64,000 nucleotides of DNA. Origin: Phycisphaera sp. (lineage in GTDB: Bacteria > Planctomycetota > Phycisphaerae > Phycisphaerales > Zrk34). Below the pieces are notes generated by a model that did not search any database, was not told the DNA's origin, and saw only the letters and a program-made list of their open reading frames with translations. The stretch spans positions 124,001-188,000 of the forward strand of contig WGMA01000005.1 in the NCBI GenBank assembly GCA_016125285.1, read 5' to 3'. Made by a program: the position numbers and the translations under genes. Below, one piece after another: positions 1 to 64,000 of this stretch (the first letter of the stretch is position 1; each line of letters starts with the position of its first letter).

Positions 1-759
1 GGCGCGATCGGCGACATCAACCTCGTCCGCGTCTACTGGAACGGCGGCGGCATCTGGTACCGCACACGCGAAGACATCTCCAACAGCCTCGGACGCCCCG
101 CCACCGAGATGGAGTTCCAGACCAACAACTGGTACCACTTCATCTGGTCCTGCGGCGATCAGATCTGCGAGCAGCACATCCACAACCTCGACGTCGGCTG
201 CTGGCTCAAGAACATGTACCCCGTCGAGTGCAACGGCATGGGCGGCGGCGAAGAGCGCATGGGTGGCGACGACACCAAGAGCCAGATCTTCGACCACACC
301 TTCTGCGAGTACACCTTCCCCGACGGCACCAAGATGTACAGCCAGGGGCGCCACCTCGGCGGCAAGAAGACCTACAAGGAAGTCGCCGAGTTCGCGCACG
401 GGTCCAAGGGCACAGCCCAGCTCGGCGCGTGGATCAAGCCCTTCGAAGGCGACCAGTACCGCACCAAGGGCCGCGGCGACGGTCACCAGCAGGAGCAGCT
501 CGACCTCATCGATACCCTCATGAAGGGTGAGATCTACAACGAGGGCGACTACGGCGCCAAGTCCACCTTCACCGCGATCCTCGGCCGCGAGGCGTGCTAC
601 TCCGGCCAGGTCGTCAAGTGGGACGATCTGCTGGCCAAGGGCAAAGACTACTCGCCCGGCATCGACAAGTGGACGCTCGAATCCGCCCCGCCGACCGTGC
701 CGGGTCCCGACGGCAAGTACTGGACGCCGCATCCCGGCGAGTACGATCCGTTCAGCTGA
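1..759 (+). CDS. Gfo/Idh/MocA-family oxidoreductase, C-terminal part (5' end outside window)
   Basis: The reading frame is open from base 1 to the TGA at 757-759, so about 252 C-terminal residues are visible and the NAD(P)-binding Rossmann half lies upstream of the window. The visible part has the features of the large planctomycete Gfo/Idh/MocA group: a run NNWYHFIWSCGDQICEQHIH, a glycine-rich GMGGGEER, and a tail rich in Pro, Gly and Trp that ends near PGEYDPFS. Members of this family are NAD(P)-dependent sugar or inositol dehydrogenase-like enzymes, often exported by Tat in Planctomycetota. The substrate cannot be told from this fragment. A strong terminator follows the stop codon. Confidence 0.85.
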   Translation, partial: GAIGDINLVRVYWNGGGIWYRTREDISNSLGRPATEMEFQTNNWYHFIWSCGDQICEQHIHNLDVGCWLKNMYPVECNGMGGGEERMGGDDTKSQIFDHTFCEYTFPDGTKMYSQGRHLGGKKTYKEVAEFAHGSKGTAQLGAWIKPFEGDQYRTKGRGDGHQQEQLDLIDTLMKGEIYNEGDYGAKSTFTAILGREACYSGQVVKWDDLLAKGKDYSPGIDKWTLESAPPTVPGPDGKYWTPHPGEYDPFS

Positions 760-787
760 TCCGACCGACATCGTCACGCACCACTCA

Positions 788-819
788 AGCCCACGGGTTC
801 CGCCCCGTGGGCTTTTTTT
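788..819 (+). terminator. Rho-independent terminator after the oxidoreductase
   Basis: A perfect 10-bp stem AGCCCACGGG / CCCGTGGGCT (788-797 and 804-813) with a 6-base loop is followed by a run of T. It ends the plus-strand oxidoreductase transcript. Confidence 0.9.
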
Positions 820-849
820 ATGCACACGTCGTACGCAACGTAAGCGCGC

Positions 850-883
850 AAAAAAGGCCCGGCGATTGTCGTCGCCGGGCCTT
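850..883 (-). terminator. Rho-independent terminator after the DUF1501 gene
   Basis: Stem GGCCCGGCGA / TCGCCGGGCC (856-865 and 872-881), flanked on the plus strand by A850-A855, which is a T-run on the minus strand. It lies 35 bases beyond the stop of the minus-strand DUF1501 gene, so the two convergent transcripts each have their own terminator. Confidence 0.88.
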
Positions 884-917
884 CGTTCGGTGTGCGTTGA
901 TCCAAACGCTGTGGCGT

Positions 918-2228
918 TTACGCGAACAGCTCTTTGATCACCTTGCCGTAGCGGACGATCATCACGGGGCGGCCGCTGGGCGTGTTGTATTCCTTGGTGT
1001 GGTCGATGCCCAGCGAGTGGTAGAACGACGCGGCGACGTTGTCGGGGCTGATGCCCACGTCGTCGGCCGGGCCCGTGCCCAGGTCATTGGACGCGCCGAT
1101 GACCTGGCCGCCCTTCATGCCGCCGCCCGCGAGCAGGCAGAACATCGCACGCGGGTAGTGGTCGCGGCCGCCGCGCTGGTTGATCTTCGGCGTGCGCCCG
1201 AACTCGCCGGACACCATCACGCTCGTCGAATCCAGCAGCCCCTTGGCGTGCAGCGCGTTGAACAGGCCCGCGAGCCCGCCGTCGAGCTTGGGCAGGTTCG
1301 TGTCCTTGAGCTTGTTGAAGTTATCCTGGTGCGTGTCCCAGCCGCCGATCTGGATCGTCACGAACCTCACCCCCGCCTCGACGAGCCGCGTGGCCAGCAG
1401 ACACGATTGCGCGAAGTCGTCCTGGGTGAACATCGACGTGATCGACGCCGACTCTTTCGACAGGTCGAACGCCGTGCGCGTCCGCTCGCTGCGGAGCATC
1501 TCGTAGGTGCGCTGGCTGAACTTGTCGAGGCCCTGGAGCAGCTTGTCCTCCTCTTCGACCTTGCCGAACGCGTTGTCGAACTTGTTGAGCAGGTTCTGAC
1601 GGCGGTCGATGTCCTCGAGCTTCACGCCGTTGGTCAGCGCGAGCCCGCGGATGTCCATCCGCTGCCCGGGCTTCGGCGAGGCGCCCGTGCTGAACGGGCC
1701 GTACTCGACGGACATGTAGCCCGAGCCCTGGCCGAAGTTCGGGATGGCGACGAACGGCGGGATGTCGCGCGGCGCGACCATCTCGCGCGCCACGACCGAG
1801 CCGTACGTCGGGAACTCGAGCGACGGGATCGGGCGGTTGCCGGTGTTGAGATACTCCGAGCCCAGCCCGTGAGCGCCGAGCGAGTGCGACACGCCGCGGA
1901 GGATCGCGAACTTGTCGGCGCACTGCGCGAGACGCGGCATGTGCTCGCAGATCTCGATGCCGGGCACGTTGGTCTTGATCGGGTTGAACTCGCCGCGGTG
2001 CGTGTCGGGCGCGTCGGGCTTGAGGTCGAAGGTATCCATGTGCGTCGGCCCGCCCGCGAGGCGGATGAAGATGCCCGCTCGTCCGCGTGCGTTCTTCTCG
2101 TCGATCTGCCCCGCGGCGGCGCGCTGCAGGTAGCCGGGCAGGTTCAGCCCAAGCCCGAACCCCGTCGCCGCGCCGAACGCGATGAAGTCGCGTCGCTTGA
2201 TCCCGTCGCAGAACTTGTGACTGGCCAT
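918..2228 (-). CDS. DUF1501 domain-containing protein, Tat-type leader
   Basis: 436 residues. The N-terminus has a twin-arginine motif (KRRDFIAFGAATGFGLGL, residues 10-27), so export in the folded state is likely. Family hallmarks include GGPTHMDTFDLKPDAP near residue 60 and GEFGRTPKIN plus GGRDHYPRA in the last third. DUF1501 proteins are related to the sulfatase/alkaline phosphatase superfamily and are almost always encoded beside DUF1549/DUF1553 proteins in Planctomycetota; their reaction is unknown. The partner gene ends 57 bases upstream, so the two form an operon with the DUF1549 gene first. A paralogous pair lies at 17399-20839. Confidence 0.9.
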   Translation of the reverse strand: MASHKFCDGIKRRDFIAFGAATGFGLGLNLPGYLQRAAAGQIDEKNARGRAGIFIRLAGGPTHMDTFDLKPDAPDTHRGEFNPIKTNVPGIEICEHMPRLAQCADKFAILRGVSHSLGAHGLGSEYLNTGNRPIPSLEFPTYGSVVAREMVAPRDIPPFVAIPNFGQGSGYMSVEYGPFSTGASPKPGQRMDIRGLALTNGVKLEDIDRRQNLLNKFDNAFGKVEEEDKLLQGLDKFSQRTYEMLRSERTRTAFDLSKESASITSMFTQDDFAQSCLLATRLVEAGVRFVTIQIGGWDTHQDNFNKLKDTNLPKLDGGLAGLFNALHAKGLLDSTSVMVSGEFGRTPKINQRGGRDHYPRAMFCLLAGGGMKGGQVIGASNDLGTGPADDVGISPDNVAASFYHSLGIDHTKEYNTPSGRPVMIVRYGKVIKELFA

Positions 2229-2285
2229 AGTGTGATCCTTGTGTGCCCCGCCGTCGGCAAGACGCGGGCGCTGGGTGTACGTTCG

Positions 2286-4883
2286 TCAGTGGTTGACGAT
2301 GAATTCCTTGGTGTTGAGCATGACCCACAGCAGCTCACGCGTGCCGTCGATCGGGTTGTCCTCGGCCACGACCTTGCGCGCCTCGGCGACCTCGTCGGCC
2401 GTCGGCATGCGCGAGACGGTGCGCAGGAACACCTCGCGGATCAGCGCGTCGCGGTCGATCGCCGCCGAATCGTTCTTCTTCGCGGCGTTTCGGAGCTCGG
2501 TGATCCAGCCGTTCTTGCCGTCGATCTGCGTCCAGACCTCGCGGTCGTTGCGCGTGTAGATGGTCTGCAGGAGGGTCGCGTCGGTCTTACGCTCGCAGTC
2601 GCAGACGGTCTCGCGTTCGGGCTTGCCGAAGATGTTCATCGCGTAGCCGACGCCGCTGGACTTGCCACCGGTCACCAGCCCGCTCATCGGGCCGATGGCG
2701 CGGTCTTCGACATCGGTGCGGATGCGATCCTGGCGATCGGTCCCGATCGTGGCCTGCGCGATCGCGTCCCACGTGACCTCGGCGGGCAGGCGACGGATGA
2801 TCGCCCGGCTGAAGTTCCGCTCGTCGAGGCGGTTCGTGTCGTTGGTCATCCACGACCGCTGGTACGTGTCGCTGTTGAGGATCTCGCGGTGCAGCCACTT
2901 CATGTCGTACCCGTGCGACCGGAAGCCGTCGGCGAGGTAGTCGAGCACCGCGGCGTTGGACGGCGGGTTGGCGAGGTTCATGTCGTCGGCCGGGGCGACC
3001 AGGCCACGACCGAAGTGGTTCGCCCACACGCGGTTCACCCACGCCCGCGCGAAGTATGGGTTCTCGGCGCTGCGCAGCCACTCCATCAGCGGCGTGCGCG
3101 CGTCGGCGTAAGACTGCACGATCTCGTCGCCGCCGAGCACCTTCGGCGTCAGCACGCGGCCGGGGATCGTCTTGCCCTTCTTCTTTAGCGCCTCGATCTG
3201 CTTCTCCGACAGCTGCGTCGGCTTCCGCTGGTCGATGTACAGCTCCTGCCACGTCACGGGCTCGCCGTCGGCCACGCGCTTCTTGATCTCCGCGTAAAGC
3301 TTCTTCTTCGTGTTCGTCTTGCTGTTCTTGTCGTAGCCCGCGGCCTCCTCCATCTCCCTTTCCATCCGCTTGTAATCGTCCTTGTCGTCGCCGACCGGGG
3401 CGCCGAAGCGGATCGGCTCGAAGAACGCCTGGAAGTGCTGGAAGTCCTGCTGGGTCCACTGATCGAACGGGTGCTTGTGGCACTGGGCGCACTCGAGGCG
3501 CACGCCGAGAAACGCGTAGCTGAAGCTCAACGCCCGCTCCTCGGGCTTCTTCATGTTGCGGCGAGCCCAGTAGTGCGGCATCGTCTCGCGATCCGCGAAG
3601 TCCGCCGGGTGATCCTTCTTCAGGTACGACGACATCTCCGTGGCGTACGCCACGTAGTCCTGATCGTCGCTCGTGCGCCCCTTCGCCATCACGATGCCCT
3701 CGACGATCTTGTCGTACGGCACGTTCGTCGCGACACGCTTGTAGATCCAGTCGTACCACTGGCGCGACTGCTCGGACCGGAAGTTACGGTCGTTGAGTTC
3801 CTGCGCGTTGTTGGACGTGATGTCGCACAGCTTCGTCGTCCACCACGCGGCGTACTGCGGCGTCTCGAGCAGCTCGTCGATCTTGCGGGCGCGCTTGCCG
3901 GGGTTCGTGTCGTCGAGGAACGCGGTGATCTGCTGCGGCGTCGGCAGCGTGCCGGTCAGGTCGATGCTCACGCGACGCAGGAATTCCGCGTCGGTGCACA
4001 CGTCGGCCGGCACGATCCCGACCTTGCGCAGCTTCTCGACGATCAGCTCGTCGATCTTCGTCGGCGTCGGCACCGCGGGGAAACGCTTGCCCGACTGGTT
4101 CGACACCGGCAGCATCACCGGCGTCGGCGCGACGCCGTTGTCATAGAACGCCACGATGTGCGAGTCGCCCGGGCCCTTGCACGTCACCACACCAAACTCG
4201 TCGACCTCCGCGACCGAGTCGTCGTTCGTGCGGAAGCGCGTCAGGTCCGTCACGTTCTCGACGGTGCCGTCCGCCCAGTGCGCCAGCACCTTCAGCTGCA
4301 CCTTCTGCCCCGCCTTCTCGAACACCATCTCGCGCGGGTAGACCTCGAGGCGATCGAACGCGCCGTAGTCTTCACCGCTGTCGTGCGCGCCGTTGGCGAT
4401 CCAGCGGCGAAGGATGTTGTACTGCCACTTGTCTTCCTGGATGACCTGCTTGCCCTCGTGCTTCACGCCGAGCGTCGGCTTCAGCAGGATCAGCGACTCG
4501 TCGGGGTCGGCCTTGTTCACACGCGAATCGACCTTCGACGCCTCGCTCGACGCGAGGATGGCGTCGAGGTCTGTCTTGAAGTCGTAACCGAACAGCGACA
4601 GGCGGAAGCCGCCCTGCCCCTTGAACGAGCCGTGACACGCGCGGCCGCTGCAGCCCATGCGGCTCATCATCGGGATGACGTGCCGACGGAAGCTCGGCGA
4701 AGGACCGTCCAGCGTGTTGGCGAACCGCTCGCTGACCGGCTTGAGCAACTCGGCGGGATCGACCGCGACCTTCGCGTCGGTCGGCGCCGTGGGCGTGTCC
4801 TCAGCGCGTACGGGTCGCGCAGCGGACCAGGTCGCGATGACCATCGCTGCGGCCAACATTCCAATCACACGTCGCGTCTGCAT
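2286..4883 (-). CDS. DUF1549/DUF1553 protein with Ig-like domain and cytochrome-like motifs
   Basis: 865 residues from the ATG at 4883-4881. I chose this start because it gives a clean signal peptide (MQTRRVIGMLAAAMVIATWS, then ARPVRAED) and has GAGGG-like Shine-Dalgarno bases; a longer frame to 4952 gives no leader. In order: a CX4CH motif (GCSGRACHG) typical of planctomycete cytochrome domains; a BIG2-like segment starting LEVYPREMVFEKAGQ; DUF1549 with CAQCHKHPFDQW (CXXCH); DUF1553 to the C-terminus. Heme binding is possible but not proven by these motifs. These proteins are periplasmic and of unknown function. Operon with the DUF1501 gene downstream. Confidence 0.88.
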   Translation of the reverse strand: MQTRRVIGMLAAAMVIATWSAARPVRAEDTPTAPTDAKVAVDPAELLKPVSERFANTLDGPSPSFRRHVIPMMSRMGCSGRACHGSFKGQGGFRLSLFGYDFKTDLDAILASSEASKVDSRVNKADPDESLILLKPTLGVKHEGKQVIQEDKWQYNILRRWIANGAHDSGEDYGAFDRLEVYPREMVFEKAGQKVQLKVLAHWADGTVENVTDLTRFRTNDDSVAEVDEFGVVTCKGPGDSHIVAFYDNGVAPTPVMLPVSNQSGKRFPAVPTPTKIDELIVEKLRKVGIVPADVCTDAEFLRRVSIDLTGTLPTPQQITAFLDDTNPGKRARKIDELLETPQYAAWWTTKLCDITSNNAQELNDRNFRSEQSRQWYDWIYKRVATNVPYDKIVEGIVMAKGRTSDDQDYVAYATEMSSYLKKDHPADFADRETMPHYWARRNMKKPEERALSFSYAFLGVRLECAQCHKHPFDQWTQQDFQHFQAFFEPIRFGAPVGDDKDDYKRMEREMEEAAGYDKNSKTNTKKKLYAEIKKRVADGEPVTWQELYIDQRKPTQLSEKQIEALKKKGKTIPGRVLTPKVLGGDEIVQSYADARTPLMEWLRSAENPYFARAWVNRVWANHFGRGLVAPADDMNLANPPSNAAVLDYLADGFRSHGYDMKWLHREILNSDTYQRSWMTNDTNRLDERNFSRAIIRRLPAEVTWDAIAQATIGTDRQDRIRTDVEDRAIGPMSGLVTGGKSSGVGYAMNIFGKPERETVCDCERKTDATLLQTIYTRNDREVWTQIDGKNGWITELRNAAKKNDSAAIDRDALIREVFLRTVSRMPTADEVAEARKVVAEDNPIDGTRELLWVMLNTKEFIVNH

Positions 4884-4963
4884 GCCGATGCCCTCTGAAA
4901 TGACGGTTACGCGTCCGCCGACGAATGCCGGTCCCGGGCTCGAACGAGCCACAGATCCCGGTG

Positions 4964-4991
4964 AGTATATTCATTTGATCGTTTATGCAAA
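4964..4991 (-). promoter_or_regulatory. Candidate sigma-70 promoter of the first DUF1549-DUF1501 operon
   Basis: On the minus strand TTTGCA (4991-4986) is followed after 16 bases by TATACT (4969-4964), about 80 bases before the chosen ATG. The surrounding sequence is clearly more AT-rich than the genes. The -35 match is partial. Confidence 0.5.
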
Positions 4992-5147
4992 ATAGTTTCA
5001 CCCAGGAACCCGGAATTTTCGTCCCGACAGGGGCCTGCGTTGAACACTGCACTAAGGTGTTTCACGCGGCTCGCTTGCAACAGCCGAGGCGATACGGTGG
5101 TACGATAGGTGGGTGGAGTCAGTTCCGCGGAGACAAGGGTGCGGCTG

Positions 5148-7034
5148 ATGCTATTCATACCGATTTGCACCGGGCGGGGTCGGCTTGCGGGGGTCGTGGG
5201 GCTGCTCGCAACCCTCGCCGTGCTGTCCGCGTGCCAAGCTCCGCCAAAACATACAACGTCTAATGATGCCGCCGCATTGCAATCGCTGCCGCCGTGGGCT
5301 CGCCCGGACGTCGCGGCCAAGGCGGTGGAGCCGGACGTCGACCCCGCGGAGCTCGTTCCCGCCGACGCCCGCCTGTATCTCCGCCTCGATCATCTGGGGC
5401 CACTGCTGAGTCGCCGGACGGATGACCCGCTGGTCGCGCACGCGTGGAAGGTCGTTACCTCATTGCAGCGACCAGAGTTATGGGAAACGACGCGCGAGCG
5501 GCTCGGGCTGAGCATGGACGAGACGATCAACCGCTACTTCGGTCGCTCCGTCGTGGTCACCGAGATGAAGCTCGACGGCGACTGGGGCGTCGTGGTTATG
5601 TCGCGGGCGTCACCAGACGATCTGGCGGTGCTCCCCGGGGCGATGAACGCCGTTCCGTGGGGCGTCGACGGACCCGGCGGCGGCAAGGTCGGGCCGATGC
5701 GGACATTCAGCGTCGCCAGCGACGGAGCGGACATGCTGGTCGCGGTCGGGCAGCGGTGGCTGATGATGACCGAGACCAAGCACGCGGCGCACCTGCGTCA
5801 CCTGGTCACGTCGGTCGCGCAGCACACGCTGGGGCTCGAGGGCGCGGTCGGCCCGCTGGCGCGCGGCGAGCAGTTCCGTGCGACGATGGCGAAGCTGCCG
5901 CCCGACGCGCCGATCGTCATGTACACCCGCAACTCGGACCTGACCGAACGGCACGGCCTGACGCTCGTCGATCAAGCCGACGGCTCGATGGACGTTCACT
6001 ACGCCGGGCAGATCAAGAAGCTTGAGGAGATGGTGCCGCACGTCGAGGGCGTCCGCGGCGTCGACTTCGGCTTGCTGCCCGCCGAAACGATCACCGCGGT
6101 GTCGATCAACGTGCTGTACCACCCGCGCGACAAATCGGAGTTCGGACAGGACGCGGAGATGGGCTCGAAGATGGCGATGGGCGTGCTGCCGGACCTGGCG
6201 CCGCCGCTGATCCTGTTCCTGGCGCGCGTGCCGCCGGAGTCGGTGGACCCGAACCCGGGCGTGGCGGTGCCGGTGCTGGGGCTCGCGGTGAAGCTCAAGA
6301 GCCCGGACGGCGCGGCGAAGCTGGACAGCCTGATCCGCAGCGTGCACATGATCCTGACGCTGACCGAGTTCAACGTCGTGGGCACGATCTTCGGCGTGCA
6401 CCGCGAGGCGGCGGGCGACGTGTCTTACGCCGTAGCGGACTTCGGCCGGGCGCTGGCGCGGCGCGTGAAAGACCCGAGCCTGGCGCGGCTGGTGAACCTG
6501 CCAACGACCGCGGGTCTGCAGCGTCTGTCGTTCGGGCGCATCGGCGAGTGGTACGTCGTGAGTTCACAGGAGTCGTTCTTCCGCCGATGCGTCGACACCT
6601 ACAACGACAAGTCGCAGCGGCTCGACGCGGCGCCGGACTACGCCGAGTTCGAATTCGACGACGGTGCATCGCTGCTGATGTCGTCGATCACCCGTGCGCC
6701 GAAGCTCGCGGCGCTGCTGGGCGAGGTGCACGATTACTGGCAGAGCGTGCGTGTCGCGGAGGACGCGGCGAACAGGGCCGGCGCGCAGGACGATGCGAAA
6801 GACGCCACGGTCAAGCCGACGAAGCGCCCGTACAGCGTGCTGCCTTCGGAGCCCGACGCGCCGTACAGCCACATCGACAAGCCGCTGCACTGGATCACCG
6901 ACGCGCTGAAGCTGAGGCGGTCGTTCAGCGTGCAGGTATGGCAGGACGGCGATACGGGCTTGATCGGCCACCTGCACGTCCAGCCCGGCGATCACGACGC
7001 CGCGGCGCCGCCGAAGCAACCCACAAACCCTTGA
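5148..7034 (+). CDS. Putative lipoprotein of unknown function
   Basis: 628 residues from ATG 5148; a GTG at 5109 is in frame, but the ATG has AAGGG about 9 bases upstream and starts the leader directly. The leader ends in LLATLAVLSAC, a good lipobox, so Cys is probably lipidated by Lgt and the protein sits in a membrane. The mature part begins with a short Pro/Asp-rich region and then DARLYLRLDHLGPLLSRR; it is a mixed alpha/beta protein with a polar linker (ANRAGAQDDAKDATVKPTKR) near residue 560 and a Pro-rich tail. It resembles in style the DUF3352-like lipoproteins of Planctomycetota, but I do not recognise a catalytic motif. It is divergent from the DUF1549 operon. Confidence 0.75.
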   Translation: MLFIPICTGRGRLAGVVGLLATLAVLSACQAPPKHTTSNDAAALQSLPPWARPDVAAKAVEPDVDPAELVPADARLYLRLDHLGPLLSRRTDDPLVAHAWKVVTSLQRPELWETTRERLGLSMDETINRYFGRSVVVTEMKLDGDWGVVVMSRASPDDLAVLPGAMNAVPWGVDGPGGGKVGPMRTFSVASDGADMLVAVGQRWLMMTETKHAAHLRHLVTSVAQHTLGLEGAVGPLARGEQFRATMAKLPPDAPIVMYTRNSDLTERHGLTLVDQADGSMDVHYAGQIKKLEEMVPHVEGVRGVDFGLLPAETITAVSINVLYHPRDKSEFGQDAEMGSKMAMGVLPDLAPPLILFLARVPPESVDPNPGVAVPVLGLAVKLKSPDGAAKLDSLIRSVHMILTLTEFNVVGTIFGVHREAAGDVSYAVADFGRALARRVKDPSLARLVNLPTTAGLQRLSFGRIGEWYVVSSQESFFRRCVDTYNDKSQRLDAAPDYAEFEFDDGASLLMSSITRAPKLAALLGEVHDYWQSVRVAEDAANRAGAQDDAKDATVKPTKRPYSVLPSEPDAPYSHIDKPLHWITDALKLRRSFSVQVWQDGDTGLIGHLHVQPGDHDAAAPPKQPTNP

Positions 7035-7248
7035 AATCAACGAAGCGCAGACCCAACCGCTTGATTACGCGACAAATGTGTCCTAGTGTTTTGTGTTGGG
7101 CGCCGAGTCTGATTAATGTCTCGAGGTAATGAAATCGAGGGGCGAAGCAATTCGTCGTTACGGGAAGCGTCGCTCGCCGAGCAACGTTATCGTGGGTTGA
7201 TCGCGTCGAAGCCGCCGCTTTAGGTCTACAAGTGGAAGGGAGTGCGTC

Positions 7249-8214
7249 ATGGCGAACGTGCGAACGGTATCATCGTCGCGAGCCCGGGGATTCACGCTGG
7301 TGGAAATCCTGGTCGTAGTGGTCATCATTCTCGCCCTGATCGTGATTCTCACGCCTAGCCTTGAGCGTGCGATTGAGGTGCAGTGGATGGTGTACTGCCA
7401 GTTCAACTGCAAGAACATCGGCTACGCCAACGGCGCCTACGCGCTGGACAACTCGTCGTACATCACCGGGCCGAACTGGGGGCAGGCCGGCAGCATCTAC
7501 GCCGAGGGCCACGGCTGGCTCTATTACAACGTGCAGATGGACACGGTGAAGGACCTGGAGTCGGGCGACCTGTGGCCTTACCTGCGAGACGCGTCGGCCT
7601 ACCGTTGCCCGGCGGATCGCACGAAGCTGGAGACCGTGCCGAATCGGCCGAACAACTCGCGCGCGGTGACGAGCTACGTCGCCAACGGCTCGCTGTGTTA
7701 CTACGGCAAGTACGACCAGCACACCACCAACAACGGCTGCGACACGACCTACCTCCGCGGCACACCCCGCTACGAAGAGGTCAAGGACTCCGACGGCAAC
7801 ATCCACGGCTACTTCCGCACGTTCAAGATCTCGCGTTTCAAGGCGCTGGACGTCCTGTACTGGGAACCCGACGAGACCAAGGGCGGCCCGGGCTCGGCGG
7901 GCTGGTGGTGGGACGCGTGCAACTTCCCGTGGGAGGGCGTCACGCGGCGGCACCTCAGCAACAAGAACATCACGCTGGCTGGCAGCGGGGTCACCAACAT
8001 CGAGGCCCTGGCGTCTCAGGGCTTCACCAGCGCGATCAACGTCGACGGCAGCGCCGAATGGATGCCCATCAGCGAGTTCTACGGCTACGTGCTGGCTGAC
8101 TGGTACAACACCCCTTCGGGCAGTTACAATAACTCGTCGTACTGGGTAACTGGCCGCTCGCGTCTGTGGAATATCCCCAACGACGCCAACGGCAAGCACA
8201 CGGACCCCGACTGA
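7249..8214 (+). CDS. Orphan type II/IV pseudopilin (prepilin N-methylation signal, DG motif)
   Basis: 321 residues; ATG preceded by AAGGGAG. Residues 13-31 (RGFTLVEILVVVVIILALI) form a class III signal with cleavage expected after Gly14 and Glu at +5, followed by the hydrophobic helix used for assembly. The C-terminal globular part has YRCPADR in the middle and INVDGSAEWMPISEFYG near the end, the DG motif of planctomycete H-X9-DG pilins. Segments such as DVLYWEPDETKG and LWNIPNDANG closely match the pilin of cassette G (50373-51176), so the two are paralogs, but no sigma or FecR gene is beside this one. A PilD-type peptidase would be needed and is not in the window. Confidence 0.88.
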   Translation: MANVRTVSSSRARGFTLVEILVVVVIILALIVILTPSLERAIEVQWMVYCQFNCKNIGYANGAYALDNSSYITGPNWGQAGSIYAEGHGWLYYNVQMDTVKDLESGDLWPYLRDASAYRCPADRTKLETVPNRPNNSRAVTSYVANGSLCYYGKYDQHTTNNGCDTTYLRGTPRYEEVKDSDGNIHGYFRTFKISRFKALDVLYWEPDETKGGPGSAGWWWDACNFPWEGVTRRHLSNKNITLAGSGVTNIEALASQGFTSAINVDGSAEWMPISEFYGYVLADWYNTPSGSYNNSSYWVTGRSRLWNIPNDANGKHTDPD

Positions 8215-8279
8215 CCACGGGCACGAGCCACCGCGTGACTGTCGCGCTTCGCCCAAGGCCCTGTGGATGAAACGCAACC

Positions 8280-8864
8280 TTGAGAGAGCGACTCGAGCAG
8301 TTACGCGGATGGTTGAACGCTCACTCTACAGCCGCGACACGCGGCACGGTGGGGCTGATGGTGCTGTCCGTGTTGTGGTGGGTGTTCTTCACCGGTCCAC
8401 CCAACGGTGAGAAGGCGCTGCCCGAAGACGTGCTCATCTCAACGGTGTATTTCTACGATCTGGCCGACAAGAAGGTGTTCGTGGACCGGTCGGACAAGTT
8501 CCCGCCGTTCGAGAGGGAGCCGGGGCACGAATGCGTGTACGCGGTCATTTACGGGTGCGGGGGGTGCGACGCGCAGCACGCCTACATCGCGTACTTTGAG
8601 AAGTTCACGTCGGCCGGTCAAAGCATTCTCACCGAGTACCGCTCGTTCAACCTCGCGTTGACCCAATACCCGAATTTCGGCGAGGAGTGCCTGGTCTCAA
8701 CGACCGGCGAGCCCGGAACGTGGTACAAGTCGACGTCGCCCGAGGGCGAGAAGGTCGTGATGGCCGTGCTCCAACGCTGTCGCGAGGTGCCGCTACGCTG
8801 CACGCCGACGGTGAAAGTCGAGGACCTGGAAAAGGCCGCCACCGACAAGCCCGCGGACCAGTGA
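8280..8864 (+). CDS. Small single-pass membrane protein with CGGC motif
   Basis: 194 residues starting at TTG 8280; the frame has a stop at 8268, so this TTG is the first usable start, and GGATGA lies about 10 bases before it. One membrane segment (GTVGLMVLSVLWWVFF, about residues 22-38) is followed by a periplasm-facing domain. This contains ECVYAVIYGCGGCDAQHAYI, where the two Cys could bind a metal or form a disulfide, and three more Cys toward the end. I do not recognise the family. It lies 65 bases after the orphan pseudopilin on the same strand, so the two are probably co-transcribed. Confidence 0.6.
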   Translation: MRERLEQLRGWLNAHSTAATRGTVGLMVLSVLWWVFFTGPPNGEKALPEDVLISTVYFYDLADKKVFVDRSDKFPPFEREPGHECVYAVIYGCGGCDAQHAYIAYFEKFTSAGQSILTEYRSFNLALTQYPNFGEECLVSTTGEPGTWYKSTSPEGEKVVMAVLQRCREVPLRCTPTVKVEDLEKAATDKPADQ

Positions 8865-8979
8865 CCACGCTACCGGTACGTCGCCGAATGGCTTCACGCT
8901 GACCCAGCCCATGCTGGCGCAGTCGTGGAGCATCCTGGTGACAGCTTCGATACACCCATCTGATGTGCGAGGACGACGA

Positions 8980-10857
8980 TCAGTCGTCGGCGGTTTCCGC
9001 GGATCCCGCGGAGGCGACGTCGGCTCGAACTTCGGACTCGGTGAAGAAGATGCCGTGTACGCCGATGATGTTCCCGTCGCTGTCCTTGACCGGCGTCTTG
9101 TACACGCGGATTCGGCTCGCGGAGCCATCGGCCGCGGGCACCGACTCGACCTGATCGAGCACCTCGCCGGTCTGCATCACGCGCTTGTCGTCGGCGGCGT
9201 AACGCCCGGCGACGTCGGCGGGGAACAGGTCCTCGTCACGGGCGCCCAGGATGTCCACACGGCCCTTGCCGACCATCTCGCAGAACTGGTCGTTGACGAA
9301 CGTGAATCCGCCCTCGATGTCCTTGCGGAACACCGCGATCGGCAGGCTCTCCAGCAGCGAGGTGTACAGCGAAGCGATCTCCGTGACCGCGACCGCCGAA
9401 CGCTGACGCTGACGCGCTTCGGCGTCGAACTGCTGCTCGGCCTTTTCGGCCTTCTCGCGCGCATCCATCAGGTCGGTCACGTCCTCGAACATGCCACGCA
9501 CGCCGATGACCTCGTCGCGGTGGTTGATCACCGGCGTGATCAGGTAATGGACGAAGCCCTTGCCGCGATTCACGCCGCGATACGACTCGACCTCATCGAC
9601 CACCTCGCGCGTCCGCATCACACGCTCGTCCACCGCGGTGTACTCGTCGGCCAGTTCCTTCTCGAACACGTCGTAGTACGTCTTGCCGATCAGCTCCTCA
9701 CGCGAGTGCTTGAGCATGTCGCACATGCGCTTGTTGACAAAGTCGAACCGCCCCTCGGTGTCCTTGCGGAACACCGCCATCGGCATCGATTCAACGAGTT
9801 GGCTGTACACGGCCTCGACCTCGCGTTCGGCCTCCTGGGCGCGGACGCGTTCGGCGATCTCGTCGCGCAGCTGGTCGTTCGTTCGCGCCAGCTCGTCGTT
9901 GACCTCGCGGACCTCCACGTAGGTGAGGCTGTGGTCCAGCATCAGGCCGCCCATCCGGATCGCGTACGCCACCAGGGCGAGCAGGTGGGCGATGTAGAAG
10001 TTCGCTTCGAAGAACGGCGTGGAGGCGAGCGTCTCTTCGGGGAACTGGCGGCCGGCGTTCGCGGACATCCACATCGGGACCAGCAGGCCGAACCCGATGA
10101 ACAGGTGCGCCGCGATCTCCGGCAGCATGCTCAGCCCCATCCCCAGCGAGAACAGCGTGCGGTCGCGTTTGTACTGGCGCGGGTAGACCCACACCGCGCC
10201 CAGCAGGAACAGCGCCGCGGGCAAGAGCTCCCACGGGCGGCGGAGAAACGCCGAGGGGTAATGCATGTGCACCAGGTGATCGGGATTCGTCCCGGCGCGG
10301 ACCAGCAGATGCGCGACGACGAAGAGGATCGGACTGATCAGGAAGATCAGCAGTTGGTCCCGACGCGTGGGTCGACCGTCGGGCCGTCGCAGCATCACCA
10401 GCGGCCCGAGCATGAGGATGATCGCGATGAACACGCGGCTGACCATCCAGATGTAGAGCGTCACGTGTTCGCGGTCGGCCGAGCCGGCGATGTCCGCCAA
10501 CACCGACTCGCGATACATGTTGTTGAAGATGTCGACGCACGCCGCCCAACAGAGGGTCACGCCGATGACGGGCGCGGCCGCACGCACGCCCATGCGCACC
10601 TGCTCGAGGGCCAGCAGACCGGTGAACACCGCGGCGCAGATGATGGCCGTGCCGATCACCGTGTGGGTGAGGCTGCCGGTCAGCTCCCGGAACGCATCCA
10701 TCGGCGACGCGGCGGCGTCACTGACGAGCAACGCCGGAAGCAACGCGGGCAGGATCGTCAAAACAATAGTGATCGCCCAGAGAACCTTTGGCTCCCAGGT
10801 TGCATCCGCCAACTTCGCCTTCGGCGTCGGCTCGCTGCTCATGCCTTCACCCCGCAT
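8980..10857 (-). CDS. Multi-pass membrane protein with two PAS domains and no output domain
   Basis: 625 residues, or 620 if the ATG at 10842 is used; GGGGTGAAGGC directly precedes that ATG, so the shorter form is possible. Residues about 20-320 hold about eight membrane helices. A coiled coil (ELARTNDQLRDEIAERVRAQ) leads to PAS 1 (about 355-475, SMPMAVFRKDTEGRFDFVN) and, after a second helix, PAS 2 (about 490-605, SLPIAVFRKDIEGGFTFVN). The chain ends soon after PAS 2. There is no histidine-kinase, GGDEF, EAL or methyl-accepting region, so any signal must pass through a partner protein. The two PAS domains are clearly similar to each other. Confidence 0.8.
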   Translation of the reverse strand: MRGEGMSSEPTPKAKLADATWEPKVLWAITIVLTILPALLPALLVSDAAASPMDAFRELTGSLTHTVIGTAIICAAVFTGLLALEQVRMGVRAAAPVIGVTLCWAACVDIFNNMYRESVLADIAGSADREHVTLYIWMVSRVFIAIILMLGPLVMLRRPDGRPTRRDQLLIFLISPILFVVAHLLVRAGTNPDHLVHMHYPSAFLRRPWELLPAALFLLGAVWVYPRQYKRDRTLFSLGMGLSMLPEIAAHLFIGFGLLVPMWMSANAGRQFPEETLASTPFFEANFYIAHLLALVAYAIRMGGLMLDHSLTYVEVREVNDELARTNDQLRDEIAERVRAQEAEREVEAVYSQLVESMPMAVFRKDTEGRFDFVNKRMCDMLKHSREELIGKTYYDVFEKELADEYTAVDERVMRTREVVDEVESYRGVNRGKGFVHYLITPVINHRDEVIGVRGMFEDVTDLMDAREKAEKAEQQFDAEARQRQRSAVAVTEIASLYTSLLESLPIAVFRKDIEGGFTFVNDQFCEMVGKGRVDILGARDEDLFPADVAGRYAADDKRVMQTGEVLDQVESVPAADGSASRIRVYKTPVKDSDGNIIGVHGIFFTESEVRADVASAGSAETADD

Positions 10858-10937
10858 CGAGACCCAGATTCGTTTGGCAACACGCCTATCAGCATACCAT
10901 TACAAGATGGGCTTTCACAGGCGGCGCGATCCGGAAT

Positions 10938-11306
10938 TCACGCACGGCCGAGCCAGCGGTCGACGGTCCGGCGGGCGCGGGTCCGCTCGTCGTCGGTCAC
11001 GTGTCGCAGCACCGTCCAGACCGCCGCGACCACCACGAAGAAGTCGTCAACAACCCCGACCACGGGCAGCAGGTCCGGCACGAGGTCGATCCAGCTCACA
11101 ACGTACACCGCGGCGCCGATCACCGTGGTCTTCGCCCACGTCGGCGTGTGATCCGCACGCAGCGTGTAGACGAAGCGCAACGCCGTCTCCAGCGCCCACC
11201 GCACCGGTCCGCGGCGTCCGCGGGGCGCGTCGTCGACCGATTCGCCGTCGACGTGGACGTGGACCTCATCGACACGGCGCACGAGCTCGTTTTCGGGCGT
11301 CGTCAT
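10938..11306 (-). CDS. DUF1232 (YkvA-like) small membrane protein
   Basis: 122 residues. The family core is present: AAVYVVSWIDLVPDLLPVVG followed by VVDDFFVVVAAVWTVLRHV, two hydrophobic stretches around Asp-Leu-Val-Pro-Asp. The N-terminal third is charged and probably cytoplasmic; the C-terminus ends in an Arg-rich helix. DUF1232 proteins are short membrane proteins of unknown function. The gene lies about 80-95 bases upstream of the PAS receptor on the same strand, which may be co-transcribed with it. Confidence 0.82.
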   Translation of the reverse strand: MTTPENELVRRVDEVHVHVDGESVDDAPRGRRGPVRWALETALRFVYTLRADHTPTWAKTTVIGAAVYVVSWIDLVPDLLPVVGVVDDFFVVVAAVWTVLRHVTDDERTRARRTVDRWLGRA

Positions 11307-11336
11307 GCCGTCATTGTATGCGGGCGGGCCGTGGCG

Positions 11337-11350
11337 GATGTTGCAACATC
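11337..11350. repeat. Perfect 14-base palindrome upstream of the DUF1232 gene
   Basis: GATGTTGCAACATC reads the same on both strands and lies about 30 bases upstream of the DUF1232 start, where an operator could sit. No repeat of it was noticed elsewhere in the window, so this may be chance. Confidence 0.4.
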
Positions 11351-11418
11351 GCGGCAGGACGTCGCAGAAGTCGCAACGGTCCGGCGGCGTGCGGGCGTCG
11401 CGGCGTCGGCGCGCGGGA

Positions 11419-12762
11419 TCAGTCGAGGTGCAGCACCACGACGCTCGGCTCGCCGAACGTCAGCACCTTCGCGGCCGAGGGATCGTACGCGGCGCCGTTG
11501 AACGTGATGTACAGCCGCTTGCCGTCGGGCGACAGCTGAAGGTTGTAGGTGCCGCCGAGTTGGTAGGTGAACCGCGTGTGCAGCACGTCCTCGAGGAACG
11601 CGAGCACGGTCTTCTTGCCGGTGGCGATCTCGTAGCGGATCACCGGCGCGCCGACCTTCACCGCGCTGCCGTGGGCGCCGGGGGTGTAATAGAGGTACTT
11701 GCCGGTCGGGTCGGCGACCATGACCGCGGTGTACATGCCGTTGGCGAAGTTCGGGCCGAGGTCTTTGACGGTTTCGGCTTCGGGGTCGAACGCGAAGAGG
11801 CGTCCGCTGGCGGTCATGGCGTAGAGCATGCCGTCGGGTGTGGGCTTGTTGATCGCCGCACGCAGCACGACGCTCTTGTCGCGCGCCGCCGCGGTGGGCA
11901 GGTCCGCCACGCTCGCCTTGGTCGCCTTGATCGTGTTGGTCTCGGGGTCGTAGTAGTGCAGGCGGTTGTCCTGCCCGGTGAAATACACGCGGCCGCGCTT
12001 GTCGTGCATCATCTCGCGGTTTCCGGCGATGACGTCGGCGCCGCCGAGGAACAGCCGCTTGCGCTGCTTGAGGTCGTACACGACGAGATTGTTCTCGTAG
12101 ACGGAGTAGAAGCAGAGCAGGTGGCGCTCGGGCACGTGGTGCGACGCGGGCAACCCCTGCCGCGGCACGATCGCGCCGACGTTCTCGACCTTGTGCGTCG
12201 CGGGGTCCATCCGCAGCAGGATCGAGCCCTCGTAGCCGTTCTTGCCGAACGCGGCGTCGACCTCGCGGTGCTTGCCCCAGTAGGTGCTGAACCACAGCGA
12301 GCCATCATCCTCCTGGCTGATGGCGGAGTGGATCTTGCCGTGCCCGTACACGCCGGGCTTCTGCCCGATCGCCTCGGCGACGTCGACCACGCGCGTGAGC
12401 GTGCGCGTCTTCGGGTTGTACTCGTACACGTAAGCGGTGGCGTCGACGCCGAGGTGATCGCCGATCGACGTGTAGTAACACCCGTCCGCCGCCACGCACC
12501 CGTCGCCCCACGACGACCACAGCGTATCCTTGCTCTTGTTGAGCAGCCCCGCGATGCGGATGAAGTCGATCGTCGGCGGCGTGTCGGCGACGTCGAACGC
12601 CTTGCCGACCTGCTCGCGCAGGTCGACCGGCACCGTGAGCACCGCCTTGTCCTCGAACGTCACCGCGACCTGCTGCGCGTGCGCCGCGCCCGCCGTCGCC
12701 AGCAACAGACATCCCAGCCACATCGGCCACTTCGATACGACTCCGCGTGATGCGCTCTTCAT
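11419..12762 (-). CDS. Secreted beta-propeller protein
   Basis: 447 residues with a signal peptide (MWLGCLLLATAGAAHAQ, about residues 14-30). The rest consists of repeated short strands with YEYNPKTRTLTRVVD, LRMDPATHKVENVG, HYYDPETNTIKATK and FDPEAETVKDLGP, each about 50-60 residues apart, which is the pattern of a seven-bladed propeller of the WD40/YVTN/lactonase style. No catalytic residues can be assigned. Its ATG overlaps the stop of the FG-GAP gene upstream (ATGA, 12759-12762), so translation of the two is coupled and they probably act together outside the cytoplasm. Confidence 0.8.
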   Translation of the reverse strand: MKSASRGVVSKWPMWLGCLLLATAGAAHAQQVAVTFEDKAVLTVPVDLREQVGKAFDVADTPPTIDFIRIAGLLNKSKDTLWSSWGDGCVAADGCYYTSIGDHLGVDATAYVYEYNPKTRTLTRVVDVAEAIGQKPGVYGHGKIHSAISQEDDGSLWFSTYWGKHREVDAAFGKNGYEGSILLRMDPATHKVENVGAIVPRQGLPASHHVPERHLLCFYSVYENNLVVYDLKQRKRLFLGGADVIAGNREMMHDKRGRVYFTGQDNRLHYYDPETNTIKATKASVADLPTAAARDKSVVLRAAINKPTPDGMLYAMTASGRLFAFDPEAETVKDLGPNFANGMYTAVMVADPTGKYLYYTPGAHGSAVKVGAPVIRYEIATGKKTVLAFLEDVLHTRFTYQLGGTYNLQLSPDGKRLYITFNGAAYDPSAAKVLTFGEPSVVVLHLD

Positions 12763-14429
12763 TGAGGCTCCTCGATCACGATCCGTTGGTTCGTCTTCAC
12801 GCCCAGACGTGTGAGCGTCCGCCCGTCGGGCAACGTGATCATCACGTCGACCGTGTCACGGTACCCCAGACCGATCTGGCACTCCGGCACCTGCCCGCTG
12901 GCGTAGCCGTACCCCGCGGCGACCTCATGATAGGCGATCAGCGCGTGGCGATTCGCGGCGTTGCCCGCGCGGTACACGCGGACCTTGGCGCCGATGCCGT
13001 CGCGGCTCAGCGTCTTCTTGCCGATCACGCTCACCTTTAGCCAGTTGCCGCGCGGCTTGGTGGCGTTGCGCAGCAGGTGGCAGCGGTCGCCTGCGAACCA
13101 GTTGACCAGGAAGATGTCGAGCATGCCGTCGCCGTCGAAGTCCACCGTCGGCCCCGCCGGGTAGTACGCCATGCCGTCGGCGCTGTCGGTGATCGCACGC
13201 GGCGGCGCGAAGCGCGGCAGGCCGTCGCCGCCGTTGCCGGTGTTCCAGAAGATCAGCGGCGTGACCTTGTCGCCGTCGCGCCACGCCGCGGACAGGTATA
13301 TGTCCAGCCGCCCGTCGTTGTCGAAGTCACGCAGCTCCACGTGCGGACAACGCACCGGCACCGTCGCGCCGAGTCCCACGACGTCCGTCACGTCGCGGAA
13401 GCGCACCTCGCCGCCCTCCGGCGTCTCGTTGATGTAGACCTTGTTGCGCGCGTGCACGGAGTGCAGCGACACGACGAGGTCGAGCCGCCCGTCGCCGTTG
13501 AGGTCGCCGAACGATGCGCCGCACGGCCAGTCCTCACCGTCGAGCGGGCGCCACATGAATGTCTCGCGCAGCGACTCGGGCTCCTCGTACGTGCCGTCGC
13601 CCTTGGTGATGAACATGCGGTTGGAGTGCGGGATGAACAGGTCGGGCCGCCCGTCGTCGTTGAGGTCCGCGACCGCCGCGCCGAGGCCGAACAGCCCGTC
13701 GGGCAGGCCCTGGGCGTCGTTGGCGACCTCGAACTTCAGGCCGTCCTTGCCGGTGACGTTGTGCAGCAGCACGGTGTGCGGCGTCTTCTTGCCGATGAAC
13801 CGGTCTTCGATGACGAGCAGGTCGAGCAGGCCGTCGCGGTCGTAGTCGAGCGGCACGACGTTGCGCGCCGACAGCAGGCCCTCGGGGCACGCGCCGGACG
13901 ACTCGGTGATGTCGACGAGCTTGCCGTTGCGCCGCGTAAGCAGCACGCTGCGCTGGAGCTGCGCGTCATGCTGCGGGCCGGCGTCGCGCTTCGTCTGCGG
14001 ACGGGCGTTGTTGGAGATGTAGAGCTCGGGCGAGCCGTCGTTGTCGAGGTCGACGAACAGCGCACCGCTCGTGCGGGCGTACCGGGACGCGGCGGGCTCG
14101 TCGGCGACCACGAACCGCCCCGGCTCGACCTGACGCAGCAGCTTCGGCGCGACCGGGCCCGCGGCGGGCGCGTACTCGTCGTTCGGACGGTCGCAGAACC
14201 CGCCGACGAACAGGTCGAAGCGCCCGTCGCCGTCGTAGTCGCCCCACGCCCCGCCGTGCCCCATGATCCCGGCCAGCGGCTTGTCGAGGCCCGCCTCGGC
14301 GGTCACGTCGTCGAACCTGAGCGGGTAGGTCGCGTCGTCGCGAGCCCAAACTATCACCACCGACGCCGCCGCGACCGCCGCAAATACGACGACCGCGCAG
14401 CGGATGCGGATACTCGCGATCTTGCGCAT
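12759..14429 (-). CDS. CRTAC1-family FG-GAP/VCBS repeat protein with ASPIC/UnbV C-terminus
   Basis: 556 residues from the ATG at 14429-14427, which has GGGGGTGG upstream and gives a leader MRKIASIRIRCAVVVFAAVA; a TTG 15 bases further up is less likely. Calcium-binding type repeats recur through the chain: DYDGDGRFDLF, DLDNDGSPELYI, DYDRDGLLDLL, DLNDDGRPDLF, DLNGDGRLDLV, DFDNDGRLDIY and DFDGDGMLDIF, as in an integrin-like propeller. The last 90 residues (NWLKVSVIGKKTLSRDGIGA onward) are an ASPIC/UnbV domain. Such proteins are exported and thought to bind ligands or surfaces. Middle gene of a three-gene operon. Confidence 0.9.
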   Translation of the reverse strand: MRKIASIRIRCAVVVFAAVAAASVVIVWARDDATYPLRFDDVTAEAGLDKPLAGIMGHGGAWGDYDGDGRFDLFVGGFCDRPNDEYAPAAGPVAPKLLRQVEPGRFVVADEPAASRYARTSGALFVDLDNDGSPELYISNNARPQTKRDAGPQHDAQLQRSVLLTRRNGKLVDITESSGACPEGLLSARNVVPLDYDRDGLLDLLVIEDRFIGKKTPHTVLLHNVTGKDGLKFEVANDAQGLPDGLFGLGAAVADLNDDGRPDLFIPHSNRMFITKGDGTYEEPESLRETFMWRPLDGEDWPCGASFGDLNGDGRLDLVVSLHSVHARNKVYINETPEGGEVRFRDVTDVVGLGATVPVRCPHVELRDFDNDGRLDIYLSAAWRDGDKVTPLIFWNTGNGGDGLPRFAPPRAITDSADGMAYYPAGPTVDFDGDGMLDIFLVNWFAGDRCHLLRNATKPRGNWLKVSVIGKKTLSRDGIGAKVRVYRAGNAANRHALIAYHEVAAGYGYASGQVPECQIGLGYRDTVDVMITLPDGRTLTRLGVKTNQRIVIEEPQ

Positions 14430-14468
14430 GCTTGCCACCCCCAATGATGTGCCCTCGACACCGCGGCG

Positions 14469-17189
14469 TCACACGCCCTGCGGCAGGATCTCCATCGCCG
14501 AATCATACTCCATCAGCTTCGTCCGCAGGTCGTGCATGAACTGCCGACTCTGCCGCAGCGCCTCGAATTCCGGCTTCATCGAGGTCTTCTCCTCCATTTC
14601 GCCGATCACGTCGAGGAACTCCGAGGAGTAGCCCGCGATCTTCGCTTCGGACTTGATCACCTCGATCTTTTCCTTGATCGCGTTCTTGTTGGCCGTCTCG
14701 ATGTAGTCGCCGGGCGACTGGAGGATCTCTTCGATGATGCGGACCTGCACGCCGATGTTGTAGCTGGCGCGGACGACCTCGCCGCGGTTCTGCACGACGG
14801 TGTCGCGCGCGGTCTCCAGGAGCAGCTTGGCGAGCGCGTCGAGCGCGGGCTTCTCGTCGGTGGGGATCGCGGCGAGGAACTGCGGGCCGACCATCAGCTG
14901 GTTGTACGCCTGGCGGAGGTCCGCCTGCATGCTCTTGGTGAACGGCTGGCCCTTGTTGACGGCGATGATCGCGTCGGTCGCGAGGTAGCCGGTCTTCACC
15001 GCCCAGAAGTGAACGCCGACGACGGACTGCACGGCGAGCTCGATGTCGGGGATCAGCTTGTTGGCCGTCTGGTACTTGTCGAGCGCCGTGTCGTACTCGC
15101 CGGTCTGGTAGAGCTTGTCGCCCTCGCCGATCGCCGCGACGGCCTTGACGAAGTTGGGTCCGCCGACGGCCTCGATCTGCGCCTGCGTGAAGTTCTTGAC
15201 CACGTCCTCGAGGAACTTGGCGCGTGACTCGGCCGCGGCGATCGCGGTTTCCGAGCGCACCAGCGCCTTCTGATACGCCTGGAACGACAGAGACCACGCC
15301 TTGTTCGCCGACTCGAACTCCTCGCCGCTGAACAGCCGCTCGGCCTCGGCCAGGTGCACGCCGCCCTCACCCCACTCCTTCGCCGCGGCCTGCTCGGCGT
15401 TCTTCTCTTTCGCCCGCGCCGCGATCTCCTGCGCCTGGATCTTCGACGACAGCGCCCCGTCGCGTGTCGCGTTCAACGCCGCGATCGCCGCGATCGCGCT
15501 CTCCAGATCGTGGAACTTCTTCTCACCCTCGTAGTACCGCTTCTCGTTCCAGAACCCGTCGATAGCCTGCATCTCTTCCTTGACCTTCGCGATCAGCGGG
15601 TCGTAACGCTTGGACGAACGCGTGGCGTCCAGCGCCGCCTTCGCCTCCGCCTCGAGCTCCTTCTTGCGGTCGAGCTGATACGGCGTGGCCTCTTCCTTGA
15701 TGCGCGGCTTGGGCTTGGGCGCCTCCTCCTGCACCACGGGTCGGTCGTTGCTCCTGCTGCTGTTCGACGAGAGCAGGAAGATCATCACGATGCCGAGGAA
15801 CACCGCGGTGATCCCGAACCCGGCCATCGCCGCGACGTTCGTCTTCTTCTTGCCGTGTCGCCCGCGTACGCCGATGTCGATCGAGGCGCGTGCGCCCGGC
15901 GCGCCGACGGAGACCGCGGCGCCGCCCAGCGCGGCGGCGGCGCTGTTGGGCGCCGCCGGGGTGTTGGCCGCGGGCGCGGCGAAGAACGGGTTTTCCGCTT
16001 CAACGTCGCCGTCGGCCACGGCGCCAAGCGCGGCGGCGGCCGGGGAACCGGCGTCGCCGAACATCGTGTCGCCCACGGGCTGATCGGCGTACATCGCGAA
16101 GGCGTCGGTCGAACGCTCGCTCGTGCCGACGGGCATGGCGACGGGCGCCGCCGCGGGTGTCGCCGCCGGCTGATTCGAGAACATGCCCTCACCGGCGGGC
16201 GCGGCGCTCGCCGTGTCGTCCACCGCCAGCGGCAGGAAGTCGGCCTCGATGCCGTCGGGCACCTGCTGCGCGGGCTCCTCGCCGCCGCGACGCGCCTCCT
16301 CCAACTGGGCCACCGCCTCGTCGAGCTGACGCTGCGCCTCGACCACCGACTCCTGCGTCGGGAACAACAGCCCCAACTCGTCCTGCGGCACCGTCACGTC
16401 CAGGTGCGCCGAACAGTGCGGGCACACGGTCAGCTTCGGCGTGATCTGCTTGCGGCACGACTGGCAGTAGCCCAACAGATGCGCGATGCCCGGCACCGTC
16501 TGCGCCATCGACCAGAACTGATACGTCGTCGGCCCGCGCAGGATCGTGTCGGGCTTGATCCCGCCGACCTCGATGCGGTCCTTGATCTCCTGGTAGCTCG
16601 ACGAGATGTAGAACGGTCGGCTCGAATACCGCAGCGACCACGCACCGAGGGTGATGCGCGTAGCCATATCCGGCGGGTTGAACACCACGCCGCACGATCC
16701 GCAGCGGTTGTGGTCGGCGATCTTCATGCCGCACGTGGGGCACAGGTCGACGTTGCGCTCGAGTTGGGCGCGCACCGCCTGGGCGAGCGAGCCGGCGGCG
16801 AGCCCGAGCTTGTTGCGGTCGAATTCGGTGGGGAACGAGGTCTTGCAACCCGGACACGCGGGCTGTCCGGGCGTAATGTCCATGTCGCAGGCGTAACACT
16901 TGCCAAGCAGGTGCGCCACGCCGGGCGCCCTCGCGGCGTAGGCCCACAGCTGATTGGTGCCGGGGCCGCGCACGGGCGTGTCGGCCTTGATGCGGCCGCG
17001 CTTGACCATGTCCTTCAGCACGTCGTAGCTGAAGCCGGGCATGAATGGCCGCTTGGGCATGACCATGTACCACGGCCCCATCGAGATCTGCGACGCGCAA
17101 CGGCTGAGCGGCTCGAAGATCCCCTTGCACGCCACGCACTGGTCGGCCTGCTGCTGGATCTGTCCGCAATATGGACACAGGATCATCAT
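14469..17189 (-). CDS. Zinc-ribbon membrane protein with tandem GYF-like modules and long coiled coil
   Basis: 906 residues. The N-terminal half has four zinc ribbons (CPYC...CVAC; CYAC...CPGC; CPTC...CGSC; CQSC...CPHC) interleaved with two copies of a module starting GPWYMVMPKRPFMPGFSYD and GAWSLRYSSRPFYISSSYQE, which look like GYF_2/DUF4339 modules. A Pro/Ala-rich linker leads to one membrane helix at about residues 455-475 (GFGITAVFLGIVMIFLLSS). The last 400 residues are charged, largely helical and partly TPR-like (GEYDTALDKYQTANKLIPD). It is probably cytoplasmic on the zinc side with the helical part in the periplasm. Function unknown. First gene of the operon with the FG-GAP and propeller genes. 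A second ATG lies one codon downstream. Confidence 0.75.
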   Translation of the reverse strand: MMILCPYCGQIQQQADQCVACKGIFEPLSRCASQISMGPWYMVMPKRPFMPGFSYDVLKDMVKRGRIKADTPVRGPGTNQLWAYAARAPGVAHLLGKCYACDMDITPGQPACPGCKTSFPTEFDRNKLGLAAGSLAQAVRAQLERNVDLCPTCGMKIADHNRCGSCGVVFNPPDMATRITLGAWSLRYSSRPFYISSSYQEIKDRIEVGGIKPDTILRGPTTYQFWSMAQTVPGIAHLLGYCQSCRKQITPKLTVCPHCSAHLDVTVPQDELGLLFPTQESVVEAQRQLDEAVAQLEEARRGGEEPAQQVPDGIEADFLPLAVDDTASAAPAGEGMFSNQPAATPAAAPVAMPVGTSERSTDAFAMYADQPVGDTMFGDAGSPAAAALGAVADGDVEAENPFFAAPAANTPAAPNSAAAALGGAAVSVGAPGARASIDIGVRGRHGKKKTNVAAMAGFGITAVFLGIVMIFLLSSNSSRSNDRPVVQEEAPKPKPRIKEEATPYQLDRKKELEAEAKAALDATRSSKRYDPLIAKVKEEMQAIDGFWNEKRYYEGEKKFHDLESAIAAIAALNATRDGALSSKIQAQEIAARAKEKNAEQAAAKEWGEGGVHLAEAERLFSGEEFESANKAWSLSFQAYQKALVRSETAIAAAESRAKFLEDVVKNFTQAQIEAVGGPNFVKAVAAIGEGDKLYQTGEYDTALDKYQTANKLIPDIELAVQSVVGVHFWAVKTGYLATDAIIAVNKGQPFTKSMQADLRQAYNQLMVGPQFLAAIPTDEKPALDALAKLLLETARDTVVQNRGEVVRASYNIGVQVRIIEEILQSPGDYIETANKNAIKEKIEVIKSEAKIAGYSSEFLDVIGEMEEKTSMKPEFEALRQSRQFMHDLRTKLMEYDSAMEILPQGV

Positions 17190-17265
17190 GATGACAAATA
17201 CGTACTCACTGCGAGAGGTTCACGATCGGCGTCGCATCGACCGCACGGCTCGCGCCGGCGACCGA

Positions 17266-17288
17266 TACGACGGTGCACCACCGTCGTA
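17266..17288. promoter_or_regulatory. 10-bp-arm palindrome at the likely transcription start of the zinc-ribbon operon
   Basis: TACGACGGTG and CACCGTCGTA are exact inverted repeats around a 3-base centre. The element sits just downstream of the -10 box at 17295-17300, overlapping the expected start site. It can act as an operator for a dimeric repressor or as a 5'-UTR hairpin. Confidence 0.55.
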
Positions 17289-17294
17289 CCAGGC

Positions 17295-17322
17295 ATTGTA
17301 CGCAGTATCGGGCTTGGTTCAA
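17295..17322 (-). promoter_or_regulatory. Candidate sigma-70 promoter of the zinc-ribbon operon
   Basis: On the minus strand TTGAAC (17322-17317), 16 bases, then TACAAT (17300-17295). It begins inside the T-run of the terminator of the preceding gene, so termination and re-initiation are packed together. The 5' UTR would be about 100 bases. Confidence 0.6.
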
Positions 17323-17367
17323 AAAAACGCGGGTTTCGACCCCGATCAAACAGGGCCGAAACCCGCG
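17321..17367 (-). terminator. Rho-independent terminator after the second DUF1501 gene
   Basis: Perfect 11-bp stem CGCGGGTTTCG / CGAAACCCGCG (17328-17338 and 17357-17367), 18-base loop, and seven T on the minus strand (17327-17321). Confidence 0.88.
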
Positions 17368-17398
17368 CTGTAGGCGGATCACGATCGGCCGAAGCCGA

Positions 17399-18670
17399 TT
17401 AGAAGATCTCGGTGATCGGCTTGCCGTGGAAGCCGACCTGGAACGGACGGCCGTTCGGCGCCTTGACGACCTTCTGCGGCAGGCCGAGGGCGTAGGCGAC
17501 GGTCGCGTTGAAGTCGGCCGGGAGGACCGGGTTCTCAGCGACGCGGTAGCCCTGCGAATCGGACTTGCCGTAAGCCTGACCGCCACGCACGCCGCCGCCG
17601 GCCACGAAGCCGGAGAACGCCGCGGGATGGTGGTCACGGCCCTGGCCGCCGTTGATGCGCGGCGTGCGGCCGAACTCGGTCGTCAGCACGACGAGCGTGT
17701 CGTCGATCATGTTCTTCTCCTCGAGGTCCTTGAACAGACCCGCGAGCGAAGCGCCCATCGCCGGCAGACGCGTCTCCATGGAGTCGAACACGCCGGCGTG
17801 GTTGTCCCAGCCGCCGAGGTCGACCTCGACGAACTTCACATCGTTCTCGAGCAGACGGCGGGCGAGCAGCAGGCCCTGGCCGAAGCCGTTCTTGCCGTAC
17901 TGCATCTGGACCTCTTCCTTCTCCTTGAAGATGTCGAAGACCTCGAGCTCCTTGGAGTTCATCAGGCGGATGGCGTCCTGGTACAGACCGGTGTACGCGT
18001 GGACGTCCTTCTTGTTCTTGTACTTCACGCGGAACTCGGCATCGAGGTCCGACGCAAGCTGAAGACGATCGTCGAACTGCTCCTTCGAGACGCGCGGCTT
18101 GGAGTTCGGCAGACCGCCGGCCGGGTTGCCGATCGGCAGCGGGGCGTACTTGATGTCCATCCAGCCGCTGGTCGCCTGGCCCGAACCGCCGCCGATGAGC
18201 ACGTTGCCCGGCAGCATGTTCTTCTGGCCCATCTCCCAGCCCGTGAGGTACAGCAGCCAGCAGCCCATGCCGGGGTGCTTGATCGTGCCGCGCTGCGGGT
18301 AGGCGGTGTGCATCAGGTAGTTCGCGCCACCGTGGTCACCGGTGGTCGTGGTCAGCGAGTTGATCGGCACGACATGCTTCATGTACTTGCCGAAGTCGCC
18401 GAAGAGCTTGTTGATCGGGGCGCCGTTGGTCTTCTGCGCCTCGGTCGGGCCCTGCGTCGACGCGCCGGGCTTGAGGTCGAAGGTATCCAGGTGGGTCATG
18501 CCGCCGCTCATGTAGAGCCAGATGCAGCGCTTGGCCTTGCCGCCGGTCGCGGCAAACAGCTGCTGCTCCATCAGCGAGGGCAGCACGCTCACGCCGAAGG
18601 CGGCGCCGGCAGCGCCGACCATGAAGTCGCGGCGGGACGGTCCATCGAGTTTCTTGAGTTGGTCTTTCAT
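17399..18670 (-). CDS. DUF1501 domain-containing protein, Tat-type leader (second copy)
   Basis: 423 residues. Twin arginine at 13-14 (SRRDFMVGAAGAAFGVSVLP) indicates Tat export. The family signatures MSGGMTHLDTFDLKPGAS, TTEFGRTPRINGG and GRDHHPAAFSGFVAGGGV are all present and match those of the copy at 918-2228, with a similar length. The partner DUF1549 gene lies 96 bases upstream on the same strand. Function is unknown; the fold is sulfatase-like but the formylglycine CxPxR motif is absent. Confidence 0.9.
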   Translation of the reverse strand: MKDQLKKLDGPSRRDFMVGAAGAAFGVSVLPSLMEQQLFAATGGKAKRCIWLYMSGGMTHLDTFDLKPGASTQGPTEAQKTNGAPINKLFGDFGKYMKHVVPINSLTTTTGDHGGANYLMHTAYPQRGTIKHPGMGCWLLYLTGWEMGQKNMLPGNVLIGGGSGQATSGWMDIKYAPLPIGNPAGGLPNSKPRVSKEQFDDRLQLASDLDAEFRVKYKNKKDVHAYTGLYQDAIRLMNSKELEVFDIFKEKEEVQMQYGKNGFGQGLLLARRLLENDVKFVEVDLGGWDNHAGVFDSMETRLPAMGASLAGLFKDLEEKNMIDDTLVVLTTEFGRTPRINGGQGRDHHPAAFSGFVAGGGVRGGQAYGKSDSQGYRVAENPVLPADFNATVAYALGLPQKVVKAPNGRPFQVGFHGKPITEIF

Positions 18671-18766
18671 CGTGATCCTCGTCTGAGATACTTAGGGTGT
18701 GACTGGCTTATGTTGTGCCCGGAAGCCCGCCACGCGGACGACCGGCGTGATCGCTCTACCTCTGTC

Positions 18767-20839
18767 TTACTGCACGAACGAGAATTCGCGCATGTTCATG
18801 ATCGCCCAAACAATGCTCTTGTAGTCGTTCTTGCGGGCGAACGGCTCGACGAGCTTCATCTCGCGGCTCGACGCCTTGCGGTTCAGCATCGACAGGAAGA
18901 TCACCTGGACCTTCTCGGACGGATCGCTGACCTTCTCGACGTTCTGCATCATCAGGCTCTTGTCGCTGGTGATCGTGTCGAACAGACCGCCGTTGAACAT
19001 CGCCAGCACCTGCACTAGGTTCGGCTCGCGGTTCGCGTTGTTGACCACATCGCGGTCAGACTGACCGAACAGCCGCAGCATGTGCGTCGGACCCTCGGGC
19101 GAAGTCAGCTCCGAGGCGCGGTACATGTCCACGAAACCGTTGTACTTCGACTGATCGACCTTCGTGTCCTTCAGCATCTCGGCGTTGTCGGCCATCAGCT
19201 GCTGATTCTTGGTCATCTCGTAATCGTCTTTTTCCTTCTCGGCGCTCTTCGCCGTCGAGACGAAGTCGCGGATGTTCGGCATCTTGATCGCGTCCATCTG
19301 CTTCTGGAGAGCCATGATCGCGTTCTTGTTGCCGTTCATGTTCGCCTTGCGCAGGTCACGGATCTTCGTCTGGATCTCGGCCTTCGCCACGCGGCCCTTC
19401 GAGTACTCCTTCGCGTACGCGGCCAGTTCCTTCGGCTCCATGTGCTGCAGCAGCTCAACGTCGGAGTAGTCGTAACGCTGACGCGGGGCGCCGTTGCGGA
19501 AGTGGTGGTCGGGGTCCGGGATGGACATCGCGACCATCGAGTCCCAGATCTGCTCGGCCGACATGCGACGCAGCACCGAGCCGGTGAACAGGTAAGGCTC
19601 ATCGGGGTCGAGCGTCGCGACCGTGATCTCACGCTGATAGGCCTGCGTGTTGTACAGCACGCGGAGGAACTGCTTGATGTCGTAATCGTACTGAACCATC
19701 TTGTGCGACAGGTAATCCAGCAGGCCACGATCCAGCGGCTCGGTGTCGTCCATGATCTCGTCGATCGGCTCGAACAGGCCGCGGTTGAACACCTTGTTCC
19801 ACATGCGGTTCGCGATCACCATCGTGAAGCGCGGGTTGGACGGGCTGGTCATCCACTTGGCGTAGGCCTCGCGGCGGGTCACGCCGTTGCCGAACTTAGC
19901 CTGGTCGCCGAAGATCGTGTAGGGCTTGACCATCTGGCCGGGCTTCGCGTCGTCGTACTTGTAGTTCTCGGGCAGCGCGATGTCGCGGCTGTCGGTCCAC
20001 GTGGTCTTGTAGCCCAGCACGCGGGTCAGGTCGTTCAGCGCGTCCTTCTCCTCCTCGCCGCTGAGCATCGCCGACGCTTCCTCCACGTTCTTCGGGCGGA
20101 AACGCGTGTTCTGGCCGTACGTGTACGCGGCCATCTCGTAGAACTCGAACTGTGACCAGTTGTCGAACGGGTGATCGTGGCACTGGGCGCACACGATGCT
20201 GGTGCCCAGGAAGATCTGGACCGTCGTGGACATGTTGTCCAGCGGCATGCCCGAGTCACGCAGGTAGAAGCCCGCGGCCCCGTTCTCCCACGTGTAGCCC
20301 TCCGCGGTCACCAACTCGTAGACCATCTTGTCGTACGGCATGTTCGTGCGGACCACGTTCTTGATCCACCGGGCGTACTCGTTGCCGTTGCCGTTCATGT
20401 TCGACTGGACACGCATCAGGTCGGCCCAGAAGTTGAACATGTTGCTGGTATAGGCCTCGCTGTTCAGCAGGTCGTCGATCAGCTTCGACCGCTTGTTCGG
20501 GCTCGCGTTGCGATAGAACGCCAGCGTCTCTTCCAGCGTGGGGATGCGGCCGGCGATGTCGAGGTAGATGCGACGCAGGAAGACCTGGTCGTTGATCCCC
20601 TTGGTCGCCGTGGCCTTCTTGTCCTTCCACACCGCGGCCATGTACTCGTCGATCGTCTTCGCCGCCGCCAGGGTCTCCGCCAAAGACTTCGTATTCGTCT
20701 TGGCTTCCTCGGCCTGCTTGCCCAGACGCTGGATCAGCGCCAGCTCACGTGCGGTCTGCGCGTGCGCCGGCATGACCAGCGCGAACAACATCAGCGCCGC
20801 AAATGCACCTGTAAACCGGAGACGAGGCGTGGCAATCAT
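18767..20839 (-). CDS. DUF1549/DUF1553 protein (second copy, without Ig-like domain)
   Basis: 690 residues from the ATG at 20839-20837, chosen because AGGAGAAG lies 4 bases upstream and the leader (RLRFTGAFAALMLFALVMPA, then HAQ) follows at once. A frame extending to 20962 runs across the promoter and is not real. DUF1549 carries CAQCHDHPFDNW; DUF1553 ends in MNMREFSFVQ. Unlike the copy at 2286-4883 it lacks the N-terminal CX4CH motif and the BIG2-like domain, so the two copies are not simple duplicates. Exported, unknown function, operon with DUF1501. Confidence 0.9.
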   Translation of the reverse strand: MIATPRLRFTGAFAALMLFALVMPAHAQTARELALIQRLGKQAEEAKTNTKSLAETLAAAKTIDEYMAAVWKDKKATATKGINDQVFLRRIYLDIAGRIPTLEETLAFYRNASPNKRSKLIDDLLNSEAYTSNMFNFWADLMRVQSNMNGNGNEYARWIKNVVRTNMPYDKMVYELVTAEGYTWENGAAGFYLRDSGMPLDNMSTTVQIFLGTSIVCAQCHDHPFDNWSQFEFYEMAAYTYGQNTRFRPKNVEEASAMLSGEEEKDALNDLTRVLGYKTTWTDSRDIALPENYKYDDAKPGQMVKPYTIFGDQAKFGNGVTRREAYAKWMTSPSNPRFTMVIANRMWNKVFNRGLFEPIDEIMDDTEPLDRGLLDYLSHKMVQYDYDIKQFLRVLYNTQAYQREITVATLDPDEPYLFTGSVLRRMSAEQIWDSMVAMSIPDPDHHFRNGAPRQRYDYSDVELLQHMEPKELAAYAKEYSKGRVAKAEIQTKIRDLRKANMNGNKNAIMALQKQMDAIKMPNIRDFVSTAKSAEKEKDDYEMTKNQQLMADNAEMLKDTKVDQSKYNGFVDMYRASELTSPEGPTHMLRLFGQSDRDVVNNANREPNLVQVLAMFNGGLFDTITSDKSLMMQNVEKVSDPSEKVQVIFLSMLNRKASSREMKLVEPFARKNDYKSIVWAIMNMREFSFVQ

Positions 20840-20903
20840 GTGACTTCTCCTGCTGTGCGATTGAAGATCCAGTTTGTGCCCTGGATCATGGGTGAGGCAT
20901 GCG

Positions 20904-20932
20904 ATTATAGTCGGCGGTCCAACCTCGGTCAA
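20904..20932 (-). promoter_or_regulatory. Near-consensus sigma-70 promoter of the second DUF1549-DUF1501 operon
   Basis: TTGACC (20932-20927), exactly 17 bases, then a perfect TATAAT (20909-20904). The expected start leaves a 5' UTR of about 55-60 bases with a strong Shine-Dalgarno. This is the best housekeeping promoter seen in the window. Confidence 0.85.
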
Positions 20933-20939
20933 CGTACTA

Positions 20940-20979
20940 TTTCCGTAAACCACTTCAAACACAAGTGTTTCCGTAAAAT
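20940..20979. promoter_or_regulatory. Palindrome between direct repeats upstream of the -35 box
   Basis: AAACAC-AA-GTGTTT (20957-20970) is a perfect inverted repeat flanked on each side by TTTCCGTAAA (20940-20949 and 20968-20977, the second overlapping the palindrome). It lies just upstream of the -35 box, where an activator would bind. Confidence 0.5.
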
Positions 20980-21112
20980 CAAAAATCTTCCCTGAATTTT
21001 TGCCACCTTGCGCAGGATTCTGGGCCCCTTTGCGTATGCACTAGTGAGGCAAGGTCGTGAACTGCGTTCACGGCACAATTCGTGATTTGGCATCCATTTA
21101 CAGTGCGCGCTG

Positions 21113-22024
21113 TCATTTGGCTTTTCCTTGCGCCTTCTCCGCGCTGGTGAAAAACGGCACCCCTTCTACCTTCATGCGTCGTCGAAAAATTTTGTCCGAA
21201 CAGGTCACGTAGAGGTGCGTAAATCCTTTACCGCCGAACGTCGCGTTGGACAAAAATGCGTCCTGAGGTTTGAGGATGGTCCCGCTCGGGCGACCCTGCG
21301 TGTCGAACACCTGCAAGCCCACGTGCGTCGCCACGTACACGCGCCCGTCCTTATCTACCGTCATCCCGTCGCTGCCCGGCCGCGTCGCCGGCGCGTCGAT
21401 CCGCACCGGCCCGTACCACGGCGACGGATACTTCAGCGAGCCGTCCACCTCCACGCGGAACACCCACAGATGCGGCGCGTTGCTGTCCGTGGCCACCAGC
21501 GTCCCGCCGTCCGGCCAGAGGATCAGCCCGTTCGGCACAAACCCGTGAGCCACCACGCGCTTCGCGCCGTGCGGATCGACGTACCACACCTTGTTGCCGT
21601 TCGGATCGCTGAAGTACACCCCGCCGTCCGATGCCACCACCAGATCGTTCGCGTTCACACCCTCGGCGATCGTCTTGGCGACCTTCCCGTCCGGGCCGTA
21701 CGCCACGACCTTCTGGTCCTGCATGCGGCACCCATATAGAAGGCCGTCCGGCCCGAACATCAGGCCGTTCGTCCGCGCGGTGTCACTCGCGAACACCGTG
21801 ACCTTGCCCGTCTCCTGATCCACGCGATAGATCTTCGACTCCGGCACGTCGGTGAAGTAGACATTGCCGTCCTTGTCCGCCGCCGGCCCCTCCGCGAACT
21901 TGTATCCCTCGCCGACCAGCTCCCAGTTCTCACCGGGGATGAGGATCTGCGACAGCGGCATGTCCTGCGCGAGCGCGGGGGCGCACGCGACGAGCAACGT
22001 CACGAAACATACGATGCGATTCAT
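21113..22024 (-). CDS. SMP-30/gluconolactonase-family secreted protein
   Basis: 303 residues with a signal peptide (MNRIVCFVTLLVACAPALAQ). The six-bladed propeller signatures are clear: KFAEGPAADKDGNVYFTD with the metal-binding Glu, ARTNGLMFGPDGLLYGC, NANDLVVASDGGVYFSD, FVPNGLILWPDGGTLVATD and GSDGMTVDKDGRVYVATH. Family members hydrolyse sugar lactones using one divalent metal. Export suggests action on periplasmic sugar derivatives. Third gene of an operon with an esterase and a beta-helix protein (19 bases from the latter). Confidence 0.88.
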   Translation of the reverse strand: MNRIVCFVTLLVACAPALAQDMPLSQILIPGENWELVGEGYKFAEGPAADKDGNVYFTDVPESKIYRVDQETGKVTVFASDTARTNGLMFGPDGLLYGCRMQDQKVVAYGPDGKVAKTIAEGVNANDLVVASDGGVYFSDPNGNKVWYVDPHGAKRVVAHGFVPNGLILWPDGGTLVATDSNAPHLWVFRVEVDGSLKYPSPWYGPVRIDAPATRPGSDGMTVDKDGRVYVATHVGLQVFDTQGRPSGTILKPQDAFLSNATFGGKGFTHLYVTCSDKIFRRRMKVEGVPFFTSAEKAQGKAK

Positions 22025-22043
22025 AGTCTGACCCTCACTACTC

Positions 22044-23579
22044 TCATTTCTTCTCGGTCACGGCCTCAACCTTGTTGTTCGTATCGACGACCGACTCGCC
22101 AGCCTGATCGGCGTTGACGCCGCGCTGGTAGCCGCGGAACGTGTTGCCGACAATCACGGCCTCGGACTTCGCCCAGACCCACACGCCGTTGCGCCCGGCG
22201 CCTTCCATATCGTTGCCGATGACGTGGGCGTTGCCTTCAACGATGACCGCCGCGATGCCGCCGCCGCGGATCGTATTGCCGACGAGCGTCGCCTTGCCCC
22301 CGCCGCGGATCGCGACGATCGGCGGCATCCCGCCGGTGCGCGACAGCGTGTTGCCGATCGCGATCGCCTCGCTGTCGCCGGGCACGCCGAGCGCGACCAT
22401 GCCGTTGTCCTCGCACACATTGCCGACGAGGATCGCCTTCGCGCCGTTGCTCACGCCCAGTCCCGCGGACTTGTTCGCCTTGCACACGTTGTCGATGACG
22501 ATCGGCTCGCCGCCATCGGCGCCGACGCCGGACGCGCCGTTGTCGTGGCTGTTGTTGGCGATCACGATCGGCTTCGCGCCCTCGCGGCAGCCGATGCCCG
22601 CCAGCGTGTTCCGCTCGCAGTGATTGCCGCGGATGATCGGCTCGGCCTCCTCCTCGACGCCTATCCCCGCCATGTCGTTCTCGTAGCAGTGATTGTTCTC
22701 AACCACCGGCCGCGTCTCTGCCCCCGTGCGGATGCCGATCCCCGCACGCCGGTTCTTGTAGCACTTGTTGTCGCGCACCACCGGACACGCGCCTTCGCTG
22801 ACGCCGATGCCGGCACGCACGTTGTCGTAGCACGTGTTGTTCACCACGATCGGCGAGGCGTCGTCGTGGCCGATGCCCGCGTAGAAGTTCTCGAAGCAGG
22901 TGTTGGATTCGATCCACGCGGTCGAGCCGTGCATCGAGCCGATGCCGCCGCCCATGTTGCGATACGTGACGTTGTTCCGCACGACGGGGGCGCAGCGTTT
23001 GTCGTCGACGCCGCGGATGGCGATGCCGGTCGAGCCGTTGTGATGGACGATGTTGTTGACGAGCGTGCAGTTGACGCCGGTGACACCGACGCCGGGCACG
23101 CCAAAGTTGCCGATATGCGCGTGGCTCTGCTCGTTGCCGTGCGTGTCGTAGTGATGCTGCCAGAGCTTGTCGTCGTACGCCCCGGCGTTGGTGACGCTGA
23201 ACCCGTCGAGCGTCGCGCCCTCGGCCATCTCGACCGCGGGGTGGTCGTTGCCCTCGATCGCCCCGCCGCCGTCGATGACCGTCGCCTCGGCGCGCGCCAG
23301 GCCGAGCTTGCCCTTCGTATCATCACCGGCGCTGCGCAGCGTGACGCCGTCTTTGAGCTTCACGCGCTCCCTGTAGGTTCCCGCGGCGACGAGCACGGTG
23401 TCGCCCGCTTTCGCCGCGTCGATCGCCGCCTGGATCGTCGCATGATCCTTCGGCACGTGAATCGTGTCCGCGAACGTCACGCCGCTCGCGGCAATGACCA
23501 ATGCCCAAGCACCAATGCCCAATGTCACAGCGCGTGCGCCGAACCGGGATCCGAACATTGGGCATTGGGATTTGGTCAT
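22044..23579 (-). CDS. Secreted right-handed parallel beta-helix protein (NosD/pectate-lyase-like)
   Basis: 511 residues. After the leader comes TIHVPKDHATIQAAIDAAKA, the usual start of NosD-like and pectate-lyase-like folds, then many 22-24-residue PbH1 turns of the type ENxCYENxxAGIGVxxxAxP. It probably binds or cleaves a polysaccharide; no catalytic triad can be picked out. The start codon lies 3 bases after the esterase stop, with AAGAAGGA as ribosome site. Its first 30 codons coincide with a palindromic intergenic-type repeat (23493-23587): the hydrophobic core of the leader, LGIGAWALVIAA, is read from one arm of that repeat. Confidence 0.85.
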   Translation of the reverse strand: MTKSQCPMFGSRFGARAVTLGIGAWALVIAASGVTFADTIHVPKDHATIQAAIDAAKAGDTVLVAAGTYRERVKLKDGVTLRSAGDDTKGKLGLARAEATVIDGGGAIEGNDHPAVEMAEGATLDGFSVTNAGAYDDKLWQHHYDTHGNEQSHAHIGNFGVPGVGVTGVNCTLVNNIVHHNGSTGIAIRGVDDKRCAPVVRNNVTYRNMGGGIGSMHGSTAWIESNTCFENFYAGIGHDDASPIVVNNTCYDNVRAGIGVSEGACPVVRDNKCYKNRRAGIGIRTGAETRPVVENNHCYENDMAGIGVEEEAEPIIRGNHCERNTLAGIGCREGAKPIVIANNSHDNGASGVGADGGEPIVIDNVCKANKSAGLGVSNGAKAILVGNVCEDNGMVALGVPGDSEAIAIGNTLSRTGGMPPIVAIRGGGKATLVGNTIRGGGIAAVIVEGNAHVIGNDMEGAGRNGVWVWAKSEAVIVGNTFRGYQRGVNADQAGESVVDTNNKVEAVTEKK

Positions 23580-23587
23580 TGGTCATT
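23493..23587. repeat. Imperfect palindromic repeat (AATGACCAATG type) inside a coding start
   Basis: Two 32-base arms (23493-23524 and 23556-23587) are inverted copies identical at 28 of 32 positions and enclose a 31-base loop. Each arm is built of the units AATGACCA / AATGCCCA. Elements of this style usually lie between genes in Planctomycetota and related groups. Here one arm covers the esterase stop and the beta-helix start, and the other encodes signal-peptide residues. Confidence 0.85.
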
Positions 23588-24467
23588 CCTTCTTGTAGTC
23601 CCGCCACAGCCACCGCAGCGCGTCCGGCAGGATCGCGCCGCCCTGCTTGCCGTTGTGCCCGCCCACGCCGAACTCGAACTTCACGTCGTACCCCATGTGC
23701 AGCAGCGCCGCGTTCATCTGCTGCGCGCTGAGCGGCCAGTGGCCGTGCAGGTTGTCCAGGTCGTGCTCGCCGTCCTGGAGGAACACGCGGATGGGCTTGG
23801 CCTCGGTCTTGCGGATGAGCGACGGGTAGTTGTTGCCGCCGCGGATGTTCGTGAACGACCCGACGTAGCTGAGCACCTTGCGGAAGTAGTCCGGCCGCTC
23901 CCACGCCGCGGTGAACGCGCAGATCCCGCCGCTGCTGATGCCGCACAACGCCCGGTCCTCGGGGTTGTCGGTCAGCTTGTATTCCTTGCTCACCGACGGC
24001 AGCACCTCGTCGATGAGGAACTGCGCGTACAGCCCCGTCATCGCGTCGTACTCGAACGAGCGGTTGCGGCGCGGCTTGGCGCCGGGGATCACCGCGGGCA
24101 GCACGCCGGGGTTCAGAAAGATGCCGATCGTCACCGGCATCTCGCCCTTGTGGATCAGGTTGTCGAACACGATCGGCACGCGCGAGTGGCCCTTCTCGCT
24201 GACGTACCCGCCGCCGTCCTGAAAGATCATCACGCACGCCGGCTTCGTCCCGTCGTACTGCGCCGGCACGTAGATCCACATGTCGTGCTCGACGCCCGGG
24301 TACGCCTTCTCGCTGACGAACTTGCTCTGCGTGACCTTCCCCTGCGGCACGCCGTCCTGCCGCTGCGAGTCCGGCCCGAGCTGGTAAGGCTCGTCCGCAC
24401 GCACCGACACCGCGGCGAAGATCAACGCCAACGCGATGGACGCAACGATCCACAAACGATTCAACAT
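23583..24467 (-). CDS. Secreted alpha/beta-hydrolase esterase (enterochelin esterase-like)
   Basis: 294 residues from ATG 24467-24465, preceded by GAGGGC, with the leader MLNRLWIVASIALALIFAAV. Catalytic-site features of the esterase D / Fes-like family are visible: YVPAQYDGTKPACVMIFQDG (oxyanion region), GISSGGICAFTAAWERPDYF with the nucleophile Ser in GxSxG, LQDGEHDLDN with a likely acid Asp, and GVGGHNGKQGGAILPDALRW with the His. It likely cleaves ester groups of periplasmic polysaccharides or esters. First gene of the operon that continues into the beta-helix and SMP-30 genes. Confidence 0.87.
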   Translation of the reverse strand: MLNRLWIVASIALALIFAAVSVRADEPYQLGPDSQRQDGVPQGKVTQSKFVSEKAYPGVEHDMWIYVPAQYDGTKPACVMIFQDGGGYVSEKGHSRVPIVFDNLIHKGEMPVTIGIFLNPGVLPAVIPGAKPRRNRSFEYDAMTGLYAQFLIDEVLPSVSKEYKLTDNPEDRALCGISSGGICAFTAAWERPDYFRKVLSYVGSFTNIRGGNNYPSLIRKTEAKPIRVFLQDGEHDLDNLHGHWPLSAQQMNAALLHMGYDVKFEFGVGGHNGKQGGAILPDALRWLWRDYKKE

Positions 24468-24524
24468 CAGATGTGCCCTCACCAAATATGCGACTTGCTG
24501 CCCGTGTATCATACCCGCATCGAT

Positions 24525-24651
24525 CCACGGAAGCCGGGACGCAGCGCAGCGGAATCCCGGCGCCTGGATGCTGGATGCTGGATCGATCAGCGTACCCGTC
24601 AGTCATCCAGCATCGCGAGCGCAGCGAGCCATCCAGCAACCAGCATCTGTT
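24525..24651. repeat. Palindromic repeat of the GGATGCTGG / CCAGCATCC type
   Basis: GGATGCTGGATGCTGGATCG (24567-24585 region) is mirrored by CATCCAGCATC and CCATCCAGCAACCAGCATC (24604-24647), giving an imperfect inverted repeat in the 207-base gap between two divergent genes. Short units GCGCAGCGGA and GCGAGCGCAGCGAG flank the arms. It fills most of the space where promoters would be expected. Confidence 0.65.
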
Positions 24652-24674
24652 CTCCCAACCGCATGGAGCCCGAT

Positions 24675-25451
24675 ATGCCCACCGGCCCCCGCCCCTACAT
24701 CCTCTACGAGGCCAACTACCGTCAGCTGCTCGACGATCGGCCCAACGTGGCCGTGCTGCCGTGGGGCGCGACCGAGGCGCACAACTATCACATGCCGCAC
24801 GGCACGGACGTCATCGAAGCCACCGCGTTCGCCGAGCGCGCCGCGGAGCTGGCCGTCGAGCGTGGGGCGAAGCCGATCGTGCTGCCGACGATCCCGTACG
24901 GCAACGACGAGCAGCAGCTCGACCAGGTCGCGACGGTGTCGTTCACCACGACGACCGCGCTGGCGATCCTCGACGACGTGGTGCGCAGCCTCGTCAAGCA
25001 GGGCATCGACCGGATCGTGCTGGTCAACGGGCACGGCGGCAACCAGTTCAAGCCGATGGTGCGCGACATGCAGGGGAGGCACGCGGCGATGATCGTCGTG
25101 TGCAACTTTTTCGAGATGCGGCGGGACGTGTTCGACGCGACGTTCGAGCAACCGGGCGATCACGCCGACGAGATGGAGACGAGTCTGCTGATGCACCTGT
25201 GCCCGCAGCTGCTGCAGATGGACAACGCGGGAACAGGGCCGCGGAATCCGACACAGGTCGAGGGTCTGAGCCAGCCGGGCGTGTGGACGCCGCGGCCGTG
25301 GTCACAGACGCACGCCGACACCGGCGCGGGCGATCCGTCGAAGGCGACCGCGGACAAAGGCGCGCGTTACTTCGAAGCGGTCAGCGCGGCGCTCGCCGAC
25401 GTGATCGTCGGCGTGTCGAAGGCCAACAAGGGCGACCTGCCCTACGTGTGA
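24675..25451 (+). CDS. Creatininase-family amidohydrolase
   Basis: 258 residues from the ATG at 24675, chosen over the ATG at 24663 because GGAG lies 6 bases before it. Metal-site signatures of the creatininase/MftE-like family are present: LPWGATEAHNYHMPHGTDVI near residue 30, LVNGHGGNQF near 115, and GDHADEMETSLLMHL near 160. These enzymes use two divalent metals to hydrolyse amide bonds in small cyclic or N-linked compounds; the substrate here is unknown. No leader, so cytoplasmic. It is convergent with cassette A, the stops being only 10 bases apart. Confidence 0.9.
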   Translation: MPTGPRPYILYEANYRQLLDDRPNVAVLPWGATEAHNYHMPHGTDVIEATAFAERAAELAVERGAKPIVLPTIPYGNDEQQLDQVATVSFTTTTALAILDDVVRSLVKQGIDRIVLVNGHGGNQFKPMVRDMQGRHAAMIVVCNFFEMRRDVFDATFEQPGDHADEMETSLLMHLCPQLLQMDNAGTGPRNPTQVEGLSQPGVWTPRPWSQTHADTGAGDPSKATADKGARYFEAVSAALADVIVGVSKANKGDLPYV

Positions 25452-25461
25452 TCAGCGCGTC

Positions 25462-26226
25462 TTAGTAGAAGTTCGCCCAGCCGCCGGCGATGTAACGCAC
25501 CTGCATCTCTTCGCCACGGTGGAAGGCGACGTGTCCGTCGACGAACAGCAGCGTCGTGGACTCGATCTGATTGTCCCACATGTGATGGTTCGACCACCGC
25601 TCGCGGTTGTTGGCGTCGACGGTCTTGAGCTTGTTGCGTTCGGTGAGGATCGGATTCTCCGTACCGGGGTCGCTGAGACGAAGCGGCGCGGCCTTGGCGT
25701 CGCCGGGCAGGTACGGATACCACTTGCCGCCGGACTGGCGCGGCACCCACCACAGCTGATTGTGATGATCCCAGTTTTCTCCCTGCGCCGCCCACATGTC
25801 CTTTCGCATCTGCAGCGCGTCCTCCTGGCTCTTGGCATTCTGGTCGAACCAGGTCTGCAGCGGGCAGTACCACACGCTGCGACCGTTGGGCTGCCAGGTG
25901 ATGCCGTAAGGGATCACCGACGGCAGGAAGTCGTGGGAGATGTCCCACACGACGCGGCCGGAGCTGCCGAAATTCTGGCTGGGCAGGCAGCGGTTGTAGT
26001 CCGACGCGTAGGCCAGCGTGCCGACGCCCCACTGGCTGAAGTTCGACGCGCAGTGAATCAGCTTCGCGTCGTACCGCGCCCGCGCGAACGACGGCAGCAG
26101 GATCGACAACAGCAGCATGATGATCGCGCAGACCACGAGCATCTCCACGATCGTGAAGGCGCGGCGGGCGCCGGCGTGGCGGAGGTTGTCGCGGTTCGAG
26201 TGGGCGTGCGTGTGTGCCATCGTCAT
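25462..26226 (-). CDS. Cassette A pseudopilin
   Basis: 254 residues if the ATG at 26226 is used; the ATG two codons later (26220) has better spacing from GAGG and is an alternative. His-rich N-terminus (AHTHAHS), then class III signal RAFTIVEMLVVCAIIMLLLS with Glu at +5. The C-terminal region contains TTLLFVDGHVAFHRGEEMQV, the DG motif. It lies 29 bases after the FecR-like gene and is the last gene of the cassette A transcript. Confidence 0.88.
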   Translation of the reverse strand: MTMAHTHAHSNRDNLRHAGARRAFTIVEMLVVCAIIMLLLSILLPSFARARYDAKLIHCASNFSQWGVGTLAYASDYNRCLPSQNFGSSGRVVWDISHDFLPSVIPYGITWQPNGRSVWYCPLQTWFDQNAKSQEDALQMRKDMWAAQGENWDHHNQLWWVPRQSGGKWYPYLPGDAKAAPLRLSDPGTENPILTERNKLKTVDANNRERWSNHHMWDNQIESTTLLFVDGHVAFHRGEEMQVRYIAGGWANFY

Positions 26227-26255
26227 GATCCTCGGAAAGGTCGTCGGTGGTCGGG

Positions 26256-27851
26256 TCAACGCGCGATCGCGGCGGGCGCGTCGGGTTGGTTTTTCGCGGT
26301 CAGCAGGCGGAGCGTCACGCCGTCGACGTAGTGACCGTCGAACTCCGGCGCGACCGAGTCCGGGTGGACGTTTTCCACGGCGCGGATGCGGATGATCACG
26401 CAGTCGACGCCCGTCGGCAGACGCATCGAGGTCGACAGCGGCTGCCACGTCGCGGGGTCGGCGTCGGAAATCAGCACGGCGCCGCGGGCGTTGTCGTACA
26501 TGGCCTTGGTGGCGATATCGGCCTTGCGTAGGGCGAACAGCTGGATGCCGAACTCGGTGTCGGTCTGCGGGCCGCCGGCCACGCGGTTGAACTGCGCGGT
26601 GACCGTCGCGATCACGCGGCCGGTGTCGATCGCGTCACGCATGTCCGCGACGTCGATCACGCGGTACACCTCGCACGAGCTGTGCTCCGCGGAGGCGCTG
26701 CTCGACGTGGCGTCGAAGCGCAGCATCCGCCGTCCCTCGAACGGCACGACGTCGGCCGTGGCGTCGACCAGCGACGCGCGGTCGCCGTTCCACTGCGCAC
26801 CCGCCTTGGCCGAGCCGGACACGACGTAGCCGCCGCGCTCGAAACCGCCCTCGATCGTCGGCTCGCTCACCTTGAACATCGTCCGCAGCGTGTCGCTCGG
26901 CTGTATCGGCGCCGACGTGACCGCGGCCTTCGCATCGGCGACGCGCGCCGTCTGTCCCGCGGTGACCGCCGTGACGGTCGGGCGACCGGTCGACTTCGTG
27001 TCGACACGGCCCTCGTAGACGCTGACCTCCGTCGCGCCCGTTGCGTCGACCGTCACGCTGAAGTAGGTGCCGCGGTCGACCACGGTGGCGGTGGGCGTCT
27101 CAACGGCGAACCCGTGCGCCGCCTCGGGGACGTAAGCGAGCAGCCGGCCGCGTGTCAGACGCACGCGGTTGTCGTTGATGAGTTCGAAGTCGGCGGGTCC
27201 CATGAGCGACACGGTCGCGGTGGACCGCATGATCATGTCGGCGACGCCGGAGTTGATCCGGACGGGGCCGCGGTCGAGCATCGAGCCGGGGCCGAGCACC
27301 GTGTCGTTCGCGGCGTTGGCGTTGCTGAGGTCGCCGGCGTTGTCGGCGAAGGTCACGCCGCGTGTGTCGGTGAGCGTGGCGACGGGCTGACCGTCGGCGG
27401 CGCGGCTGGGGTCGTCGGTCGTCGACGGGCCGCGCGACAGCAGCGCTACGGCGAGCGCGGCGGCGAACAAGAAGACAGCGGCCGCGGCGTAGTGTGACCA
27501 GTGGGTCGTACGGCCGCGGCCGCTGAGGGCACGTTCGGTGGAGTGGCTGCCGATGGAGCCGACGACGGCGCGGTCGGTCGTGTCGACGCCGTCGGTGTGG
27601 TGGTCGTGGTCGTGGCGGGTCGTACCGCTCGGCGCCGAGGCGCTGACGCCCGCGTCCGTCGCGCTGAGCCAGCGGAGGTGCGCGCGGGTCGCGGTCAGCT
27701 CGAGGTAACGCCGCCGCGCCGCCGCGCTGGCCGACAGCGTGTCGCGCAGCTCGGCGGACTGCTCGTCGGTCAGCTCGCCGTCGAACAGCTCGGCGACGAG
27801 ATCGTCGAGCCGGGCGCGGCTGAAATCGGGTTGGCCCTGCGTGTCGCTCAC
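26256..27851 (-). CDS. Cassette A FecR-like transmembrane protein
   Basis: 531 residues from GTG 27851-27849, whose bases overlap the sigma stop (GTGA); GGAGGG lies within the end of the sigma gene. Residues 1-65 are an anti-sigma-type helical region (DDLVAELFDGELTDEQSAEL), followed by a His/Asp-rich linker, RALSGRGR, one membrane helix (121-138, YAAAAVFLFAAALAVALL), a FecR domain (about 195-310, with RLTRGRLLAYVPEAAHGFAV and VVDRGTYFSVTV), and a variable C-terminal beta-rich region that looks carbohydrate-binding-like. FecR proteins pass surface signals to their sigma factor; no TonB receptor is present here. Confidence 0.85.
   Translation of the reverse strand: MSDTQGQPDFSRARLDDLVAELFDGELTDEQSAELRDTLSASAAARRRYLELTATRAHLRWLSATDAGVSASAPSGTTRHDHDHHTDGVDTTDRAVVGSIGSHSTERALSGRGRTTHWSHYAAAAVFLFAAALAVALLSRGPSTTDDPSRAADGQPVATLTDTRGVTFADNAGDLSNANAANDTVLGPGSMLDRGPVRINSGVADMIMRSTATVSLMGPADFELINDNRVRLTRGRLLAYVPEAAHGFAVETPTATVVDRGTYFSVTVDATGATEVSVYEGRVDTKSTGRPTVTAVTAGQTARVADAKAAVTSAPIQPSDTLRTMFKVSEPTIEGGFERGGYVVSGSAKAGAQWNGDRASLVDATADVVPFEGRRMLRFDATSSSASAEHSSCEVYRVIDVADMRDAIDTGRVIATVTAQFNRVAGGPQTDTEFGIQLFALRKADIATKAMYDNARGAVLISDADPATWQPLSTSMRLPTGVDCVIIRIRAVENVHPDSVAPEFDGHYVDGVTLRLLTAKNQPDAPAAIAR
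27465..27533 (-). promoter_or_regulatory. Terminator-like hairpin inside FecR gene A
   Basis: Sense strand: CGTGCCC (27533-27527), one base, then a 16-bp stem made from CAGCGGCCGCGGCCGTA (27525-27509) and TACGCCGCGGCCGCTG (27491-27476) with one bulge, then TCTTCTTGTTC. It encodes RALSGRGR to the first residues of the membrane helix. Confidence 0.7.
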
Positions 27852-28429
27852 GACAGGCCCTCCATCGACAGCGACTGATCGACGCAGCGCTCCAGCGCGT
27901 CGTGGATCCGGCGGAGCCACTTGCGGACGGTCACCGTCGAGCGCTCGACCGACGCGGCCGTGTCGTTGAGCGTCGCGCCGGGGCGGTAGCGGTGCATGAC
28001 CAGGTCGCGGTCGTCGGCCGGCAGCTTGTTGACGCAGTCGGCCAAGGCGCGCGAGCGCGCCTCGACGTGGTCGGTCATCGCCTCGGCGTCCGCGGCCAGG
28101 CCGTCGAGCAGCTCGTCATTAAAGAGGTGTCGGTCGCGGCGCTGCGTCCGGCGGTATTCCATCACCTTGAAGCGCACGATCTTGAACGCCCACGCGGGGA
28201 AGTTCGCGTTGGGGTCGTCGGCGTTGAACTCGCCGAACTTCTGCCACATCACGCTCGTCGCCTCGGCCAGCACGTCCTCCGCCGCGGCGAGGTCTGGCAC
28301 GAGCGACAGCGTAAAGGCCATCAGCCGACGCTCGGTCGCCATGAACAACCGCACGAAGCGATCGGGCGCCGGCACCGGCGTAGGGACCGTATGCTCGTGC
28401 TGTGACATGTTTTGCGACGATTCGGTCAT
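27848..28429 (-). CDS. Cassette A ECF sigma factor (Rhodopirellula/Verrucomicrobium type)
   Basis: 193 residues; ATG at 28408 is a possible later start. Region 2: FMATERRLMAFTLSLVPDLA, then AAEDVLAEATSVMWQKFGEF and AWAFKIVRFKVMEYRRTQRR. Region 4: CVNKLPADDRDLVMHRYRPG and the helix-turn-helix LNDTAASVERSTVTVRKWLR. This matches TIGR02989-type ECF factors. The stop codon overlaps the FecR start. Gene order sigma, FecR, pilin is shared with the seven other cassettes, so this factor probably drives its own operon (inference). Confidence 0.9.
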   Translation of the reverse strand: MTESSQNMSQHEHTVPTPVPAPDRFVRLFMATERRLMAFTLSLVPDLAAAEDVLAEATSVMWQKFGEFNADDPNANFPAWAFKIVRFKVMEYRRTQRRDRHLFNDELLDGLAADAEAMTDHVEARSRALADCVNKLPADDRDLVMHRYRPGATLNDTAASVERSTVTVRKWLRRIHDALERCVDQSLSMEGLS

Positions 28430-28537
28430 TTGTCGTACCCGTGGACGGTGTCCGAATGGACTACCCTCTCACTAAGGTAATGACCGCTCGACGCGAAATG
28501 GAAAGCGAAATGGAAAACTTTTCTGAAATTGGCCGGA

Positions 28538-29410
28538 TCACGGAGCCGACTGCTGGGCGACCCACGCGTCGTAGAGCTGCGGGAACGCCAGCTTCTTGGT
28601 GTCGATCGATTCGACCTGCTCGGTCAGCTCGACATGACCGTCGAAGAACAGCACGTCGCCGCCGCCGGCCAGGAGGTTCCTGTCGCGCGGCAGGTGGTAG
28701 GTCGCGATCGAATCGATGAACGAGGCGGGGTTGCCCATGTTCGTGCTCGCGCCGAGCCAGCTGTTGTTCAACGCGTAACCGGCCGTCGAGCCGTTGGCGA
28801 AGGGGTTCTCCTCGCTGATCAGCAGCTGCCGCTCCGGCGTCACGACGTTCGGGTCGTTGAACATGCGATCGATCTCGGGCTGCCCCTGCCAGCCGTGCCA
28901 GACGGTCTCGAGCATCGAGTACGAGTTGGACGGCCGCATCTTCGGGTCGCTGATGTAGCCGACCGACAGGCGCGCCGACGTCGGGCAGACGAACACGCGT
29001 TCGTCCTGCATGTAGGGCCACAGCCGGCCGCCGGGGTTCTCCTCGCCGGTGACCTCCGTGTACGGCGCGATGCGGCGGTTGCCGTTGGCGTCGGCGTGCC
29101 ACTGGTCCCAGCGGTCGTTGAAGTTGCCGTGCACGTCGACGTTGTGGCGGTCCGGCGCGTTGGTCGCCCAGTACGCCTCGGGCAGCGCTCGCGTGAATTC
29201 GCCCGCGTAGGCGGTCAGCGCGACGTACATCTGATGCTCGTTCGACTGGCAGACGACGATCTCGGCGCGCTCCACGGCGCCGCTGAACGTCGGGATGAGC
29301 AGCACCATCAGCAGGACGATGATCGACACGACGACGAGCATCTCGACGATCGTGAACCCGCGTGGCCGGGTGTGACTTGCGCTGCGGTTGATCAGGCGTG
29401 GCGTGTACAT
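28538..29410 (-). CDS. Cassette B pseudopilin
   Basis: 290 residues; ATG preceded by AAAGGGAG. Class III signal PRGFTIVEMLVVVSIIVLLM, cleavage expected after Gly. Middle part has RVFVCPTSARLSVGYISDPK; the C-terminal DG motif is GGDVLFFDGHVELTEQVESI. It starts 36 bases after the FecR-like gene of cassette B and ends 108 bases before sigma A, so each cassette appears to have its own promoter. Confidence 0.88.
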   Translation of the reverse strand: MYTPRLINRSASHTRPRGFTIVEMLVVVSIIVLLMVLLIPTFSGAVERAEIVVCQSNEHQMYVALTAYAGEFTRALPEAYWATNAPDRHNVDVHGNFNDRWDQWHADANGNRRIAPYTEVTGEENPGGRLWPYMQDERVFVCPTSARLSVGYISDPKMRPSNSYSMLETVWHGWQGQPEIDRMFNDPNVVTPERQLLISEENPFANGSTAGYALNNSWLGASTNMGNPASFIDSIATYHLPRDRNLLAGGGDVLFFDGHVELTEQVESIDTKKLAFPQLYDAWVAQQSAP

Positions 29411-29446
29411 GCGACTCCCTTTCTGCGCGTGATGGCGCGCCGGTCG

Positions 29447-31021
29447 TCAGCGCGTGTCCGCGGCGGGCGTGGCCTTGAGGTCGTACTCGTGCACGACGAT
29501 GTCGCCGAATCGGGCGTTGTAGCCGCCGCCGATGAACAGGCGGCTGTTGGTGTCGTCGAAGCCGTTGTTGGTCGCGCTCACCCACGGCGAGGTGAAGTCC
29601 GCGACGAACGGCCCTCCGTGGTAGTCGCGGTCGATGCTGAACGCGAAGCGCCCATTGACCGCGTCGTAGATCATCCGCAGGCGGTGCGTACCGGAGCCCG
29701 CCTGATCCGCCGAGCCGCTCAGCTCGCGCGACACGCCGCGCGTGTGCGTGCCGTCGAAGTCGCCGATGTTCAGCGACCGGTTCTCGCGGAAATCGTCCGG
29801 CCAGGCCACGGCGAACACGCTGGGGCCCTGCGGCTCACGCGACATGTCCTCGCCGGGCACGCACGTGCCGAAGCCGAAGAACGCCCCGCCGATGCCGCCG
29901 TGCGCGCCCACGTCGCCGACGGTCATCGTGACCTCCGCGACGAAGCTCCGGCGGAGCCAGTCCGTGCGCTGCGTCCGCAGGTAGCAACGCGTCGGATCGC
30001 CCAACGACGTGAAGCGAACATGCCCGTCGGCGTAATCGACCAGCGCGGGCGGGACCGCCTCCCAGCCCGCGGGCAGTCGGCCGGTGGCGAACGTGTCCGA
30101 CAGCGTGACCGGCGTGTCGGCCAGCGCCTCGCCGAACTCTTCGGGGCTGTCGAGGTTGAGCCGGGTCACGTTCCCTTCGACGTCGACGTGCAGCGCCTGC
30201 CGGGCTTCGAGCCGATACGTGTCGTCGCCACGCTCGACGCGGACCACGCCCTCGAGCACGCAAACACGCGTCTTGTCGGCGTCATCGACGTTCATGGCGA
30301 ACGCGGTGCCGAGGTCGACGACGCGCACGCCTTCGGGACCTTCGACCGCGAAGCCGTGCGCGCCCGACGGCACGTGCGCGGAGATCACGCCGCGGTGCAG
30401 GCGACCGCTGTTGTCGCCGTGCAGCTCGAACCGCGCCGGGCCGGTGACGTTGACGACCGCGCCGCTGGTGAACAGCAGCTGCGCCGAGCCCTTCGACAGC
30501 GTCAGCGTCCCGGCCCCAAGCGGGCTGCCGATCGACATGTCGGAGGCGGCGTCGGTCCAGGCGACGTCGCTGCTGGTGTTGACGACGGTCGCGACCGTCG
30601 GCCCCGAGGCCTCGCGGTGCGGCGCCCGCGGCCGGGCGAGGAACGACACGGCCAGCGCCGCGGCGATAAGAAAGGCAGCGGCCGCGGCGTAGCGGGCAAA
30701 ATGGCTACGCGCGCGACCGCTGTGGGCACGTCTGTCTGATCCGATGTCGTCCGACGGCGCGAGCTTCGCCACCGGGATCGGCTCGGCCTCGACGAGGTCC
30801 GCATCGTCTTCCAGCGGCGCCTCGGCCGTGTGCTCACGCAGGTCCAGATCGAGCTGGCTCTCCAGCGCGGCGCACCGGCGGAACACGCCGCGGGCCTTTT
30901 CGCTCGACGCCAGGTCGGCCTCGAGCGCCTGCACCTCGTCGTCCGTGGCCGTCCCGTCGAGGACACGCCAGATCGCCTCGAGCAGCGCGGCGTCGGTCAT
31001 GGGGTCGCGGTCGGGCGTCAT
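29447..31021 (-). CDS. Cassette B FecR-like protein with lectin-like C-terminal domain
   Basis: 524 residues from the ATG at 31021, which overlaps the sigma stop as ATGA. Order: helical anti-sigma-type region (1-65); the motif EAEPIPVAKLAPS (78-90), shared with cassettes C, D and F; RAHSGRARS; membrane helix (about 109-125, YAAAAAFLIAAALAVSFLA); FecR domain with RLHRGVISAHVPSGAHGFAV and RVVDLGTAFAMNVDD; then a C-terminal jellyroll of about 200 residues starting DTFATGRLPAGWEAV, similar in style to concanavalin-like domains. The 38 bases that encode the EAEPIP motif are identical to those of cassette C. Confidence 0.85.
   Translation of the reverse strand: MTPDRDPMTDAALLEAIWRVLDGTATDDEVQALEADLASSEKARGVFRRCAALESQLDLDLREHTAEAPLEDDADLVEAEPIPVAKLAPSDDIGSDRRAHSGRARSHFARYAAAAAFLIAAALAVSFLARPRAPHREASGPTVATVVNTSSDVAWTDAASDMSIGSPLGAGTLTLSKGSAQLLFTSGAVVNVTGPARFELHGDNSGRLHRGVISAHVPSGAHGFAVEGPEGVRVVDLGTAFAMNVDDADKTRVCVLEGVVRVERGDDTYRLEARQALHVDVEGNVTRLNLDSPEEFGEALADTPVTLSDTFATGRLPAGWEAVPPALVDYADGHVRFTSLGDPTRCYLRTQRTDWLRRSFVAEVTMTVGDVGAHGGIGGAFFGFGTCVPGEDMSREPQGPSVFAVAWPDDFRENRSLNIGDFDGTHTRGVSRELSGSADQAGSGTHRLRMIYDAVNGRFAFSIDRDYHGGPFVADFTSPWVSATNNGFDDTNSRLFIGGGYNARFGDIVVHEYDLKATPAADTR
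30665..30730 (-). promoter_or_regulatory. Terminator-like hairpin inside FecR gene B
   Basis: CGTGCCC (30730-30724), one base, stem CAGCGGTCGCGCGCGTAGC (30722-30704) with GCTACGCCGCGGCCGCTG (30693-30676), one bulge and one G-U pair, 10-base loop CATTTTGCCC, then CCTTTCTTATC. The tail uses TTT and CTT codons where TTC and CTC prevail elsewhere. Confidence 0.72.
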
Positions 31022-31563
31022 AGCTCGTAGCCCTCCCGCATCAGCCCCGCCATGATGCACCGCAGCAGCGCCGTCCGCGTGCGCTGCAACGCCTTGTACA
31101 ACGCGTTGGTGTTCATGCCGATCGTCCGCGCGACCTCGTCCGCGGTGACCCGCGCCGCGCCGTAGTACGACCGGACGATCTGCCGTTCGCGGTCCGGCAG
31201 CTTGTCGATGCAGCCGTCGAGATGACGCAGCTGCGCGGCGTGCAGGTCCTGCTCGCGTGACGACTCGTCGGCGATCAACTCCGTCAGCTCGTCGCTGAAC
31301 CGCAGGCGACACCGGGCCGACTCCCGGCGGTAGTTCATCGCGGTGTTGCGGGCGATCGACAACGCCCAGCCGACGAACGCGTCCCGCGACCGCAGCTCCG
31401 GGAACTGCCGCCACATGATCGCGCTGGCCCGCTGCAGCACCTCGTCGGCCTCCTCGCGGTTGAACACCAGCGAGCGCACAAACGCCCTAAGTGCATGCTG
31501 ATGACGCGTATACAGCGCCACGAACGCTTCACCGTCGGCCATGTTGTCCGGGGAGTCGCTCAT
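31018..31563 (-). CDS. Cassette B ECF sigma factor
   Basis: 181 residues from the ATG at 31563; a TTG four codons upstream is less likely. Region 2: VALYTRHQHALRAFVRSLVF, EEADEVLQRASAIMWRQFPE, GWALSIARNTAMNYRRESAR. Region 4: CIDKLPDRERQIVRSYYGAA and VTADEVARTIGMNTNALYKA. Same ECF type as A, D, E, F and H. A TAGAGA box and A-tract lie directly upstream (31566-31622). Confidence 0.9.
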   Translation of the reverse strand: MSDSPDNMADGEAFVALYTRHQHALRAFVRSLVFNREEADEVLQRASAIMWRQFPELRSRDAFVGWALSIARNTAMNYRRESARCRLRFSDELTELIADESSREQDLHAAQLRHLDGCIDKLPDRERQIVRSYYGAARVTADEVARTIGMNTNALYKALQRTRTALLRCIMAGLMREGYEL

Positions 31564-31565
31564 CG

Positions 31566-31622
31566 TCTCTACCAAGGTAGTGTCCGGACGCCGCGGATCC
31601 TGACACGATGAGCAGATTTTTT
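31566..31622 (-). promoter_or_regulatory. Conserved upstream region of sigma B
   Basis: Reading on the minus strand: A6 tract (31622-31617), CGTGTC, GATC, GGCG, CGG, then TAGAGA (31571-31566) directly before the ATG. The same ordered blocks occur upstream of sigma C, G and in part H. Confidence 0.5.
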
Positions 31623-31647
31623 GAACGCGCGATGCGGCGACCGGTCG

Positions 31648-32406
31648 TCACTCGCTCGGCACGGGGTAGTCCTGCCTGGTCCACGGGTTGGCCCACCAGA
31701 TCAGCTGGTGCAGGTCGCGCAGGTCCCAGCGGTTGACCGACCCGTCGGTGAGCTGCACGTTGATCGCCCCGAGGTGGCGGTCGATGGCGAAGCGGGCGGT
31801 GTTGCTGACGCCGGTGTTGGCGTGATAGGGATCGCCCTGCAGGTCGGGCGGCGCGGCGTCGGTCCACACGGGCCAACCGTCGACCCAGCGGCAATCGGCG
31901 AACAGCGGCGTCTGCGACGTGAACCGGATCCGCTGCAGCGTGCGGAAGTAACGCGTGTCGGTCGTGTGATTCGAGTACACCCACGCGTTCAGGCCGTAGC
32001 TGCCTTCCTTCCACTCGTTGCCGGTGTGGATCCACTGGCCGCTGTTCAGCTTGCCGTTCCACGCCAGCGTGTTGGTTCCGAAGAAGTGGTGCGGGTTGGG
32101 CTCCACGGCCTCGGGGCAGAACCGCAGCTCCTGCAGGTTCGCGTGGTACGGCTCGTAGACCTGCATCCAGAACGTCTTCCAGCCCGACGCGCCGTACGTG
32201 TTGATCGGAAAGGTCTGCCAGTTGTCGGCCAGGTAGCCGAGCTGCGCCATGTTGACCTGCGACAGCTGCGCGGCGCACACCGCCTGCCGTGTCACCGCAC
32301 GAGCCTTCTGCATGCTCGGCAGCAGCAGCGACACGAGCAGCATGATGATCGATACGACCACGAGCAGCTCCACGATCGTAAACCCAGACCTCGAACGATT
32401 CCGCAT
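31648..32406 (-). CDS. Cassette C pseudopilin
   Basis: 252 residues. Very short N-terminus (MRNRSRSG) and class III signal GFTIVELLVVVSIIMLLVSL. Central Cys-containing strand ELRFCPEAVEPNPHHFFG, C-terminal DG motif AINVQLTDGSVNRWDLRDLH. The start is 4 bases from the FecR stop, with GAGGA inside the end of the FecR gene, so translation is probably coupled. Confidence 0.88.
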   Translation of the reverse strand: MRNRSRSGFTIVELLVVVSIIMLLVSLLLPSMQKARAVTRQAVCAAQLSQVNMAQLGYLADNWQTFPINTYGASGWKTFWMQVYEPYHANLQELRFCPEAVEPNPHHFFGTNTLAWNGKLNSGQWIHTGNEWKEGSYGLNAWVYSNHTTDTRYFRTLQRIRFTSQTPLFADCRWVDGWPVWTDAAPPDLQGDPYHANTGVSNTARFAIDRHLGAINVQLTDGSVNRWDLRDLHQLIWWANPWTRQDYPVPSE

Positions 32407-32410
32407 GATG

Positions 32411-33853
32411 CTATTCCTCGCTGGTGATCGGCGTCGGCGTGACGATCCGCTCGAAGCGGATCAGGTCGAAGTTGATCTGATTGAATCCTCCGGGCGGGTC
32501 CACGAGCCGCAGCTGCAGCCGCTTGCCCGCGTCCTTCGGCGGACACGTGAACGTCAGTACGCGGTCGGTCATGATGCCCGCGCCCACGTCGGACAGGTCG
32601 CCCTGCACGCTCGCCAGCGCCTGACCCGAGTCCGCGTCGTAAAGGGCCAAGCCCCAGGCGACGCGCTCGATGTTGTCGGCGTACTCGCGACGCGCGCCGA
32701 CGCGGGCCGTGAGTCGGTAGGTCTCACCGGCGCGCGTGTACACGCCGAGGTCCTGATAAAGCGCGCTGACCACGCCCGCCGGATCGCTCGAGATCGGCTT
32801 GTTGACGTACCCCGCGAATCGTCCGTCGACGCCCGCGCGGAACCGATCGCCCTGTAACTCGCACCCCGCCCGGCTGCCCGCGATGGTGCTCTTCCAGCCC
32901 GTCGGCCACGACCGCGATGTCCTGTCCTGATCATCGTCCTCAAACGACGGATTGACCACCGTAACCGCGCGACGCACCTCGAGCGGCTCGCCGACCGACT
33001 CGGCGTTGACCACACAGCGGTCGCCCGCGACCAGGTCGAAGCTCCCCACGACCTGTCGCGAGCCGACCGCGCGTTCGATACGCACGCGGCCCTCGGTCAC
33101 CGCGACCGTCTGCCTGCCGCGCTCGTCGATGTCGACGCGGAACCGCGTGCCGAGGTCCACCACGCGCACGCCGTCCGGCAGATCGACCGCGTAGCCGACC
33201 GCCTCCTTCGGCACGTAGACCTCGAGGCGGCCGGCGTCGAGCCGGCCGGCGTTCGGCCCCGTCAGCGCGAAGCGGCACGGGCCATGCAGGCTCACCACCG
33301 CGCCACGCTTCATCAGCAGCTGCGCGTAGCCGCCGTCGAGCGCCAGGTCGCCGTTGGCCATCGCGTCGCCGACCGCCGGCTTGTCCGTCGACCACACCGC
33401 GTCGGCCGCGTCGATCAGCGTCGCCACCGCGTCGGCCTGCGCCACACCCATCCCGCCACCCGCCCGACCGGCACGATGGCCCAGCCACAGCGACACGGCG
33501 ACCGTCGCGATCAAGAAAAGAACGGCGGCCGCGGCGTAGCGATAAAAGCGGCTACGCACGCGACCGCCGCGGGCACGTTGAAGGGAAATCGGTTCATCCG
33601 CCGGCGCGAGCTTCGCCACCGGGATCGGCTCGGCCTCGATGATGTCGTCCGCGCCGGCGTCGCCCGCCGCGTCGTGCCGCATCATCCACGTCTGCGTCGC
33701 CACGCGGTTGAACAGCCGGCAGCGCGATTCGTCGCCGCGCATCGCCTCGGCCAATCGCTCGGCGTCGGCCTCGTCGCAGCGATCCTCCAGGTACGCCAGC
33801 GTCAGCGCGACGAAGTCGTCGTCCGTCATCGGGCTGTACGGCGTGTCAGGCAC
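32411..33853 (-). CDS. Cassette C FecR-like protein with CBM-like C-terminus
   Basis: 480 residues from GTG 33853-33851; the start overlaps the sigma stop by 8 bases (GTGCCTGA), an arrangement found also in cassette G. Anti-sigma-type N-terminus (FVALTLAYLEDRCDEADAER), EAEPIPVAKLAPA at 73-85, RARGGRVRS, membrane helix at about 106-123 (YAAAAVLFLIATVAVSLWL), FecR domain with RLDAGRLEVYVPKEAVGYAV and RVVDLGTRFRVDID. The C-terminal 170 residues begin VVNPSFEDDDQDRTSRSWPT, a pattern of carbohydrate-binding-type jellyrolls. Confidence 0.85.
   Translation of the reverse strand: MPDTPYSPMTDDDFVALTLAYLEDRCDEADAERLAEAMRGDESRCRLFNRVATQTWMMRHDAAGDAGADDIIEAEPIPVAKLAPADEPISLQRARGGRVRSRFYRYAAAAVLFLIATVAVSLWLGHRAGRAGGGMGVAQADAVATLIDAADAVWSTDKPAVGDAMANGDLALDGGYAQLLMKRGAVVSLHGPCRFALTGPNAGRLDAGRLEVYVPKEAVGYAVDLPDGVRVVDLGTRFRVDIDERGRQTVAVTEGRVRIERAVGSRQVVGSFDLVAGDRCVVNAESVGEPLEVRRAVTVVNPSFEDDDQDRTSRSWPTGWKSTIAGSRAGCELQGDRFRAGVDGRFAGYVNKPISSDPAGVVSALYQDLGVYTRAGETYRLTARVGARREYADNIERVAWGLALYDADSGQALASVQGDLSDVGAGIMTDRVLTFTCPPKDAGKRLQLRLVDPPGGFNQINFDLIRFERIVTPTPITSEE
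33509..33577 (-). promoter_or_regulatory. Terminator-like hairpin inside FecR gene C
   Basis: CGTGCCC (33577-33571), one base, stem CGGCGGTCGCGTGCGTAGC (33569-33551) with GCTACGCCGCGGCCGCCG (33540-33523), one bulge, loop CGCTTTTATC, then TTCTTTTCTTGATC. Tail codons GTT CTT TTC TTG. Confidence 0.72.
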
Positions 33854-34373
33854 GGGCGTCGCCCTCCGCGCCGAGCCGCTTGTCGATGCAGTCGGCCAGC
33901 ACGCGGTGGATGCGCGTGAACGTCACGTACACCGTCTTGAGATTCCGACCCAGCGACTCGGCGATCTGCGGGCCGGTCAGCCCCTCGCGGTAGCGCATCT
34001 TCACCAGACGCTGCGCGTCCGGCGCCAACGCCTCGAGGCACAGGTCCAGCGCGTGCCGCAACTCCGCCGACGACGCCTTGTCCGTCTCGATGTCGCGCTC
34101 GACCATGCCGAGCACCGCGTCGTCGAACACGACCGGATTCGCCCTGCGCCGCCGGAGGCTGTCGATCGACCGCAGCCGGGCCCCGCGGAGCATCCAGTTC
34201 ATGAAGTGCTCGTCGCTCTCGATCGTCTGCCGCTTCTCCACCGCCTCGATGCACAGGTCCTGGTAGACGTCCTCGGCGAGGGCCGCGTCGCGCACGATCG
34301 TCCAAATATATGAAATCACACGGGTTCGACGCGTGACGAGCAGACGCACCATGTCTTTTTCGCTGATGGGCAT
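33846..34373 (-). CDS. Cassette C ECF sigma factor (second subgroup)
   Basis: 175 residues from ATG 34373. Region 2: VRLLVTRRTRVISYIWTIVR, AEDVYQDLCIEAVEKRQTIE, NWMLRGARLRSIDSLRRRRA. Region 4: CLEALAPDAQRLVKMRYREG and LTGPQIAESLGRNLKTVYVT. The wording of regions 2 and 4 is closer to sigma G than to the other six, so C and G form a separate subgroup, which also shares the 8-base overlap with FecR and upstream sequence blocks. Confidence 0.9.
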   Translation of the reverse strand: MPISEKDMVRLLVTRRTRVISYIWTIVRDAALAEDVYQDLCIEAVEKRQTIESDEHFMNWMLRGARLRSIDSLRRRRANPVVFDDAVLGMVERDIETDKASSAELRHALDLCLEALAPDAQRLVKMRYREGLTGPQIAESLGRNLKTVYVTFTRIHRVLADCIDKRLGAEGDARA

Positions 34374-34380
34374 AAGCGGC

Positions 34381-34438
34381 TCTCTATGCGGTGATCCGCA
34401 CGCCGGGGGCGAATCCCTACACGGCTGACAAAATAATT
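34381..34438 (-). promoter_or_regulatory. Conserved upstream region of sigma C
   Basis: Minus strand: AATTATTTTGTC (34438-34427), CCGTGT, GGGAT, CCCCGGCG, GCGG, then CATAGAGAG ending 8 bases before the ATG. The first half matches the region before sigma G closely (TTGTC..CCGTGT.G.GAT). Confidence 0.5.
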
Positions 34439-34449
34439 GGGCCGCCCGG

Positions 34450-35628
34450 TCAGATCGCGACAAAGACCCGGCGCTTGTAGAGGAAATACAGCGTCGACCA
34501 CATCATCGCGACCACCACGGCGTTGGTGCACAGCGCGATCACCGGCTCGGGCATGGCGGTCATGCCGAGGAACCCCTCGGTGAACGGGCTGACGATGTTC
34601 CGCAGCCAGCGCGCCCCGCCGGTCTCGCAGAACAGGTAGATCAGGATCGGGTTCATGCCGACGACTGCGAAGAACCGCGCGGCGCGCGGCGCGGCCTTGA
34701 CCACGTCCACCGCCCAGAACGACAACGCCAGCGCCAGCACGCACCACCCGCCGGTCACGATCGTGAACGACGTCGTGGCGATGCGCTTGATGATCGGCGT
34801 GACCGGATCGAGCCCGTAGCCGATCGCCACGCCGATCAACCCGACAAACACGAGCGTCTGCAGCTTGCGGCGTGTCGGCCGGTCGCTGATCAGCAGCTGC
34901 CCGGCCATCACGCCCCAGATCGTGTGCGCCGCGGTCGGGATCGCGTTCGCCGCCACCCAGTGCCCGCGGCTCGTGTAGCCCGTGATCAGCACGTCCAGCC
35001 ACGACCCGAAGTTCTCGTCCGGCACGAACGGATGGTTGTACCCGTCGATCGGCCAGAGGCGGTACAGCATCTCCGTCACCGCCAGCAGCCCCACGCTGAA
35101 GCCCAGCTGAAACCTCCACGACCGCCGCATGATCAGGAACGCCACGAGGTAAGTGAACGACAGCTGCGCCAGCACGTCCCAGAACTCGTGCGACAGGTGA
35201 GGCTCACCGGCGTGCGGCCCGCCCGTGTTGTGGATGCAGTACAGCCCGACGCCCAGCAGCAGCAGGATCAGCGAACGCTTGAGCGTGTGCAGCAGCGTCG
35301 TCGTCCACGTGTCGCCGCGGTCCCACCGCTTGTTGAACGAGATCGGCATCGCGACGCCGACGATGAACATGAAGAACGGCTGGATCAGGTCCCAGACGTT
35401 CAGCCCGTGCCACTGCGCGTGCACCAGCTGCGTGTGCACCGCGCCGATGACGCCGCCGTCGAAATACGAATCCCCCATCGCGCCCCACAGGATCTCCGCC
35501 ATCAGCATGAACATGACGAACCCGCGGAAGAAGTCGAGCGATAGCAGGCGGCCGTAGCCGTCGAGCAGCTCCAAGGGGAGGTGGCTCGAACGCTTCGGCG
35601 GTTCTGCGACGGGCGGCGTGTCGGACAT
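34450..35628 (-). CDS. DUF5009-type membrane acyltransferase (heparan-alpha-glucosaminide N-acetyltransferase-like)
   Basis: 392 residues from the ATG at 35628; the longer frame to 35775 has no supporting features. Family start motif RLLSLDFFRGFVMFMLMAEI, then WDLIQPFFMFIVGVAMPISF and about ten membrane helices to the C-terminus. Relatives transfer an acetyl group across the membrane to an amino sugar. No leader. It lies upstream of sigma C on the same strand with a 76-base gap that carries the sigma C upstream blocks, and is divergent from the HExxH protein. Confidence 0.82.
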   Translation of the reverse strand: MSDTPPVAEPPKRSSHLPLELLDGYGRLLSLDFFRGFVMFMLMAEILWGAMGDSYFDGGVIGAVHTQLVHAQWHGLNVWDLIQPFFMFIVGVAMPISFNKRWDRGDTWTTTLLHTLKRSLILLLLGVGLYCIHNTGGPHAGEPHLSHEFWDVLAQLSFTYLVAFLIMRRSWRFQLGFSVGLLAVTEMLYRLWPIDGYNHPFVPDENFGSWLDVLITGYTSRGHWVAANAIPTAAHTIWGVMAGQLLISDRPTRRKLQTLVFVGLIGVAIGYGLDPVTPIIKRIATTSFTIVTGGWCVLALALSFWAVDVVKAAPRAARFFAVVGMNPILIYLFCETGGARWLRNIVSPFTEGFLGMTAMPEPVIALCTNAVVVAMMWSTLYFLYKRRVFVAI

Positions 35629-35789
35629 GGATGGGCGCTCCGGGAGGCTGGCTGATCCGAGGCGTCGGCCACGACGAGGGCGCGGCGGCGTGTGGGTCAG
35701 ACATTGTATCGGGCGCGGCCGGTGCGGGTGGAGATCGCCTAAGATACACGCGTGCTGAACACCCGTTCTGGGCACGGGTAAGGATCACG

Positions 35790-37226
35790 ATGCGGCAGAC
35801 AGCCTGGGTGGTGATGTGGGTGACGACGGCGTGCGCGATCGGCGTGTCGACGACGCACGCGCAGGACACGCCGCACCCGCCCGCGAAGTATCCCGCGCGG
35901 CTCGTCGAGTCGCTGAAGTTCGGCGACGAGTACGTCGAGGTCACCGAGGCGGGCACGCTGCGCCGTCGCTACCGCGTGTGGGGCGACTACGACGCCGAGC
36001 TCGCGGCGTGGAAGAAGATCGCCGACGACGAGGCCGCCGCACGCGCCGCCGACCCCGACGGCGCGCCGCGCGTGTTCCGCATCGGCTGCGTGTTCCTCAA
36101 GGACGCCGCGATCACCTGCCCCGACCTGCCCGGCGCCGATGGCAAGCCGCTCCGCGCCACCTTCACCACGCCCGACAAGTTCGAGCACGCGATGCGCGAC
36201 CACGCCGCCCAGGCCTACAGCGACTTCACCTGGGCGTTCACACGCGGCGCGGTGAAGTGCGAGTGGACCTTCGTCACGCTGCATGACCTGCAATGGACCG
36301 CGCCCGGCAAGCGGCCGCAGTGGGGATGCCAGCCGAAGCCCATCGCCGATCAGCTCGACAAGACGCTCGCCCCGTACCGCGATGCGCACATCGACATGTG
36401 GGTCTGGTGCGCCGGCGCGCCGACGCCGATCAACGCCGCCGCCAAGCAGCGCCTCCCCGGGCCCGGCTACGGCGTCAGCTACACGCAGTGGCAGCTCCAC
36501 GGCGCGTACAACCTCGCCATCGGCGCACCCGACGTCCCCGTCGTCGTCCACGAGATCAACCACCGCTACCTCGACAACCTCGCCACCATCGAGGGCGTGC
36601 AGCTCACCCGATTCCACGGCCTCGAAGCGCTGGGCTACGCGCGCGGCGACCTCGGCTACAACGAACTGCTCGCCACCTATCGCAGCGTCTACCTCCACGT
36701 CATCCGCCCCGCCATGTGGCGTCGCTTCACGCTCACCGGCCCCAACCCCAACACGCCCGAGCCGTTCACCGGCAAGCTGTACGACTGGGCCGACGTTTCC
36801 GACGACTGCTGGTTCCGCCTGCCGCTGCTCACCGCGCCCGAACTCGCGCAGCTCACCGGCCTGCCCTCGCTGGGTATCGTCGCGCCGCGCACGCCGAACT
36901 TCCGCCACTTCACCGTCGACGCCGCCGACCGCGACAAGGTCACCTCGCCCTACGCCGACAAGACCGACATCGCCGACACCGCGCCGAACAATCTGCTGAA
37001 TGTGCATGGCGAATCCTGCGCCGTGCTGCGCACCGCGACGGGCACGTGGCTGATCGTCCGCCCGGAGGTCGCCGACGTCTACGCCGCGCTGCCGACCTTT
37101 CGCGACGCGACCGCCGCGCCACTTCAGGCCGCGGGCTGGATCAACGACGGCGTGTGCCCCTTGGTGGTGTTCCGCGCCCCGAACGAACTCAACGTGCCCA
37201 AGCGCGAGATCGACTGGTTTCGTTGA
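35790..37226 (+). CDS. Secreted protein with HExxH motif, putative metallopeptidase
   Basis: 478 residues from the ATG at 35790 (AAGGA 6 bases upstream; leader MRQTAWVVMWVTTACAIGVS, then TTHAQ). The chain has VPVVVHEINHRYLDNLATIE, where H254, E255 and H258 form HExxH, followed by a Tyr/Asp-rich helix; a third ligand cannot be fixed. The rest contains many Trp and Pro and no family I can name. The HExxH could be coincidental, but the residues around it are hydrophobic before and helical after, as in zincins. Confidence 0.6.
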   Translation: MRQTAWVVMWVTTACAIGVSTTHAQDTPHPPAKYPARLVESLKFGDEYVEVTEAGTLRRRYRVWGDYDAELAAWKKIADDEAAARAADPDGAPRVFRIGCVFLKDAAITCPDLPGADGKPLRATFTTPDKFEHAMRDHAAQAYSDFTWAFTRGAVKCEWTFVTLHDLQWTAPGKRPQWGCQPKPIADQLDKTLAPYRDAHIDMWVWCAGAPTPINAAAKQRLPGPGYGVSYTQWQLHGAYNLAIGAPDVPVVVHEINHRYLDNLATIEGVQLTRFHGLEALGYARGDLGYNELLATYRSVYLHVIRPAMWRRFTLTGPNPNTPEPFTGKLYDWADVSDDCWFRLPLLTAPELAQLTGLPSLGIVAPRTPNFRHFTVDAADRDKVTSPYADKTDIADTAPNNLLNVHGESCAVLRTATGTWLIVRPEVADVYAALPTFRDATAAPLQAAGWINDGVCPLVVFRAPNELNVPKREIDWFR

Positions 37227-37252
37227 GTTGACGACTGGCACCATCGCATGCG

Positions 37253-38011
37253 TCATCGTTCGACAAAACCCATGCGCTCGATTCTACCATCACGGTGAAC
37301 GCGCAATCTCAAACGTCTCTCTTCGATGTCACCGGCGTGGTTGTCTTGCAGATCTTCGGCTTCCTCATCGGGCAGGTCATCAAGCAACACGCCATCGCTA
37401 CGTCGGACATCGACGTTGATATCCGCAGTGAAGGCGCCCTCATCGTCAAAGCCGTGTGTCTCCCAAAGCCCCGGCCCCACGCGCTGCAATTCGGGATACG
37501 GTAGCGCCATCGGGTCCGCAAAGTCGTATACCACGAGCTCATACGGACAAGCCCAATAGCATCCATCGACGAACAGACGCTTTCCGTCTGACGTTGGGAA
37601 GTGCGCTGCCCAGCAAAACGCCCAGCCCTTTTCGGCCCTTGGATCGATGTAATCAGCGCGACGACCGGTATCCAACTCAACGACGGTCTGCCCTTGGTAA
37701 TCCTCACCGCAAATCAAGTAGTCGTGACCTGAAGGATGGCGCTCGGCCCATGACATCGGGAACGAACCGAAATTGCGGAGGACCGTCGTGACTATTTCAG
37801 TTCCGCAACTGACAACCGCTTTCGTCACGTTCCATCGGTTCTTATCTCGCGCATGGGGCGTAATCTCAACGCTGTAGCGTCCCGACGGCGAGGACTGAAC
37901 TGCTCGCTTGTCATGTCGTGGCTGCGCAGCCTCGAACTGCACTTCGAGCTCCTGCCGTTTGCGCTGATACCACTCCGGTTGCGTCATCACAACATCGTCG
38001 ACGGCGACCAT
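37253..38011 (-). CDS. Conserved hypothetical protein, lower GC than its neighbours
   Basis: 252 residues; an ATG at 37987 is an alternative start. The core reads SGRYSVEITPHARDKNRWNV, then LICGEDYQGQTVVELDTGRR, GWAFCWAAHFPTSDGKRLFV and DGCYWACPYELVVYDFADPM. These phrases mark a widespread uncharacterised family of about 200-250 residues that is usually found as a lone gene. The GC content is visibly lower than in the flanking genes and codon third positions are less biased, suggesting recent transfer. No leader, so cytoplasmic. Confidence 0.7.
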   Translation of the reverse strand: MVAVDDVVMTQPEWYQRKRQELEVQFEAAQPRHDKRAVQSSPSGRYSVEITPHARDKNRWNVTKAVVSCGTEIVTTVLRNFGSFPMSWAERHPSGHDYLICGEDYQGQTVVELDTGRRADYIDPRAEKGWAFCWAAHFPTSDGKRLFVDGCYWACPYELVVYDFADPMALPYPELQRVGPGLWETHGFDDEGAFTADINVDVRRSDGVLLDDLPDEEAEDLQDNHAGDIEERRLRLRVHRDGRIERMGFVER

Positions 38012-38033
38012 CGAGAGGTCAACCGCACGTAGT

Positions 38034-38465
38034 TCACTGCGGTTCAGTTACGTACTCACCCGGCGCGTTGAGGTCGAGGCGGACGAGTTCGGCTTCCTTT
38101 TCGTCCCACGTCAGGTCGGAGCCGACGCCGACGCGGACGCCGTTGTCGAGGCGGTAGATCGTGTAGAGCATCTTCTTCTGCAGCGGCGTGAGCAGCGCGG
38201 CGGTGATGCCCCACGCGGTCATGCCCACGAAGACGCCGGCGATCGCCGACCCGCCGAACACGACGATCACGCTGCGGCGCTGCGTCCGCGTGCTGGACAC
38301 CTCGACCTCGTCGACGAGTTTCTGCTTGGTGTACGACAGGGCCGAGTACGCCTTGCCCGCCGCGAGCAGCGCGACGATCACGGACACCACCGCGCCGATC
38401 TTTTTGAACGTGTGATACCGGCGCAGCTCGGCGCTCGGTCCGTCTTCCGCGAAGTCGTCTGACAT
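38034..38465 (-). CDS. Small two-helix membrane protein of unknown function
   Basis: 143 residues from the ATG at 38465 (AAGGGGG upstream). Two membrane segments (KKIGAVVSVIVALLAAGKAY and RSVIVVFGGSAIAGVFVGMT, with TAALLT) flank a charged stretch TKQKLVDEVEVSSTRTQRRS. The C-terminal 45 residues are polar. Not recognised. It lies 22 bases upstream of the lower-GC gene on the same strand. Confidence 0.6.
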   Translation of the reverse strand: MSDDFAEDGPSAELRRYHTFKKIGAVVSVIVALLAAGKAYSALSYTKQKLVDEVEVSSTRTQRRSVIVVFGGSAIAGVFVGMTAWGITAALLTPLQKKMLYTIYRLDNGVRVGVGSDLTWDEKEAELVRLDLNAPGEYVTEPQ

Positions 38466-38509
38466 GTGTGACCCCCTTGAGCTGAAACCCCGTGACCCCA
38501 TCCGACCAC

Positions 38510-38553
38510 TGGCAATAAAACAAGACGCACGGGTCGTGTCAAACCCGTGCGTC
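38510..38553 (-). terminator. Terminator after cassette D
   Basis: Perfect 11-bp stem GACGCACGGGT / ACCCGTGCGTC (38524-38534 and 38543-38553); on the minus strand it is followed by TTGTTTTATT. It ends the cassette D transcript before the small membrane gene. Confidence 0.8.
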
Positions 38554-38589
38554 GCGCGTGCGTGTGATTTCGGTATTGCGTCGGCGGGA

Positions 38590-39348
38590 TCACCACCAGC
38601 CCTTGATGCTGCCGGTCTTGACCGACGAGTGGCGGGTCAGCTCGTTCTGGTAGCGCCAGCGGACCGAGCCGTCGAGGTAGGCGGAGTTGACGCCCTGGCC
38701 GCCGAGTTCGTCGGGGTCGACGATCGTGCCGGAGAGCGTCATCGTCGAGCCGCGGTCGGTATGCGTCAGCGAGGTGACGTTGGGGATCACGGTGCCCTGC
38801 TCGACGATGTCGGACAGGAAGATCAGCGTCGACTTGTCGCCGAACGTCAGCGGCGACTGGTTCCACGGGTGGTCCGGGTCGTCGCCGTTCCACGGCAGCG
38901 GGAACTTCGTGCCCCGGCCGAACAGGTAGAAGTAGCCGAGGCGGTGGCCGATGTTCGCGTTGCGCTCCCAGTCGCGGCGGTTGGCGCAGTAGAACACGTC
39001 CATCTGCCGGGCGGTGACGAACTGCGTGTCGCTCGGGCCGGTGAACTTGAACGGCTTGAGGCCGACGCGGTCCTGGAGGTCGGCGAACAGGTTGTGGTTG
39101 ACCCACGTGACGTGGTCGGTGTGGGTGTCGTTACGCTGCGTGGCGGGGATGTGGCCGTTGTCGTCGGACGCCAGGCCCATCACGGCCACGTGCACGTTGT
39201 GCTGGTTCGCGGCGCACACGGCGCGGCGGGCGATCTCCCGGCCGCGCCCCAGCGACGGCAGCAGCATCGCCACCAGCAGCACGATGATCGACATGACCAC
39301 CAGCAGCTCAACGATCGTGAAGGCGGTACGGGCGTAGTGATGGCGCAT
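38590..39348 (-). CDS. Cassette D pseudopilin
   Basis: 252 residues from the ATG at 39348 (GGAG upstream). Class III signal starts at residue 9 (AFTIVELLVVMSIIVLLVAM); note Ala, not Gly, before Phe. Mid part MDVFYCANRRDWERNANIGH and LGYFYLFGRGTKFPLPWNGD, DG motif GVNSAYLDGSVRWRYQNELT, end TGSIKGWW. Nearly every one of these segments recurs in the cassette H pilin, so the two are close paralogs. Confidence 0.88.
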   Translation of the reverse strand: MRHHYARTAFTIVELLVVMSIIVLLVAMLLPSLGRGREIARRAVCAANQHNVHVAVMGLASDDNGHIPATQRNDTHTDHVTWVNHNLFADLQDRVGLKPFKFTGPSDTQFVTARQMDVFYCANRRDWERNANIGHRLGYFYLFGRGTKFPLPWNGDDPDHPWNQSPLTFGDKSTLIFLSDIVEQGTVIPNVTSLTHTDRGSTMTLSGTIVDPDELGGQGVNSAYLDGSVRWRYQNELTRHSSVKTGSIKGWW

Positions 39349-39395
39349 CGATAGCTCCGCGGGGTTCAGGGGTGTCGTGAGATCACGCGGCCGGC

Positions 39396-40871
39396 TCAGT
39401 TGCCGGGGTCGGCGTCGGTCTCGGCGTCGGGCATGGCGACGATCACACGGATCTGGTCGACCTTGTCGTTGACGACGCCGAAGTGCAGCCGCAGCGTGCG
39501 GCCGTCGCGTTCGAGCGTGACGGTGTCGGGGGTTTCCTTCTGCGAATCGCTCAGGCCTTCGAGGCCGTCGGGATGCGTCGTGTAGTCGACGCGCGGCGAG
39601 CCGAGCAGCGTGCCGCTGGCCTTCAGCTCGGCGTCGGCGGCGATCACGGCGAGGACCGGCGTGTCGAACCGCACGGTCGCGTCGAGGAACGTCAGCCCGC
39701 GCGGATCGTGCGCCGGATCGAAGCGGATCAGGTAGCTGCGGACCTTGACGCCCGATCGGACACGCAGCGGGCGCGTCGTGTCGTAACGGTCGCTCGTGCC
39801 CGGCTTGATCAGCGTCGCGGCGATCGGCTTGCGGAGCGCCACGCCGTCGGATTCGAGCACGATGGTCATGAAGCTGTCGCTTGGCGGCAGCGGCTGCGGC
39901 GCGGCGATCGGCGTGCCGGCGTCGCGTGCGGCCCGGCCGTCGATCATCAGCGACGCCGGCTCGCTCGACGCGACGCCCATGCCCGCGTGCTGCGGCGCGA
40001 CGAAGCGGTGCGCGTCGGCCGTCACGTCGCTCACGTTGCCCGTCGCGCTGTCGATGGCGATCGAACGCCCCGCCGTCAGCGAGACCGCCGAAGCGTCCGA
40101 CGTGCCGTACGGCCGCACCTTCACGTGGCCCTCGAACACATCCACGCGCGTCTCGCCCATGTCGGTCACATCGACGCCGAACCGCGTGCCGAGGTCGATC
40201 ACCTCGTGCGTCGGCGTCTCGACGGTGAACCCGTGCGCCTTGGTCGGCACGACCGCGACGATCCGTCCGTGCGTCAGCCGGCACCGGTTGGGCCCCAGCA
40301 TCTGCACGTCCGCCGGGCCCAGCAGCGTGACCCGCGCCGTCGACTCCATCACGAGCTCCGCGGCGCCGGACTGCAGCTGCAGGCGACCGGGACGCACCGA
40401 CGAACCCAGGTCCGTCAGCGTGTCGGCGTCGACCCACTTCGCGTCGACCACGTCGGTGATCGTCGCGACCGGCGGGCCGTCGTTGGCCACGCCCGCGGGG
40501 TCACGGTGATCGGTCACGGCGCCGCGCTGCATCAGCACGACCACGAGACCGGCAACAATTAAAAAGACGGCGGCCGTCGCGTAACGGAGCACATTGCTAC
40601 GCGGACGGCCGCCGAGGGCACGTCGATCGGTGGACGGAGCGAGGCGCGCGACGGGGATCGTCTCGGCCTCGATCGCATTGGCCTCGTCGGCCAACTCAAA
40701 GTGCATGTCGAGGTACTGCCGGTAGTAACGCCGGGCCGCGTCGCTCGACTCCAGCAGCGTCTGCAGCGCGGCGAACCGCTCGTCGGTGATCGACTCGTCG
40801 ACCACCTCCGCCATCAGCGCCTCGAGCTCGGCGCGGGTCGCTTCGTCGAGTTGTGCACGCGTGTCGCTCAC
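39396..40871 (-). CDS. Cassette D FecR-like transmembrane protein
   Basis: 491 residues from GTG 40871-40869, overlapping the sigma stop (GTGA). Anti-sigma-type N-terminus (DESITDERFAALQTLLESSD), EAETIPVARLAPS at 68-80, RALGGRPRS, membrane helix at about 97-114 (YATAAVFLIVAGLVVVLM), FecR domain with RLTHGRIVAVVPTKAHGFTV and VIDLGTRFGVDVTD. The C-terminal half (SYLIRFDPAHDPRGLTFLDA onward) is shared with cassette H only and has no family name I can give. The bases after the internal hairpin give codons TTT TTA ATT GTT, rare in this genome. Confidence 0.85.
   Translation of the reverse strand: MSDTRAQLDEATRAELEALMAEVVDESITDERFAALQTLLESSDAARRYYRQYLDMHFELADEANAIEAETIPVARLAPSTDRRALGGRPRSNVLRYATAAVFLIVAGLVVVLMQRGAVTDHRDPAGVANDGPPVATITDVVDAKWVDADTLTDLGSSVRPGRLQLQSGAAELVMESTARVTLLGPADVQMLGPNRCRLTHGRIVAVVPTKAHGFTVETPTHEVIDLGTRFGVDVTDMGETRVDVFEGHVKVRPYGTSDASAVSLTAGRSIAIDSATGNVSDVTADAHRFVAPQHAGMGVASSEPASLMIDGRAARDAGTPIAAPQPLPPSDSFMTIVLESDGVALRKPIAATLIKPGTSDRYDTTRPLRVRSGVKVRSYLIRFDPAHDPRGLTFLDATVRFDTPVLAVIAADAELKASGTLLGSPRVDYTTHPDGLEGLSDSQKETPDTVTLERDGRTLRLHFGVVNDKVDQIRVIVAMPDAETDADPGN
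40554..40622 (-). promoter_or_regulatory. Terminator-like hairpin inside FecR gene D, with a genuine T-run
   Basis: CGTGCCC (40622-40616), one base, stem CGGCGGCCGTCCGCGTAGC (40614-40596) with GTTACGCGACGGCCGCCG (40585-40568), one bulge, then TCTTTTTAATTGTT. A C-G pair of the other stems is here a T-A pair on both arms. Confidence 0.78.
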
Positions 40872-41413
40872 GCCGCGCCCTCCACGTCGGAGGTCTCTGC
40901 CAGTGCCTGGTTTACGCAATCCATCAACGCGGCGCGGATCCGCTCGAGCTGCTTGTACAGCCGCTTGGGCCGCTCGCCGAGTTGCTCCGCCAGGGCCGCG
41001 ACTGTTTCGGTCGTCGCGTAGCGGCGACGCACGAGCTGGCGCTGCGTGTCGGGCAGCTTGTCGAGGCAGTCGCGCATCGCACGCCGGCGGGACTCGGTCT
41101 CGTCCTGCTCGGCGGCGCGCTCGTCGGCGAGCCGCTCGATCAGGCCCTCGTTGAGCACCAGCCGCCCGCGCCGCGCCCGGTCACGCTGCTTGAGCGCCTC
41201 GAGCCGGGCGAACGCTAAAGCCCACGGCACAAAGGGTTGAGCCGCGTCGTACTCGCCGAACTTGCGCCACAGCGCCACCGACGTATTCTGAAACGCCTCG
41301 TCGGTCGCCTCGCGGTCGAGCAGCAGCGAGAACAGAAACCGCCGCACGTCCTGCTCGTGCTTGGCGAACAGGCGGAGGAAGGTCTCGGTCTGATGTGGCG
41401 TGTCGTGATCCAT
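40868..41413 (-). CDS. Cassette D ECF sigma factor
   Basis: 181 residues from the ATG at 41413. Region 2: LRLFAKHEQDVRRFLFSLLL, ATDEAFQNTSVALWRKFGEY, PWALAFARLEALKQRDRARR. Region 4: CLDKLPDTQRQLVRRRYATT and VAALAEQLGERPKRLYKQLE. A TATATA sequence and an A/T tract (about 41421-41478) lie upstream. Confidence 0.9.
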   Translation of the reverse strand: MDHDTPHQTETFLRLFAKHEQDVRRFLFSLLLDREATDEAFQNTSVALWRKFGEYDAAQPFVPWALAFARLEALKQRDRARRGRLVLNEGLIERLADERAAEQDETESRRRAMRDCLDKLPDTQRQLVRRRYATTETVAALAEQLGERPKRLYKQLERIRAALMDCVNQALAETSDVEGAA

Positions 41414-41861
41414 GGGACTTGTATATACATTCCCACGATCCCCCGCCGATTCCCCCGGGCCGCGCAAAATTTTTTCGGCGCGCACAGGATGACACGCGGG
41501 ATTTGCCGCGGCGACGCGTCCGGCGAATTCCACCCCGCCGCGATCGCCGCCGCGCCACGGCGAATCAAGGACTTACGGCGACCCGATGCGGTAACCCCAC
41601 GATCAATACGTGACTTACGTCATTTTAACGGGCTCACGGACGTCCATTTCGGGGGTTGGAACGGTACCGAAAACGGTGCGTGACGGGGCAAAAGGGGGCG
41701 CGAACGGGGCGCGGAAGGGCCGCCGGCGGGCGCGAAGGGGCGACGGAAAATCGGTGGCGCGCCAGGTCGTGCGCACGGCGGGACACGCGTCGAGTCGTCG
41801 CTCGCTGTCGCGGCCGGGCGCGTCGGCGGCGTTTGCGCGTCGGCGGCGGCGGGTGCGCGGA
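41414..41861. other. 448-base gap between cassettes D and E
   Basis: No gene supported. Near sigma D it holds TATATAC (41420-41428) and an AAAATTTTTT tract (41466-41475) within a GCGC-flanked stretch, probably the sigma D promoter. Bases 41640-41850 are strongly purine-rich on the plus strand (runs such as GGGGCAAAAGGGGGCG). The octamer GACTTACG occurs twice (about 41570 and 41612). Confidence 0.5.
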
Positions 41862-42698
41862 TCAATAGAACGTCGTGTCCCTGGCGCCGCCGCGGACCCA
41901 ACCGAGGGTGGCGTTGACGTTCGACGGCGAGATCGTGGTCTCCCACTGCATGCGGACGGCGTCGAACTCGTTCTCGTCGCCGATCCAGCGGGCGCTGCCG
42001 TCGACGTAGCCGCGGCTCGTGCCCAGCAGCGCCGGCGGGCCGTAGTCCACCTGCACCCGCGAGCCCGAGCCGGGCCAGTGGATGGATTGTCCGTTCTCGC
42101 CGTGGTTGTACCACCAGCCGCCGTAGGTCCACTTGTACATCACGTCGCTGACGATCACGGCGTCGCCCCTGTTGTTGCCGACGTTCGTGGCGGTCAACTC
42201 GCGGCGCGCCCTGGCGGTGCCCCAACCGCTCCATCGGTCGACGCCGGTCGTCAGCGCGTACGGCGTGTGGGTCCAGCCGCCCGGCCACCACGCCGGGTCG
42301 ATCTTCGCCTGCTCCTCGTAGTCGAGCATCGGACAGTACCAGACGTTGCTGAAGGTCTTCGTCTTGAAGTCGACGCCGGGCATGTACTCGGCGAGCAGTT
42401 CCTGCGACCACTGCTGGCCGGGCTCGCCCTGCGCCTTGGTGATCCAGACGAGGCTGGGGTACCAGCCGCCGAACTTGTTGCCGCACGACCGCAGCCTGCC
42501 GTTGTTGTCCATCGCGGAGGTGAGCATGATCGCCGACCACTGGTGCGCGCGCGTGGTGCAGACGGTGCGTCGGGCGATGTAGCGCGCCTCCCGGGCCGAG
42601 GGCAGCAGAATGGCGATCAGCAGCGCGATGATGCTGATGACCACGAGCAGCTCGATGATGGTGAACGCGCAGCGGCGGTGGCGGGGTCGGCGGGTCAT
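41862..42698 (-). CDS. Cassette E pseudopilin
   Basis: 278 residues; ATG overlaps the stop of the FecR gene (ATGA). Arg-rich N-terminus, class III signal CAFTIIELLVVISIIALLIA with Ala before Phe. VWYCPMLDYEEQAKIDPAWW in the middle, DG motif TSRGYVDGSARWIGDENEFD. Unlike several other cassettes, the pilin here is directly coupled to the FecR gene. Confidence 0.88.
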   Translation of the reverse strand: MTRRPRHRRCAFTIIELLVVISIIALLIAILLPSAREARYIARRTVCTTRAHQWSAIMLTSAMDNNGRLRSCGNKFGGWYPSLVWITKAQGEPGQQWSQELLAEYMPGVDFKTKTFSNVWYCPMLDYEEQAKIDPAWWPGGWTHTPYALTTGVDRWSGWGTARARRELTATNVGNNRGDAVIVSDVMYKWTYGGWWYNHGENGQSIHWPGSGSRVQVDYGPPALLGTSRGYVDGSARWIGDENEFDAVRMQWETTISPSNVNATLGWVRGGARDTTFY

Positions 42699-44296
42699 GG
42701 TCGCGTTTCCTTCGCCGGCGGCGCGGCTTGATAGAGTTGACGGGCCTCGGCCGGCGTCAGCGCGCGGTCATACACCACGGCCTCGTCGAGGTCGCCGACG
42801 AACGGGGGGTCGGCCTTCGCGCCCAGCCGCGCGCCGATGGCGAACGGCGTGTCCGTGACGATGGAGCCGGTGAGGTGATCGACGGCGGCGTGCAGCGCGA
42901 CGGGCTCGCCGTCGACGTAGAGCCGCACGCCCGCCGCCTTGCCCGACCCGTCGTAGGCCGCCAGCAGGTGGACCCAGCGTTGCGACGGGATGGGGGCGAC
43001 GCTGCGGATCTCGATCGTCTCGCGTCGCGCCCAGTCGTGCCAGAGCGAGACCCAGACAAAACGATTCGCGTCGATGAACAGGCTGTAGCCGCGGTTGGTG
43101 TCGCCCACGTCCATCTTCGAGATGATCGTCCGCGGCGTCTGACCGGTGGTGCGCACCCACGCGCCGAGGCTGAACACGTCGGCGCGATCGAACCCGGCGA
43201 ACTCGCCGACCCGCAGGTACCCCGTGCCGTCCAGGCGTAGCGCACGATTGGATCGATCGGCGCCGTTGCCGCCCGACCCGAGCGCGGGGCCGCCCGTTGT
43301 CGTCGCCACGCCGACCCGGCGCGCGGGCGCCGCGGGATTCGCGAGGTTCTCCGCGTCACCGGTCGACTCGTCGAAGCGCCAATAGCCGATCGGCTTCGTG
43401 TCGAGCACGCGGTCGGCGTAGGAGCGCAGCGGGGTGAACAGCGTGGGGTCGGGCGTCAGGGTCCGGGCGATGGCGCCCGCGCCGTCGACCGCCGTGGCCC
43501 GTCCCGCGGGCAGGTCCTGCGCGATGCGATCGCTGTTGAGTCGGACGCGGCCCTTGAACACGTGGACCTGCGTGTCGGCGGCGGGGTCGACGACGAGGCC
43601 GAACTCCGTGCCGAGGTCGGTGACGGTGGTGTGCGGGGTGGCGACGGCGAAGCCGACCGCGGCGTGCGGGACGCGGGCGTAGAGGCGACCGGCGTCGAGG
43701 CGGCCGCTGTTGGGCCCGGTGATGCGGAAGGTGGTGTCGCCGACGAGGTCGACGACGGCGCCGCTGGCCATGACGATCTGCGCGACGCCGGAGCGGAGGT
43801 GCAGCGGGCCGGCGTCGAGCGACTCGCCCGGCTGGAGCGCGCCGCTGTCGTCGGCCCAGACGGCGCGATCCCCGCCGATGAGCGTCGCGGCGTTGGTCTG
43901 CTCGGTGGCGGTCTGCGTCGCGGTCGGGCGGCTCGACCAGATCAGCGCGGCGGCGACGCCCGCGGCGATCACCAGCGCGGCGGCCGCGGCGTAGCGGAAG
44001 GACGGGCGGAACGTCGCGATCGGGCCGGTCGAGGCGGGCCCGCGGGGCGGAACCCCTGGGCCTGGGGCGACGTCGTGGAGCTCGGCGTCGCGGGGCTCGA
44101 GGGCGATGGGCCGCTTGTCGACGCACAGGTCGTCGCCGAGCACGCTGTGCAGGCAGACGATGCGGAGGTAGTAGTCCTGCGCGTCCGGCGCGTCGCGCAG
44201 CAGCGTGTCGAGGCGCGCCAGGCCGACGTCGTCGAGCCCGTCGTCGAGCATCGCGCTGGTCAGGTCGTGCAGTTCCTTGTGATCGGGTGCGCTCAT
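42695..44296 (-). CDS. Cassette E FecR-like protein with LamG domain
   Basis: 533 residues; ATG overlaps the sigma stop (ATGA). Anti-sigma-type N-terminus (LTSAMLDDGLDDVGLARLDT), a Pro-rich linker instead of the EAEPIP motif, membrane helix at about 102-120 (YAAAAALVIAAGVAAALIW), FecR domain with RLDAGRLYARVPHAAVGFAV and TVTDLGTEFGLVVD. From about residue 300 a LamG/concanavalin-like domain follows: IGYWRFDESTGDAENLANPA, FSLGAWVRTTGQTPRTIISK, WVHLLAAYDGSGKAAGVRLY and GDLDEAVVYDRALTPAEARQ. Internal hairpin only weak here (CGGGCC / GGCCCG, 44021-44042). Confidence 0.88.
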   Translation of the reverse strand: MSAPDHKELHDLTSAMLDDGLDDVGLARLDTLLRDAPDAQDYYLRIVCLHSVLGDDLCVDKRPIALEPRDAELHDVAPGPGVPPRGPASTGPIATFRPSFRYAAAAALVIAAGVAAALIWSSRPTATQTATEQTNAATLIGGDRAVWADDSGALQPGESLDAGPLHLRSGVAQIVMASGAVVDLVGDTTFRITGPNSGRLDAGRLYARVPHAAVGFAVATPHTTVTDLGTEFGLVVDPAADTQVHVFKGRVRLNSDRIAQDLPAGRATAVDGAGAIARTLTPDPTLFTPLRSYADRVLDTKPIGYWRFDESTGDAENLANPAAPARRVGVATTTGGPALGSGGNGADRSNRALRLDGTGYLRVGEFAGFDRADVFSLGAWVRTTGQTPRTIISKMDVGDTNRGYSLFIDANRFVWVSLWHDWARRETIEIRSVAPIPSQRWVHLLAAYDGSGKAAGVRLYVDGEPVALHAAVDHLTGSIVTDTPFAIGARLGAKADPPFVGDLDEAVVYDRALTPAEARQLYQAAPPAKETRP

Positions 44297-44820
44297 GCCT
44301 CGGCCACCTGCTTTCGGCGGATGCAGTCGTGCAGCTTGCGGCGGATCTCCGACAGGTTCGCGTACAGCGTGTTGACGGGTCGCTTGAGGCGGTCGGCCAT
44401 CGACTTGACCGACTCGTTGGTGGCGTAGCGCGTGTCGATCAGCTCGCGCTGGCGCGGGGTGAGCCGATCGAGGCAGCCCCGCAGCGCGTCGCTCATGTCC
44501 GCCATCTGCAGCGAGACGCCCTGGGCGCGTTCGGCGAGGCTGTGGAGCACGTCATCGGACAGCGTGCCGGTCTTGCGGCTGCGCTTGCGGCGGCTCCAGT
44601 GGGCCATGACCTGGAAGCGGAGGATCGTGAAGACCCACGCGTCGAAGTTGGTGCCGGGCTCGAAGTCGCCGCGCCGCTCCCAGATCACGACGTTGGCCTC
44701 CTGCAGCACGTCGCTGGCGGCGTGGGTGTCGGCGAGCAGGCCCAGCACGTACGCGCGCAGGCGGGGCTGGATAGCGATCAGATCGCTGACGAATTGCTTG
44801 TTAAAATCTTCTTGTGACAT
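44293..44820 (-). CDS. Cassette E ECF sigma factor
   Basis: 175 residues. Region 2: LIAIQPRLRAYVLGLLADTH, ASDVLQEANVVIWERRGDFE, AWVFTILRFQVMAHWSRRKR. Region 4: CLDRLTPRQRELIDTRYATN and SVKSMADRLKRPVNTLYANL. The end of regions 4.2 (PVNTLYANLSEIRRKLHDCI) is similar to sigma H (PVNSVYKSLGRIRVSLLQCI). Confidence 0.9.
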   Translation of the reverse strand: MSQEDFNKQFVSDLIAIQPRLRAYVLGLLADTHAASDVLQEANVVIWERRGDFEPGTNFDAWVFTILRFQVMAHWSRRKRSRKTGTLSDDVLHSLAERAQGVSLQMADMSDALRGCLDRLTPRQRELIDTRYATNESVKSMADRLKRPVNTLYANLSEIRRKLHDCIRRKQVAEA

Positions 44821-44978
44821 GCGTTGCGCGTCCCACGGCCGGGCGTTGACGGGTCGGAGTCATCAACGCCTCCATGGTAATAGAGCGCGACGCGTGTCGA
44901 TTCGGGGAAATCCTGGAAAAAATATGTGGCGGGATCTGGCGGGCTGCGCACGCGGCGTGGGATCGCGCCGGGCGGGCG

Positions 44979-45908
44979 TCAGTTTTCGAAGCCGACCTCG
45001 TAGTGCTTGGCGACTTCGGCGTCGGTCAGGGCGCGGGCGAAGACGGCGAACTCGTCGATCATGCCGTTGAACAGCGGGTCGGGCCAGTTGCTGCGGCCGA
45101 TGAGGTTGCTGGTCGCGTAGAGGTCGTCGGGTGTGAGCGTGAGGTTGGGGTTGGACGCGACGGGCTTGCCGTTGATGTAGAGCACGGCGGTCATGCTGCC
45201 GGCCGACGCGCCGCCGTGGCGGATGACGATGGCGACCTGCGTCCATTGATCGGTCGGGAAGGCGTCGGGAGCGTTGACGGCCTGCTCGGTGGACCAGCTT
45301 CCGGTCGTGATGGCGAAGCGCGGCTTGTTGGTGCCGCCGGCGCCGGGCGTGAGGAACATGTACTGTTTGGTGTTCTGGCCGAAGTCGAAGATGCGCTGCC
45401 AGGCGTTGCCGCCTCGCCAGTAGACCCACGCGATGACGGAGACCTCGTCGACGTGCTCGGCCATGTAGGGCCCGAGCTTCATGTAGGTGCCGCCGGTGGT
45501 GAGGCTCGGGTCGGGCGGCAGGCCGTTGAAGTTGACGGCGGGCTTGCCGAAGCGTCCGAGGTTGTTCCAGTCGACCTCGCCGAGGATCTGTCCGTCGAGG
45601 TACTGGCCGCCCTTGTTGTACTTGCCCTTGCCGTCGGGCGCGCCGACGGCGTGGTTGGCGACGTAGCGCGTGCCCTCGCCCTCGATGAAGCGGAGGTAGA
45701 CCATGCAGTTCGGGTCGGCGGCGAGGCTGTGGGTGTACGCGGCCCACGCGGCGAAGCGAGCGCGGCGGCGCGCGCCACTCAACGCCGGCAGCAGGATGCC
45801 GATCAGCACCGCGATGATCGCGACCACGACGAGGATCTCGATCATCGAAAAACCCGCGCACCGGCGGCGCGGGTGTCGGACGGCTCGTCGTGTCGGGTGT
45901 GTCGGCAT
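44979..45908 (-). CDS. Cassette F second pseudopilin, fused to a LamG domain
   Basis: 309 residues. Arg-rich N-terminus and class III signal GFSMIEILVVVAIIAVLIGI. Unlike the other pilins there is no DG motif. Instead residues about 65-305 form a LamG domain: CMVYLRFIEGEGTRYVANHA, VIAWVYWRGGNAWQRIFDFG, WTQVAIVIRHGGASAGSMTA and GMIDEFAVFARALTDAEVAK. The same domain, with almost the same wording, ends the FecR-like protein of this cassette (VTAWVYWRGGGAWQRVFDFG). It starts 36 bases after the first pilin gene. Confidence 0.87.
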   Translation of the reverse strand: MPTHPTRRAVRHPRRRCAGFSMIEILVVVAIIAVLIGILLPALSGARRRARFAAWAAYTHSLAADPNCMVYLRFIEGEGTRYVANHAVGAPDGKGKYNKGGQYLDGQILGEVDWNNLGRFGKPAVNFNGLPPDPSLTTGGTYMKLGPYMAEHVDEVSVIAWVYWRGGNAWQRIFDFGQNTKQYMFLTPGAGGTNKPRFAITTGSWSTEQAVNAPDAFPTDQWTQVAIVIRHGGASAGSMTAVLYINGKPVASNPNLTLTPDDLYATSNLIGRSNWPDPLFNGMIDEFAVFARALTDAEVAKHYEVGFEN

Positions 45909-45944
45909 CGGGTCGCCTCGGTTCGGGGGCGGGACGTTCGCGGC

Positions 45945-46655
45945 TTACCACCAGTGCCAGGGCCAGTGGTCGGCCTGCGTGCGCAGCTCCATCTCGTCGA
46001 ACGTGCGCCAGCCGACGTGTCCGTCGACGAACAGCAGGTTGCCGCCGGCGGGCTGGCGCGTCGCGTCGTCGAGGAGCTTGCGGTCGTCGAGGTGCGGCGA
46101 GCGGTGCACCCCGGCCCAGCCGCCCTTGACGTAGGTGAAGTTCATCGCGTTCGTCGAGAGGTTCGAGTCGGTGGACATCGGCGTGACCGCGGCGCCGCTG
46201 ACCTTGCTGAGGCTCACGAGCGTGTGGTTCGATCCGGTCAGCGGCGGGAACCCGCGGTTGGGCTGCTCGATGAGCGAGTAGTAGCCGGTGACGATGTAAT
46301 CGGTGGCGTACTCCCACAGCGACTCGTCGTTCTGGTAGATGCCCGACGGGCAGTAGAACACGTCGCGTGTCGCACCGCTGTCGACCATGAACCCGCGGAC
46401 GTCGCGGCTCATGTCCCACCACCAGTTGCCGGCGTACTGCGTGCTGGAGGGGAACGCCGTGGCGTTGTCCGCCGCGTAGTTCAGCGCCGCGAAGCCGATC
46501 TGGTGCTCGTTGGACGCGCAGATCGCGCGGCGGCCGGTCTCCTGCGCCTTCTCGTACGCCGGCATCGCCAGCACCGTCAGCAGGATGAGGATCGACACGA
46601 CGACGAGCAGCTCGACGATCGTGAACGCGCGGTTGTTGCGGCTGCTGGGGCTCAT
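45945..46655 (-). CDS. Cassette F first pseudopilin
   Basis: 236 residues; ATG overlaps the FecR stop (ATGA). Class III signal RAFTIVELLVVVSILILLTV with Ala before Phe; ATRDVFYCPSGIYQNDESLW; DG motif GGNLLFVDGHVGWRTFDEME, close to that of pilin A; end DHWPWHWW. Standard pilin of the cassette, followed by the LamG-type pilin. Confidence 0.88.
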   Translation of the reverse strand: MSPSSRNNRAFTIVELLVVVSILILLTVLAMPAYEKAQETGRRAICASNEHQIGFAALNYAADNATAFPSSTQYAGNWWWDMSRDVRGFMVDSGATRDVFYCPSGIYQNDESLWEYATDYIVTGYYSLIEQPNRGFPPLTGSNHTLVSLSKVSGAAVTPMSTDSNLSTNAMNFTYVKGGWAGVHRSPHLDDRKLLDDATRQPAGGNLLFVDGHVGWRTFDEMELRTQADHWPWHWW

Positions 46656-48202
46656 GGCTGCCCGACCTTTCCGAGGGAGTAGTGCATCTTGATCTGCTGT
46701 TCAGACCACGCGCGCCGCACGACGATGAACTGATCGATCACGCCGTTGAGCGACGGATCGACGTCGTAGAAGCTCTTGCCGACGAGGCCGGTGACCGGCG
46801 CCACGTCGCGCGGCGTGACGGTGAGCCTCGTGTTCTGCGCCACCGGCTTGCCGTCGAGGTAGAGCGTCGCGGTCGAACCCGCGCCGTCGGCGTTGCGGCG
46901 GATCGTCACGGCCAGGTGCACCCAGCGCTCGACCGGCATCGGCGACGGCGCGGTGACCATCTGCTCGTCGGGCTTGCCGCTGTTGGTGATCGCGAAGCGC
47001 GGCCGGCCGTCGTCGGCGCCGAGCGTGAGGAACAGGTAGCGGTTGACGTCGTGGCCGAAGTCGAACACGCGCTGCCACGCCCCGCCGCCACGCCAGTACA
47101 CCCACGCCGTGACGGTCAGCTCGTCGCTGTCCAGGCCGTCGACCGGCACACGCAGGTACGACGTGCCGCCCAGGTCGAGCGCGGGTCGACCCCAGCGATC
47201 GTTCGCCGCGCGCGACGCGTCGCCGAGCACCACCGCGTGCCCGCCCGCGGCCGCGAGATTGTTCAGCGTGGTCGACCCGGTCGCGCCCCGCATCGCGTAG
47301 CACTGCAGCGTGTCGGCCGACGCGGCGATGTGCCGCAGGTACGCGTCGTCGGACGTCTCGCCGCGCTCCGCCACGATGCCGCCCGCCTTGCGGAGCGTCA
47401 CGGACACCGGCGCGTCGAAGCGGCGGTCCGAACCGTTCTGCGACACGGACACCACGCCCTCGGTCACGCGCAGGTGCACGTCGCCGGACGCGTCGGCGCC
47501 GAGGATGAACCGCGTGCCGAGATCGGTGACCCGGCCGGCGTAGGTTTCGACCGCGAAGCCGTGCGCAGCGGGGGGAACGTTGAAGGACGCCCAGCCGGTG
47601 CGCAGGGCGCAGGCGTTGTCGCTGGTGAGCCGCAGCTCCGTGGGGCCGAACAGCGTCGACTGCGCGCCGCGTCCGTGCACGAGTTCCGCGACGCCGCCCT
47701 CGAGCGTCAGCGGCGCCGTCCCCAGCGTGTCGCCCACCGCCAGCTCGCCGGCCGGCGCGGCCCACTGCGCGTTCTCCGCGCCGGTGAGGGTCGCGAGCGC
47801 CGCGGCGCTGGGCGGCGCGACGGGGCCGGGCCCGGTCGGCGATGTCGTCCGCGTCGCCAGCACCGCCACGAGGCTCGCGACGATGAAGAGAACGGCGGCC
47901 GCGGCGTAGCGATACAGCGGTGTACGCACGCGGCCGCCGAGGGCACGTTGATCGGTCGAGGGAGCCAGCTTCGCCATCGGGATCGGCTCGGCCTCGATCG
48001 TGTTGGCTTCGTCGGCGATGCCGTGCAGGTCCGCACACAACGCCGCGTGTTCGATGTAACGCCGACGCAGCTTCGCGTCGTCGCGGATCAGCGTCTGCAG
48101 CTCGGCGAACTGCTCGTCGGTGATCGTCCCGTCGGCCAAGGCGTCGAGCAGCGTGTCGAACGCGGCGTGCGGGTTCGGCGTGGGGAAGGCGCGGTCGTTC
48201 AT
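46652..48202 (-). CDS. Cassette F FecR-like protein with LamG domain
   Basis: 516 residues; ATG overlaps the sigma stop (ATGA). Anti-sigma-type N-terminus (DGTITDEQFAELQTLIRDDA), EAEPIPMAKLAPS at 70-82, RALGGRVRT, membrane helix at about 99-116 (YAAAAVLFIVASLVAVLA), FecR domain with ALRTGWASFNVPPAAHGFAV and RVTDLGTRFILGAD, and LamG domain from about 345 to 510 (LTVTAWVYWRGGGAWQRVFD ... NGVIDQFIVVRRAWSEQQIK). The LamG is nearly the same as that on the second pilin of the cassette. Confidence 0.88.
   Translation of the reverse strand: MNDRAFPTPNPHAAFDTLLDALADGTITDEQFAELQTLIRDDAKLRRRYIEHAALCADLHGIADEANTIEAEPIPMAKLAPSTDQRALGGRVRTPLYRYAAAAVLFIVASLVAVLATRTTSPTGPGPVAPPSAAALATLTGAENAQWAAPAGELAVGDTLGTAPLTLEGGVAELVHGRGAQSTLFGPTELRLTSDNACALRTGWASFNVPPAAHGFAVETYAGRVTDLGTRFILGADASGDVHLRVTEGVVSVSQNGSDRRFDAPVSVTLRKAGGIVAERGETSDDAYLRHIAASADTLQCYAMRGATGSTTLNNLAAAGGHAVVLGDASRAANDRWGRPALDLGGTSYLRVPVDGLDSDELTVTAWVYWRGGGAWQRVFDFGHDVNRYLFLTLGADDGRPRFAITNSGKPDEQMVTAPSPMPVERWVHLAVTIRRNADGAGSTATLYLDGKPVAQNTRLTVTPRDVAPVTGLVGKSFYDVDPSLNGVIDQFIVVRRAWSEQQIKMHYSLGKVGQP
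47881..47947 (-). promoter_or_regulatory. Terminator-like hairpin inside FecR gene F
   Basis: CGTGCCC (47947-47941), one base, stem CGGCGGCCGCGTGCGTA (47939-47923) with TACGCCGCGGCCGCCG (47908-47893), one bulge, 14-base loop, then TTCTCTTCATCG. Confidence 0.7.
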
Positions 48203-48756
48203 CCGTACACCTCCTCGCCGGGCATCTGCTTGCGGACGCAGTCCAGCAGCGCCCTGCGGAGCCGCGACAGCGCCTTGTACGCCGCGTGGGTCGACCGCGC
48301 CGCGAGCTGCGCCGCGGCCGCGACCGAGCCGTCGTGCTCGTAGCGACGCATCAGGAACCGCCGCTCGTCTTCGGGCAGCTTGTCGAGGCACGACTCCAGC
48401 GCGGCGCGCCGCTCGTCGAGCCCGTCGCGCATCGCCGCGGCGTCGGTCGCCACGGACTCCAGCACGTCGGAATCGAACACCAGGCGCGACCGCGCGTGGC
48501 TCCGCCGGTGGTGCATCACCTCGTAACGGATCACCCGGCAGGCCCACGCGAAAAAGTCCGAGCCCGGCTCGAAGCCGTCGAATTTCTCCCACATCACCCG
48601 CGTCGCGTCCTGCAGCACGTCCTCGGCGTCGTCGCGGTTGGGGACCAGCGTGTACGTGAATCCGAACAGCCGCCGCTGATGCTTCATCAGCAACGCCAGC
48701 AGGTTACGCCGCCCCGCGTCGTTCGCATCGTCGTGTTGGAGGGGTTGATCGCTCAT
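48199..48756 (-). CDS. Cassette F ECF sigma factor
   Basis: 185 residues. Region 2: LLALLMKHQRRLFGFTYTLV, DAEDVLQDATRVMWEKFDGF, AWACRVIRYEVMHHRRSHAR. Region 4: CLDKLPEDERRFLMRRYEHD and VAAAAQLAARSTHAAYKALS. Preceded by a 105-base gap after the sulfatase gene on the same strand. Confidence 0.9.
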   Translation of the reverse strand: MSDQPLQHDDANDAGRRNLLALLMKHQRRLFGFTYTLVPNRDDAEDVLQDATRVMWEKFDGFEPGSDFFAWACRVIRYEVMHHRRSHARSRLVFDSDVLESVATDAAAMRDGLDERRAALESCLDKLPEDERRFLMRRYEHDGSVAAAAQLAARSTHAAYKALSRLRRALLDCVRKQMPGEEVYG

Positions 48757-48861
48757 CGGCCTTCACGGGGACACTCCCGGCAAGGTCGATTTTAGGACAA
48801 GCGGCGAAAAGAAATGTGCCGCTCCGCCACTATGCCACCGCCGTCCCCGGCTGTGCCACAT

Positions 48862-50241
48862 CTACTTCACCGTCGGCAGCACGTTGCTTTGCACGTCCGC
48901 GAGGCGCTGCTCGGCGAGCTGCTGCATCAGCTTGACCTGGTCGGGGTAGCGGTCGCTGACGTCGTCGAGCTCCTGCACGTCCTCGTCGAGGTTGAACAGC
49001 ACCGGGCCGTCGCCCTTCGACATCGCGGCGAGGCGGGCGTTGGCCTCGTCGGTGTTGCGATTGTTGGGCTTCGTCGCGGCGGCGCGGTTGAGGAACAGCT
49101 TCCACTTGCCGACGCGGATCGCCTGGAACTCGCCCATGCCCTGCCACAGCATCAGCTCGCGGCGCGGCGACTCGGCCCTGCCGCGCAGCGTGTCGAGCAC
49201 GTTGAGGCCGTCGATCTTGGGCACGCCGCGGGAGACCTTCGCGAGGTCGATACCGCACGCGGCGCAGAGCGTGGGCATCAGGTCGATCGCGGCGACGAGC
49301 TGGTCGCAGGTCTGTCCGGGCGGGATCTCGCCGGGCCAGCGCACGATGCAGGGCACGCGGTTGCCGCCCTCCAGCGCGTCCCACTTCAACCCGCGCAGCG
49401 GATCGGCGCTCGACTGCTGCCCGGGCTGCGGCCCATTGTCCGAGAGGAACACGACGATCGTCCGCCCGTCGATCTCTTCGTCGCGCAGCACGCCGAGCAG
49501 GTCGCCGATGCGGTGGTCGAGCTCTTCGACGACGTCGCCGTACTCGCCGAAGTCGGACTTGCCTTTCCAGTCGGGGTGCGCCTCGACGGGGAAGTGCGGC
49601 GCGGTGTAAGGCAGGTACAGAAAGAACGGCCCGCCGCTGTTCGCCTTCACGAAGCGGATCGCTTCGGCGGTAAACTTCTCGGTCAGCAGCCGATTCTCGA
49701 ACGGGTCCTCGACGAGCTTGCCGTCGCGCCACAGCTTCTTCGTCTGGTTGTTGGACTTGGTGATGTAGTACGCCGAGTCGAACCCCTGCCCGTTGGGCAA
49801 ACACTCGGGCCGCTCGCCGATGTGCCACTTGCCCGCCATGCCGGTGGCGTAGCCCGCGGACCTGAACGCCTCGGCGACCGTCAGCGCGTCGGGGCTCATG
49901 CCCTCCGTGCTGCCCATCTTGTAGCCGGCCACGCCCTGCTTCCAACCCGTGCGCCACGCGTACGCGCCGGTCATCAGCGCCATGCGCGACGGCGTGCACA
50001 CCGTCGCGCCGGAGTAAAAGCTCGTGAGCCGCACGCCCTCCGCCGCCAGCCCGTCGAGCACGGGCGTCTTGATCTTCGGGTGACCGTAGCAGCTCAGGTC
50101 GTGATACCCGAGGTCGTCGGCCATGATGAGGATGACGTTCGGCGCAGGCTCGGCGGCGCGCAACACGCCGGTCGACACGAGCGCGAACACGAGCGCCGCG
50201 CAGGCGAGCACGGCGTAACGAATGATTCCGCGGCTGAGCAT
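48862..50241 (-). CDS. Secreted arylsulfatase-type sulfatase
   Basis: 459 residues with a signal peptide (ACAALVFALVSTGVLRAAEP). NVILIMADDLGYHDLSCYGH holds the metal Asp pair (42-43); Cys82 in VCTPSRMALMTG is the formylglycine site (CxPSR); GMAGKWHIGERPECLP and VVFLSDNGPQPGQQ complete the active site. It hydrolyses sulfate esters, probably of algal or host polysaccharides, after the Cys is oxidised by a formylglycine-generating enzyme not seen here. Same strand as cassettes F and G but with its own gaps on both sides. Confidence 0.93.
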   Translation of the reverse strand: MLSRGIIRYAVLACAALVFALVSTGVLRAAEPAPNVILIMADDLGYHDLSCYGHPKIKTPVLDGLAAEGVRLTSFYSGATVCTPSRMALMTGAYAWRTGWKQGVAGYKMGSTEGMSPDALTVAEAFRSAGYATGMAGKWHIGERPECLPNGQGFDSAYYITKSNNQTKKLWRDGKLVEDPFENRLLTEKFTAEAIRFVKANSGGPFFLYLPYTAPHFPVEAHPDWKGKSDFGEYGDVVEELDHRIGDLLGVLRDEEIDGRTIVVFLSDNGPQPGQQSSADPLRGLKWDALEGGNRVPCIVRWPGEIPPGQTCDQLVAAIDLMPTLCAACGIDLAKVSRGVPKIDGLNVLDTLRGRAESPRRELMLWQGMGEFQAIRVGKWKLFLNRAAATKPNNRNTDEANARLAAMSKGDGPVLFNLDEDVQELDDVSDRYPDQVKLMQQLAEQRLADVQSNVLPTVK

Positions 50242-50297
50242 GACGTCATGTTAGTGCGCATCGACGTCGCGAGCAGCGCGCCGGACGGGTCGCCGCG

Positions 50298-50371
50298 GGA
50301 GGGTCCGCTATTGCAGACCGGCTCGGCTCGATGAGATCGTCGGAAGCGGTCTCCGCAATAACGGGGCCTCC
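50298..50371. repeat. Long imperfect inverted repeat at the end of pilin G
   Basis: Arms 50298-50320 and 50347-50371 pair over about 20 bp with small bulges (GGAGG...CCG.TATTGC...GACCG), 26-base centre. It ends one base before the stop of pilin G. There is no T-run, so it is not a typical intrinsic terminator. Confidence 0.6.
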
Positions 50372-50372
50372 A

Positions 50373-51176
50373 CTATCCCGGATAACCGTTCGGATCGTGC
50401 GGGATGCACCACAGGCGGGTGGGTTTGACGGGCGGGCGGGGCATGACCTCGTTCCAGTACTCGTCGTAGTGAAGCCACTCGGTCGAGCCGTCGGCGTTGG
50501 CGACCTGGCCGCCGGTGATGTGGCGACCGGTCAGGCCGTTGCCCTCGTAGGGGTAGTTCGTGCCGTCGTTCCAGTAGCCGCCGCCGGCGTTCTCGTCGGC
50601 CTCCCAGTAGATCACGTCGCGCGGGCGGAAGTCGGTGAGGCGCCAGGTCCACCACTCGTTGAGCTCGTCGTGCCCGCCGCCCATGATCACCAGCCGGTTC
50701 ATGCAGTAGCTGGTCAGCTGCTGGGCGTTGTCGGGGTACGGGCCGTCGTGCGACGGGCAGCGGTACAGCGACACGGCGCGCGTCGCCTCCTTCGACTCCG
50801 GCTCGATGTTCACCCCGCCGTAGAGGTACTGCCACAGCGCGCCGGTCATCACGTCCTCCGGCCCGTTGAACTTGCGGTGGTTCTTCATCTCCGGCACGTA
50901 GTATAGCCAGCCGCGCTTCTTGAACGACGGCGAGTCGTCCGCGTAGTTCGAGTTCGGGCGCGGCAGGCGGCGCTCGTGGTCCATGCAGTACGACATGTTC
51001 GCCAGGTTCAGCTGACGCATGTTTGTCTGGCAGACGATGATCTGCGCGTGGATGCGCACGTTCTTGTACGACGGCATGATCATCGCCACGAGCATCGCGA
51101 TGATCGCCAGCACGACCAGCAGCTCGATGATGGTGAATCCCCGTGGCCCGGTCTGACGAAACGCTCGGATGTTCAT
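50373..51176 (-). CDS. Cassette G pseudopilin
   Basis: 267 residues. Class III signal PRGFTIIELLVVLAIIAMLV. Mid part VSLYRCPSHDGPYPDNAQQL; DVIYWEADENAGGGYWNDGT; DG motif VANADGSTEWLHYDEYWNEV; end LWCIPHDPNGYPG. It is clearly related to the orphan pilin at 7249-8214, more than to the other cassette pilins. Starts 11 bases after the FecR gene. Confidence 0.88.
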   Translation of the reverse strand: MNIRAFRQTGPRGFTIIELLVVLAIIAMLVAMIMPSYKNVRIHAQIIVCQTNMRQLNLANMSYCMDHERRLPRPNSNYADDSPSFKKRGWLYYVPEMKNHRKFNGPEDVMTGALWQYLYGGVNIEPESKEATRAVSLYRCPSHDGPYPDNAQQLTSYCMNRLVIMGGGHDELNEWWTWRLTDFRPRDVIYWEADENAGGGYWNDGTNYPYEGNGLTGRHITGGQVANADGSTEWLHYDEYWNEVMPRPPVKPTRLWCIPHDPNGYPG

Positions 51177-51187
51177 GCGTGTGCCCC

Positions 51188-52600
51188 TTAGTTGGTCGCA
51201 GCGCCGGCGTCGACACGCGGGCGGATCTGCACCTGGATGGAGTAGCTGGAATCCTCGTAGCGCGGCTCCGCCTCGAGGCGATCGCCGAGGCGGACCCGCG
51301 TGTGGTTCGGGCCGAAGTACAGCACGGGCGTCTCGCCGGTGTGCAGCTCGTGGTTGATGACCCCGGCGTTGTCGGTGTCGACGCCGCCTTCCTTCCAGCC
51401 GAACGCGTCGCCCTTGCGGACGTCGGCGCGGCCGGCGGCGGGCTCGAAGTCAAACCGCTGGATGCCCGATCCGTCGCTGGTGCGCGTCGCGCCGATGGCG
51501 ATGATCTGCCACGTGTCGTCGACGCGGCGGCAGAGGATCGGCGTGACCTGACGCCCGGCGTTGTTGTCATCGAAGAACGCCCAGCGTTCGACCTCGCCGG
51601 CGGTGTCGAACGGCCGGGCGAGCAGGTAGACGTTGCCGAGTTGCTGCGAGTCGCGCGGGCGGTCGATCAGCGCGACGTTCTTCGGCAGCCACCGGCTGAG
51701 CGTCGCGAAGCGCTCGCGCTCGACGGCGATCGGCTGCGTCAGCGCGTCGTCGACACGCAGGGCGTGGTCGGCGGTGAGCTTGACGGGCGTGGCGTTGGCG
51801 TGCAGCGCGGTGGCCTCGACGAGGCCCTCGATGACGTGGACCTCGGTCCGGCCGTACCGGTCGACGGTGACGCCGAACACCGTGCCGCGATCGACGACGC
51901 GCGCCCGCGGCGTGACGATCGCGAAGCCGTGCGCGTTGCCCAGCACGCGGGCGAGCACCGTGCCGCGGTCGACCTCGCACGCGTTGTCGCCGGTGATGCG
52001 CAGGTCGGTCTGCCCGATGAGCGTGACGACGGCGCCGCGTCCGAGCGCGATCTCCGCCGAGCCCGCCTTGAGGCGGAGCACGCGCGAGGTCAGCTCGCCG
52101 CCGTCGAACGACGTGTCGTTGTCGTCGGCGTCGGCCCACACCGCGTTGCCGCCGTCGAGCAGCACCGCGCGGGTCGACGGCGTGACGTCGGATACCGTGT
52201 GCTGCGCATCGGGGTCGATCGCGTCCGGCCTCGACAGCAGCGCGACCGTCGCCGCCGCGGCGATGAGCACGGCGGCCGCCGCGGCGTAGCGGATCAACCC
52301 GATGCGCCCGGCGGGCGCGGCTTGCGTGCCGGCCCCGCCGCGCATCGCGCGAACCGGCGCGACGTCGTCCGCCGGCGTGTCGTCCTCCGCGGGCGCCTGC
52401 GCGTTGGCCATCTCGCTGAGCAGCCCCGCCTGCATGCACATCGCGACGTAGAGGTCGCGCGCGGCCGGGTCGTCGGCCAGCGACGCGTTGAGCGCCGCGA
52501 CGTCCGCCTCGGTCGCCTCGCCGTCGAGGTAACGCGCGATGCGGTCGGCGAGGGCGCGCCGGGCGGCGTCCTGGTTGTTCGCGTCATGGGGGTCAGGCAC
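51188..52600 (-). CDS. Cassette G FecR-like transmembrane protein
   Basis: 470 residues from GTG 52600-52598 with an 8-base overlap with the sigma stop (GTGCCTGA), as in cassette C. Anti-sigma-type N-terminus (RIARYLDGEATEADVAALNA), acidic linker without the EAEPIP motif, membrane helix at about 106-122 (YAAAAAVLIAAAATVALL), FecR domain with EVDRGTVLARVLGNAHGFAI and RVVDRGTVFGVTVDRYGRTE. The C-terminal 180 residues (VYLLARPFDTAGEVERWAFF onward) are not recognised and not shared with other cassettes. Confidence 0.85.
   Translation of the reverse strand: MPDPHDANNQDAARRALADRIARYLDGEATEADVAALNASLADDPAARDLYVAMCMQAGLLSEMANAQAPAEDDTPADDVAPVRAMRGGAGTQAAPAGRIGLIRYAAAAAVLIAAAATVALLSRPDAIDPDAQHTVSDVTPSTRAVLLDGGNAVWADADDNDTSFDGGELTSRVLRLKAGSAEIALGRGAVVTLIGQTDLRITGDNACEVDRGTVLARVLGNAHGFAIVTPRARVVDRGTVFGVTVDRYGRTEVHVIEGLVEATALHANATPVKLTADHALRVDDALTQPIAVERERFATLSRWLPKNVALIDRPRDSQQLGNVYLLARPFDTAGEVERWAFFDDNNAGRQVTPILCRRVDDTWQIIAIGATRTSDGSGIQRFDFEPAAGRADVRKGDAFGWKEGGVDTDNAGVINHELHTGETPVLYFGPNHTRVRLGDRLEAEPRYEDSSYSIQVQIRPRVDAGAATN
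52301..52346 (-). promoter_or_regulatory. Hairpin inside FecR gene G, unrelated sequence, same place
   Basis: Sense GATGCGCGGCGGG (52346-52334) pairs with CCCGCCGGGCGCATC (52315-52301) over 13 bp with a 2-base bulge and 18-base loop. No CGTGCCC before it and no T-rich tail, so only the structure and position agree with the other cassettes. Confidence 0.5.
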
Positions 52601-53123
52601 GCGTCACCCCCTCGTCGAGCGTCCGGCGACGCACGCACTCGGCCAGCGTCTGGCGGATGCGCATCAGGGCCTGGTACACCGTTGCGGCCTTACGCTGCAG
52701 CTCCTTGGCGACCTGCGCACTGGTCAGGTTCTGCAGGTAACGCAGCTCGACCATCCGGCGGGCGTTGGGCGTCAGCGTGTCCATGCACGTGTGCAGCGCG
52801 TCCATCATCTCGCCGCCGGTGCGGTGGTCGTACGCGGCCCAGTGGTCGTCGAGGCGCTCGACCACGGCCGAGTCGATCATCAGCGGCGACCGCCCGCGCT
52901 TCCGCAGCAGGTTCAGCGCCTCGAACCGCGCCGACCGGCGGATCCACAGCGGCAGGTGGTCCTCGTCGGCGATCTCCGCGTGCTTGTGCATGGCGAGGAT
53001 GGTGAGGTTCTGGAACACGTCCTCGGCGAGGTGGGCGTCGCCGACAATGCCACGGATGTATCCCACGACCTTGGCACGGTCGCGGAGCAGGTGGCGGACG
53101 ACGGTTTCCTGGTCGAGCGGCAT
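52593..53123 (-). CDS. Cassette G ECF sigma factor (second subgroup)
   Basis: 176 residues. Region 2: VRHLLRDRAKVVGYIRGIVG, AEDVFQNLTILAMHKHAEIA, LWIRRSARFEALNLLRKRGR. Region 4: CMDTLTPNARRMVELRYLQN and LTSAQVAKELQRKAATVYQA. Closest to sigma C. Divergent from the TMTC-like genes; the 145-base gap carries promoter blocks shared with sigma C. Confidence 0.9.
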   Translation of the reverse strand: MPLDQETVVRHLLRDRAKVVGYIRGIVGDAHLAEDVFQNLTILAMHKHAEIADEDHLPLWIRRSARFEALNLLRKRGRSPLMIDSAVVERLDDHWAAYDHRTGGEMMDALHTCMDTLTPNARRMVELRYLQNLTSAQVAKELQRKAATVYQALMRIRQTLAECVRRRTLDEGVTRA

Positions 53124-53153
53124 GGCGTTTCCCGGGGGCGACGGCGGTGTATC

Positions 53154-53208
53154 GTCTATTATGAACCGTCGCGCCGGGGCGTGATCTCGACACGGTCGAC
53201 AATTTTTT
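53154..53208 (-). promoter_or_regulatory. Conserved upstream region of sigma G
   Basis: Minus strand: AAAAAATTGTC (53208-53198), CCGTGTCGAGATC, CGCCCCGGCG, CGG, then ATAGAC (53159-53154). Matches sigma B and C upstream regions block by block with nearly the same spacing. Confidence 0.5.
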
Positions 53209-53268
53209 CGAAATAGCCCGCCCCGCGTGCGGGTGATATAAGGTGTCGGAGCCGTCTGACTGATCTAT

Positions 53269-55503
53269 ATGGCCGTTGCAACGATCGACAATCCGCCGGG
53301 CGCGACGCGTGCCGATCGACTGACCCCCGCGCTGGCGGTGGGGCTGTTCGTCGTGACGTTCGCGGTGTTCAGCCCGGTGCTGCGGTGCGGTTTCGTCGAG
53401 TACGACGACCGCAGCTTCGTGACGGCGAACCCGATGGTCAACGGGGGGCTGACGTGGGACGGCTTCGTGTGGGCCTTTACGAACACCAAGACGTCGGGCT
53501 GGTTTCCGCTGACGTGGCTGAGCCACATGATCGACATCTCGCTGTGGGGCGACAACGCGACGGGGCACCACCTCACCAGCCTGCTGCTGCACGCGGGCAG
53601 CGCGTCGCTGCTGTTTCTCGCGCTGCGGCGGATGACGGGCGCGGTCTGGGCGAGCTGTGCGGTCGCGGCGATTTTCGCGTTGCACCCGATGCGCGTCGAG
53701 GCGGTCGCGTGGGTCGCCGAGCGTAAGGGTGTGCTGAGCGGCTTCTTCTGGATGCTGTCGCTGTGGGCGTACGCGCGCTACGCTGCGAAGCCGACGGTCG
53801 GGCGATACGTCGCGGTGGCCGTGGCGATGGCGCTGGGGCTGATGGCCAAGGCGTCGGTCGTGCCGCTGCCGTGCGTGCTGCTGCTGCTGGACGTCTGGCC
53901 GCTGCGCCGATGGCGCTGGGGTGGCGACGGCAGTGCGGGCGACGAAATCCGTGACGACGCGGTCGCGTTTGAGCCGGCGTCCGCGGGGCGGCTGATCGCC
54001 GAGAAGCTGCCGCTGGTCGCGATGTCGATCGCGGTTTCGGTGACGATGCTGGTGCTCGCGTCGGTGATCGGCGAGCGGCCGTGGCTCAGGCCGTGGCCGA
54101 TGGACGTGAGGCTGTCCAACATCGCCGAGTCTTACACGGCGTACCTCCGCGAGACGGTCTGGCCGAGCCGCCTGATGATCCCGCACCTGTTCGACGGCAC
54201 GTATTCGACGGGCGTCGTCGCCGCGGAGGCCGGCATGCTGGCTATCGTCACGGCGCTGGCGTTGTGGCTCGGCTGGCGTCGACCGGCGCGATGGGGGTTC
54301 CTGCCGGTCGGCTGGCTGTGGTTCCTCGGCGTGACGCTGCCGACCACCGGCATCGTGCTGCAGTTCATGGACTTTTCCTGGGCCGACCGTTACGTGTACC
54401 TGCCGTCAATCGGCGTGGCGATCGTGATCGTGTGGGGTGTGCGGGCGCTGGTGATCGACCGCCCGGTGTGGCGGCGCGTCGCGGCCGGCGGCGCGGTCGT
54501 CGCGCTCGTCGCTCTGTCAACCGTCACCGTCACGCAGCTGGGCTACTGGCGCAGCCCCGAGACGCTGTTCAATCACACGCTCGCGCTCGACCCGGACAAC
54601 GCCGTCGCGCACACCGTGCTCGCGGTGGACCTCGGCCACAACAGCCGCTGGCAAGAGGCCCTGCCGCACTACGTGCGCGCCGCCGAGCTCAAGGCACAGG
54701 ACCCCGCATCGGCGTTCGGCTGCGGCGTGGCGCTGCAGGAGCTCGGCCGCGTCGACGAGGCGATCAAGTGGTTCAACGAGGCCAACCGCCGCGCCGCGCC
54801 GGCCGGCAACGCCCCCGCGCACACCAGCCTCGGCACGCTGGCGATGCGGCGCGGCGATCTCGACGAGGCCGAGCGATGCTTCCGCGCGGCCATCGCGGCC
54901 GACCCCACGCACGCCACCGCGCACTTCAACCTCGGCCTGGTCGCCGTCCGCCGCGGTGATCTGCCCGCCGCCGCCGCGAGCTTCGCCGAATCCACCCGCC
55001 TCGATCCCGCGCAGCCCGGCCCGTGGTACAACCTCGGCCTGACCGACAGCCGACTCGGCAAGCCCGACGACGCCGTCGACGCCCAGCGGCGCGCCGTCGA
55101 CCTCGACCCGAACAACGCCGATTACCTCCGCGCGTACGGCAACGCCCTGATGAGCGTGCGAAAGCACGCCGACGCCGCCGACGTGTACGACCGGCTGCTC
55201 AAGCTCGACCCCAACAACGCCGACACACGCACGCGGCTCGGCATGGCGTTGGGCAACAGCGGCGCGATCGACCGGGCCCTGCCTCACCTCGAGGCCGCCA
55301 CACGACTCGCGCCCGACAACGCCGCGTACTGGGACAACCTGGGCACCGCCTACCGCGCGATGCGCCGCAACGACGACGCCGCGGCGGCGTTCGCGCAGGC
55401 CCTGAAGGCCGACCCCGCGTTCGACCCCGCGCGCCGACACCTCGACGCCCTGCGCGCCGCATCGAAGCCCGCCAACGGAGCGAAGCCGAGCCCCGCACCA
55501 TGA
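53269..55503 (+). CDS. TMTC-like GT-C membrane protein with TPR tail, copy 1
   Basis: 744 residues. The N-terminal 420 residues have about ten membrane helices and the marks of TMTC/PMT-type O-glycosyltransferase-like proteins: VEYDDRSFVTANPMVNGGLT with the acidic pair in the first outer loop, WFPLTWLSHMIDISLWG, LHPMRVEAVAWVAERKGVLS and DRYVYLPSIGVAI. From about residue 435 nine TPR units run to the end (DEAERCFRAAIAADPTHATA, DDAVDAQRRAVDLDPNNADY). It would transfer a sugar from a lipid carrier to exported proteins (inference from family). The stop overlaps the next start (ATGA). Confidence 0.82.
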   Translation: MAVATIDNPPGATRADRLTPALAVGLFVVTFAVFSPVLRCGFVEYDDRSFVTANPMVNGGLTWDGFVWAFTNTKTSGWFPLTWLSHMIDISLWGDNATGHHLTSLLLHAGSASLLFLALRRMTGAVWASCAVAAIFALHPMRVEAVAWVAERKGVLSGFFWMLSLWAYARYAAKPTVGRYVAVAVAMALGLMAKASVVPLPCVLLLLDVWPLRRWRWGGDGSAGDEIRDDAVAFEPASAGRLIAEKLPLVAMSIAVSVTMLVLASVIGERPWLRPWPMDVRLSNIAESYTAYLRETVWPSRLMIPHLFDGTYSTGVVAAEAGMLAIVTALALWLGWRRPARWGFLPVGWLWFLGVTLPTTGIVLQFMDFSWADRYVYLPSIGVAIVIVWGVRALVIDRPVWRRVAAGGAVVALVALSTVTVTQLGYWRSPETLFNHTLALDPDNAVAHTVLAVDLGHNSRWQEALPHYVRAAELKAQDPASAFGCGVALQELGRVDEAIKWFNEANRRAAPAGNAPAHTSLGTLAMRRGDLDEAERCFRAAIAADPTHATAHFNLGLVAVRRGDLPAAAASFAESTRLDPAQPGPWYNLGLTDSRLGKPDDAVDAQRRAVDLDPNNADYLRAYGNALMSVRKHADAADVYDRLLKLDPNNADTRTRLGMALGNSGAIDRALPHLEAATRLAPDNAAYWDNLGTAYRAMRRNDDAAAAFAQALKADPAFDPARRHLDALRAASKPANGAKPSPAP

Positions 55504-57749
55504 GCGACGTCACGCCACAACTCGCCGGCAACGCGAACCCGCGACGCGACACGATCGTCGCCGCCGTGCTGATCTTCCTCGGCGTGTTCGCCCTGTTCGC
55601 CCGTGCGATCACCTTCGATCAGGTGCACTTCGACGACAACATGTTTGTGTTCAACAACCCGCACGTCGCGGGCGGGCTGACGTGGTCGAACGTTGTCTGG
55701 GCGATGACCGACACGTCGACGACCGGCTGGTACCCGATGCATCACCTCAGCTACATGCTCGACACGACCCTGTGGGGCCGCGAGCCGTGGGGCTACCACC
55801 TGACAAGCGTGCTGTTGCACGCGCTGAACGCGGCGCTGCTGTTCGTGACGCTGCGGTGGATGACGCGGTCGATGTGGGCGAGCGTCGCGGCGACGCTGCT
55901 GTTCGCCGTGCACCCGCTGCGCGTCGAGGCCGTGGTGTGGATCGCCGAGCGCAAGGGCGTGCTGGCCGGAACGTTCTGGATGCTGACGATGCTGGCGTAT
56001 CTGCGTTACGCGGCCAGGCCCGGCGCGGCGCGCTACGCGCTGGTCGCGGCGTTGATGGCGCTGGGGCTGATGGCCAAGGCCGTGCTGGTGACGATGCCGT
56101 TCGCGCTGCTGCTGCTGGACTACTGGCCGTTGCGTCGCTGGCGGGTGCACGCGGACGCGGACGACGCTACGACGGAAGCGGCCGGCCCGCCGCCGTTCGC
56201 CACGGCGTCGGCCGGACGGCTCATCGCCGAGAAGCTGCCGCTGCTGGCGCTGTGTATCGCCGACGCGGGCATGATGATCTACGCCAGCGTTTCGGGCGGC
56301 ACGATGGCCACAAAGATTCCCAAGCCCCTGACCACGCGGCTCGCGTACGCCGTCGACGCGTGCGCGCTGTACCTCCGCGAGACGTTCTGGCCGCACGACC
56401 TGATGATGCCGCACATGCTGACCGCCGACTTCGCCGTCGGCGTGGTCGTCGCCTCGGCGGTCGCGCTGCTCGTGATCACCGCCGCGCTCGCCGTGGCGTG
56501 GCGCCGCCGGCCGGTGCAGCGCGGCTACCTGCCCGTCGGCTGGCTGTGGTACCTCGGCGTGCTCACGCCCACGCTCGGCGTCGTGTTGCAGATCGCCGAC
56601 TTCGCCCGCGCCGACCGCTACACGTACGTGCCGTCGGTCGGCGTGTGCCTGCTCGTCGTGTGGGGCGGACGCGAACTGATCCGCCGCCGACCGCGTTGGC
56701 GCCCCGTGGCAGCCGCGGCCTGCGTCGCAGTGGTCCTGGCGCTGTCCGTGACGACCGTCGTGCAGATGCAGCACTGGCGCAGCGTCGAAACGCTGTTTCT
56801 GCACACGCTGACCATCGACCCCGACAACCGCTTCGCGCACCACAACCTCGCGGACTACTACGGCCAGCGGGGCGAGTTGGCGAAGGCCGAGCACCATTAT
56901 CGATACGTGCTCGACGCGATTCGCCCGCCGGACCCACGCGCGTCGTACGCGCGGTTCAACCTCGGCATGATCGTCGAGCGACAGGGGCGCACCGACGAGG
57001 CGATCGAGTGGTACGAGAAGGCGAACGCGCTGGAGGGCGGTCACGGGCTGGACGTGGCCCAGACGAACATCGGCGTGCTGGCGTTCGACCGCGGCGATCT
57101 CGACGAGGCGGAGCGGCGCTTCCGCGAGGCGATCGCGGCCGACGCGACGCACGCCAACGCGTGGTACAACCTCGGACGGGTCGCGCTGCGGCGCGGCGAT
57201 GACGCGCAGGCGATCGAACACCTCCGGCACGCCGTCGAGCTCGCCCCGACCATGGTCAACGCGTGGCGCGACCTCGGCGTCGTCCTCGGCAAGACCGGCC
57301 GCGCCGTCGACGCGCTCGACGCCATCAAGCACGCCGCGGACCTCGCGCCCGCCGACCCCGAGATCCTGCTCGCCTACGGCAACGCGCTGATGACCGCCAG
57401 GCGTCCCGCCGACGCCGCCGAGGCCTACGCCGCGCTGCTCAAGGTCGTCCCCGACAACGCCGACACGCGTATGCGGCTCGGCATGGCGTTGGGCAACAGC
57501 GGCGCGATCGACAAGGCCCTGCCCCACCTCGAGGCCGCCGCGCGGCTCGCGCCCGACAAGGCCGTGCACTGGTTCAATCTGGGCATGATCTACCGGGCGT
57601 TGCGTCGCAACGACGACGCCGTGACGGCCTTCAACAAGGCGTTGGCGATCGACCCGAAATTCAACGACGCCCGGCGGCAGCTCGACGCGCTGCGGGCCGC
57701 GCCGCCCACGCCGAACGACGCGGGCAAACCATCGGGGGCGACGCGATGA
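55500..57749 (+). CDS. TMTC-like GT-C membrane protein with TPR tail, copy 2
   Basis: 749 residues. ATG 55500 overlaps the stop of copy 1. Same layout: VHFDDNMFVFNNPHVAGGLT, WYPMHHLSYMLDTTLWG, LHPLRVEAVVWIAERKGVLA are replaced only slightly (the first motif reads FAVHPLRVEA), then DRYTYVPSVGVCL and nine TPRs. The final TPR block (NADTRMRLGMALGNSGAIDK onward) is nearly identical to that of copy 3 at both protein and DNA level. Overlaps copy 3 by ATGA at 57746-57749. Confidence 0.82.
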   Translation: MSDVTPQLAGNANPRRDTIVAAVLIFLGVFALFARAITFDQVHFDDNMFVFNNPHVAGGLTWSNVVWAMTDTSTTGWYPMHHLSYMLDTTLWGREPWGYHLTSVLLHALNAALLFVTLRWMTRSMWASVAATLLFAVHPLRVEAVVWIAERKGVLAGTFWMLTMLAYLRYAARPGAARYALVAALMALGLMAKAVLVTMPFALLLLDYWPLRRWRVHADADDATTEAAGPPPFATASAGRLIAEKLPLLALCIADAGMMIYASVSGGTMATKIPKPLTTRLAYAVDACALYLRETFWPHDLMMPHMLTADFAVGVVVASAVALLVITAALAVAWRRRPVQRGYLPVGWLWYLGVLTPTLGVVLQIADFARADRYTYVPSVGVCLLVVWGGRELIRRRPRWRPVAAAACVAVVLALSVTTVVQMQHWRSVETLFLHTLTIDPDNRFAHHNLADYYGQRGELAKAEHHYRYVLDAIRPPDPRASYARFNLGMIVERQGRTDEAIEWYEKANALEGGHGLDVAQTNIGVLAFDRGDLDEAERRFREAIAADATHANAWYNLGRVALRRGDDAQAIEHLRHAVELAPTMVNAWRDLGVVLGKTGRAVDALDAIKHAADLAPADPEILLAYGNALMTARRPADAAEAYAALLKVVPDNADTRMRLGMALGNSGAIDKALPHLEAAARLAPDKAVHWFNLGMIYRALRRNDDAVTAFNKALAIDPKFNDARRQLDALRAAPPTPNDAGKPSGATR

Positions 57750-59965
57750 GCGACCCGAAAGCGCCGTCTCTGCCGCGACCGCGTCGGCGGCGCGACACCG
57801 TCATCGCCGCGGTCGCGATCTTTCTGGGCGTGTTCGCGCTGTACGCCCGCGCGATCACGTTCGACCAGGTCATCTTCGACGACGAGCTGTTCGTCTTTCA
57901 GAACACCCACGTCGCTCAGGGGCTGACGTGGTCGAACTTCATCTGGGCGATGACGGACACCTCCACCACGGGCTGGTACCCGCTGCACCACCTCAGCTAC
58001 ATGCTCGACACCACGCTGTGGGGCCACGACGCGTGGGGGTATCACCTGACCAACGTGCTGCTGCACGCGCTGAACGCCGCGTTGCTGTTCGTCGCGCTGC
58101 GATGGATGACCGGGTCGCTGTGGGCGAGCGTCGCGGCGACGCTGCTGTTCGCGGTGCACCCGATGCGCGTCGAGTCGGTGGCGTGGATCTCCGAGCGCAA
58201 GGGCGTGCTGTCGGCGTTGTTCTGGGTTTTGACGATGCTGGCGTACCTGCGCTACGCGGCGCGACCGACCGTCGCGCGATACGCGCCGATCATGGTGTTC
58301 ATGGCGCTGGGGCTGATGGCCAAGGCGCTGCTGGTGACGCTGCCGTGCGCGCTGCTGCTGCTGGACTACTGGCCGCTGCGCCGATGGCGGCCCCATGCCG
58401 ATCCGACAACCGCGCAGGGCGCGGCCGAACACGCCGACACGCGCTTTGCCCCCGCGTCGCTCGGCCGATTGATCGTCGAGAAGCTGCCGCTGCTGGGCCT
58501 GGCCGTCGTCGACGTGGGCATCATGTACTTCGCGCAGACGTCCGCCGAGGCGTTCAGCGTCAAGTACCCCAAGCCGCTGCTGACGCGGCTGGTGTACGCC
58601 GCCGAGGCGTGCGTGCTGTACATGCGTGACACGGTCTGGCCGCACGACCTGATGACCCCGCACATGATGCCGAGCGACTTCGCCGTCGGCCCCGCCGTCG
58701 GCGCCGCGGCGCTGCTGCTCGTCGTGACGATCGTGGTCGTGGTCGCGTGGCGTCGCGCCCCGGCGCAGCGCGGCTACCTGCCTGTCGGCTGGCTGTGGTA
58801 CCTCGGCGTGCTCACGCCGATGCTCGGTGTGGTGTTTCACCTGCTTGAGTTCTCGCGCGCCGATCGGTACACCTACCTGCCGTCGATCGGCCTGAGCGTG
58901 CTGATCGTCTGGCCGATCGCCCGGTTCGTCAGCCGCCACCCGAAGGCGCGCCTCCCCGTGACGTGCGCCGTCGTCGCCGCCATCGTCGCGCTGTCCGGCG
59001 CGACGTACGTGCAGGCCGGTCGTTGGCGCAACGCCGAGGCGCTGTTTCAGTACACGCTGACCATCGAGCCGGACAACGCCTTCGCCCATCACTTTCTCGC
59101 CCAGTACTACGATCACCACAACGATCCGGTGCTCGCCGAGAAGCACCTGCGTCGCCTCATCGAGGTCGCGCCCGAGGACAACCACCTGGCGCCGCTCGCG
59201 CGGTACGACCTGGGCAAGATGCTTGAGGCTCAAGGCCGGATCGAGGAGGCCGTGCACTGGTACGAGGAGGCGAACCGCGTTTCAGGTGGGCCGGGCAACG
59301 ACATGGCGCAGGCGCGCCTCGGCGAGTTGGCCTCGGAACGGGGCGAAACCGACGAGGCCGAGCGACGCTACCGCGCCGCGCTCAAGGCCAACGATCAGCA
59401 GATCGACGCGTGGTTCGGCATCGGCATGCTCTTCGCCGGTCGCGGCGACATGGAATCGGCGCACGCGGCGTTCACGAACGTGACGCGGCTGGACGCGAAA
59501 CGCGTCGACGCGTGGTACAACCTCGGCCTGGCGCTCGGCCGACTCAACCGCACCGACGAGGCGCTCGAGGCCCTGCGTCAGGCCACGACACGTGCGCCGC
59601 GTAACGCCGACTACCGCCGCGCGTACGGCAACGCGCTGATGACCGCCAATCGCCCCGCCGAGGCCGCCGAGGCGTACGCCGCCCTGCTCGAACTCGCCCC
59701 CGATAACGCCGACACGCGCATGCGGCTCGGCATGGCGCTGGGCCGCAGCGGCGCGATCGACAAGGCCCTGCCCCACCTCGAGGCCGCCACGCGGCTCGCG
59801 CCCGACAAGGCCGTGCACTGGTTCAATCTGGGAATGGTCTACCGCGCTCTGCATCGCAACGACGACGCCGCGGCGGCATTCAACAAGGCGTTGGCAGTCG
59901 ACCCGAAGTTCAACGACGCCCGGCGGCAGCTCGACGCGATGCGCGCCGCGCCCGCCAAGCCGTAG
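57746..59965 (+). CDS. TMTC-like GT-C membrane protein with TPR tail, copy 3
   Basis: 739 residues; start overlaps the stop of copy 2. VIFDDELFVFQNTHVAQGLT, WYPLHHLSYMLDTTLWG, FAVHPMRVESVAWISERKGV, DRYTYLPSIGLSV, then TPRs with DEAERRYRAALKANDQQIDA and EAAEAYAALLELAPDNADTR. More like copy 2 than copy 1. The gene ends 12 bases from the stop of the convergent cassette H pilin. The three genes form one coupled operon whose promoter lies in the gap shared with sigma G. Confidence 0.82.
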   Translation: MSDPKAPSLPRPRRRRDTVIAAVAIFLGVFALYARAITFDQVIFDDELFVFQNTHVAQGLTWSNFIWAMTDTSTTGWYPLHHLSYMLDTTLWGHDAWGYHLTNVLLHALNAALLFVALRWMTGSLWASVAATLLFAVHPMRVESVAWISERKGVLSALFWVLTMLAYLRYAARPTVARYAPIMVFMALGLMAKALLVTLPCALLLLDYWPLRRWRPHADPTTAQGAAEHADTRFAPASLGRLIVEKLPLLGLAVVDVGIMYFAQTSAEAFSVKYPKPLLTRLVYAAEACVLYMRDTVWPHDLMTPHMMPSDFAVGPAVGAAALLLVVTIVVVVAWRRAPAQRGYLPVGWLWYLGVLTPMLGVVFHLLEFSRADRYTYLPSIGLSVLIVWPIARFVSRHPKARLPVTCAVVAAIVALSGATYVQAGRWRNAEALFQYTLTIEPDNAFAHHFLAQYYDHHNDPVLAEKHLRRLIEVAPEDNHLAPLARYDLGKMLEAQGRIEEAVHWYEEANRVSGGPGNDMAQARLGELASERGETDEAERRYRAALKANDQQIDAWFGIGMLFAGRGDMESAHAAFTNVTRLDAKRVDAWYNLGLALGRLNRTDEALEALRQATTRAPRNADYRRAYGNALMTANRPAEAAEAYAALLELAPDNADTRMRLGMALGRSGAIDKALPHLEAATRLAPDKAVHWFNLGMVYRALHRNDDAAAAFNKALAVDPKFNDARRQLDAMRAAPAKP

Positions 59966-59977
59966 CTCCGATCTGAA

Positions 59978-60772
59978 TCACCACCAGCCCTTGATGCCGC
60001 CGGTCTTCGTGGACGAGTGACACACGAGCGCGCCTTGGCTGCGCCAGCGCACCGAGCCGTCGAGGTACGTCGAGTTGACGCCCTCGCCGCCCAGTTGGCC
60101 GGGGTCGTCGACGGCGCCGGCGATCGTCATCGACGGGCCGTTGCTCGCGTGCGCCAGCGACGTGACGTTCGGCACGACGGTGCCCTGCTCGACGATGTCG
60201 CTGAGGAACAGCAGCGTCGGATCGTCGTGGAGCATACGCGGCGACTTCGTCCAGGGGCGGTCGGGGTCGTCGCCCGACCACGGCAGGGGCAGCTTGCCGC
60301 CGCGCCCGAACAGGTAGAAGAATCCGAGGCGGTGGCCGAAGCTCGTGTTGCGTTCCCAGTCGCGCCGGTTGGCGCAGTAGAAGATGTCCATCTGGCGGTC
60401 GGCGATGAACTCCGTGTCGTTCGGTCCGGTGAACTTGAACGGCTCGAGCCCGGCGTACTCCTGGAACCGCTCGAACAGGTCGTGGTTGACCCAGGTGACA
60501 TGGTCCTGGTTGTCGGTGTCGCGCTGCGTGTCGGGCAGCTGACTGAACCGGTCGGAGGCGATCGAGAGCACGGTCATGTGCGTCTGGTGCTGACGCGAGG
60601 CGCAGACGGCGCGACGTCCGATCTCACGCGAGCGAGCCATCGACGGCAGCACGATCGACAGCAGCAGCACGAGGATCGACATCACCACGAGCAGCTCGAC
60701 GATCGTGAAGCCGCGTGCGTCCCGGCGTGTCGTGCGTCGCGGTCGGCGCGAAGGGATAGCGTGATGGCCCAT
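59978..60772 (-). CDS. Cassette H pseudopilin
   Basis: 264 residues. Class III signal RGFTIVELLVVMSILVLLLS. MDIFYCANRRDWERNTSFGH, LGFFYLFGRGGKLPLPWSGD, DG motif GVNSTYLDGSVRWRSQGALV and end TGGIKGWW show it to be a close paralog of pilin D along its whole length. Starts 65 bases after the FecR gene. Confidence 0.88.
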   Translation of the reverse strand: MGHHAIPSRRPRRTTRRDARGFTIVELLVVMSILVLLLSIVLPSMARSREIGRRAVCASRQHQTHMTVLSIASDRFSQLPDTQRDTDNQDHVTWVNHDLFERFQEYAGLEPFKFTGPNDTEFIADRQMDIFYCANRRDWERNTSFGHRLGFFYLFGRGGKLPLPWSGDDPDRPWTKSPRMLHDDPTLLFLSDIVEQGTVVPNVTSLAHASNGPSMTIAGAVDDPGQLGGEGVNSTYLDGSVRWRSQGALVCHSSTKTGGIKGWW

Positions 60773-60837
60773 GCGGAATCTCCATCAGGTGAGGTTCGTG
60801 CTTGCGGAGCCGCCTCGTGCGGAGGCGACGTGTCGTC

Positions 60838-62331
60838 TTACTTGGAGACGACCAAGACGCGCACCTGGTCGATGGCGCCCGTGGCGGTCAGCTGGAGGAA
60901 CAGTTCCTTCCGGTCGGCGCTGATGGTCAGCGAATCGCTGAATCCGCCGTCGAAGCCACGCCCGCCGTTCGGGGTGGCGTCGTAGATCATGTTGGGCAGG
61001 CCGAGCAGTTCGTCGCTGGCCTGGAGGTGCTCGTCGGAGGCGATGACGCCGAGGATCGGGCGGTCGAACCGCACGGACCCGGCGAGGCTGACGCTCTTGT
61101 CGTTGCCGGGCGTGCCGACGGGGTCGAAGTGCAGCAGGAACACGTCGACCTTCTTGCCGGGGGCGATGACGAAGTTGCCGCTGTCCGACGTGGCCCAGAG
61201 GCCGGGCCGGCGCGGGAACGTCACGGTGAGCGGGTCGACGAGCTTGACGCCCTGCCGCTCGGGGATCAGCGCGATGCGTGCGTTGTGCTCGAAGCGGCCA
61301 CGCGCCAGCGACGGCGGGGCGTCGATCGAGTGCACCGCGCCGCGGACCCGCACCACGCCGTCCGGCAGCGGCGCGGTGATGTGACCGTCGTGCTCGAAGC
61401 GAGCGGGACGGAGCGAGACGACCTGCCCGCCGGTCGGCGCCGTCGGGCCGAACATGCGTGCCTGGCCCTTGGTCAGACGCTGCGCCTCGGACACGTCGCC
61501 GTCGGCGCTGCCGACCTCGACGATCCCCTGGAACACGTGCACCTCGGTGCGGTCATTGCCGTCGACCTCGACGCCGAATTCGGTGCCCAGGTCGGTGACC
61601 ATCGCGGAGGGGGTGTGAACGGTGAAGCCGATGGCCCACTCCGGCACGTACACGGCGATGCGTCCGCGGAGCAGGCGACAGGCGTTGTCGCCGATCATCT
61701 CCAGCTTCGTGTCGCCGAGCATCGTGACGATCGAGCCGCGACCGAGCACCAGCTGCGCCGACCCGCGACGCAGATGCAGCGCCCCGGGCTCAAGCGACGT
61801 GCCGGGCTGAAGCATGTCGGCCGAGGCCTCGTCGGCCCACTCGGCGTTGGTCACGTCGACGACGGTCGCGACGGTCGTCGGCCGGACCATCGCCGGTGCA
61901 ACCTCCGCGAGCTCGTCACCACCGTCGTTGTGGCCGCTTCTGGACAGCGCCATCACCGCCACCACGAGGGAGGCGACGACGACGATCGCCGCGGCGATGC
62001 GGGTGAAGTATGCGAAATATGACAGGGCGGGGGCGGACCCGGAGCTGTGGTCCGCCCCGCCTGTCAGGGCACGCGAAAGGGAATACGTCTCGGGCTGCTC
62101 GGCGTCACACGCCATCGGCAGGCCCATCTCCGCGGTGGCGTTCCACTGCAGGTCGGCGTGCAACGCCATGTACCGCAGGTAGTGCCGCCGCGCCTCGGCG
62201 TCGTCGCGGATCAGCTCCGCCAGACGCTCGTGATCGGCCGACGTCGCCGTGCCGTCGCAGTAGCGACCGAGCAGCGCCGTCAGTTCGTCGGCGTGCGCGT
62301 CGTCGAGATGTTCGTCACGCTCGACGCTCAC
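60838..62331 (-). CDS. Cassette H FecR-like transmembrane protein
   Basis: 497 residues from GTG 62331-62329 (GTGA overlap with the sigma stop). Anti-sigma-type N-terminus (LLGRYCDGTATSADHERLAE), RALTGGAD, membrane helix at about 105-125 (IAAAIVVVASLVVAVMAL), FecR domain with RLLRGRIAVYVPEWAIGFTV and MVTDLGTEFGVEVD. The C-terminal part (FLLHFDPVGTPGNDKSVSLA, DRPILGVIASDEHLQASDEL, AIDQVRVLVVSK) matches cassette D. So FecR and pilin of D and H were duplicated together. Confidence 0.85.
   Translation of the reverse strand: MSVERDEHLDDAHADELTALLGRYCDGTATSADHERLAELIRDDAEARRHYLRYMALHADLQWNATAEMGLPMACDAEQPETYSLSRALTGGADHSSGSAPALSYFAYFTRIAAAIVVVASLVVAVMALSRSGHNDGGDELAEVAPAMVRPTTVATVVDVTNAEWADEASADMLQPGTSLEPGALHLRRGSAQLVLGRGSIVTMLGDTKLEMIGDNACRLLRGRIAVYVPEWAIGFTVHTPSAMVTDLGTEFGVEVDGNDRTEVHVFQGIVEVGSADGDVSEAQRLTKGQARMFGPTAPTGGQVVSLRPARFEHDGHITAPLPDGVVRVRGAVHSIDAPPSLARGRFEHNARIALIPERQGVKLVDPLTVTFPRRPGLWATSDSGNFVIAPGKKVDVFLLHFDPVGTPGNDKSVSLAGSVRFDRPILGVIASDEHLQASDELLGLPNMIYDATPNGGRGFDGGFSDSLTISADRKELFLQLTATGAIDQVRVLVVSK
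62011..62072 (-). promoter_or_regulatory. Terminator-like hairpin inside FecR gene H, different stem sequence
   Basis: CGTGCCC (62072-62066) directly followed by stem TGACAGGCGGGGCGGACC (62065-62048) with GGTCCGCCCCCGCCCTGTCA (62038-62019), 18 bp with two single bulges, 9-base loop, then TATTTCGC. The stem has no sequence in common with A-D and F. Confidence 0.72.
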
Positions 62332-62936
62332 GCCATCGCCTCCCCGCCGGTCTCGAGCCGACGCTGGATGCACTGAAGCAGGGACACGCGGATGCGACCG
62401 AGCGACTTGTAGACCGAGTTGACCGGTCGACCGAGCTCGTCGGCGACCTCCTTGGCGGTCACGCCGCGCTCGTAGCACCGCTGGACCAGCACGCGGTCGA
62501 CGTCCCGCAGCCGCTGCATGCAGCGCTGCAGCGCCGAGCGGCGCTCGTCGAGCTCATCGCTCATCGCCTGGTGCTCGTCGGCGAGCACGTCCAGCGTGCG
62601 ATCGTCCAGGGGCATGGCCGCGCCGCGGTGCTGTCGCATGAACCGCAACACCTCGAACCGCGCCACGCCGCAGGACCATCGCACGAATCGCTCGGCTTCC
62701 TCGGCCCGATCCGCCCCGCTCTCGAACTCACCGAACTTCCGCCAAAGCACCACGCTGGTCTCCTGCAGCACCTCGTCGACGTCCGCGGCGTTCGGCAGGA
62801 ACGCCCCGATGTAAGCATGCACACGCCGCTGGGCGACGCTGTACAGACGCAGGAACATCTCGTGGCTGACGGGCTCGGTCGGCCCATTCTCCACAAACCC
62901 CGTGTCATGCGTGCTTTGCGTGTCGTGCCCGGTCAT
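62328..62936 (-). CDS. Cassette H ECF sigma factor
   Basis: 202 residues. Region 2: LRLYSVAQRRVHAYIGAFLP, DVDEVLQETSVVLWRKFGEF, RWSCGVARFEVLRFMRQHRG. Region 4: CMQRLRDVDRVLVQRCYERG and VTAKEVADELGRPVNSVYKS. A GC-rich hairpin (CCCGCCG / CGGCGGG, 62963-62977) lies in the leader between the TAGAGA box and the start. Confidence 0.9.
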   Translation of the reverse strand: MTGHDTQSTHDTGFVENGPTEPVSHEMFLRLYSVAQRRVHAYIGAFLPNAADVDEVLQETSVVLWRKFGEFESGADRAEEAERFVRWSCGVARFEVLRFMRQHRGAAMPLDDRTLDVLADEHQAMSDELDERRSALQRCMQRLRDVDRVLVQRCYERGVTAKEVADELGRPVNSVYKSLGRIRVSLLQCIQRRLETGGEAMA

Positions 62937-62981
62937 GTGCGTGCCTGACTGTCGTAATCTGTCCCGCCGTCGGCGGGGTGC

Positions 62982-63040
62982 TCTCTATGTAAGTATCGCG
63001 CGCCGGAGGCAAAACCTGTGTCGCCGATCTGATTTTTTTT
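62982..63040 (-). promoter_or_regulatory. Conserved upstream region of sigma H
   Basis: Minus strand: GAAAAAAAATCAG (63042-63030), then CTCCGGCGCGCG, and CATAGAGAGC, the last block identical to that before sigma C. The spacing from CCGGCG to TAGA agrees with C and G to within one base. Confidence 0.5.
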
Positions 63041-63055
63041 CAGGCGAGCGTCTGG

Positions 63056-63186
63056 AGGGAATTTGCCATTTTCCATTGCTCATTTTCCATTTGCCATTTC
63101 AGAGCCCGTACCCAGCATCCACAGCACCTTCGTAGAGGGTTCCGAAATGGAAAATGACAATTGGAAAATGGTAAATGGAAAATGAA
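63056..63186. repeat. Palindromic repeat of the TTTTCCATT / AATGGAAAA type
   Basis: The left arm (about 63060-63100: TTTGCCATTTTCCATTGCTC and so on) and right arm (63143-63185: GAAATGGAAAATGACAATTG and so on) are imperfect inverted copies with a 43-base centre. It fills the gap between sigma H and lgt. No gene is supported in 62937-63259. Confidence 0.7.
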
Positions 63187-63259
63187 GCCCCGCGGCCCGG
63201 GTTCGTAGCCAAACGCTCGCTTGACTTTGCCCGCCCATCGGCCGACCTTAGCCGATTCC

Positions 63260-64000
63260 ATGACGCTCGGAATGATCAACACGCTGGCGGTTTACGTGCA
63301 TCGGCTCAACCCGTATTTCATCGGGCCCTATGCCGTGGGGCCGTTCGAGTCGCTGGGGATCCGATGGTACGGGCTGAGCTACGTGATGGGGTTCGTCGCG
63401 GCGTGGCTGATCGTCAAGCGGCTGGCGAAACGCGGCCACGCGTTGATCCCCGTCGATCACGTCAGCGACTTCGTCCTGGCCGTGGCGATCGGCACGGTGC
63501 TGGGCGGCCGCCTGGGCTACTGCCTGTTCTACCGCATCGACCTGTTCTGGGACTTCTCCAGCGAGATGCCCTGGTGGGGCGTGCTGAAGATCAACGAGGG
63601 CGGCATGGCCAGCCACGGCGGGATCATCGGCATCATGATCGCGTGTGTGATCTACGCGCGGCGACACGCGGTGACCACGCTGCACCTGTTCGACCTGTGC
63701 ACGTTCACCGGAACGATCGGCGTGTTCTTCGGCCGGATCGCCAACTTCATCAACTCCGAGCTGCTGGGTCGCCCGTGCGATCCGAACTTCCCGCTGGCGG
63801 TGAAGTTCCCCAAGGAGATCACGGAGTGGCCGGTGCAGATCATGGCGGATCACACGACGTCGGAACAGGCGCAGGGTCTGGCGCACCGGCTGTCGGAGCT
63901 GGGTGAGGCGGTGCGGACGCTGGGGCCCGAGCACCTCGGCGTGACCGAACCGCAGTGGCAGCAGTCGGTGTCGCACTTCGCGCAGCGTCAGCCGACGCAG
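63260..64000 (+). CDS. lgt: Prolipoprotein diacylglyceryl transferase (3' end outside window)
   Basis: 247 residues visible, frame open to the window end. ATG 63260 or ATG 63272 may be the start; neither has a clear ribosome site. SLGIRWYGLSYVMGFVAAWL is the usual first helix, GTVLGGRLGYCLFYR and GGMASHGGIIGIMIA follow, and GRIANFINSELLGRP is the Lgt signature. It transfers diacylglycerol from phosphatidylglycerol to the Cys of lipoprotein leaders, such as that of the gene at 5148. After the signature comes a long polar insert (ADHTTSEQAQGLAHRLSELG), common in planctomycete Lgt. Confidence 0.93.
   Translation, partial: MTLGMINTLAVYVHRLNPYFIGPYAVGPFESLGIRWYGLSYVMGFVAAWLIVKRLAKRGHALIPVDHVSDFVLAVAIGTVLGGRLGYCLFYRIDLFWDFSSEMPWWGVLKINEGGMASHGGIIGIMIACVIYARRHAVTTLHLFDLCTFTGTIGVFFGRIANFINSELLGRPCDPNFPLAVKFPKEITEWPVQIMADHTTSEQAQGLAHRLSELGEAVRTLGPEHLGVTEPQWQQSVSHFAQRQPTQ

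Follow-up and report, generated by a model that had tools for sequence, protein, structure and literature searches.

The closest precedent that we have seen in print for the element described here is a terminator located inside a Bacillus gene, brfA. In the account cited here, brfA of Bacillus subtilis carries a Rho-independent terminator within its reading frame that gives rise to a non-stop mRNA, as examined with deletions and with synonymous changes that disrupt the terminator; the E. coli gene product ArfA is likewise made from a non-stop mRNA (PMC6881298). Premature 3' ends internal to open reading frames, some with intrinsic-terminator scores, appear in E. coli in the part of the mapping study drawn on here (PMC7815308). 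Translation has been connected to such sites: according to the excerpted reports, terminators late in coding regions are repressed by ribosomes and a terminator situated within the first 100 bp was functional (PMC4824070), and loss of EF-P lowered the longer rsxC RNA 1.8-fold and had no effect in vivo on narY (PMC5021804). For the membrane regulator FecR of E. coli, N-terminal pieces, for example 1-59 to 1-116, are sufficient for induction in the portion of the work cited (PMC9249621).

Here, we describe a hairpin of terminator-like layout that recurs at one place within 20 FecR-like genes of a single genome. We propose, with a probability of roughly 60%, that it is an intrinsic (Rho-independent) terminator in the frame of these genes, acting as a translation-linked attenuator between a sigma factor and the anti-sigma and pilin genes. 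A search of the open-licence PMC literature returned no description of such an element in FecR/ECF operons, nor of its conserved head.

Results

The window (the whole 64-kb stretch of DNA analysed) had been reported in an earlier note to contain CGTGCCC, a long GC-rich stem, and a tail inside FecR genes A, B, C, D, F, and H, with a further stem in G. All seven sites were read and folded, and their host genes lie on the minus strand (Table 1). The three parts were found in each of the six genes: in A, B, C, D, and F, about one base separates the CGTGCCC head from a bulged stem, which has up to 18 pairs and is followed by a pyrimidine- or T-rich tail. H, for which a wholly different stem had been announced, indeed joins the head to a stem of about 18 pairs of unrelated sequence and a weaker tail (T count, p = 0.14), and its head extends one base beyond the end first given, to 62073. 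It retains head and stem despite an unrelated sequence and peptide, and only 2/1000 synonymous recodings reach its stem, in agreement with the claim that protein similarity alone cannot explain pairing in this gene. The site in G (52301-52346) does form a stable stem of its own, which beats most synonymous recodings (9/1000 reach it); however, we rejected G as a member of the element because it has no CGTGCCC and its tail reads GGGTTGATCC. FecR E (42695-44296) is devoid of the element, though its membrane helix is similar. The first observation is confirmed and is stronger than originally stated.

Table 1. Positions of the elements and neighbouring genes in the window
Feature	Position	Strand	Remarks
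FecR A open frame	26256..27920	-	Pfam FecR
FecR B open frame	29447..31414	-	just below Pfam cut-off; likely true start overlaps sigma stop
FecR C	32411..33853	-	FecR just below cut-off; HpiC1-like
FecR D	39396..40919	-	FecR
FecR F	46652..48592	-	FecR below cut-off in one search, above in another; LamG
FecR H	60838..62478	-	FecR
ECF sigma gene preceding FecR A	27848..28429	-	
ECF sigma gene preceding FecR D	40868..41533	-	
ECF sigma gene preceding FecR F	48199..48756	-	
ECF sigma gene preceding FecR H	62328..62936	-	TIGR02989, Rhodopirellula/Verrucomicrobium family
Pilin-like gene following FecR B	28538..29410	-	prepilin N-terminal domain above cut-off
Pilin-like gene following FecR D	38590..39348	-	motif; family matches below cut-offs
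Pilin-like gene following FecR H	59978..60772	-	prepilin N-terminal domain above cut-off
Element A (in FecR A)	27462..27533	-	head CGTGCCC 27527-27533; stem; tail TCTTCTTGTTC
Element B (in FecR B)	30659..30730	-	head 30724-30730; stem with A-U replacing G-C; tail CCTTTCTTATC
Element C (in FecR C)	33506..33577	-	head 33571-33577; stem; tail TTCTTTTCTTG
Element D (in FecR D)	40551..40622	-	head 40616-40622; shifted bulge in stem; tail TCTTTTTAATT
Element F (in FecR F)	47876..47947	-	head 47941-47947; stem; tail TTCTCTTCATC
Element H (in FecR H)	62002..62073	-	head 62067-62073; unrelated stem; weak tail TATTTCGCATAC

Genome-wide, the element is present in 20 of the 47 FecR-like genes found and missing from the other 27. 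Nineteen copies were identified by a covariance model, including a decayed one that has lost its stem (L008); H, absent from the 36 matches of the model, was recognised by eye. The hairpin lies about 77-106 codons inside the anti-sigma gene, within the translated frame and ahead of its stop codon, at the position where the membrane helix starts (further upstream of it in H); its distance from the sigma stop is 230-317 nt among the 16 genes, out of 20, with a placeable junction. Its 5' arm encodes the Arg/Gly stretch ahead of the helix, its 3' arm the helix-opening Ala run, and its U-tract Val, Leu, Ile, and Phe. Start and stop codons of the FecR and sigma genes overlap (ATGA or GTGA) in 15/20 element genes; this arrangement fits translational control and does not prove it, given that at least 11 element-free FecR genes share the overlap. 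The genome contains a tmRNA gene. Membership in a known RNA family was rejected, as Rfam returned no match at gathering score in positions 26000-63500.

Judged by synonymous recoding, stem and U-tract are kept by codon choice beyond protein need. The stability of 17/20 stems was reached by at most 46/1000 recodings (A, 2; B, 0; C, 27; D, 2; F, 16), and 19/20 stems fall on the stable side. Stem energies range from -32.5 to -39.6 kcal/mol in 18/20 genes (-24.1 in L008 and -29.9 in L069), compared with null averages of about -23 to -31 kcal/mol. The 12-base tails of the 20 genes contain 139 T, as opposed to 89.9 expected from the same amino acids (sd 1.87, i.e. 26 sd), and the highest total among 2000 draws was 98. 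Individually, 17/20 tails show a T excess at p < 0.05; D has 8 T where 5.2 are expected, and A (p = 0.21) and F (p = 0.17) are not significant alone. The excess is local, with 132 T against about 121 expected (summed over rows) in the 36 bases after the tails, and 26 element-free FecR paralogs showed no comparable T excess or tract. Tail T derive mostly from codons used 0-3% elsewhere, and these are T-rich rather than merely rare (GTT 13, GTA 1; CTT/TTG/TTA 28, CTA 0; ATT 3, ATA 0; H left out). Similarly, a CGT codon occupies 19/20 heads, compared with 13% elsewhere. Interruptions occur in the tails (TTCTTTTGATC), and those of A, B, F, H, and L025 are weak.

Changes on both arms were counted in an alignment of 17 copies (H, L008, and L069 left out), in which 93.0% of the pairs are standard. 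Two-sided changes affect five pairs and eight cells (means after shuffling, 1.4 and 1.6; 1/500 and 0/500 shuffles as high), counts that are inflated because copies within one genome are related; a third covariation measure covering further pair types was not unusual (113/500 shuffles). Paired changes had been claimed for A to D and F. They are found in A and B, where G-C is replaced by A-U through a silent GCC to GCT change on the 3' side, and in D, whereas C and F deviate from the consensus mainly on one side.

A d'Aubenton-type combined terminator score, with 300 recodings per gene as reference, is above zero in 15/20 genes; the five negative values belong to A, B, H, L008, and L025. None of the 300 recodings reached the observed value in 17/20 genes, among them C (22.1) and A (-2.9), and 44/300 matched that of B (-24.1). 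A generic terminator scan that disallowed bulges detected no excess in 26000-45500 and only part of D among the elements, and a second scan, with tail limits fixed beforehand, picked up A, C, and D and missed B, F, and H. Among 106 candidates in 464 kb, C comes 2nd, A 3rd, and D 5th by raw energy, and intrinsic terminators seem to be in use in this genome. Pairing of the head with an antiterminator was rejected, as there is no consistent partner within 450 nt upstream (no GGGYRYG in 14/20 genes, exact GGGCACG in 0/20), which speaks only against an attenuator of the two-hairpin type.

The same CGTGCCC-stem-T layout occurs at five non-FecR sites of the genome. Three stand behind genes, namely 18 nt past the stop of what we take to be a pilin-like gene, 20 nt past a presumed small twin-arginine-type gene, and 201 nt past a gene that is presumably DnaK-like, all named from their sequences; the context of the other two sites is ambiguous. 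Strong hairpins abut 5/41 non-nested non-FecR head matches, compared with 1/56 and 0/17 for two permuted heptamers; since the -24 kcal/mol line was set after the data had been seen and the script's -14 gives 8, 5, and 0, the shared head outside FecR is suggestive only. A similar pattern with five T in a row yielded 28 matches in the own genome (8 for the reversed pattern) and 102 against 97 over eight relatives, of which G001 (23 against 11) and G005 (19 against 7) exceed their controls; matches in relatives, judged by eye rather than folded, include one abutting case, in G006. Of the 20 model matches at E up to 1.2e-5, 19 are FecR genes, all at one site, and the remaining one stands behind a gene. 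The CGTGCCC head is a constant part of this putative terminator subclass.

A coarse search recovered the element in none of the 399 other genomes of the order, and conservation is therefore confined to one genome; extension to the phylum added nothing further. In these searches, only some 13-17 candidates per genome were scored above 40 genomes, so that weak ones can be lost. Two weak model matches in relatives (L088 and L089) were discarded, as they lie outside FecR and resemble ordinary terminators. Among 58 FecR genes of three same-family genomes (G001, G004, and G006; drawn from 69 listed for seven other genomes with matches), six in-frame hairpin-plus-T candidates are not the element, because none scores above zero and 7 to 198 of 200 recodings reach them. 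A loose-pattern DNA scan of named genomes returned at least 113 stretches, the majority from GC-rich bacteria that are unrelated; the best model score among 80 of these and five viral ones was 35.7 bits, compared with 62-87 bits for 18 own copies. Within the genome, the copies resemble one another, unlike most of their upstream flanks. Mapped on a FecR-core tree of poor resolution, presence of the element needs nine changes, at least three of which are forced by well supported branches. L008 matches its near twin L013 from the end of the element onward and departs from it on the upstream side.

Discussion

T-rich tails built from rare codons, positive scores in most copies, and the same layout behind genes provide good support for a terminator, and it is from these features that we infer termination itself. 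This part of the attenuator claimed in the earlier note is supported; a stop ahead of the anti-sigma gene is not, as the hairpin lies inside it. A terminated message would therefore carry the intact sigma frame and an anti-sigma N-terminus lacking a stop codon. The element probably controls regulator and pilin output relative to the preceding sigma factor, and the attenuator is probably sensitive to trailing ribosomes. Specifically, a polymerase without a close ribosome on the anti-sigma message would stop at the element, and a polymerase followed by a ribosome that reinitiates at the overlapping ATGA/GTGA would read into the membrane anti-sigma and pilin genes. The element would thus set the ratio of sigma to anti-sigma and pilin and tie this ratio to translation. 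Against this reading weigh the weak and interrupted tails, the negative scores, the copies missed by generic scans, the decayed copy, the 27 FecR-like genes that do without the element, its restriction to one genome in the searches made, and the missing antiterminator partner. In addition, by E. coli standards, efficient translation of the gene would largely mask a terminator 230-320 nt inside it. As a bolder extension, which we consider quite improbable, the element could be the RNA-level counterpart of FecR proteolysis, yielding from a stop-less message sigma and just the cytosolic N-terminal piece of its regulator. Takeover by a ribosome at the overlap would then switch each of 20 sigma systems between sigma plus a free N-terminal piece and sigma plus tethered anti-sigma and pilin, and CGTGCCC would be the target of a factor that also serves the terminators behind the DnaK-like and pilin-like genes.

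A fixed, strong terminator that sets sigma above anti-sigma and pilin irrespective of translation would be backed by the identical sequence evidence and by the missing antiterminator partner. We nevertheless consider it unlikely: the FecR start overlaps the sigma stop, and a site 230-320 nt into the frame can hardly ignore translation because ribosomes repress in-frame terminators.

Very unlikely, in our view, is a purely translational brake, in which hairpin and rare codons slow the ribosome for insertion of the membrane helix. The element does sit directly ahead of this helix and its tail codons are rare; however, these codons were chosen T-rich, several of the 26 element-free paralogs have a similar RYAAAA helix, the helix of H is further downstream, and the head-stem-T layout is also present behind other genes. 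Similarly improbable is a lineage-specific, REP-like mobile palindrome or a gene-conversion tract among FecR paralogs, with the terminator looks as a by-product. Restriction to one genome, like copies in unlike flanks, the label changes on the tree, and the L008/L013 pair would all be accommodated by such an origin. Yet the FecR copies are in frame at one place rather than dispersed over unrelated ones, the single further model copy stands behind a gene, the stem of H is unrelated, and recombination leaves the T-tract codons and compensating silent changes unexplained. A protein constraint alone is extremely improbable: in a GC-rich genome, Arg/Gly codons are complementary to Ala codons without further selection (GGCGGCCGC, GCGGCCGCC) and null recodings already fold well, but this origin is rejected because stems, tails, and combined scores exceed the recodings, the 26 paralogs lack the T excess, and CGT usage in the heads and the different peptide of H do not follow from it.

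If the attenuator reading is true, this bacterium would have a straightforward, recurrent means of setting the ratios of sigma to anti-sigma and of tying them to translation. Dozens of FecR-like genes exist in this genome, many of them in ECF sigma/FecR/pilin cassettes, and the present, absent, and decayed copies form a natural set for asking about transcription-translation coupling in such bacteria. They also indicate that an RNA signal can dominate local codon choice in a gene family.

Similar to brfA and arfA, the FecR element precedes the stop codon of its own frame. In the cited part of that work, brfA comprises 71 codons, has its terminator close to the end, and serves trans-translation feedback, whereas the FecR element resides in roughly the first third of an anti-sigma gene, which is the central member of a sigma/FecR/pilin cassette, and recurs in 20 paralogs of one genome. 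The internal 3' ends of E. coli, as far as cited here, concern individual genes and stem from RNA mapping, while the FecR element is repeated, conserved in sequence, and described from the DNA. It shares with rsxC and narY the location of an intrinsic terminator within a gene, unmasked in those cases by loss of coupling; selection at synonymous sites and a sigma/anti-sigma context are features of the FecR element that the cited portion does not describe for rsxC and narY (PMC5021804). With regard to FecI/FecR, the N-terminal piece of E. coli FecR is a product of proteolysis, the portion cited (PMC9249621) describes no terminator within fecR, and the sigma factor of H belongs to TIGR02989. Both systems combine an ECF sigma factor with a FecR-type membrane regulator, and a message ending at the element would specify a piece of about the same size.

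An element written into FecR coding sequences

The window comes from a draft genome of 6.09 Mb (G000) and holds eight FecR-like anti-sigma genes (A to H), all on its minus strand. Folding found the hairpins which the earlier note had placed within these genes to be present as described. ECF sigma genes upstream of A, D, F, G, and H are confirmed by Pfam, that of H belonging to the Rhodopirellula/Verrucomicrobium family (TIGR02989). A pilin-like N-terminal motif follows shortly downstream of each of the eight genes; of four tested, those after B and H passed the NCBIfam prepilin cut-off and those after A and D missed it. Two window genes contain PSCyt2/PSD1 domains (DUF1549/DUF1553). The source is probably a planctomycete. 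FecR proteins also occur as fusions with LamG or HpiC1-like domains, which gives the impression that cassettes have exchanged their sensor parts.

The peptide of the common element is RA[RLH]GGR..R....RYAAAAVLLI. Its head is read as CGT GCC C, the 5' arm lies in Gly/Arg codons, the 3' arm consists of the Ala codons opening the membrane helix, and the tail (the 12 bases after the stem) is made of Val, Leu, Ile, and Phe codons. A family search of G000 returned 42 places; adding B, C, and three further genes that a pattern or model picked up brings the FecR-like genes to 47. A covariance model built from 17 copies detected 20 places (E <=1.2e-5), namely 19 FecR genes and one non-FecR site; H, which has the same head over an unrelated stem, was missed by the model and added by eye, so that 20/47 genes carry the element. 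The head is CGT GCC in 19 of these 20, though CGT accounts for only 13% of Arg codons.

A 12-residue motif, EAE.IPVAKLAP, occurs in the linker upstream of the element in 8/20 element genes and in 1/27 others; it may be a protein motif linked to a single subgroup of anti-sigmas, or a place where translation pauses.

Codon choice and pairing exceed protein need

Each stem was compared with 1000 synonymous recodings that follow the codon usage of the same FecR family. Stem stability lies above the recoding mean in 19/20 genes and is matched by at most 46/1000 recodings in 17/20, the exceptions being L008 (a decayed copy whose stem is no better than its recodings), L035, and L069. Gene H is not among them. 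The stem of G, which the earlier note had listed alongside, is matched by only 9/1000 recodings, but lacking both head and T tail it is not the same element.

The 20 tails together contain 139 T versus 89.9 expected (sd 1.87; highest of 2000 draws, 98), with counts in A, F, and H not significant singly. The 36 bases beyond the tails show a minor excess beside this (132 versus ~121). GTT, CTT, TTG, and TTA predominate in the tails; elsewhere in FecR genes, GTT makes up 2% of Val codons, CTT 2%, TTG 3%, and TTA <0.5% of Leu, ATT 2% of Ile, and TTT 8% of Phe. GTA, CTA, and ATA, about as rare, total one occurrence in the tails. No unusual 12-base window was found in the membrane helix of 26 element-free FecR genes (smallest p 0.094).

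Among 17 copies from G000 and 18 pairs, 93.0% of cells pair, and the structure scores above its slid versions. As to the paired changes between arms proposed earlier, five pairs show double-sided changes versus 1.4 in shuffles (1/500 as high); the tally of further pair types is unremarkable (113/500 shuffles). Most telling are A and B, where a residue altered by the 5' arm is faced by a silent third-base change on the 3' arm. At one pair, four of the unpaired cells belong to D, L025, L034, and L044, in which the bulge appears shifted, with pairing resuming one base on. Because the copies are kin, all from one genome, these counts are supporting, not decisive.

A candidate intragenic attenuator

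A d'Aubenton-type terminator score exceeds 0 in 15/20 copies and is unmatched by any of 300 recodings in 17/20 (exceptions L008, B, and L025). A terminator scan of 464 kb of G000 gave 106 candidates, many clearly chance folds within genes; when these are ordered by raw energy, C comes 2nd, A 3rd, and D 5th, and B, F, and H fall below the tail limits of the scan and were not called. Around FecR loci, the same scan called 14/17 elements; a simpler scan without bulges showed no excess of terminators. Two strong hairpins in the window look like ordinary intrinsic terminators, a sign that the GC-rich G000 employs intrinsic termination. By its sequence features, the element is a candidate intrinsic terminator that would work as an intragenic attenuator.

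FecR starts overlap sigma stops (ATGA or GTGA) in 15/20 element genes, and likewise in at least 11 element-free ones, so the overlap is not peculiar to the element. In the 16 genes with a placeable junction, the element starts 230-317 nt past it (median 258.5). The proposed attenuator would let polymerase finish the sigma gene, as the earlier note held, yet stop it inside the anti-sigma gene rather than before it. A stopped transcript would cover all of the sigma gene and, of the anti-sigma gene, only the portion for the N terminus, with no stop codon to end it. G000 has a tmRNA gene. According to an E. coli study, a terminator placed less than 100 bp into a reading frame remained largely efficient, and further into a frame the trailing ribosome represses terminators, to a degree set by ribosome dynamics (PMC4824070). 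Another report describes less of the longer RNA at one intragenic terminator upon EF-P loss and no drop at another (PMC5021804). Given its distance into the frame and this ribosome repression, the most plausible reading is that the element would respond to whether or not FecR is being translated.

Coordinates of features in the window and in G000 (C, contig; L, FecR gene)
Feature	Location	Strand	Remark
Strong ordinary-looking intrinsic terminators	window 38524-38553, 17328-17367	-	terminator scans
Stem of FecR G	window 52301-52346	-	
FecR fusions to LamG or HpiC1-like domains	e.g. window 46652-48592, 42695-44296, 32411-33853		C-terminal parts
EAE.IPVAKLAP carriers	upstream of elements B (30730), C (33577), D (40622), F (47947); L022, L041, L056, L069		L033 without element
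CGTGCCC-headed terminator-like hairpins outside FecR	G000 C15:32588-32645, C57:32221-32274, C84:27543-27601, C17:44381-44439, C81:48847-48890		
Near-twin FecR paralog L008	G000 C21:35352		decayed element
Near-twin FecR paralog L013	G000 C12:95913		no element

The head outside FecR, and the origin of the element

The CGTGCCC-stem-T layout also occurs at five non-FecR places, with stems other than those of FecR (similar to each other on C15 and C57). One lies 18 nt past the stop of a gene downstream of the FecR gene L015 which we take, from its sequence, to be pilin-like, and others lie 20 nt past a small, presumably twin-arginine-type gene and 201 nt past a presumably DnaK-like gene; the other two stand in ambiguous contexts. 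Strong non-FecR hairpins stand under CGTGCCC in 5/41 cases versus 1/56 and 0/17 for two permuted heptamers, at a line drawn afterwards; a looser line gives 8 versus 5 and 0. A lineage-specific head is therefore suggested, not proven. Eight same-family relatives have 102 matches to the head pattern versus 97 for the control, with two genomes well above it.

In its FecR form, the element was not found in 60 relatives, nor by coarse search in 293 further genomes of the phylum and 399 others of the order (overlapping sets). Three same-family genomes contributed 58 FecR genes, among which the terminator scan gave six in-frame candidates; these were rejected, none having a terminator score >0. On a FecR-core tree of 40 G000 and 47 relatives' genes, with many forks unresolved, the distribution of the element takes 9 changes to explain, and well supported branches force at least 3 of these. 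The near-twins L008 and L013 are 78-97% identical over ~480 nt from the element end onward, through the membrane helix, and 44-62% upstream. This mosaic joint indicates that at least these paralogs recombined at that point, and it hints that sigma-binding and sensor domains have been shuffled. Taken together, searches, tree, and mosaic make the element look young and spread among paralogs; it also looks kept by selection on synonymous sites.

Comparison with known systems

Our search of open-licence PMC literature turned up no account of anti-sigma genes that contain a family of terminators. The nearest precedent found there is brfA of B. subtilis, which is reported to have a Rho-independent terminator inside the coding region, giving a non-stop message, examined by deletion and synonymous change (PMC6881298). 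In E. coli, premature 3' ends have been mapped inside individual reading frames, some of them with intrinsic-terminator scores (PMC7815308). E. coli FecR truncated to 59-116 residues is reported to induce (PMC9249621), and in this light the predicted stop-less piece is of an intriguing size.

Follow-up and report, generated by a model that had tools for sequence, protein, structure and literature searches.

The locus considered here raises the question of why a gene for a membrane anti-sigma factor should begin its membrane helix with codons that its genome hardly uses, directly behind a hairpin. In cassette D of the window (the whole stretch of 64,000 nucleotides that was analysed, G000:C55:124001-188000), the codons GTC TTT TTA ATT GTT follow the 3' arm of the hairpin immediately on the minus strand (40568-40554), as the initial annotation had read them. 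The FecR-type gene in which they lie encodes a cytosolic N-part, a membrane helix and a periplasmic FecR domain, and the hairpin belongs to a longer element. The features of cassette D are as follows.

40868-41413, minus strand: ECF sigma factor gene upstream of the FecR gene, with a 4-nt overlap (Sigma70_r2, 29.8 bits)
39396-40871, minus strand: FecR-type anti-sigma gene holding the element (491 aa in our own gene call; PF04773, 31.9 bits)
40568-40622, minus strand: element, with conserved CGTGCCC (40622-40616), 5' arm (40614-40596, bulge at 40603), loop and 3' arm (40585-40568)
40554-40567, minus strand: T-rich tract TCTTTTTAATTGTT after the stem, GTC TTT TTA ATT GTT, the start of the membrane helix
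38590-39348, minus strand: downstream pseudopilin/DUF1559-like gene (PF07596, 16.8 bits, weak and below the cut-off)

An element common to 18 FecR-type genes

The 6.09-Mb draft genome has 41 matches to PF04773 (FecR). Our sample comprises 34 stretches around FecR genes and pattern matches, 710 kb including the window, with 510 gene models, and background statistics cover these 710 kb and not the whole genome. The sampled loci encode ECF sigma factors, FecR proteins with LamG or HpiC1-like domains, and DUF1559/N_methyl pseudopilins, a set of genes that by inference points to a planctomycete. As genes were called with our own codon-usage caller and membrane helices were taken from Kyte-Doolittle windows, gene starts and helices are approximate.

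The element is common to 18 related FecR-type membrane anti-sigma genes of this one genome. Its consensus is CGTGCCCNCGGCGGYCGC(N)GCGTAGC - loop - GCTACGCCGCGGCCGCCG - T-rich tract, with CGTGCCC in front of a GC-rich stem of 18 bp that has a single bulged base, and 5-7 T among the 8 nt behind it. Its place in the FecR ORF is 77-106 codons in, after the part for the cytosolic anti-sigma domain and before that for the membrane helix, with the complete sigma gene lying upstream. It occurs on the sense strand only and encodes about 19 residues plus the start of the helix. The first 12 copies were gathered solely from the protein motif A[RLH][GS]GR that precedes the helix, and the rest by a DNA pattern and a covariance model. 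GTGCCC and the GGCCGC core are both present in 18/18 copies, including all of the first 12; this invariance is partly built into the collecting pattern, which is not the case for the T-tract and pairing statistics. Outside the element the paralogues share only about 26-28% amino-acid identity, so recent duplication does not explain the likeness. The covariance model yields 18 strong matches (62-90 bits), the cassette D copy scoring 82.2 bits at G000:C55:164554-164622. All 18 lie in FecR-type genes and are not dispersed between genes, which rules out a REP or other extragenic palindromic repeat. A further, degenerate FecR copy (locus L007, G000:C21:35784-35852; 42.6 bits) keeps CGTGCCC, the 3' arm and a GTTTTG tail; in its 5' arm GGC GGC has become GAT GAC and the stem is lost.

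Within the window, five of the eight cassettes carry the element (at 27.5, 30.7, 33.5, 40.6 and 47.9 kb). The four copies besides that of cassette D are these.

27462-27533, minus strand: in FecR gene 26256-27851; tail GTC TTC TTG; compensatory A-T pair near the stem base
30662-30730, minus strand: cassette B, in FecR gene 29447-31021; tail GCC TTT CTT; compensatory A-T pair near the stem base
33509-33577, minus strand: cassette C, in FecR gene 32411-33853; tail GTT CTT TTC
47879-47947, minus strand: in FecR gene 46652-48202; tail GTT CTC TTC

The FecR genes at 42695-44296, 51188-52600 and 60838-62331 lack it.

Constraint on the tract, the stem and the flank

The codons of the cassette D tail are rare, as had been suggested from the neighbouring genes. 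Across the 510 gene models (710 kb), TTA provides 0.2% of Leu codons (CTT 2.0%, TTG 4.5%), ATT 2.4% of Ile, TTT 7.2% of Phe and GTT 2.8% of Val. At positions 1 to 6 after the stem, A/T-ending codons are found in 15, 16, 6, 3, 4 and 0 of the 18 copies. The initial annotation had named their being equally frequent in other membrane helices as the outcome that would refute it; in 358 other predicted helices, such codons make up only 4.8% (329/6802), and 5.4% of the first five codons. Their share is 5.6% (36/638) in the membrane helices of 29 FecR genes without the element, and 8.7% in the remainder of the element-bearing FecR genes. The further proposal that cassettes B, C and H show the same tendency stands for B (GCC TTT CTT) and C (GTT CTT) and fails for H, where the TCA TAT in question (61.9 kb, cassette 60838-62331) lies upstream of the helix, in a gene that has no hairpin and whose helix codons are ordinary.

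That the encoded residues alone cannot account for the T's is borne out by recoding: the 8 nt after the stem hold 103 T out of 144, where 2000 synonymous recodings of the same protein give a mean of 61.9 and a maximum of 70. Leu at the third tail codon is TTG in 8/18 copies and TTA in 3/18, so that T is gained at the first codon position too. The tract comprises 15 distinct sequences among the 18 copies, each with 5-7 T out of 8. As the tract is maintained by different sequences and TTG replaces CTG, selection acts on T rather than on particular codons, and T-content is the thing preserved. The inference of selection for a U-run in the RNA is thereby supported, the enrichment at synonymous positions coinciding exactly with the first 8 nt after the stem.

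The stem is constrained as well. All 18 copies fold more stably than synonymous recodings of their own peptides (mean z -2.6; p<=0.03 in 17), with an MFE of -35.2 vs -24.6 in cassette D, while z is +0.21 in the 29 element-free FecR genes and -0.22 in other segments of the same genes. Standard pairs fill 93% of the pair cells in the alignment, and 5/18 pairs have changed on both sides vs 1.4 expected, a number reached in 0/500 shuffles and far above that of slid controls. Cassette D contributes C18-G49 -> U-A and G19-C48 -> C-G, the former at the price of an Ala -> Thr substitution. Template-switch repair can also give rise to paired changes in a palindrome without selection. Codon choice is fixed within the element: the first CGT codon is found in 17/17 copies (12.5% of Arg codons in general; p 5e-16), the second in 14/14, GCC in 18/18 and GTT in 12/15 (usage 2.8%, p 8e-17), and about 60 equally conserved columns elsewhere are mostly at genome usage. 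These p-values assume independent copies, which the copies are not fully. The loop is free to vary. Taken together, these data show that an element with stem and U-tract is under selection inside 18 anti-sigma genes, at the RNA level or at least at the nucleotide level.

Resemblance to intrinsic terminators

We posit that the element is an intrinsic terminator inside the ORF of paralogous FecR-type anti-sigma genes which fires when translation lags, and we give this reading a probability of roughly 0.6. Like intrinsic (Rho-independent) terminators, the element has a GC-rich stem followed at once by a U-rich tract on the sense strand, and it scores like the terminators at gene ends of this genome. 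Ranking by a d'Aubenton-Carafa-type score (used for ranking only) returned 14 sense-strand sites with d>=0 in ~600 kb of coding sequence, 13 of them element copies (13/18), and no such site on the antisense strand of the same sequence. Nineteen gene 3' ends pass the same threshold, and the genome therefore uses terminators of the same kind at gene ends, the element being the main departure from this within genes. In two element copies the score marks the U-tract as poor (d about -20 and -26). The covariance model also picks up a genuine terminator between two convergent genes (C17:44381, 34.5 bits). The only other coding site with d>=0 (L022:4161) belongs to an element-free FecR cassette, in which it lies in the ECF sigma gene; here, near the start of the gene (L022:4120-4170), a stem is followed by TTTTTGCG. 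The reading that fits these data best, by inference alone, is that the T-tract forms a U-run with a part in termination.

Unlike usual intrinsic terminators, the element lies inside an ORF, is coding, is kept in 18 paralogues and has a fixed 5' flank, CGUGCCC. A simple terminator does not need the conserved CGTGCCC 5' of the stem, and its role is unexplained. A general terminator motif is unconvincing, as a terminator-like stem follows 3/101 intergenic GTGCCC vs ~1% for permuted hexamers. Three intergenic terminators do have GTGCCC 0-2 nt before the stem (L058:1501-1562 on G000:C17, L012:15349, and L017:4890 on the minus strand), an enrichment that is not significant in the sample. A trans-acting RNA complementary to CGTGCCCNCGNCGG elsewhere in the genome was also considered and rejected, the extra matches that were inspected lying in unrelated coding frames. 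A search of Rfam with 26-64 kb of the window gave 0 matches above the gathering score.

No alternative antiterminator pairing was found in the +/-150 nt context of the copies; for most of them the terminator stem prevails there, its pairs having a mean probability of 0.90-0.92, with lower values in a few copies, and regulation would therefore need the ribosome or a protein. Ribosome-mediated attenuators are known from the trp, his and pyrBI leaders. As in these, translation would decide on whether the terminator hairpin forms; unlike these, the element has neither a leader peptide upstream of the regulated gene, being itself inside the FecR ORF, nor a conserved antiterminator that we could see, and the terminator lies in the structural gene, well downstream of its start. 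A parallel is offered by E. coli, in which many RNA 3' ends lie inside ORFs (PMC7815308) and a ribosome stalled upstream of an intrinsic terminator in a translated message leads to premature termination (PMC5021804). As with the ORF-internal terminators exposed by stalling in rsxC and narY, use of the element would hinge on coupling between ribosome and RNA polymerase, but the E. coli examples are single predicted sites (PMC5021804), whereas the element forms a conserved, constrained family in one kind of regulatory gene.

Under the proposed mechanism, a ribosome close behind RNA polymerase would cover the hairpin and the full operon would be read. If translation of FecR lagged, the hairpin could form and transcription would stop; the sigma factor would then have its mRNA, the membrane-bound anti-sigma factor and the pseudopilin downstream would have none, and the sigma/anti-sigma ratio would be tied to translation. 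All three points, the termination itself, its link to translation and its consequence for this ratio, are inferred without transcript data. In an extended version, the in-frame terminators, one per cassette, would be a shared coupling sensor that sets the sigma/anti-sigma ratio in 18 ECF systems, with CGUGCCC as the site of a common regulator and the element also marking a joint of sensor-module exchange; we regard this as speculative and unlikely, and it is not excluded.

Competing explanations and implications

Among the rivals, the one that survives best is a role in mRNA processing or stability, in which the hairpin would guard the 3' end of the sigma mRNA and an RNase E-type cut in the U-rich strand behind it would let the sigma and anti-sigma messages decay separately. 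A stem followed by a U-rich single strand, with a complete sigma gene upstream, speaks for such a role, but the role does not require a U-rich tract that starts exactly at the stem base or is confined to ~8 nt, and we consider it improbable.

A DNA-level role, as a recombination or homology site at which the sigma factor plus cytosolic module changes partners with respect to the periplasmic sensor, the copies being homogenised by gene conversion, draws on the make-up of the cassettes. At 26-63 kb of the window and at the other FecR loci, the ECF sigma/FecR/pseudopilin cassettes seem to be assembled from modules that meet near the membrane helix, at the position of the element. The FecR N-part co-varies with the sigma factor (r 0.52); the periplasmic part and the pseudopilin vary independently of these two, and the correlation between N-part and C-part is about 0.1. 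Carriers of the element are spread over the sigma tree (17 changes; 14.7 when shuffled) and grouped on the C-part tree (6; 14.4 when shuffled). One row of the sigma tree, and probably another, was not a true sigma factor; these rows were removed from the other comparisons afterwards. In cassette D, the pseudopilin is close to that of the 60.8-kb cassette, and the sigma and FecR proteins of the two are not close. Several observations speak against the DNA-level role: FecR genes that lack the element show shuffling as well; of the two halves of the element, the 5' one tracks the N-part (r 0.33, p 0.0075) and the 3' one does not track the C-part; and the variable loop, together with a T-tract kept by different sequences, is unlike homogenisation. 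As the element halves show no clean breakpoint and cassettes lacking the element are also shuffled, recombination is retained as a rival of low probability, and not as the main reading. Integron attC sites have R''/R' boxes, RYYYAAC and GTTRRRY, at their stem ends. Like them, the element is an inverted repeat that folds, has a variable loop and an extrahelical base, and lies where modules meet; it does not qualify as one, as it lacks an AAC box opposite GTT, is flanked 5' by CGTGCCC and has its stem inside one gene.

The rarity of the tail codons could also mean that they delay the ribosome at the start of the helix for membrane insertion. This is very doubtful given their absence from the 29 other FecR genes and the 358 other helices; nor would it explain the synonymous stem, the fixed codons before the tail or why TTG, with its additional T, is preferred to CTG. 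Still less can be said for programmed slippage of transcription, or frameshifting, on the T-run, with a truncated soluble anti-sigma factor as the product. A stop in the +1 frame does occur within 3 codons in 11/18 copies, but the T-runs are short and interrupted (mostly 4-5) and the hairpin precedes the run instead of following it. The frameshift reading was rejected, as the +1 stops follow from the Leu-Ile codons, NTG-ATC making a +1 TGA anyway. Finally, the notion that the motif R-A-x-G-G-R...R-Y-A-A-A-A-V merely yields GGC/GCC complementarity in a GC-rich genome (Gly GGC being complementary to Ala GCC), with T's forced at second codon positions by Val, Leu and Ile, is contradicted by the data, as synonymous recoding reproduces neither stem, T-tract nor codon fixation, and the residue after R-A varies (R, L or H) yet codon positions 1 and 3 are always C.

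As far as sampled, the element belongs to the one lineage. Strong copies are absent from 60 relatives, from 400 genomes in the order and from 392 in the phylum, and viral contigs contained none. The exact pattern has two matches in 84,980 species genomes, both apparent coincidences without a T-tract hairpin of the element's kind. Nor did the same design appear under a different sequence in 65 FecR loci of same-family genomes, which show no A/T enrichment at the helix start. In the literature (open-licence papers only) we found no description of the element or of ORF-internal terminators in anti-sigma genes.

Terminators inside ORFs are usually regarded as accidents to be avoided. Under the terminator reading, one has apparently been selected here although it costs rare codons and limits some amino-acid choices, and this in 18 genes that have diverged but share one regulatory function. 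If the element does terminate transcription, it would provide a clear example from nature of conditional intrinsic termination inside an ORF as a means of regulation, and transcription-translation coupling would become testable in a little-known lineage.
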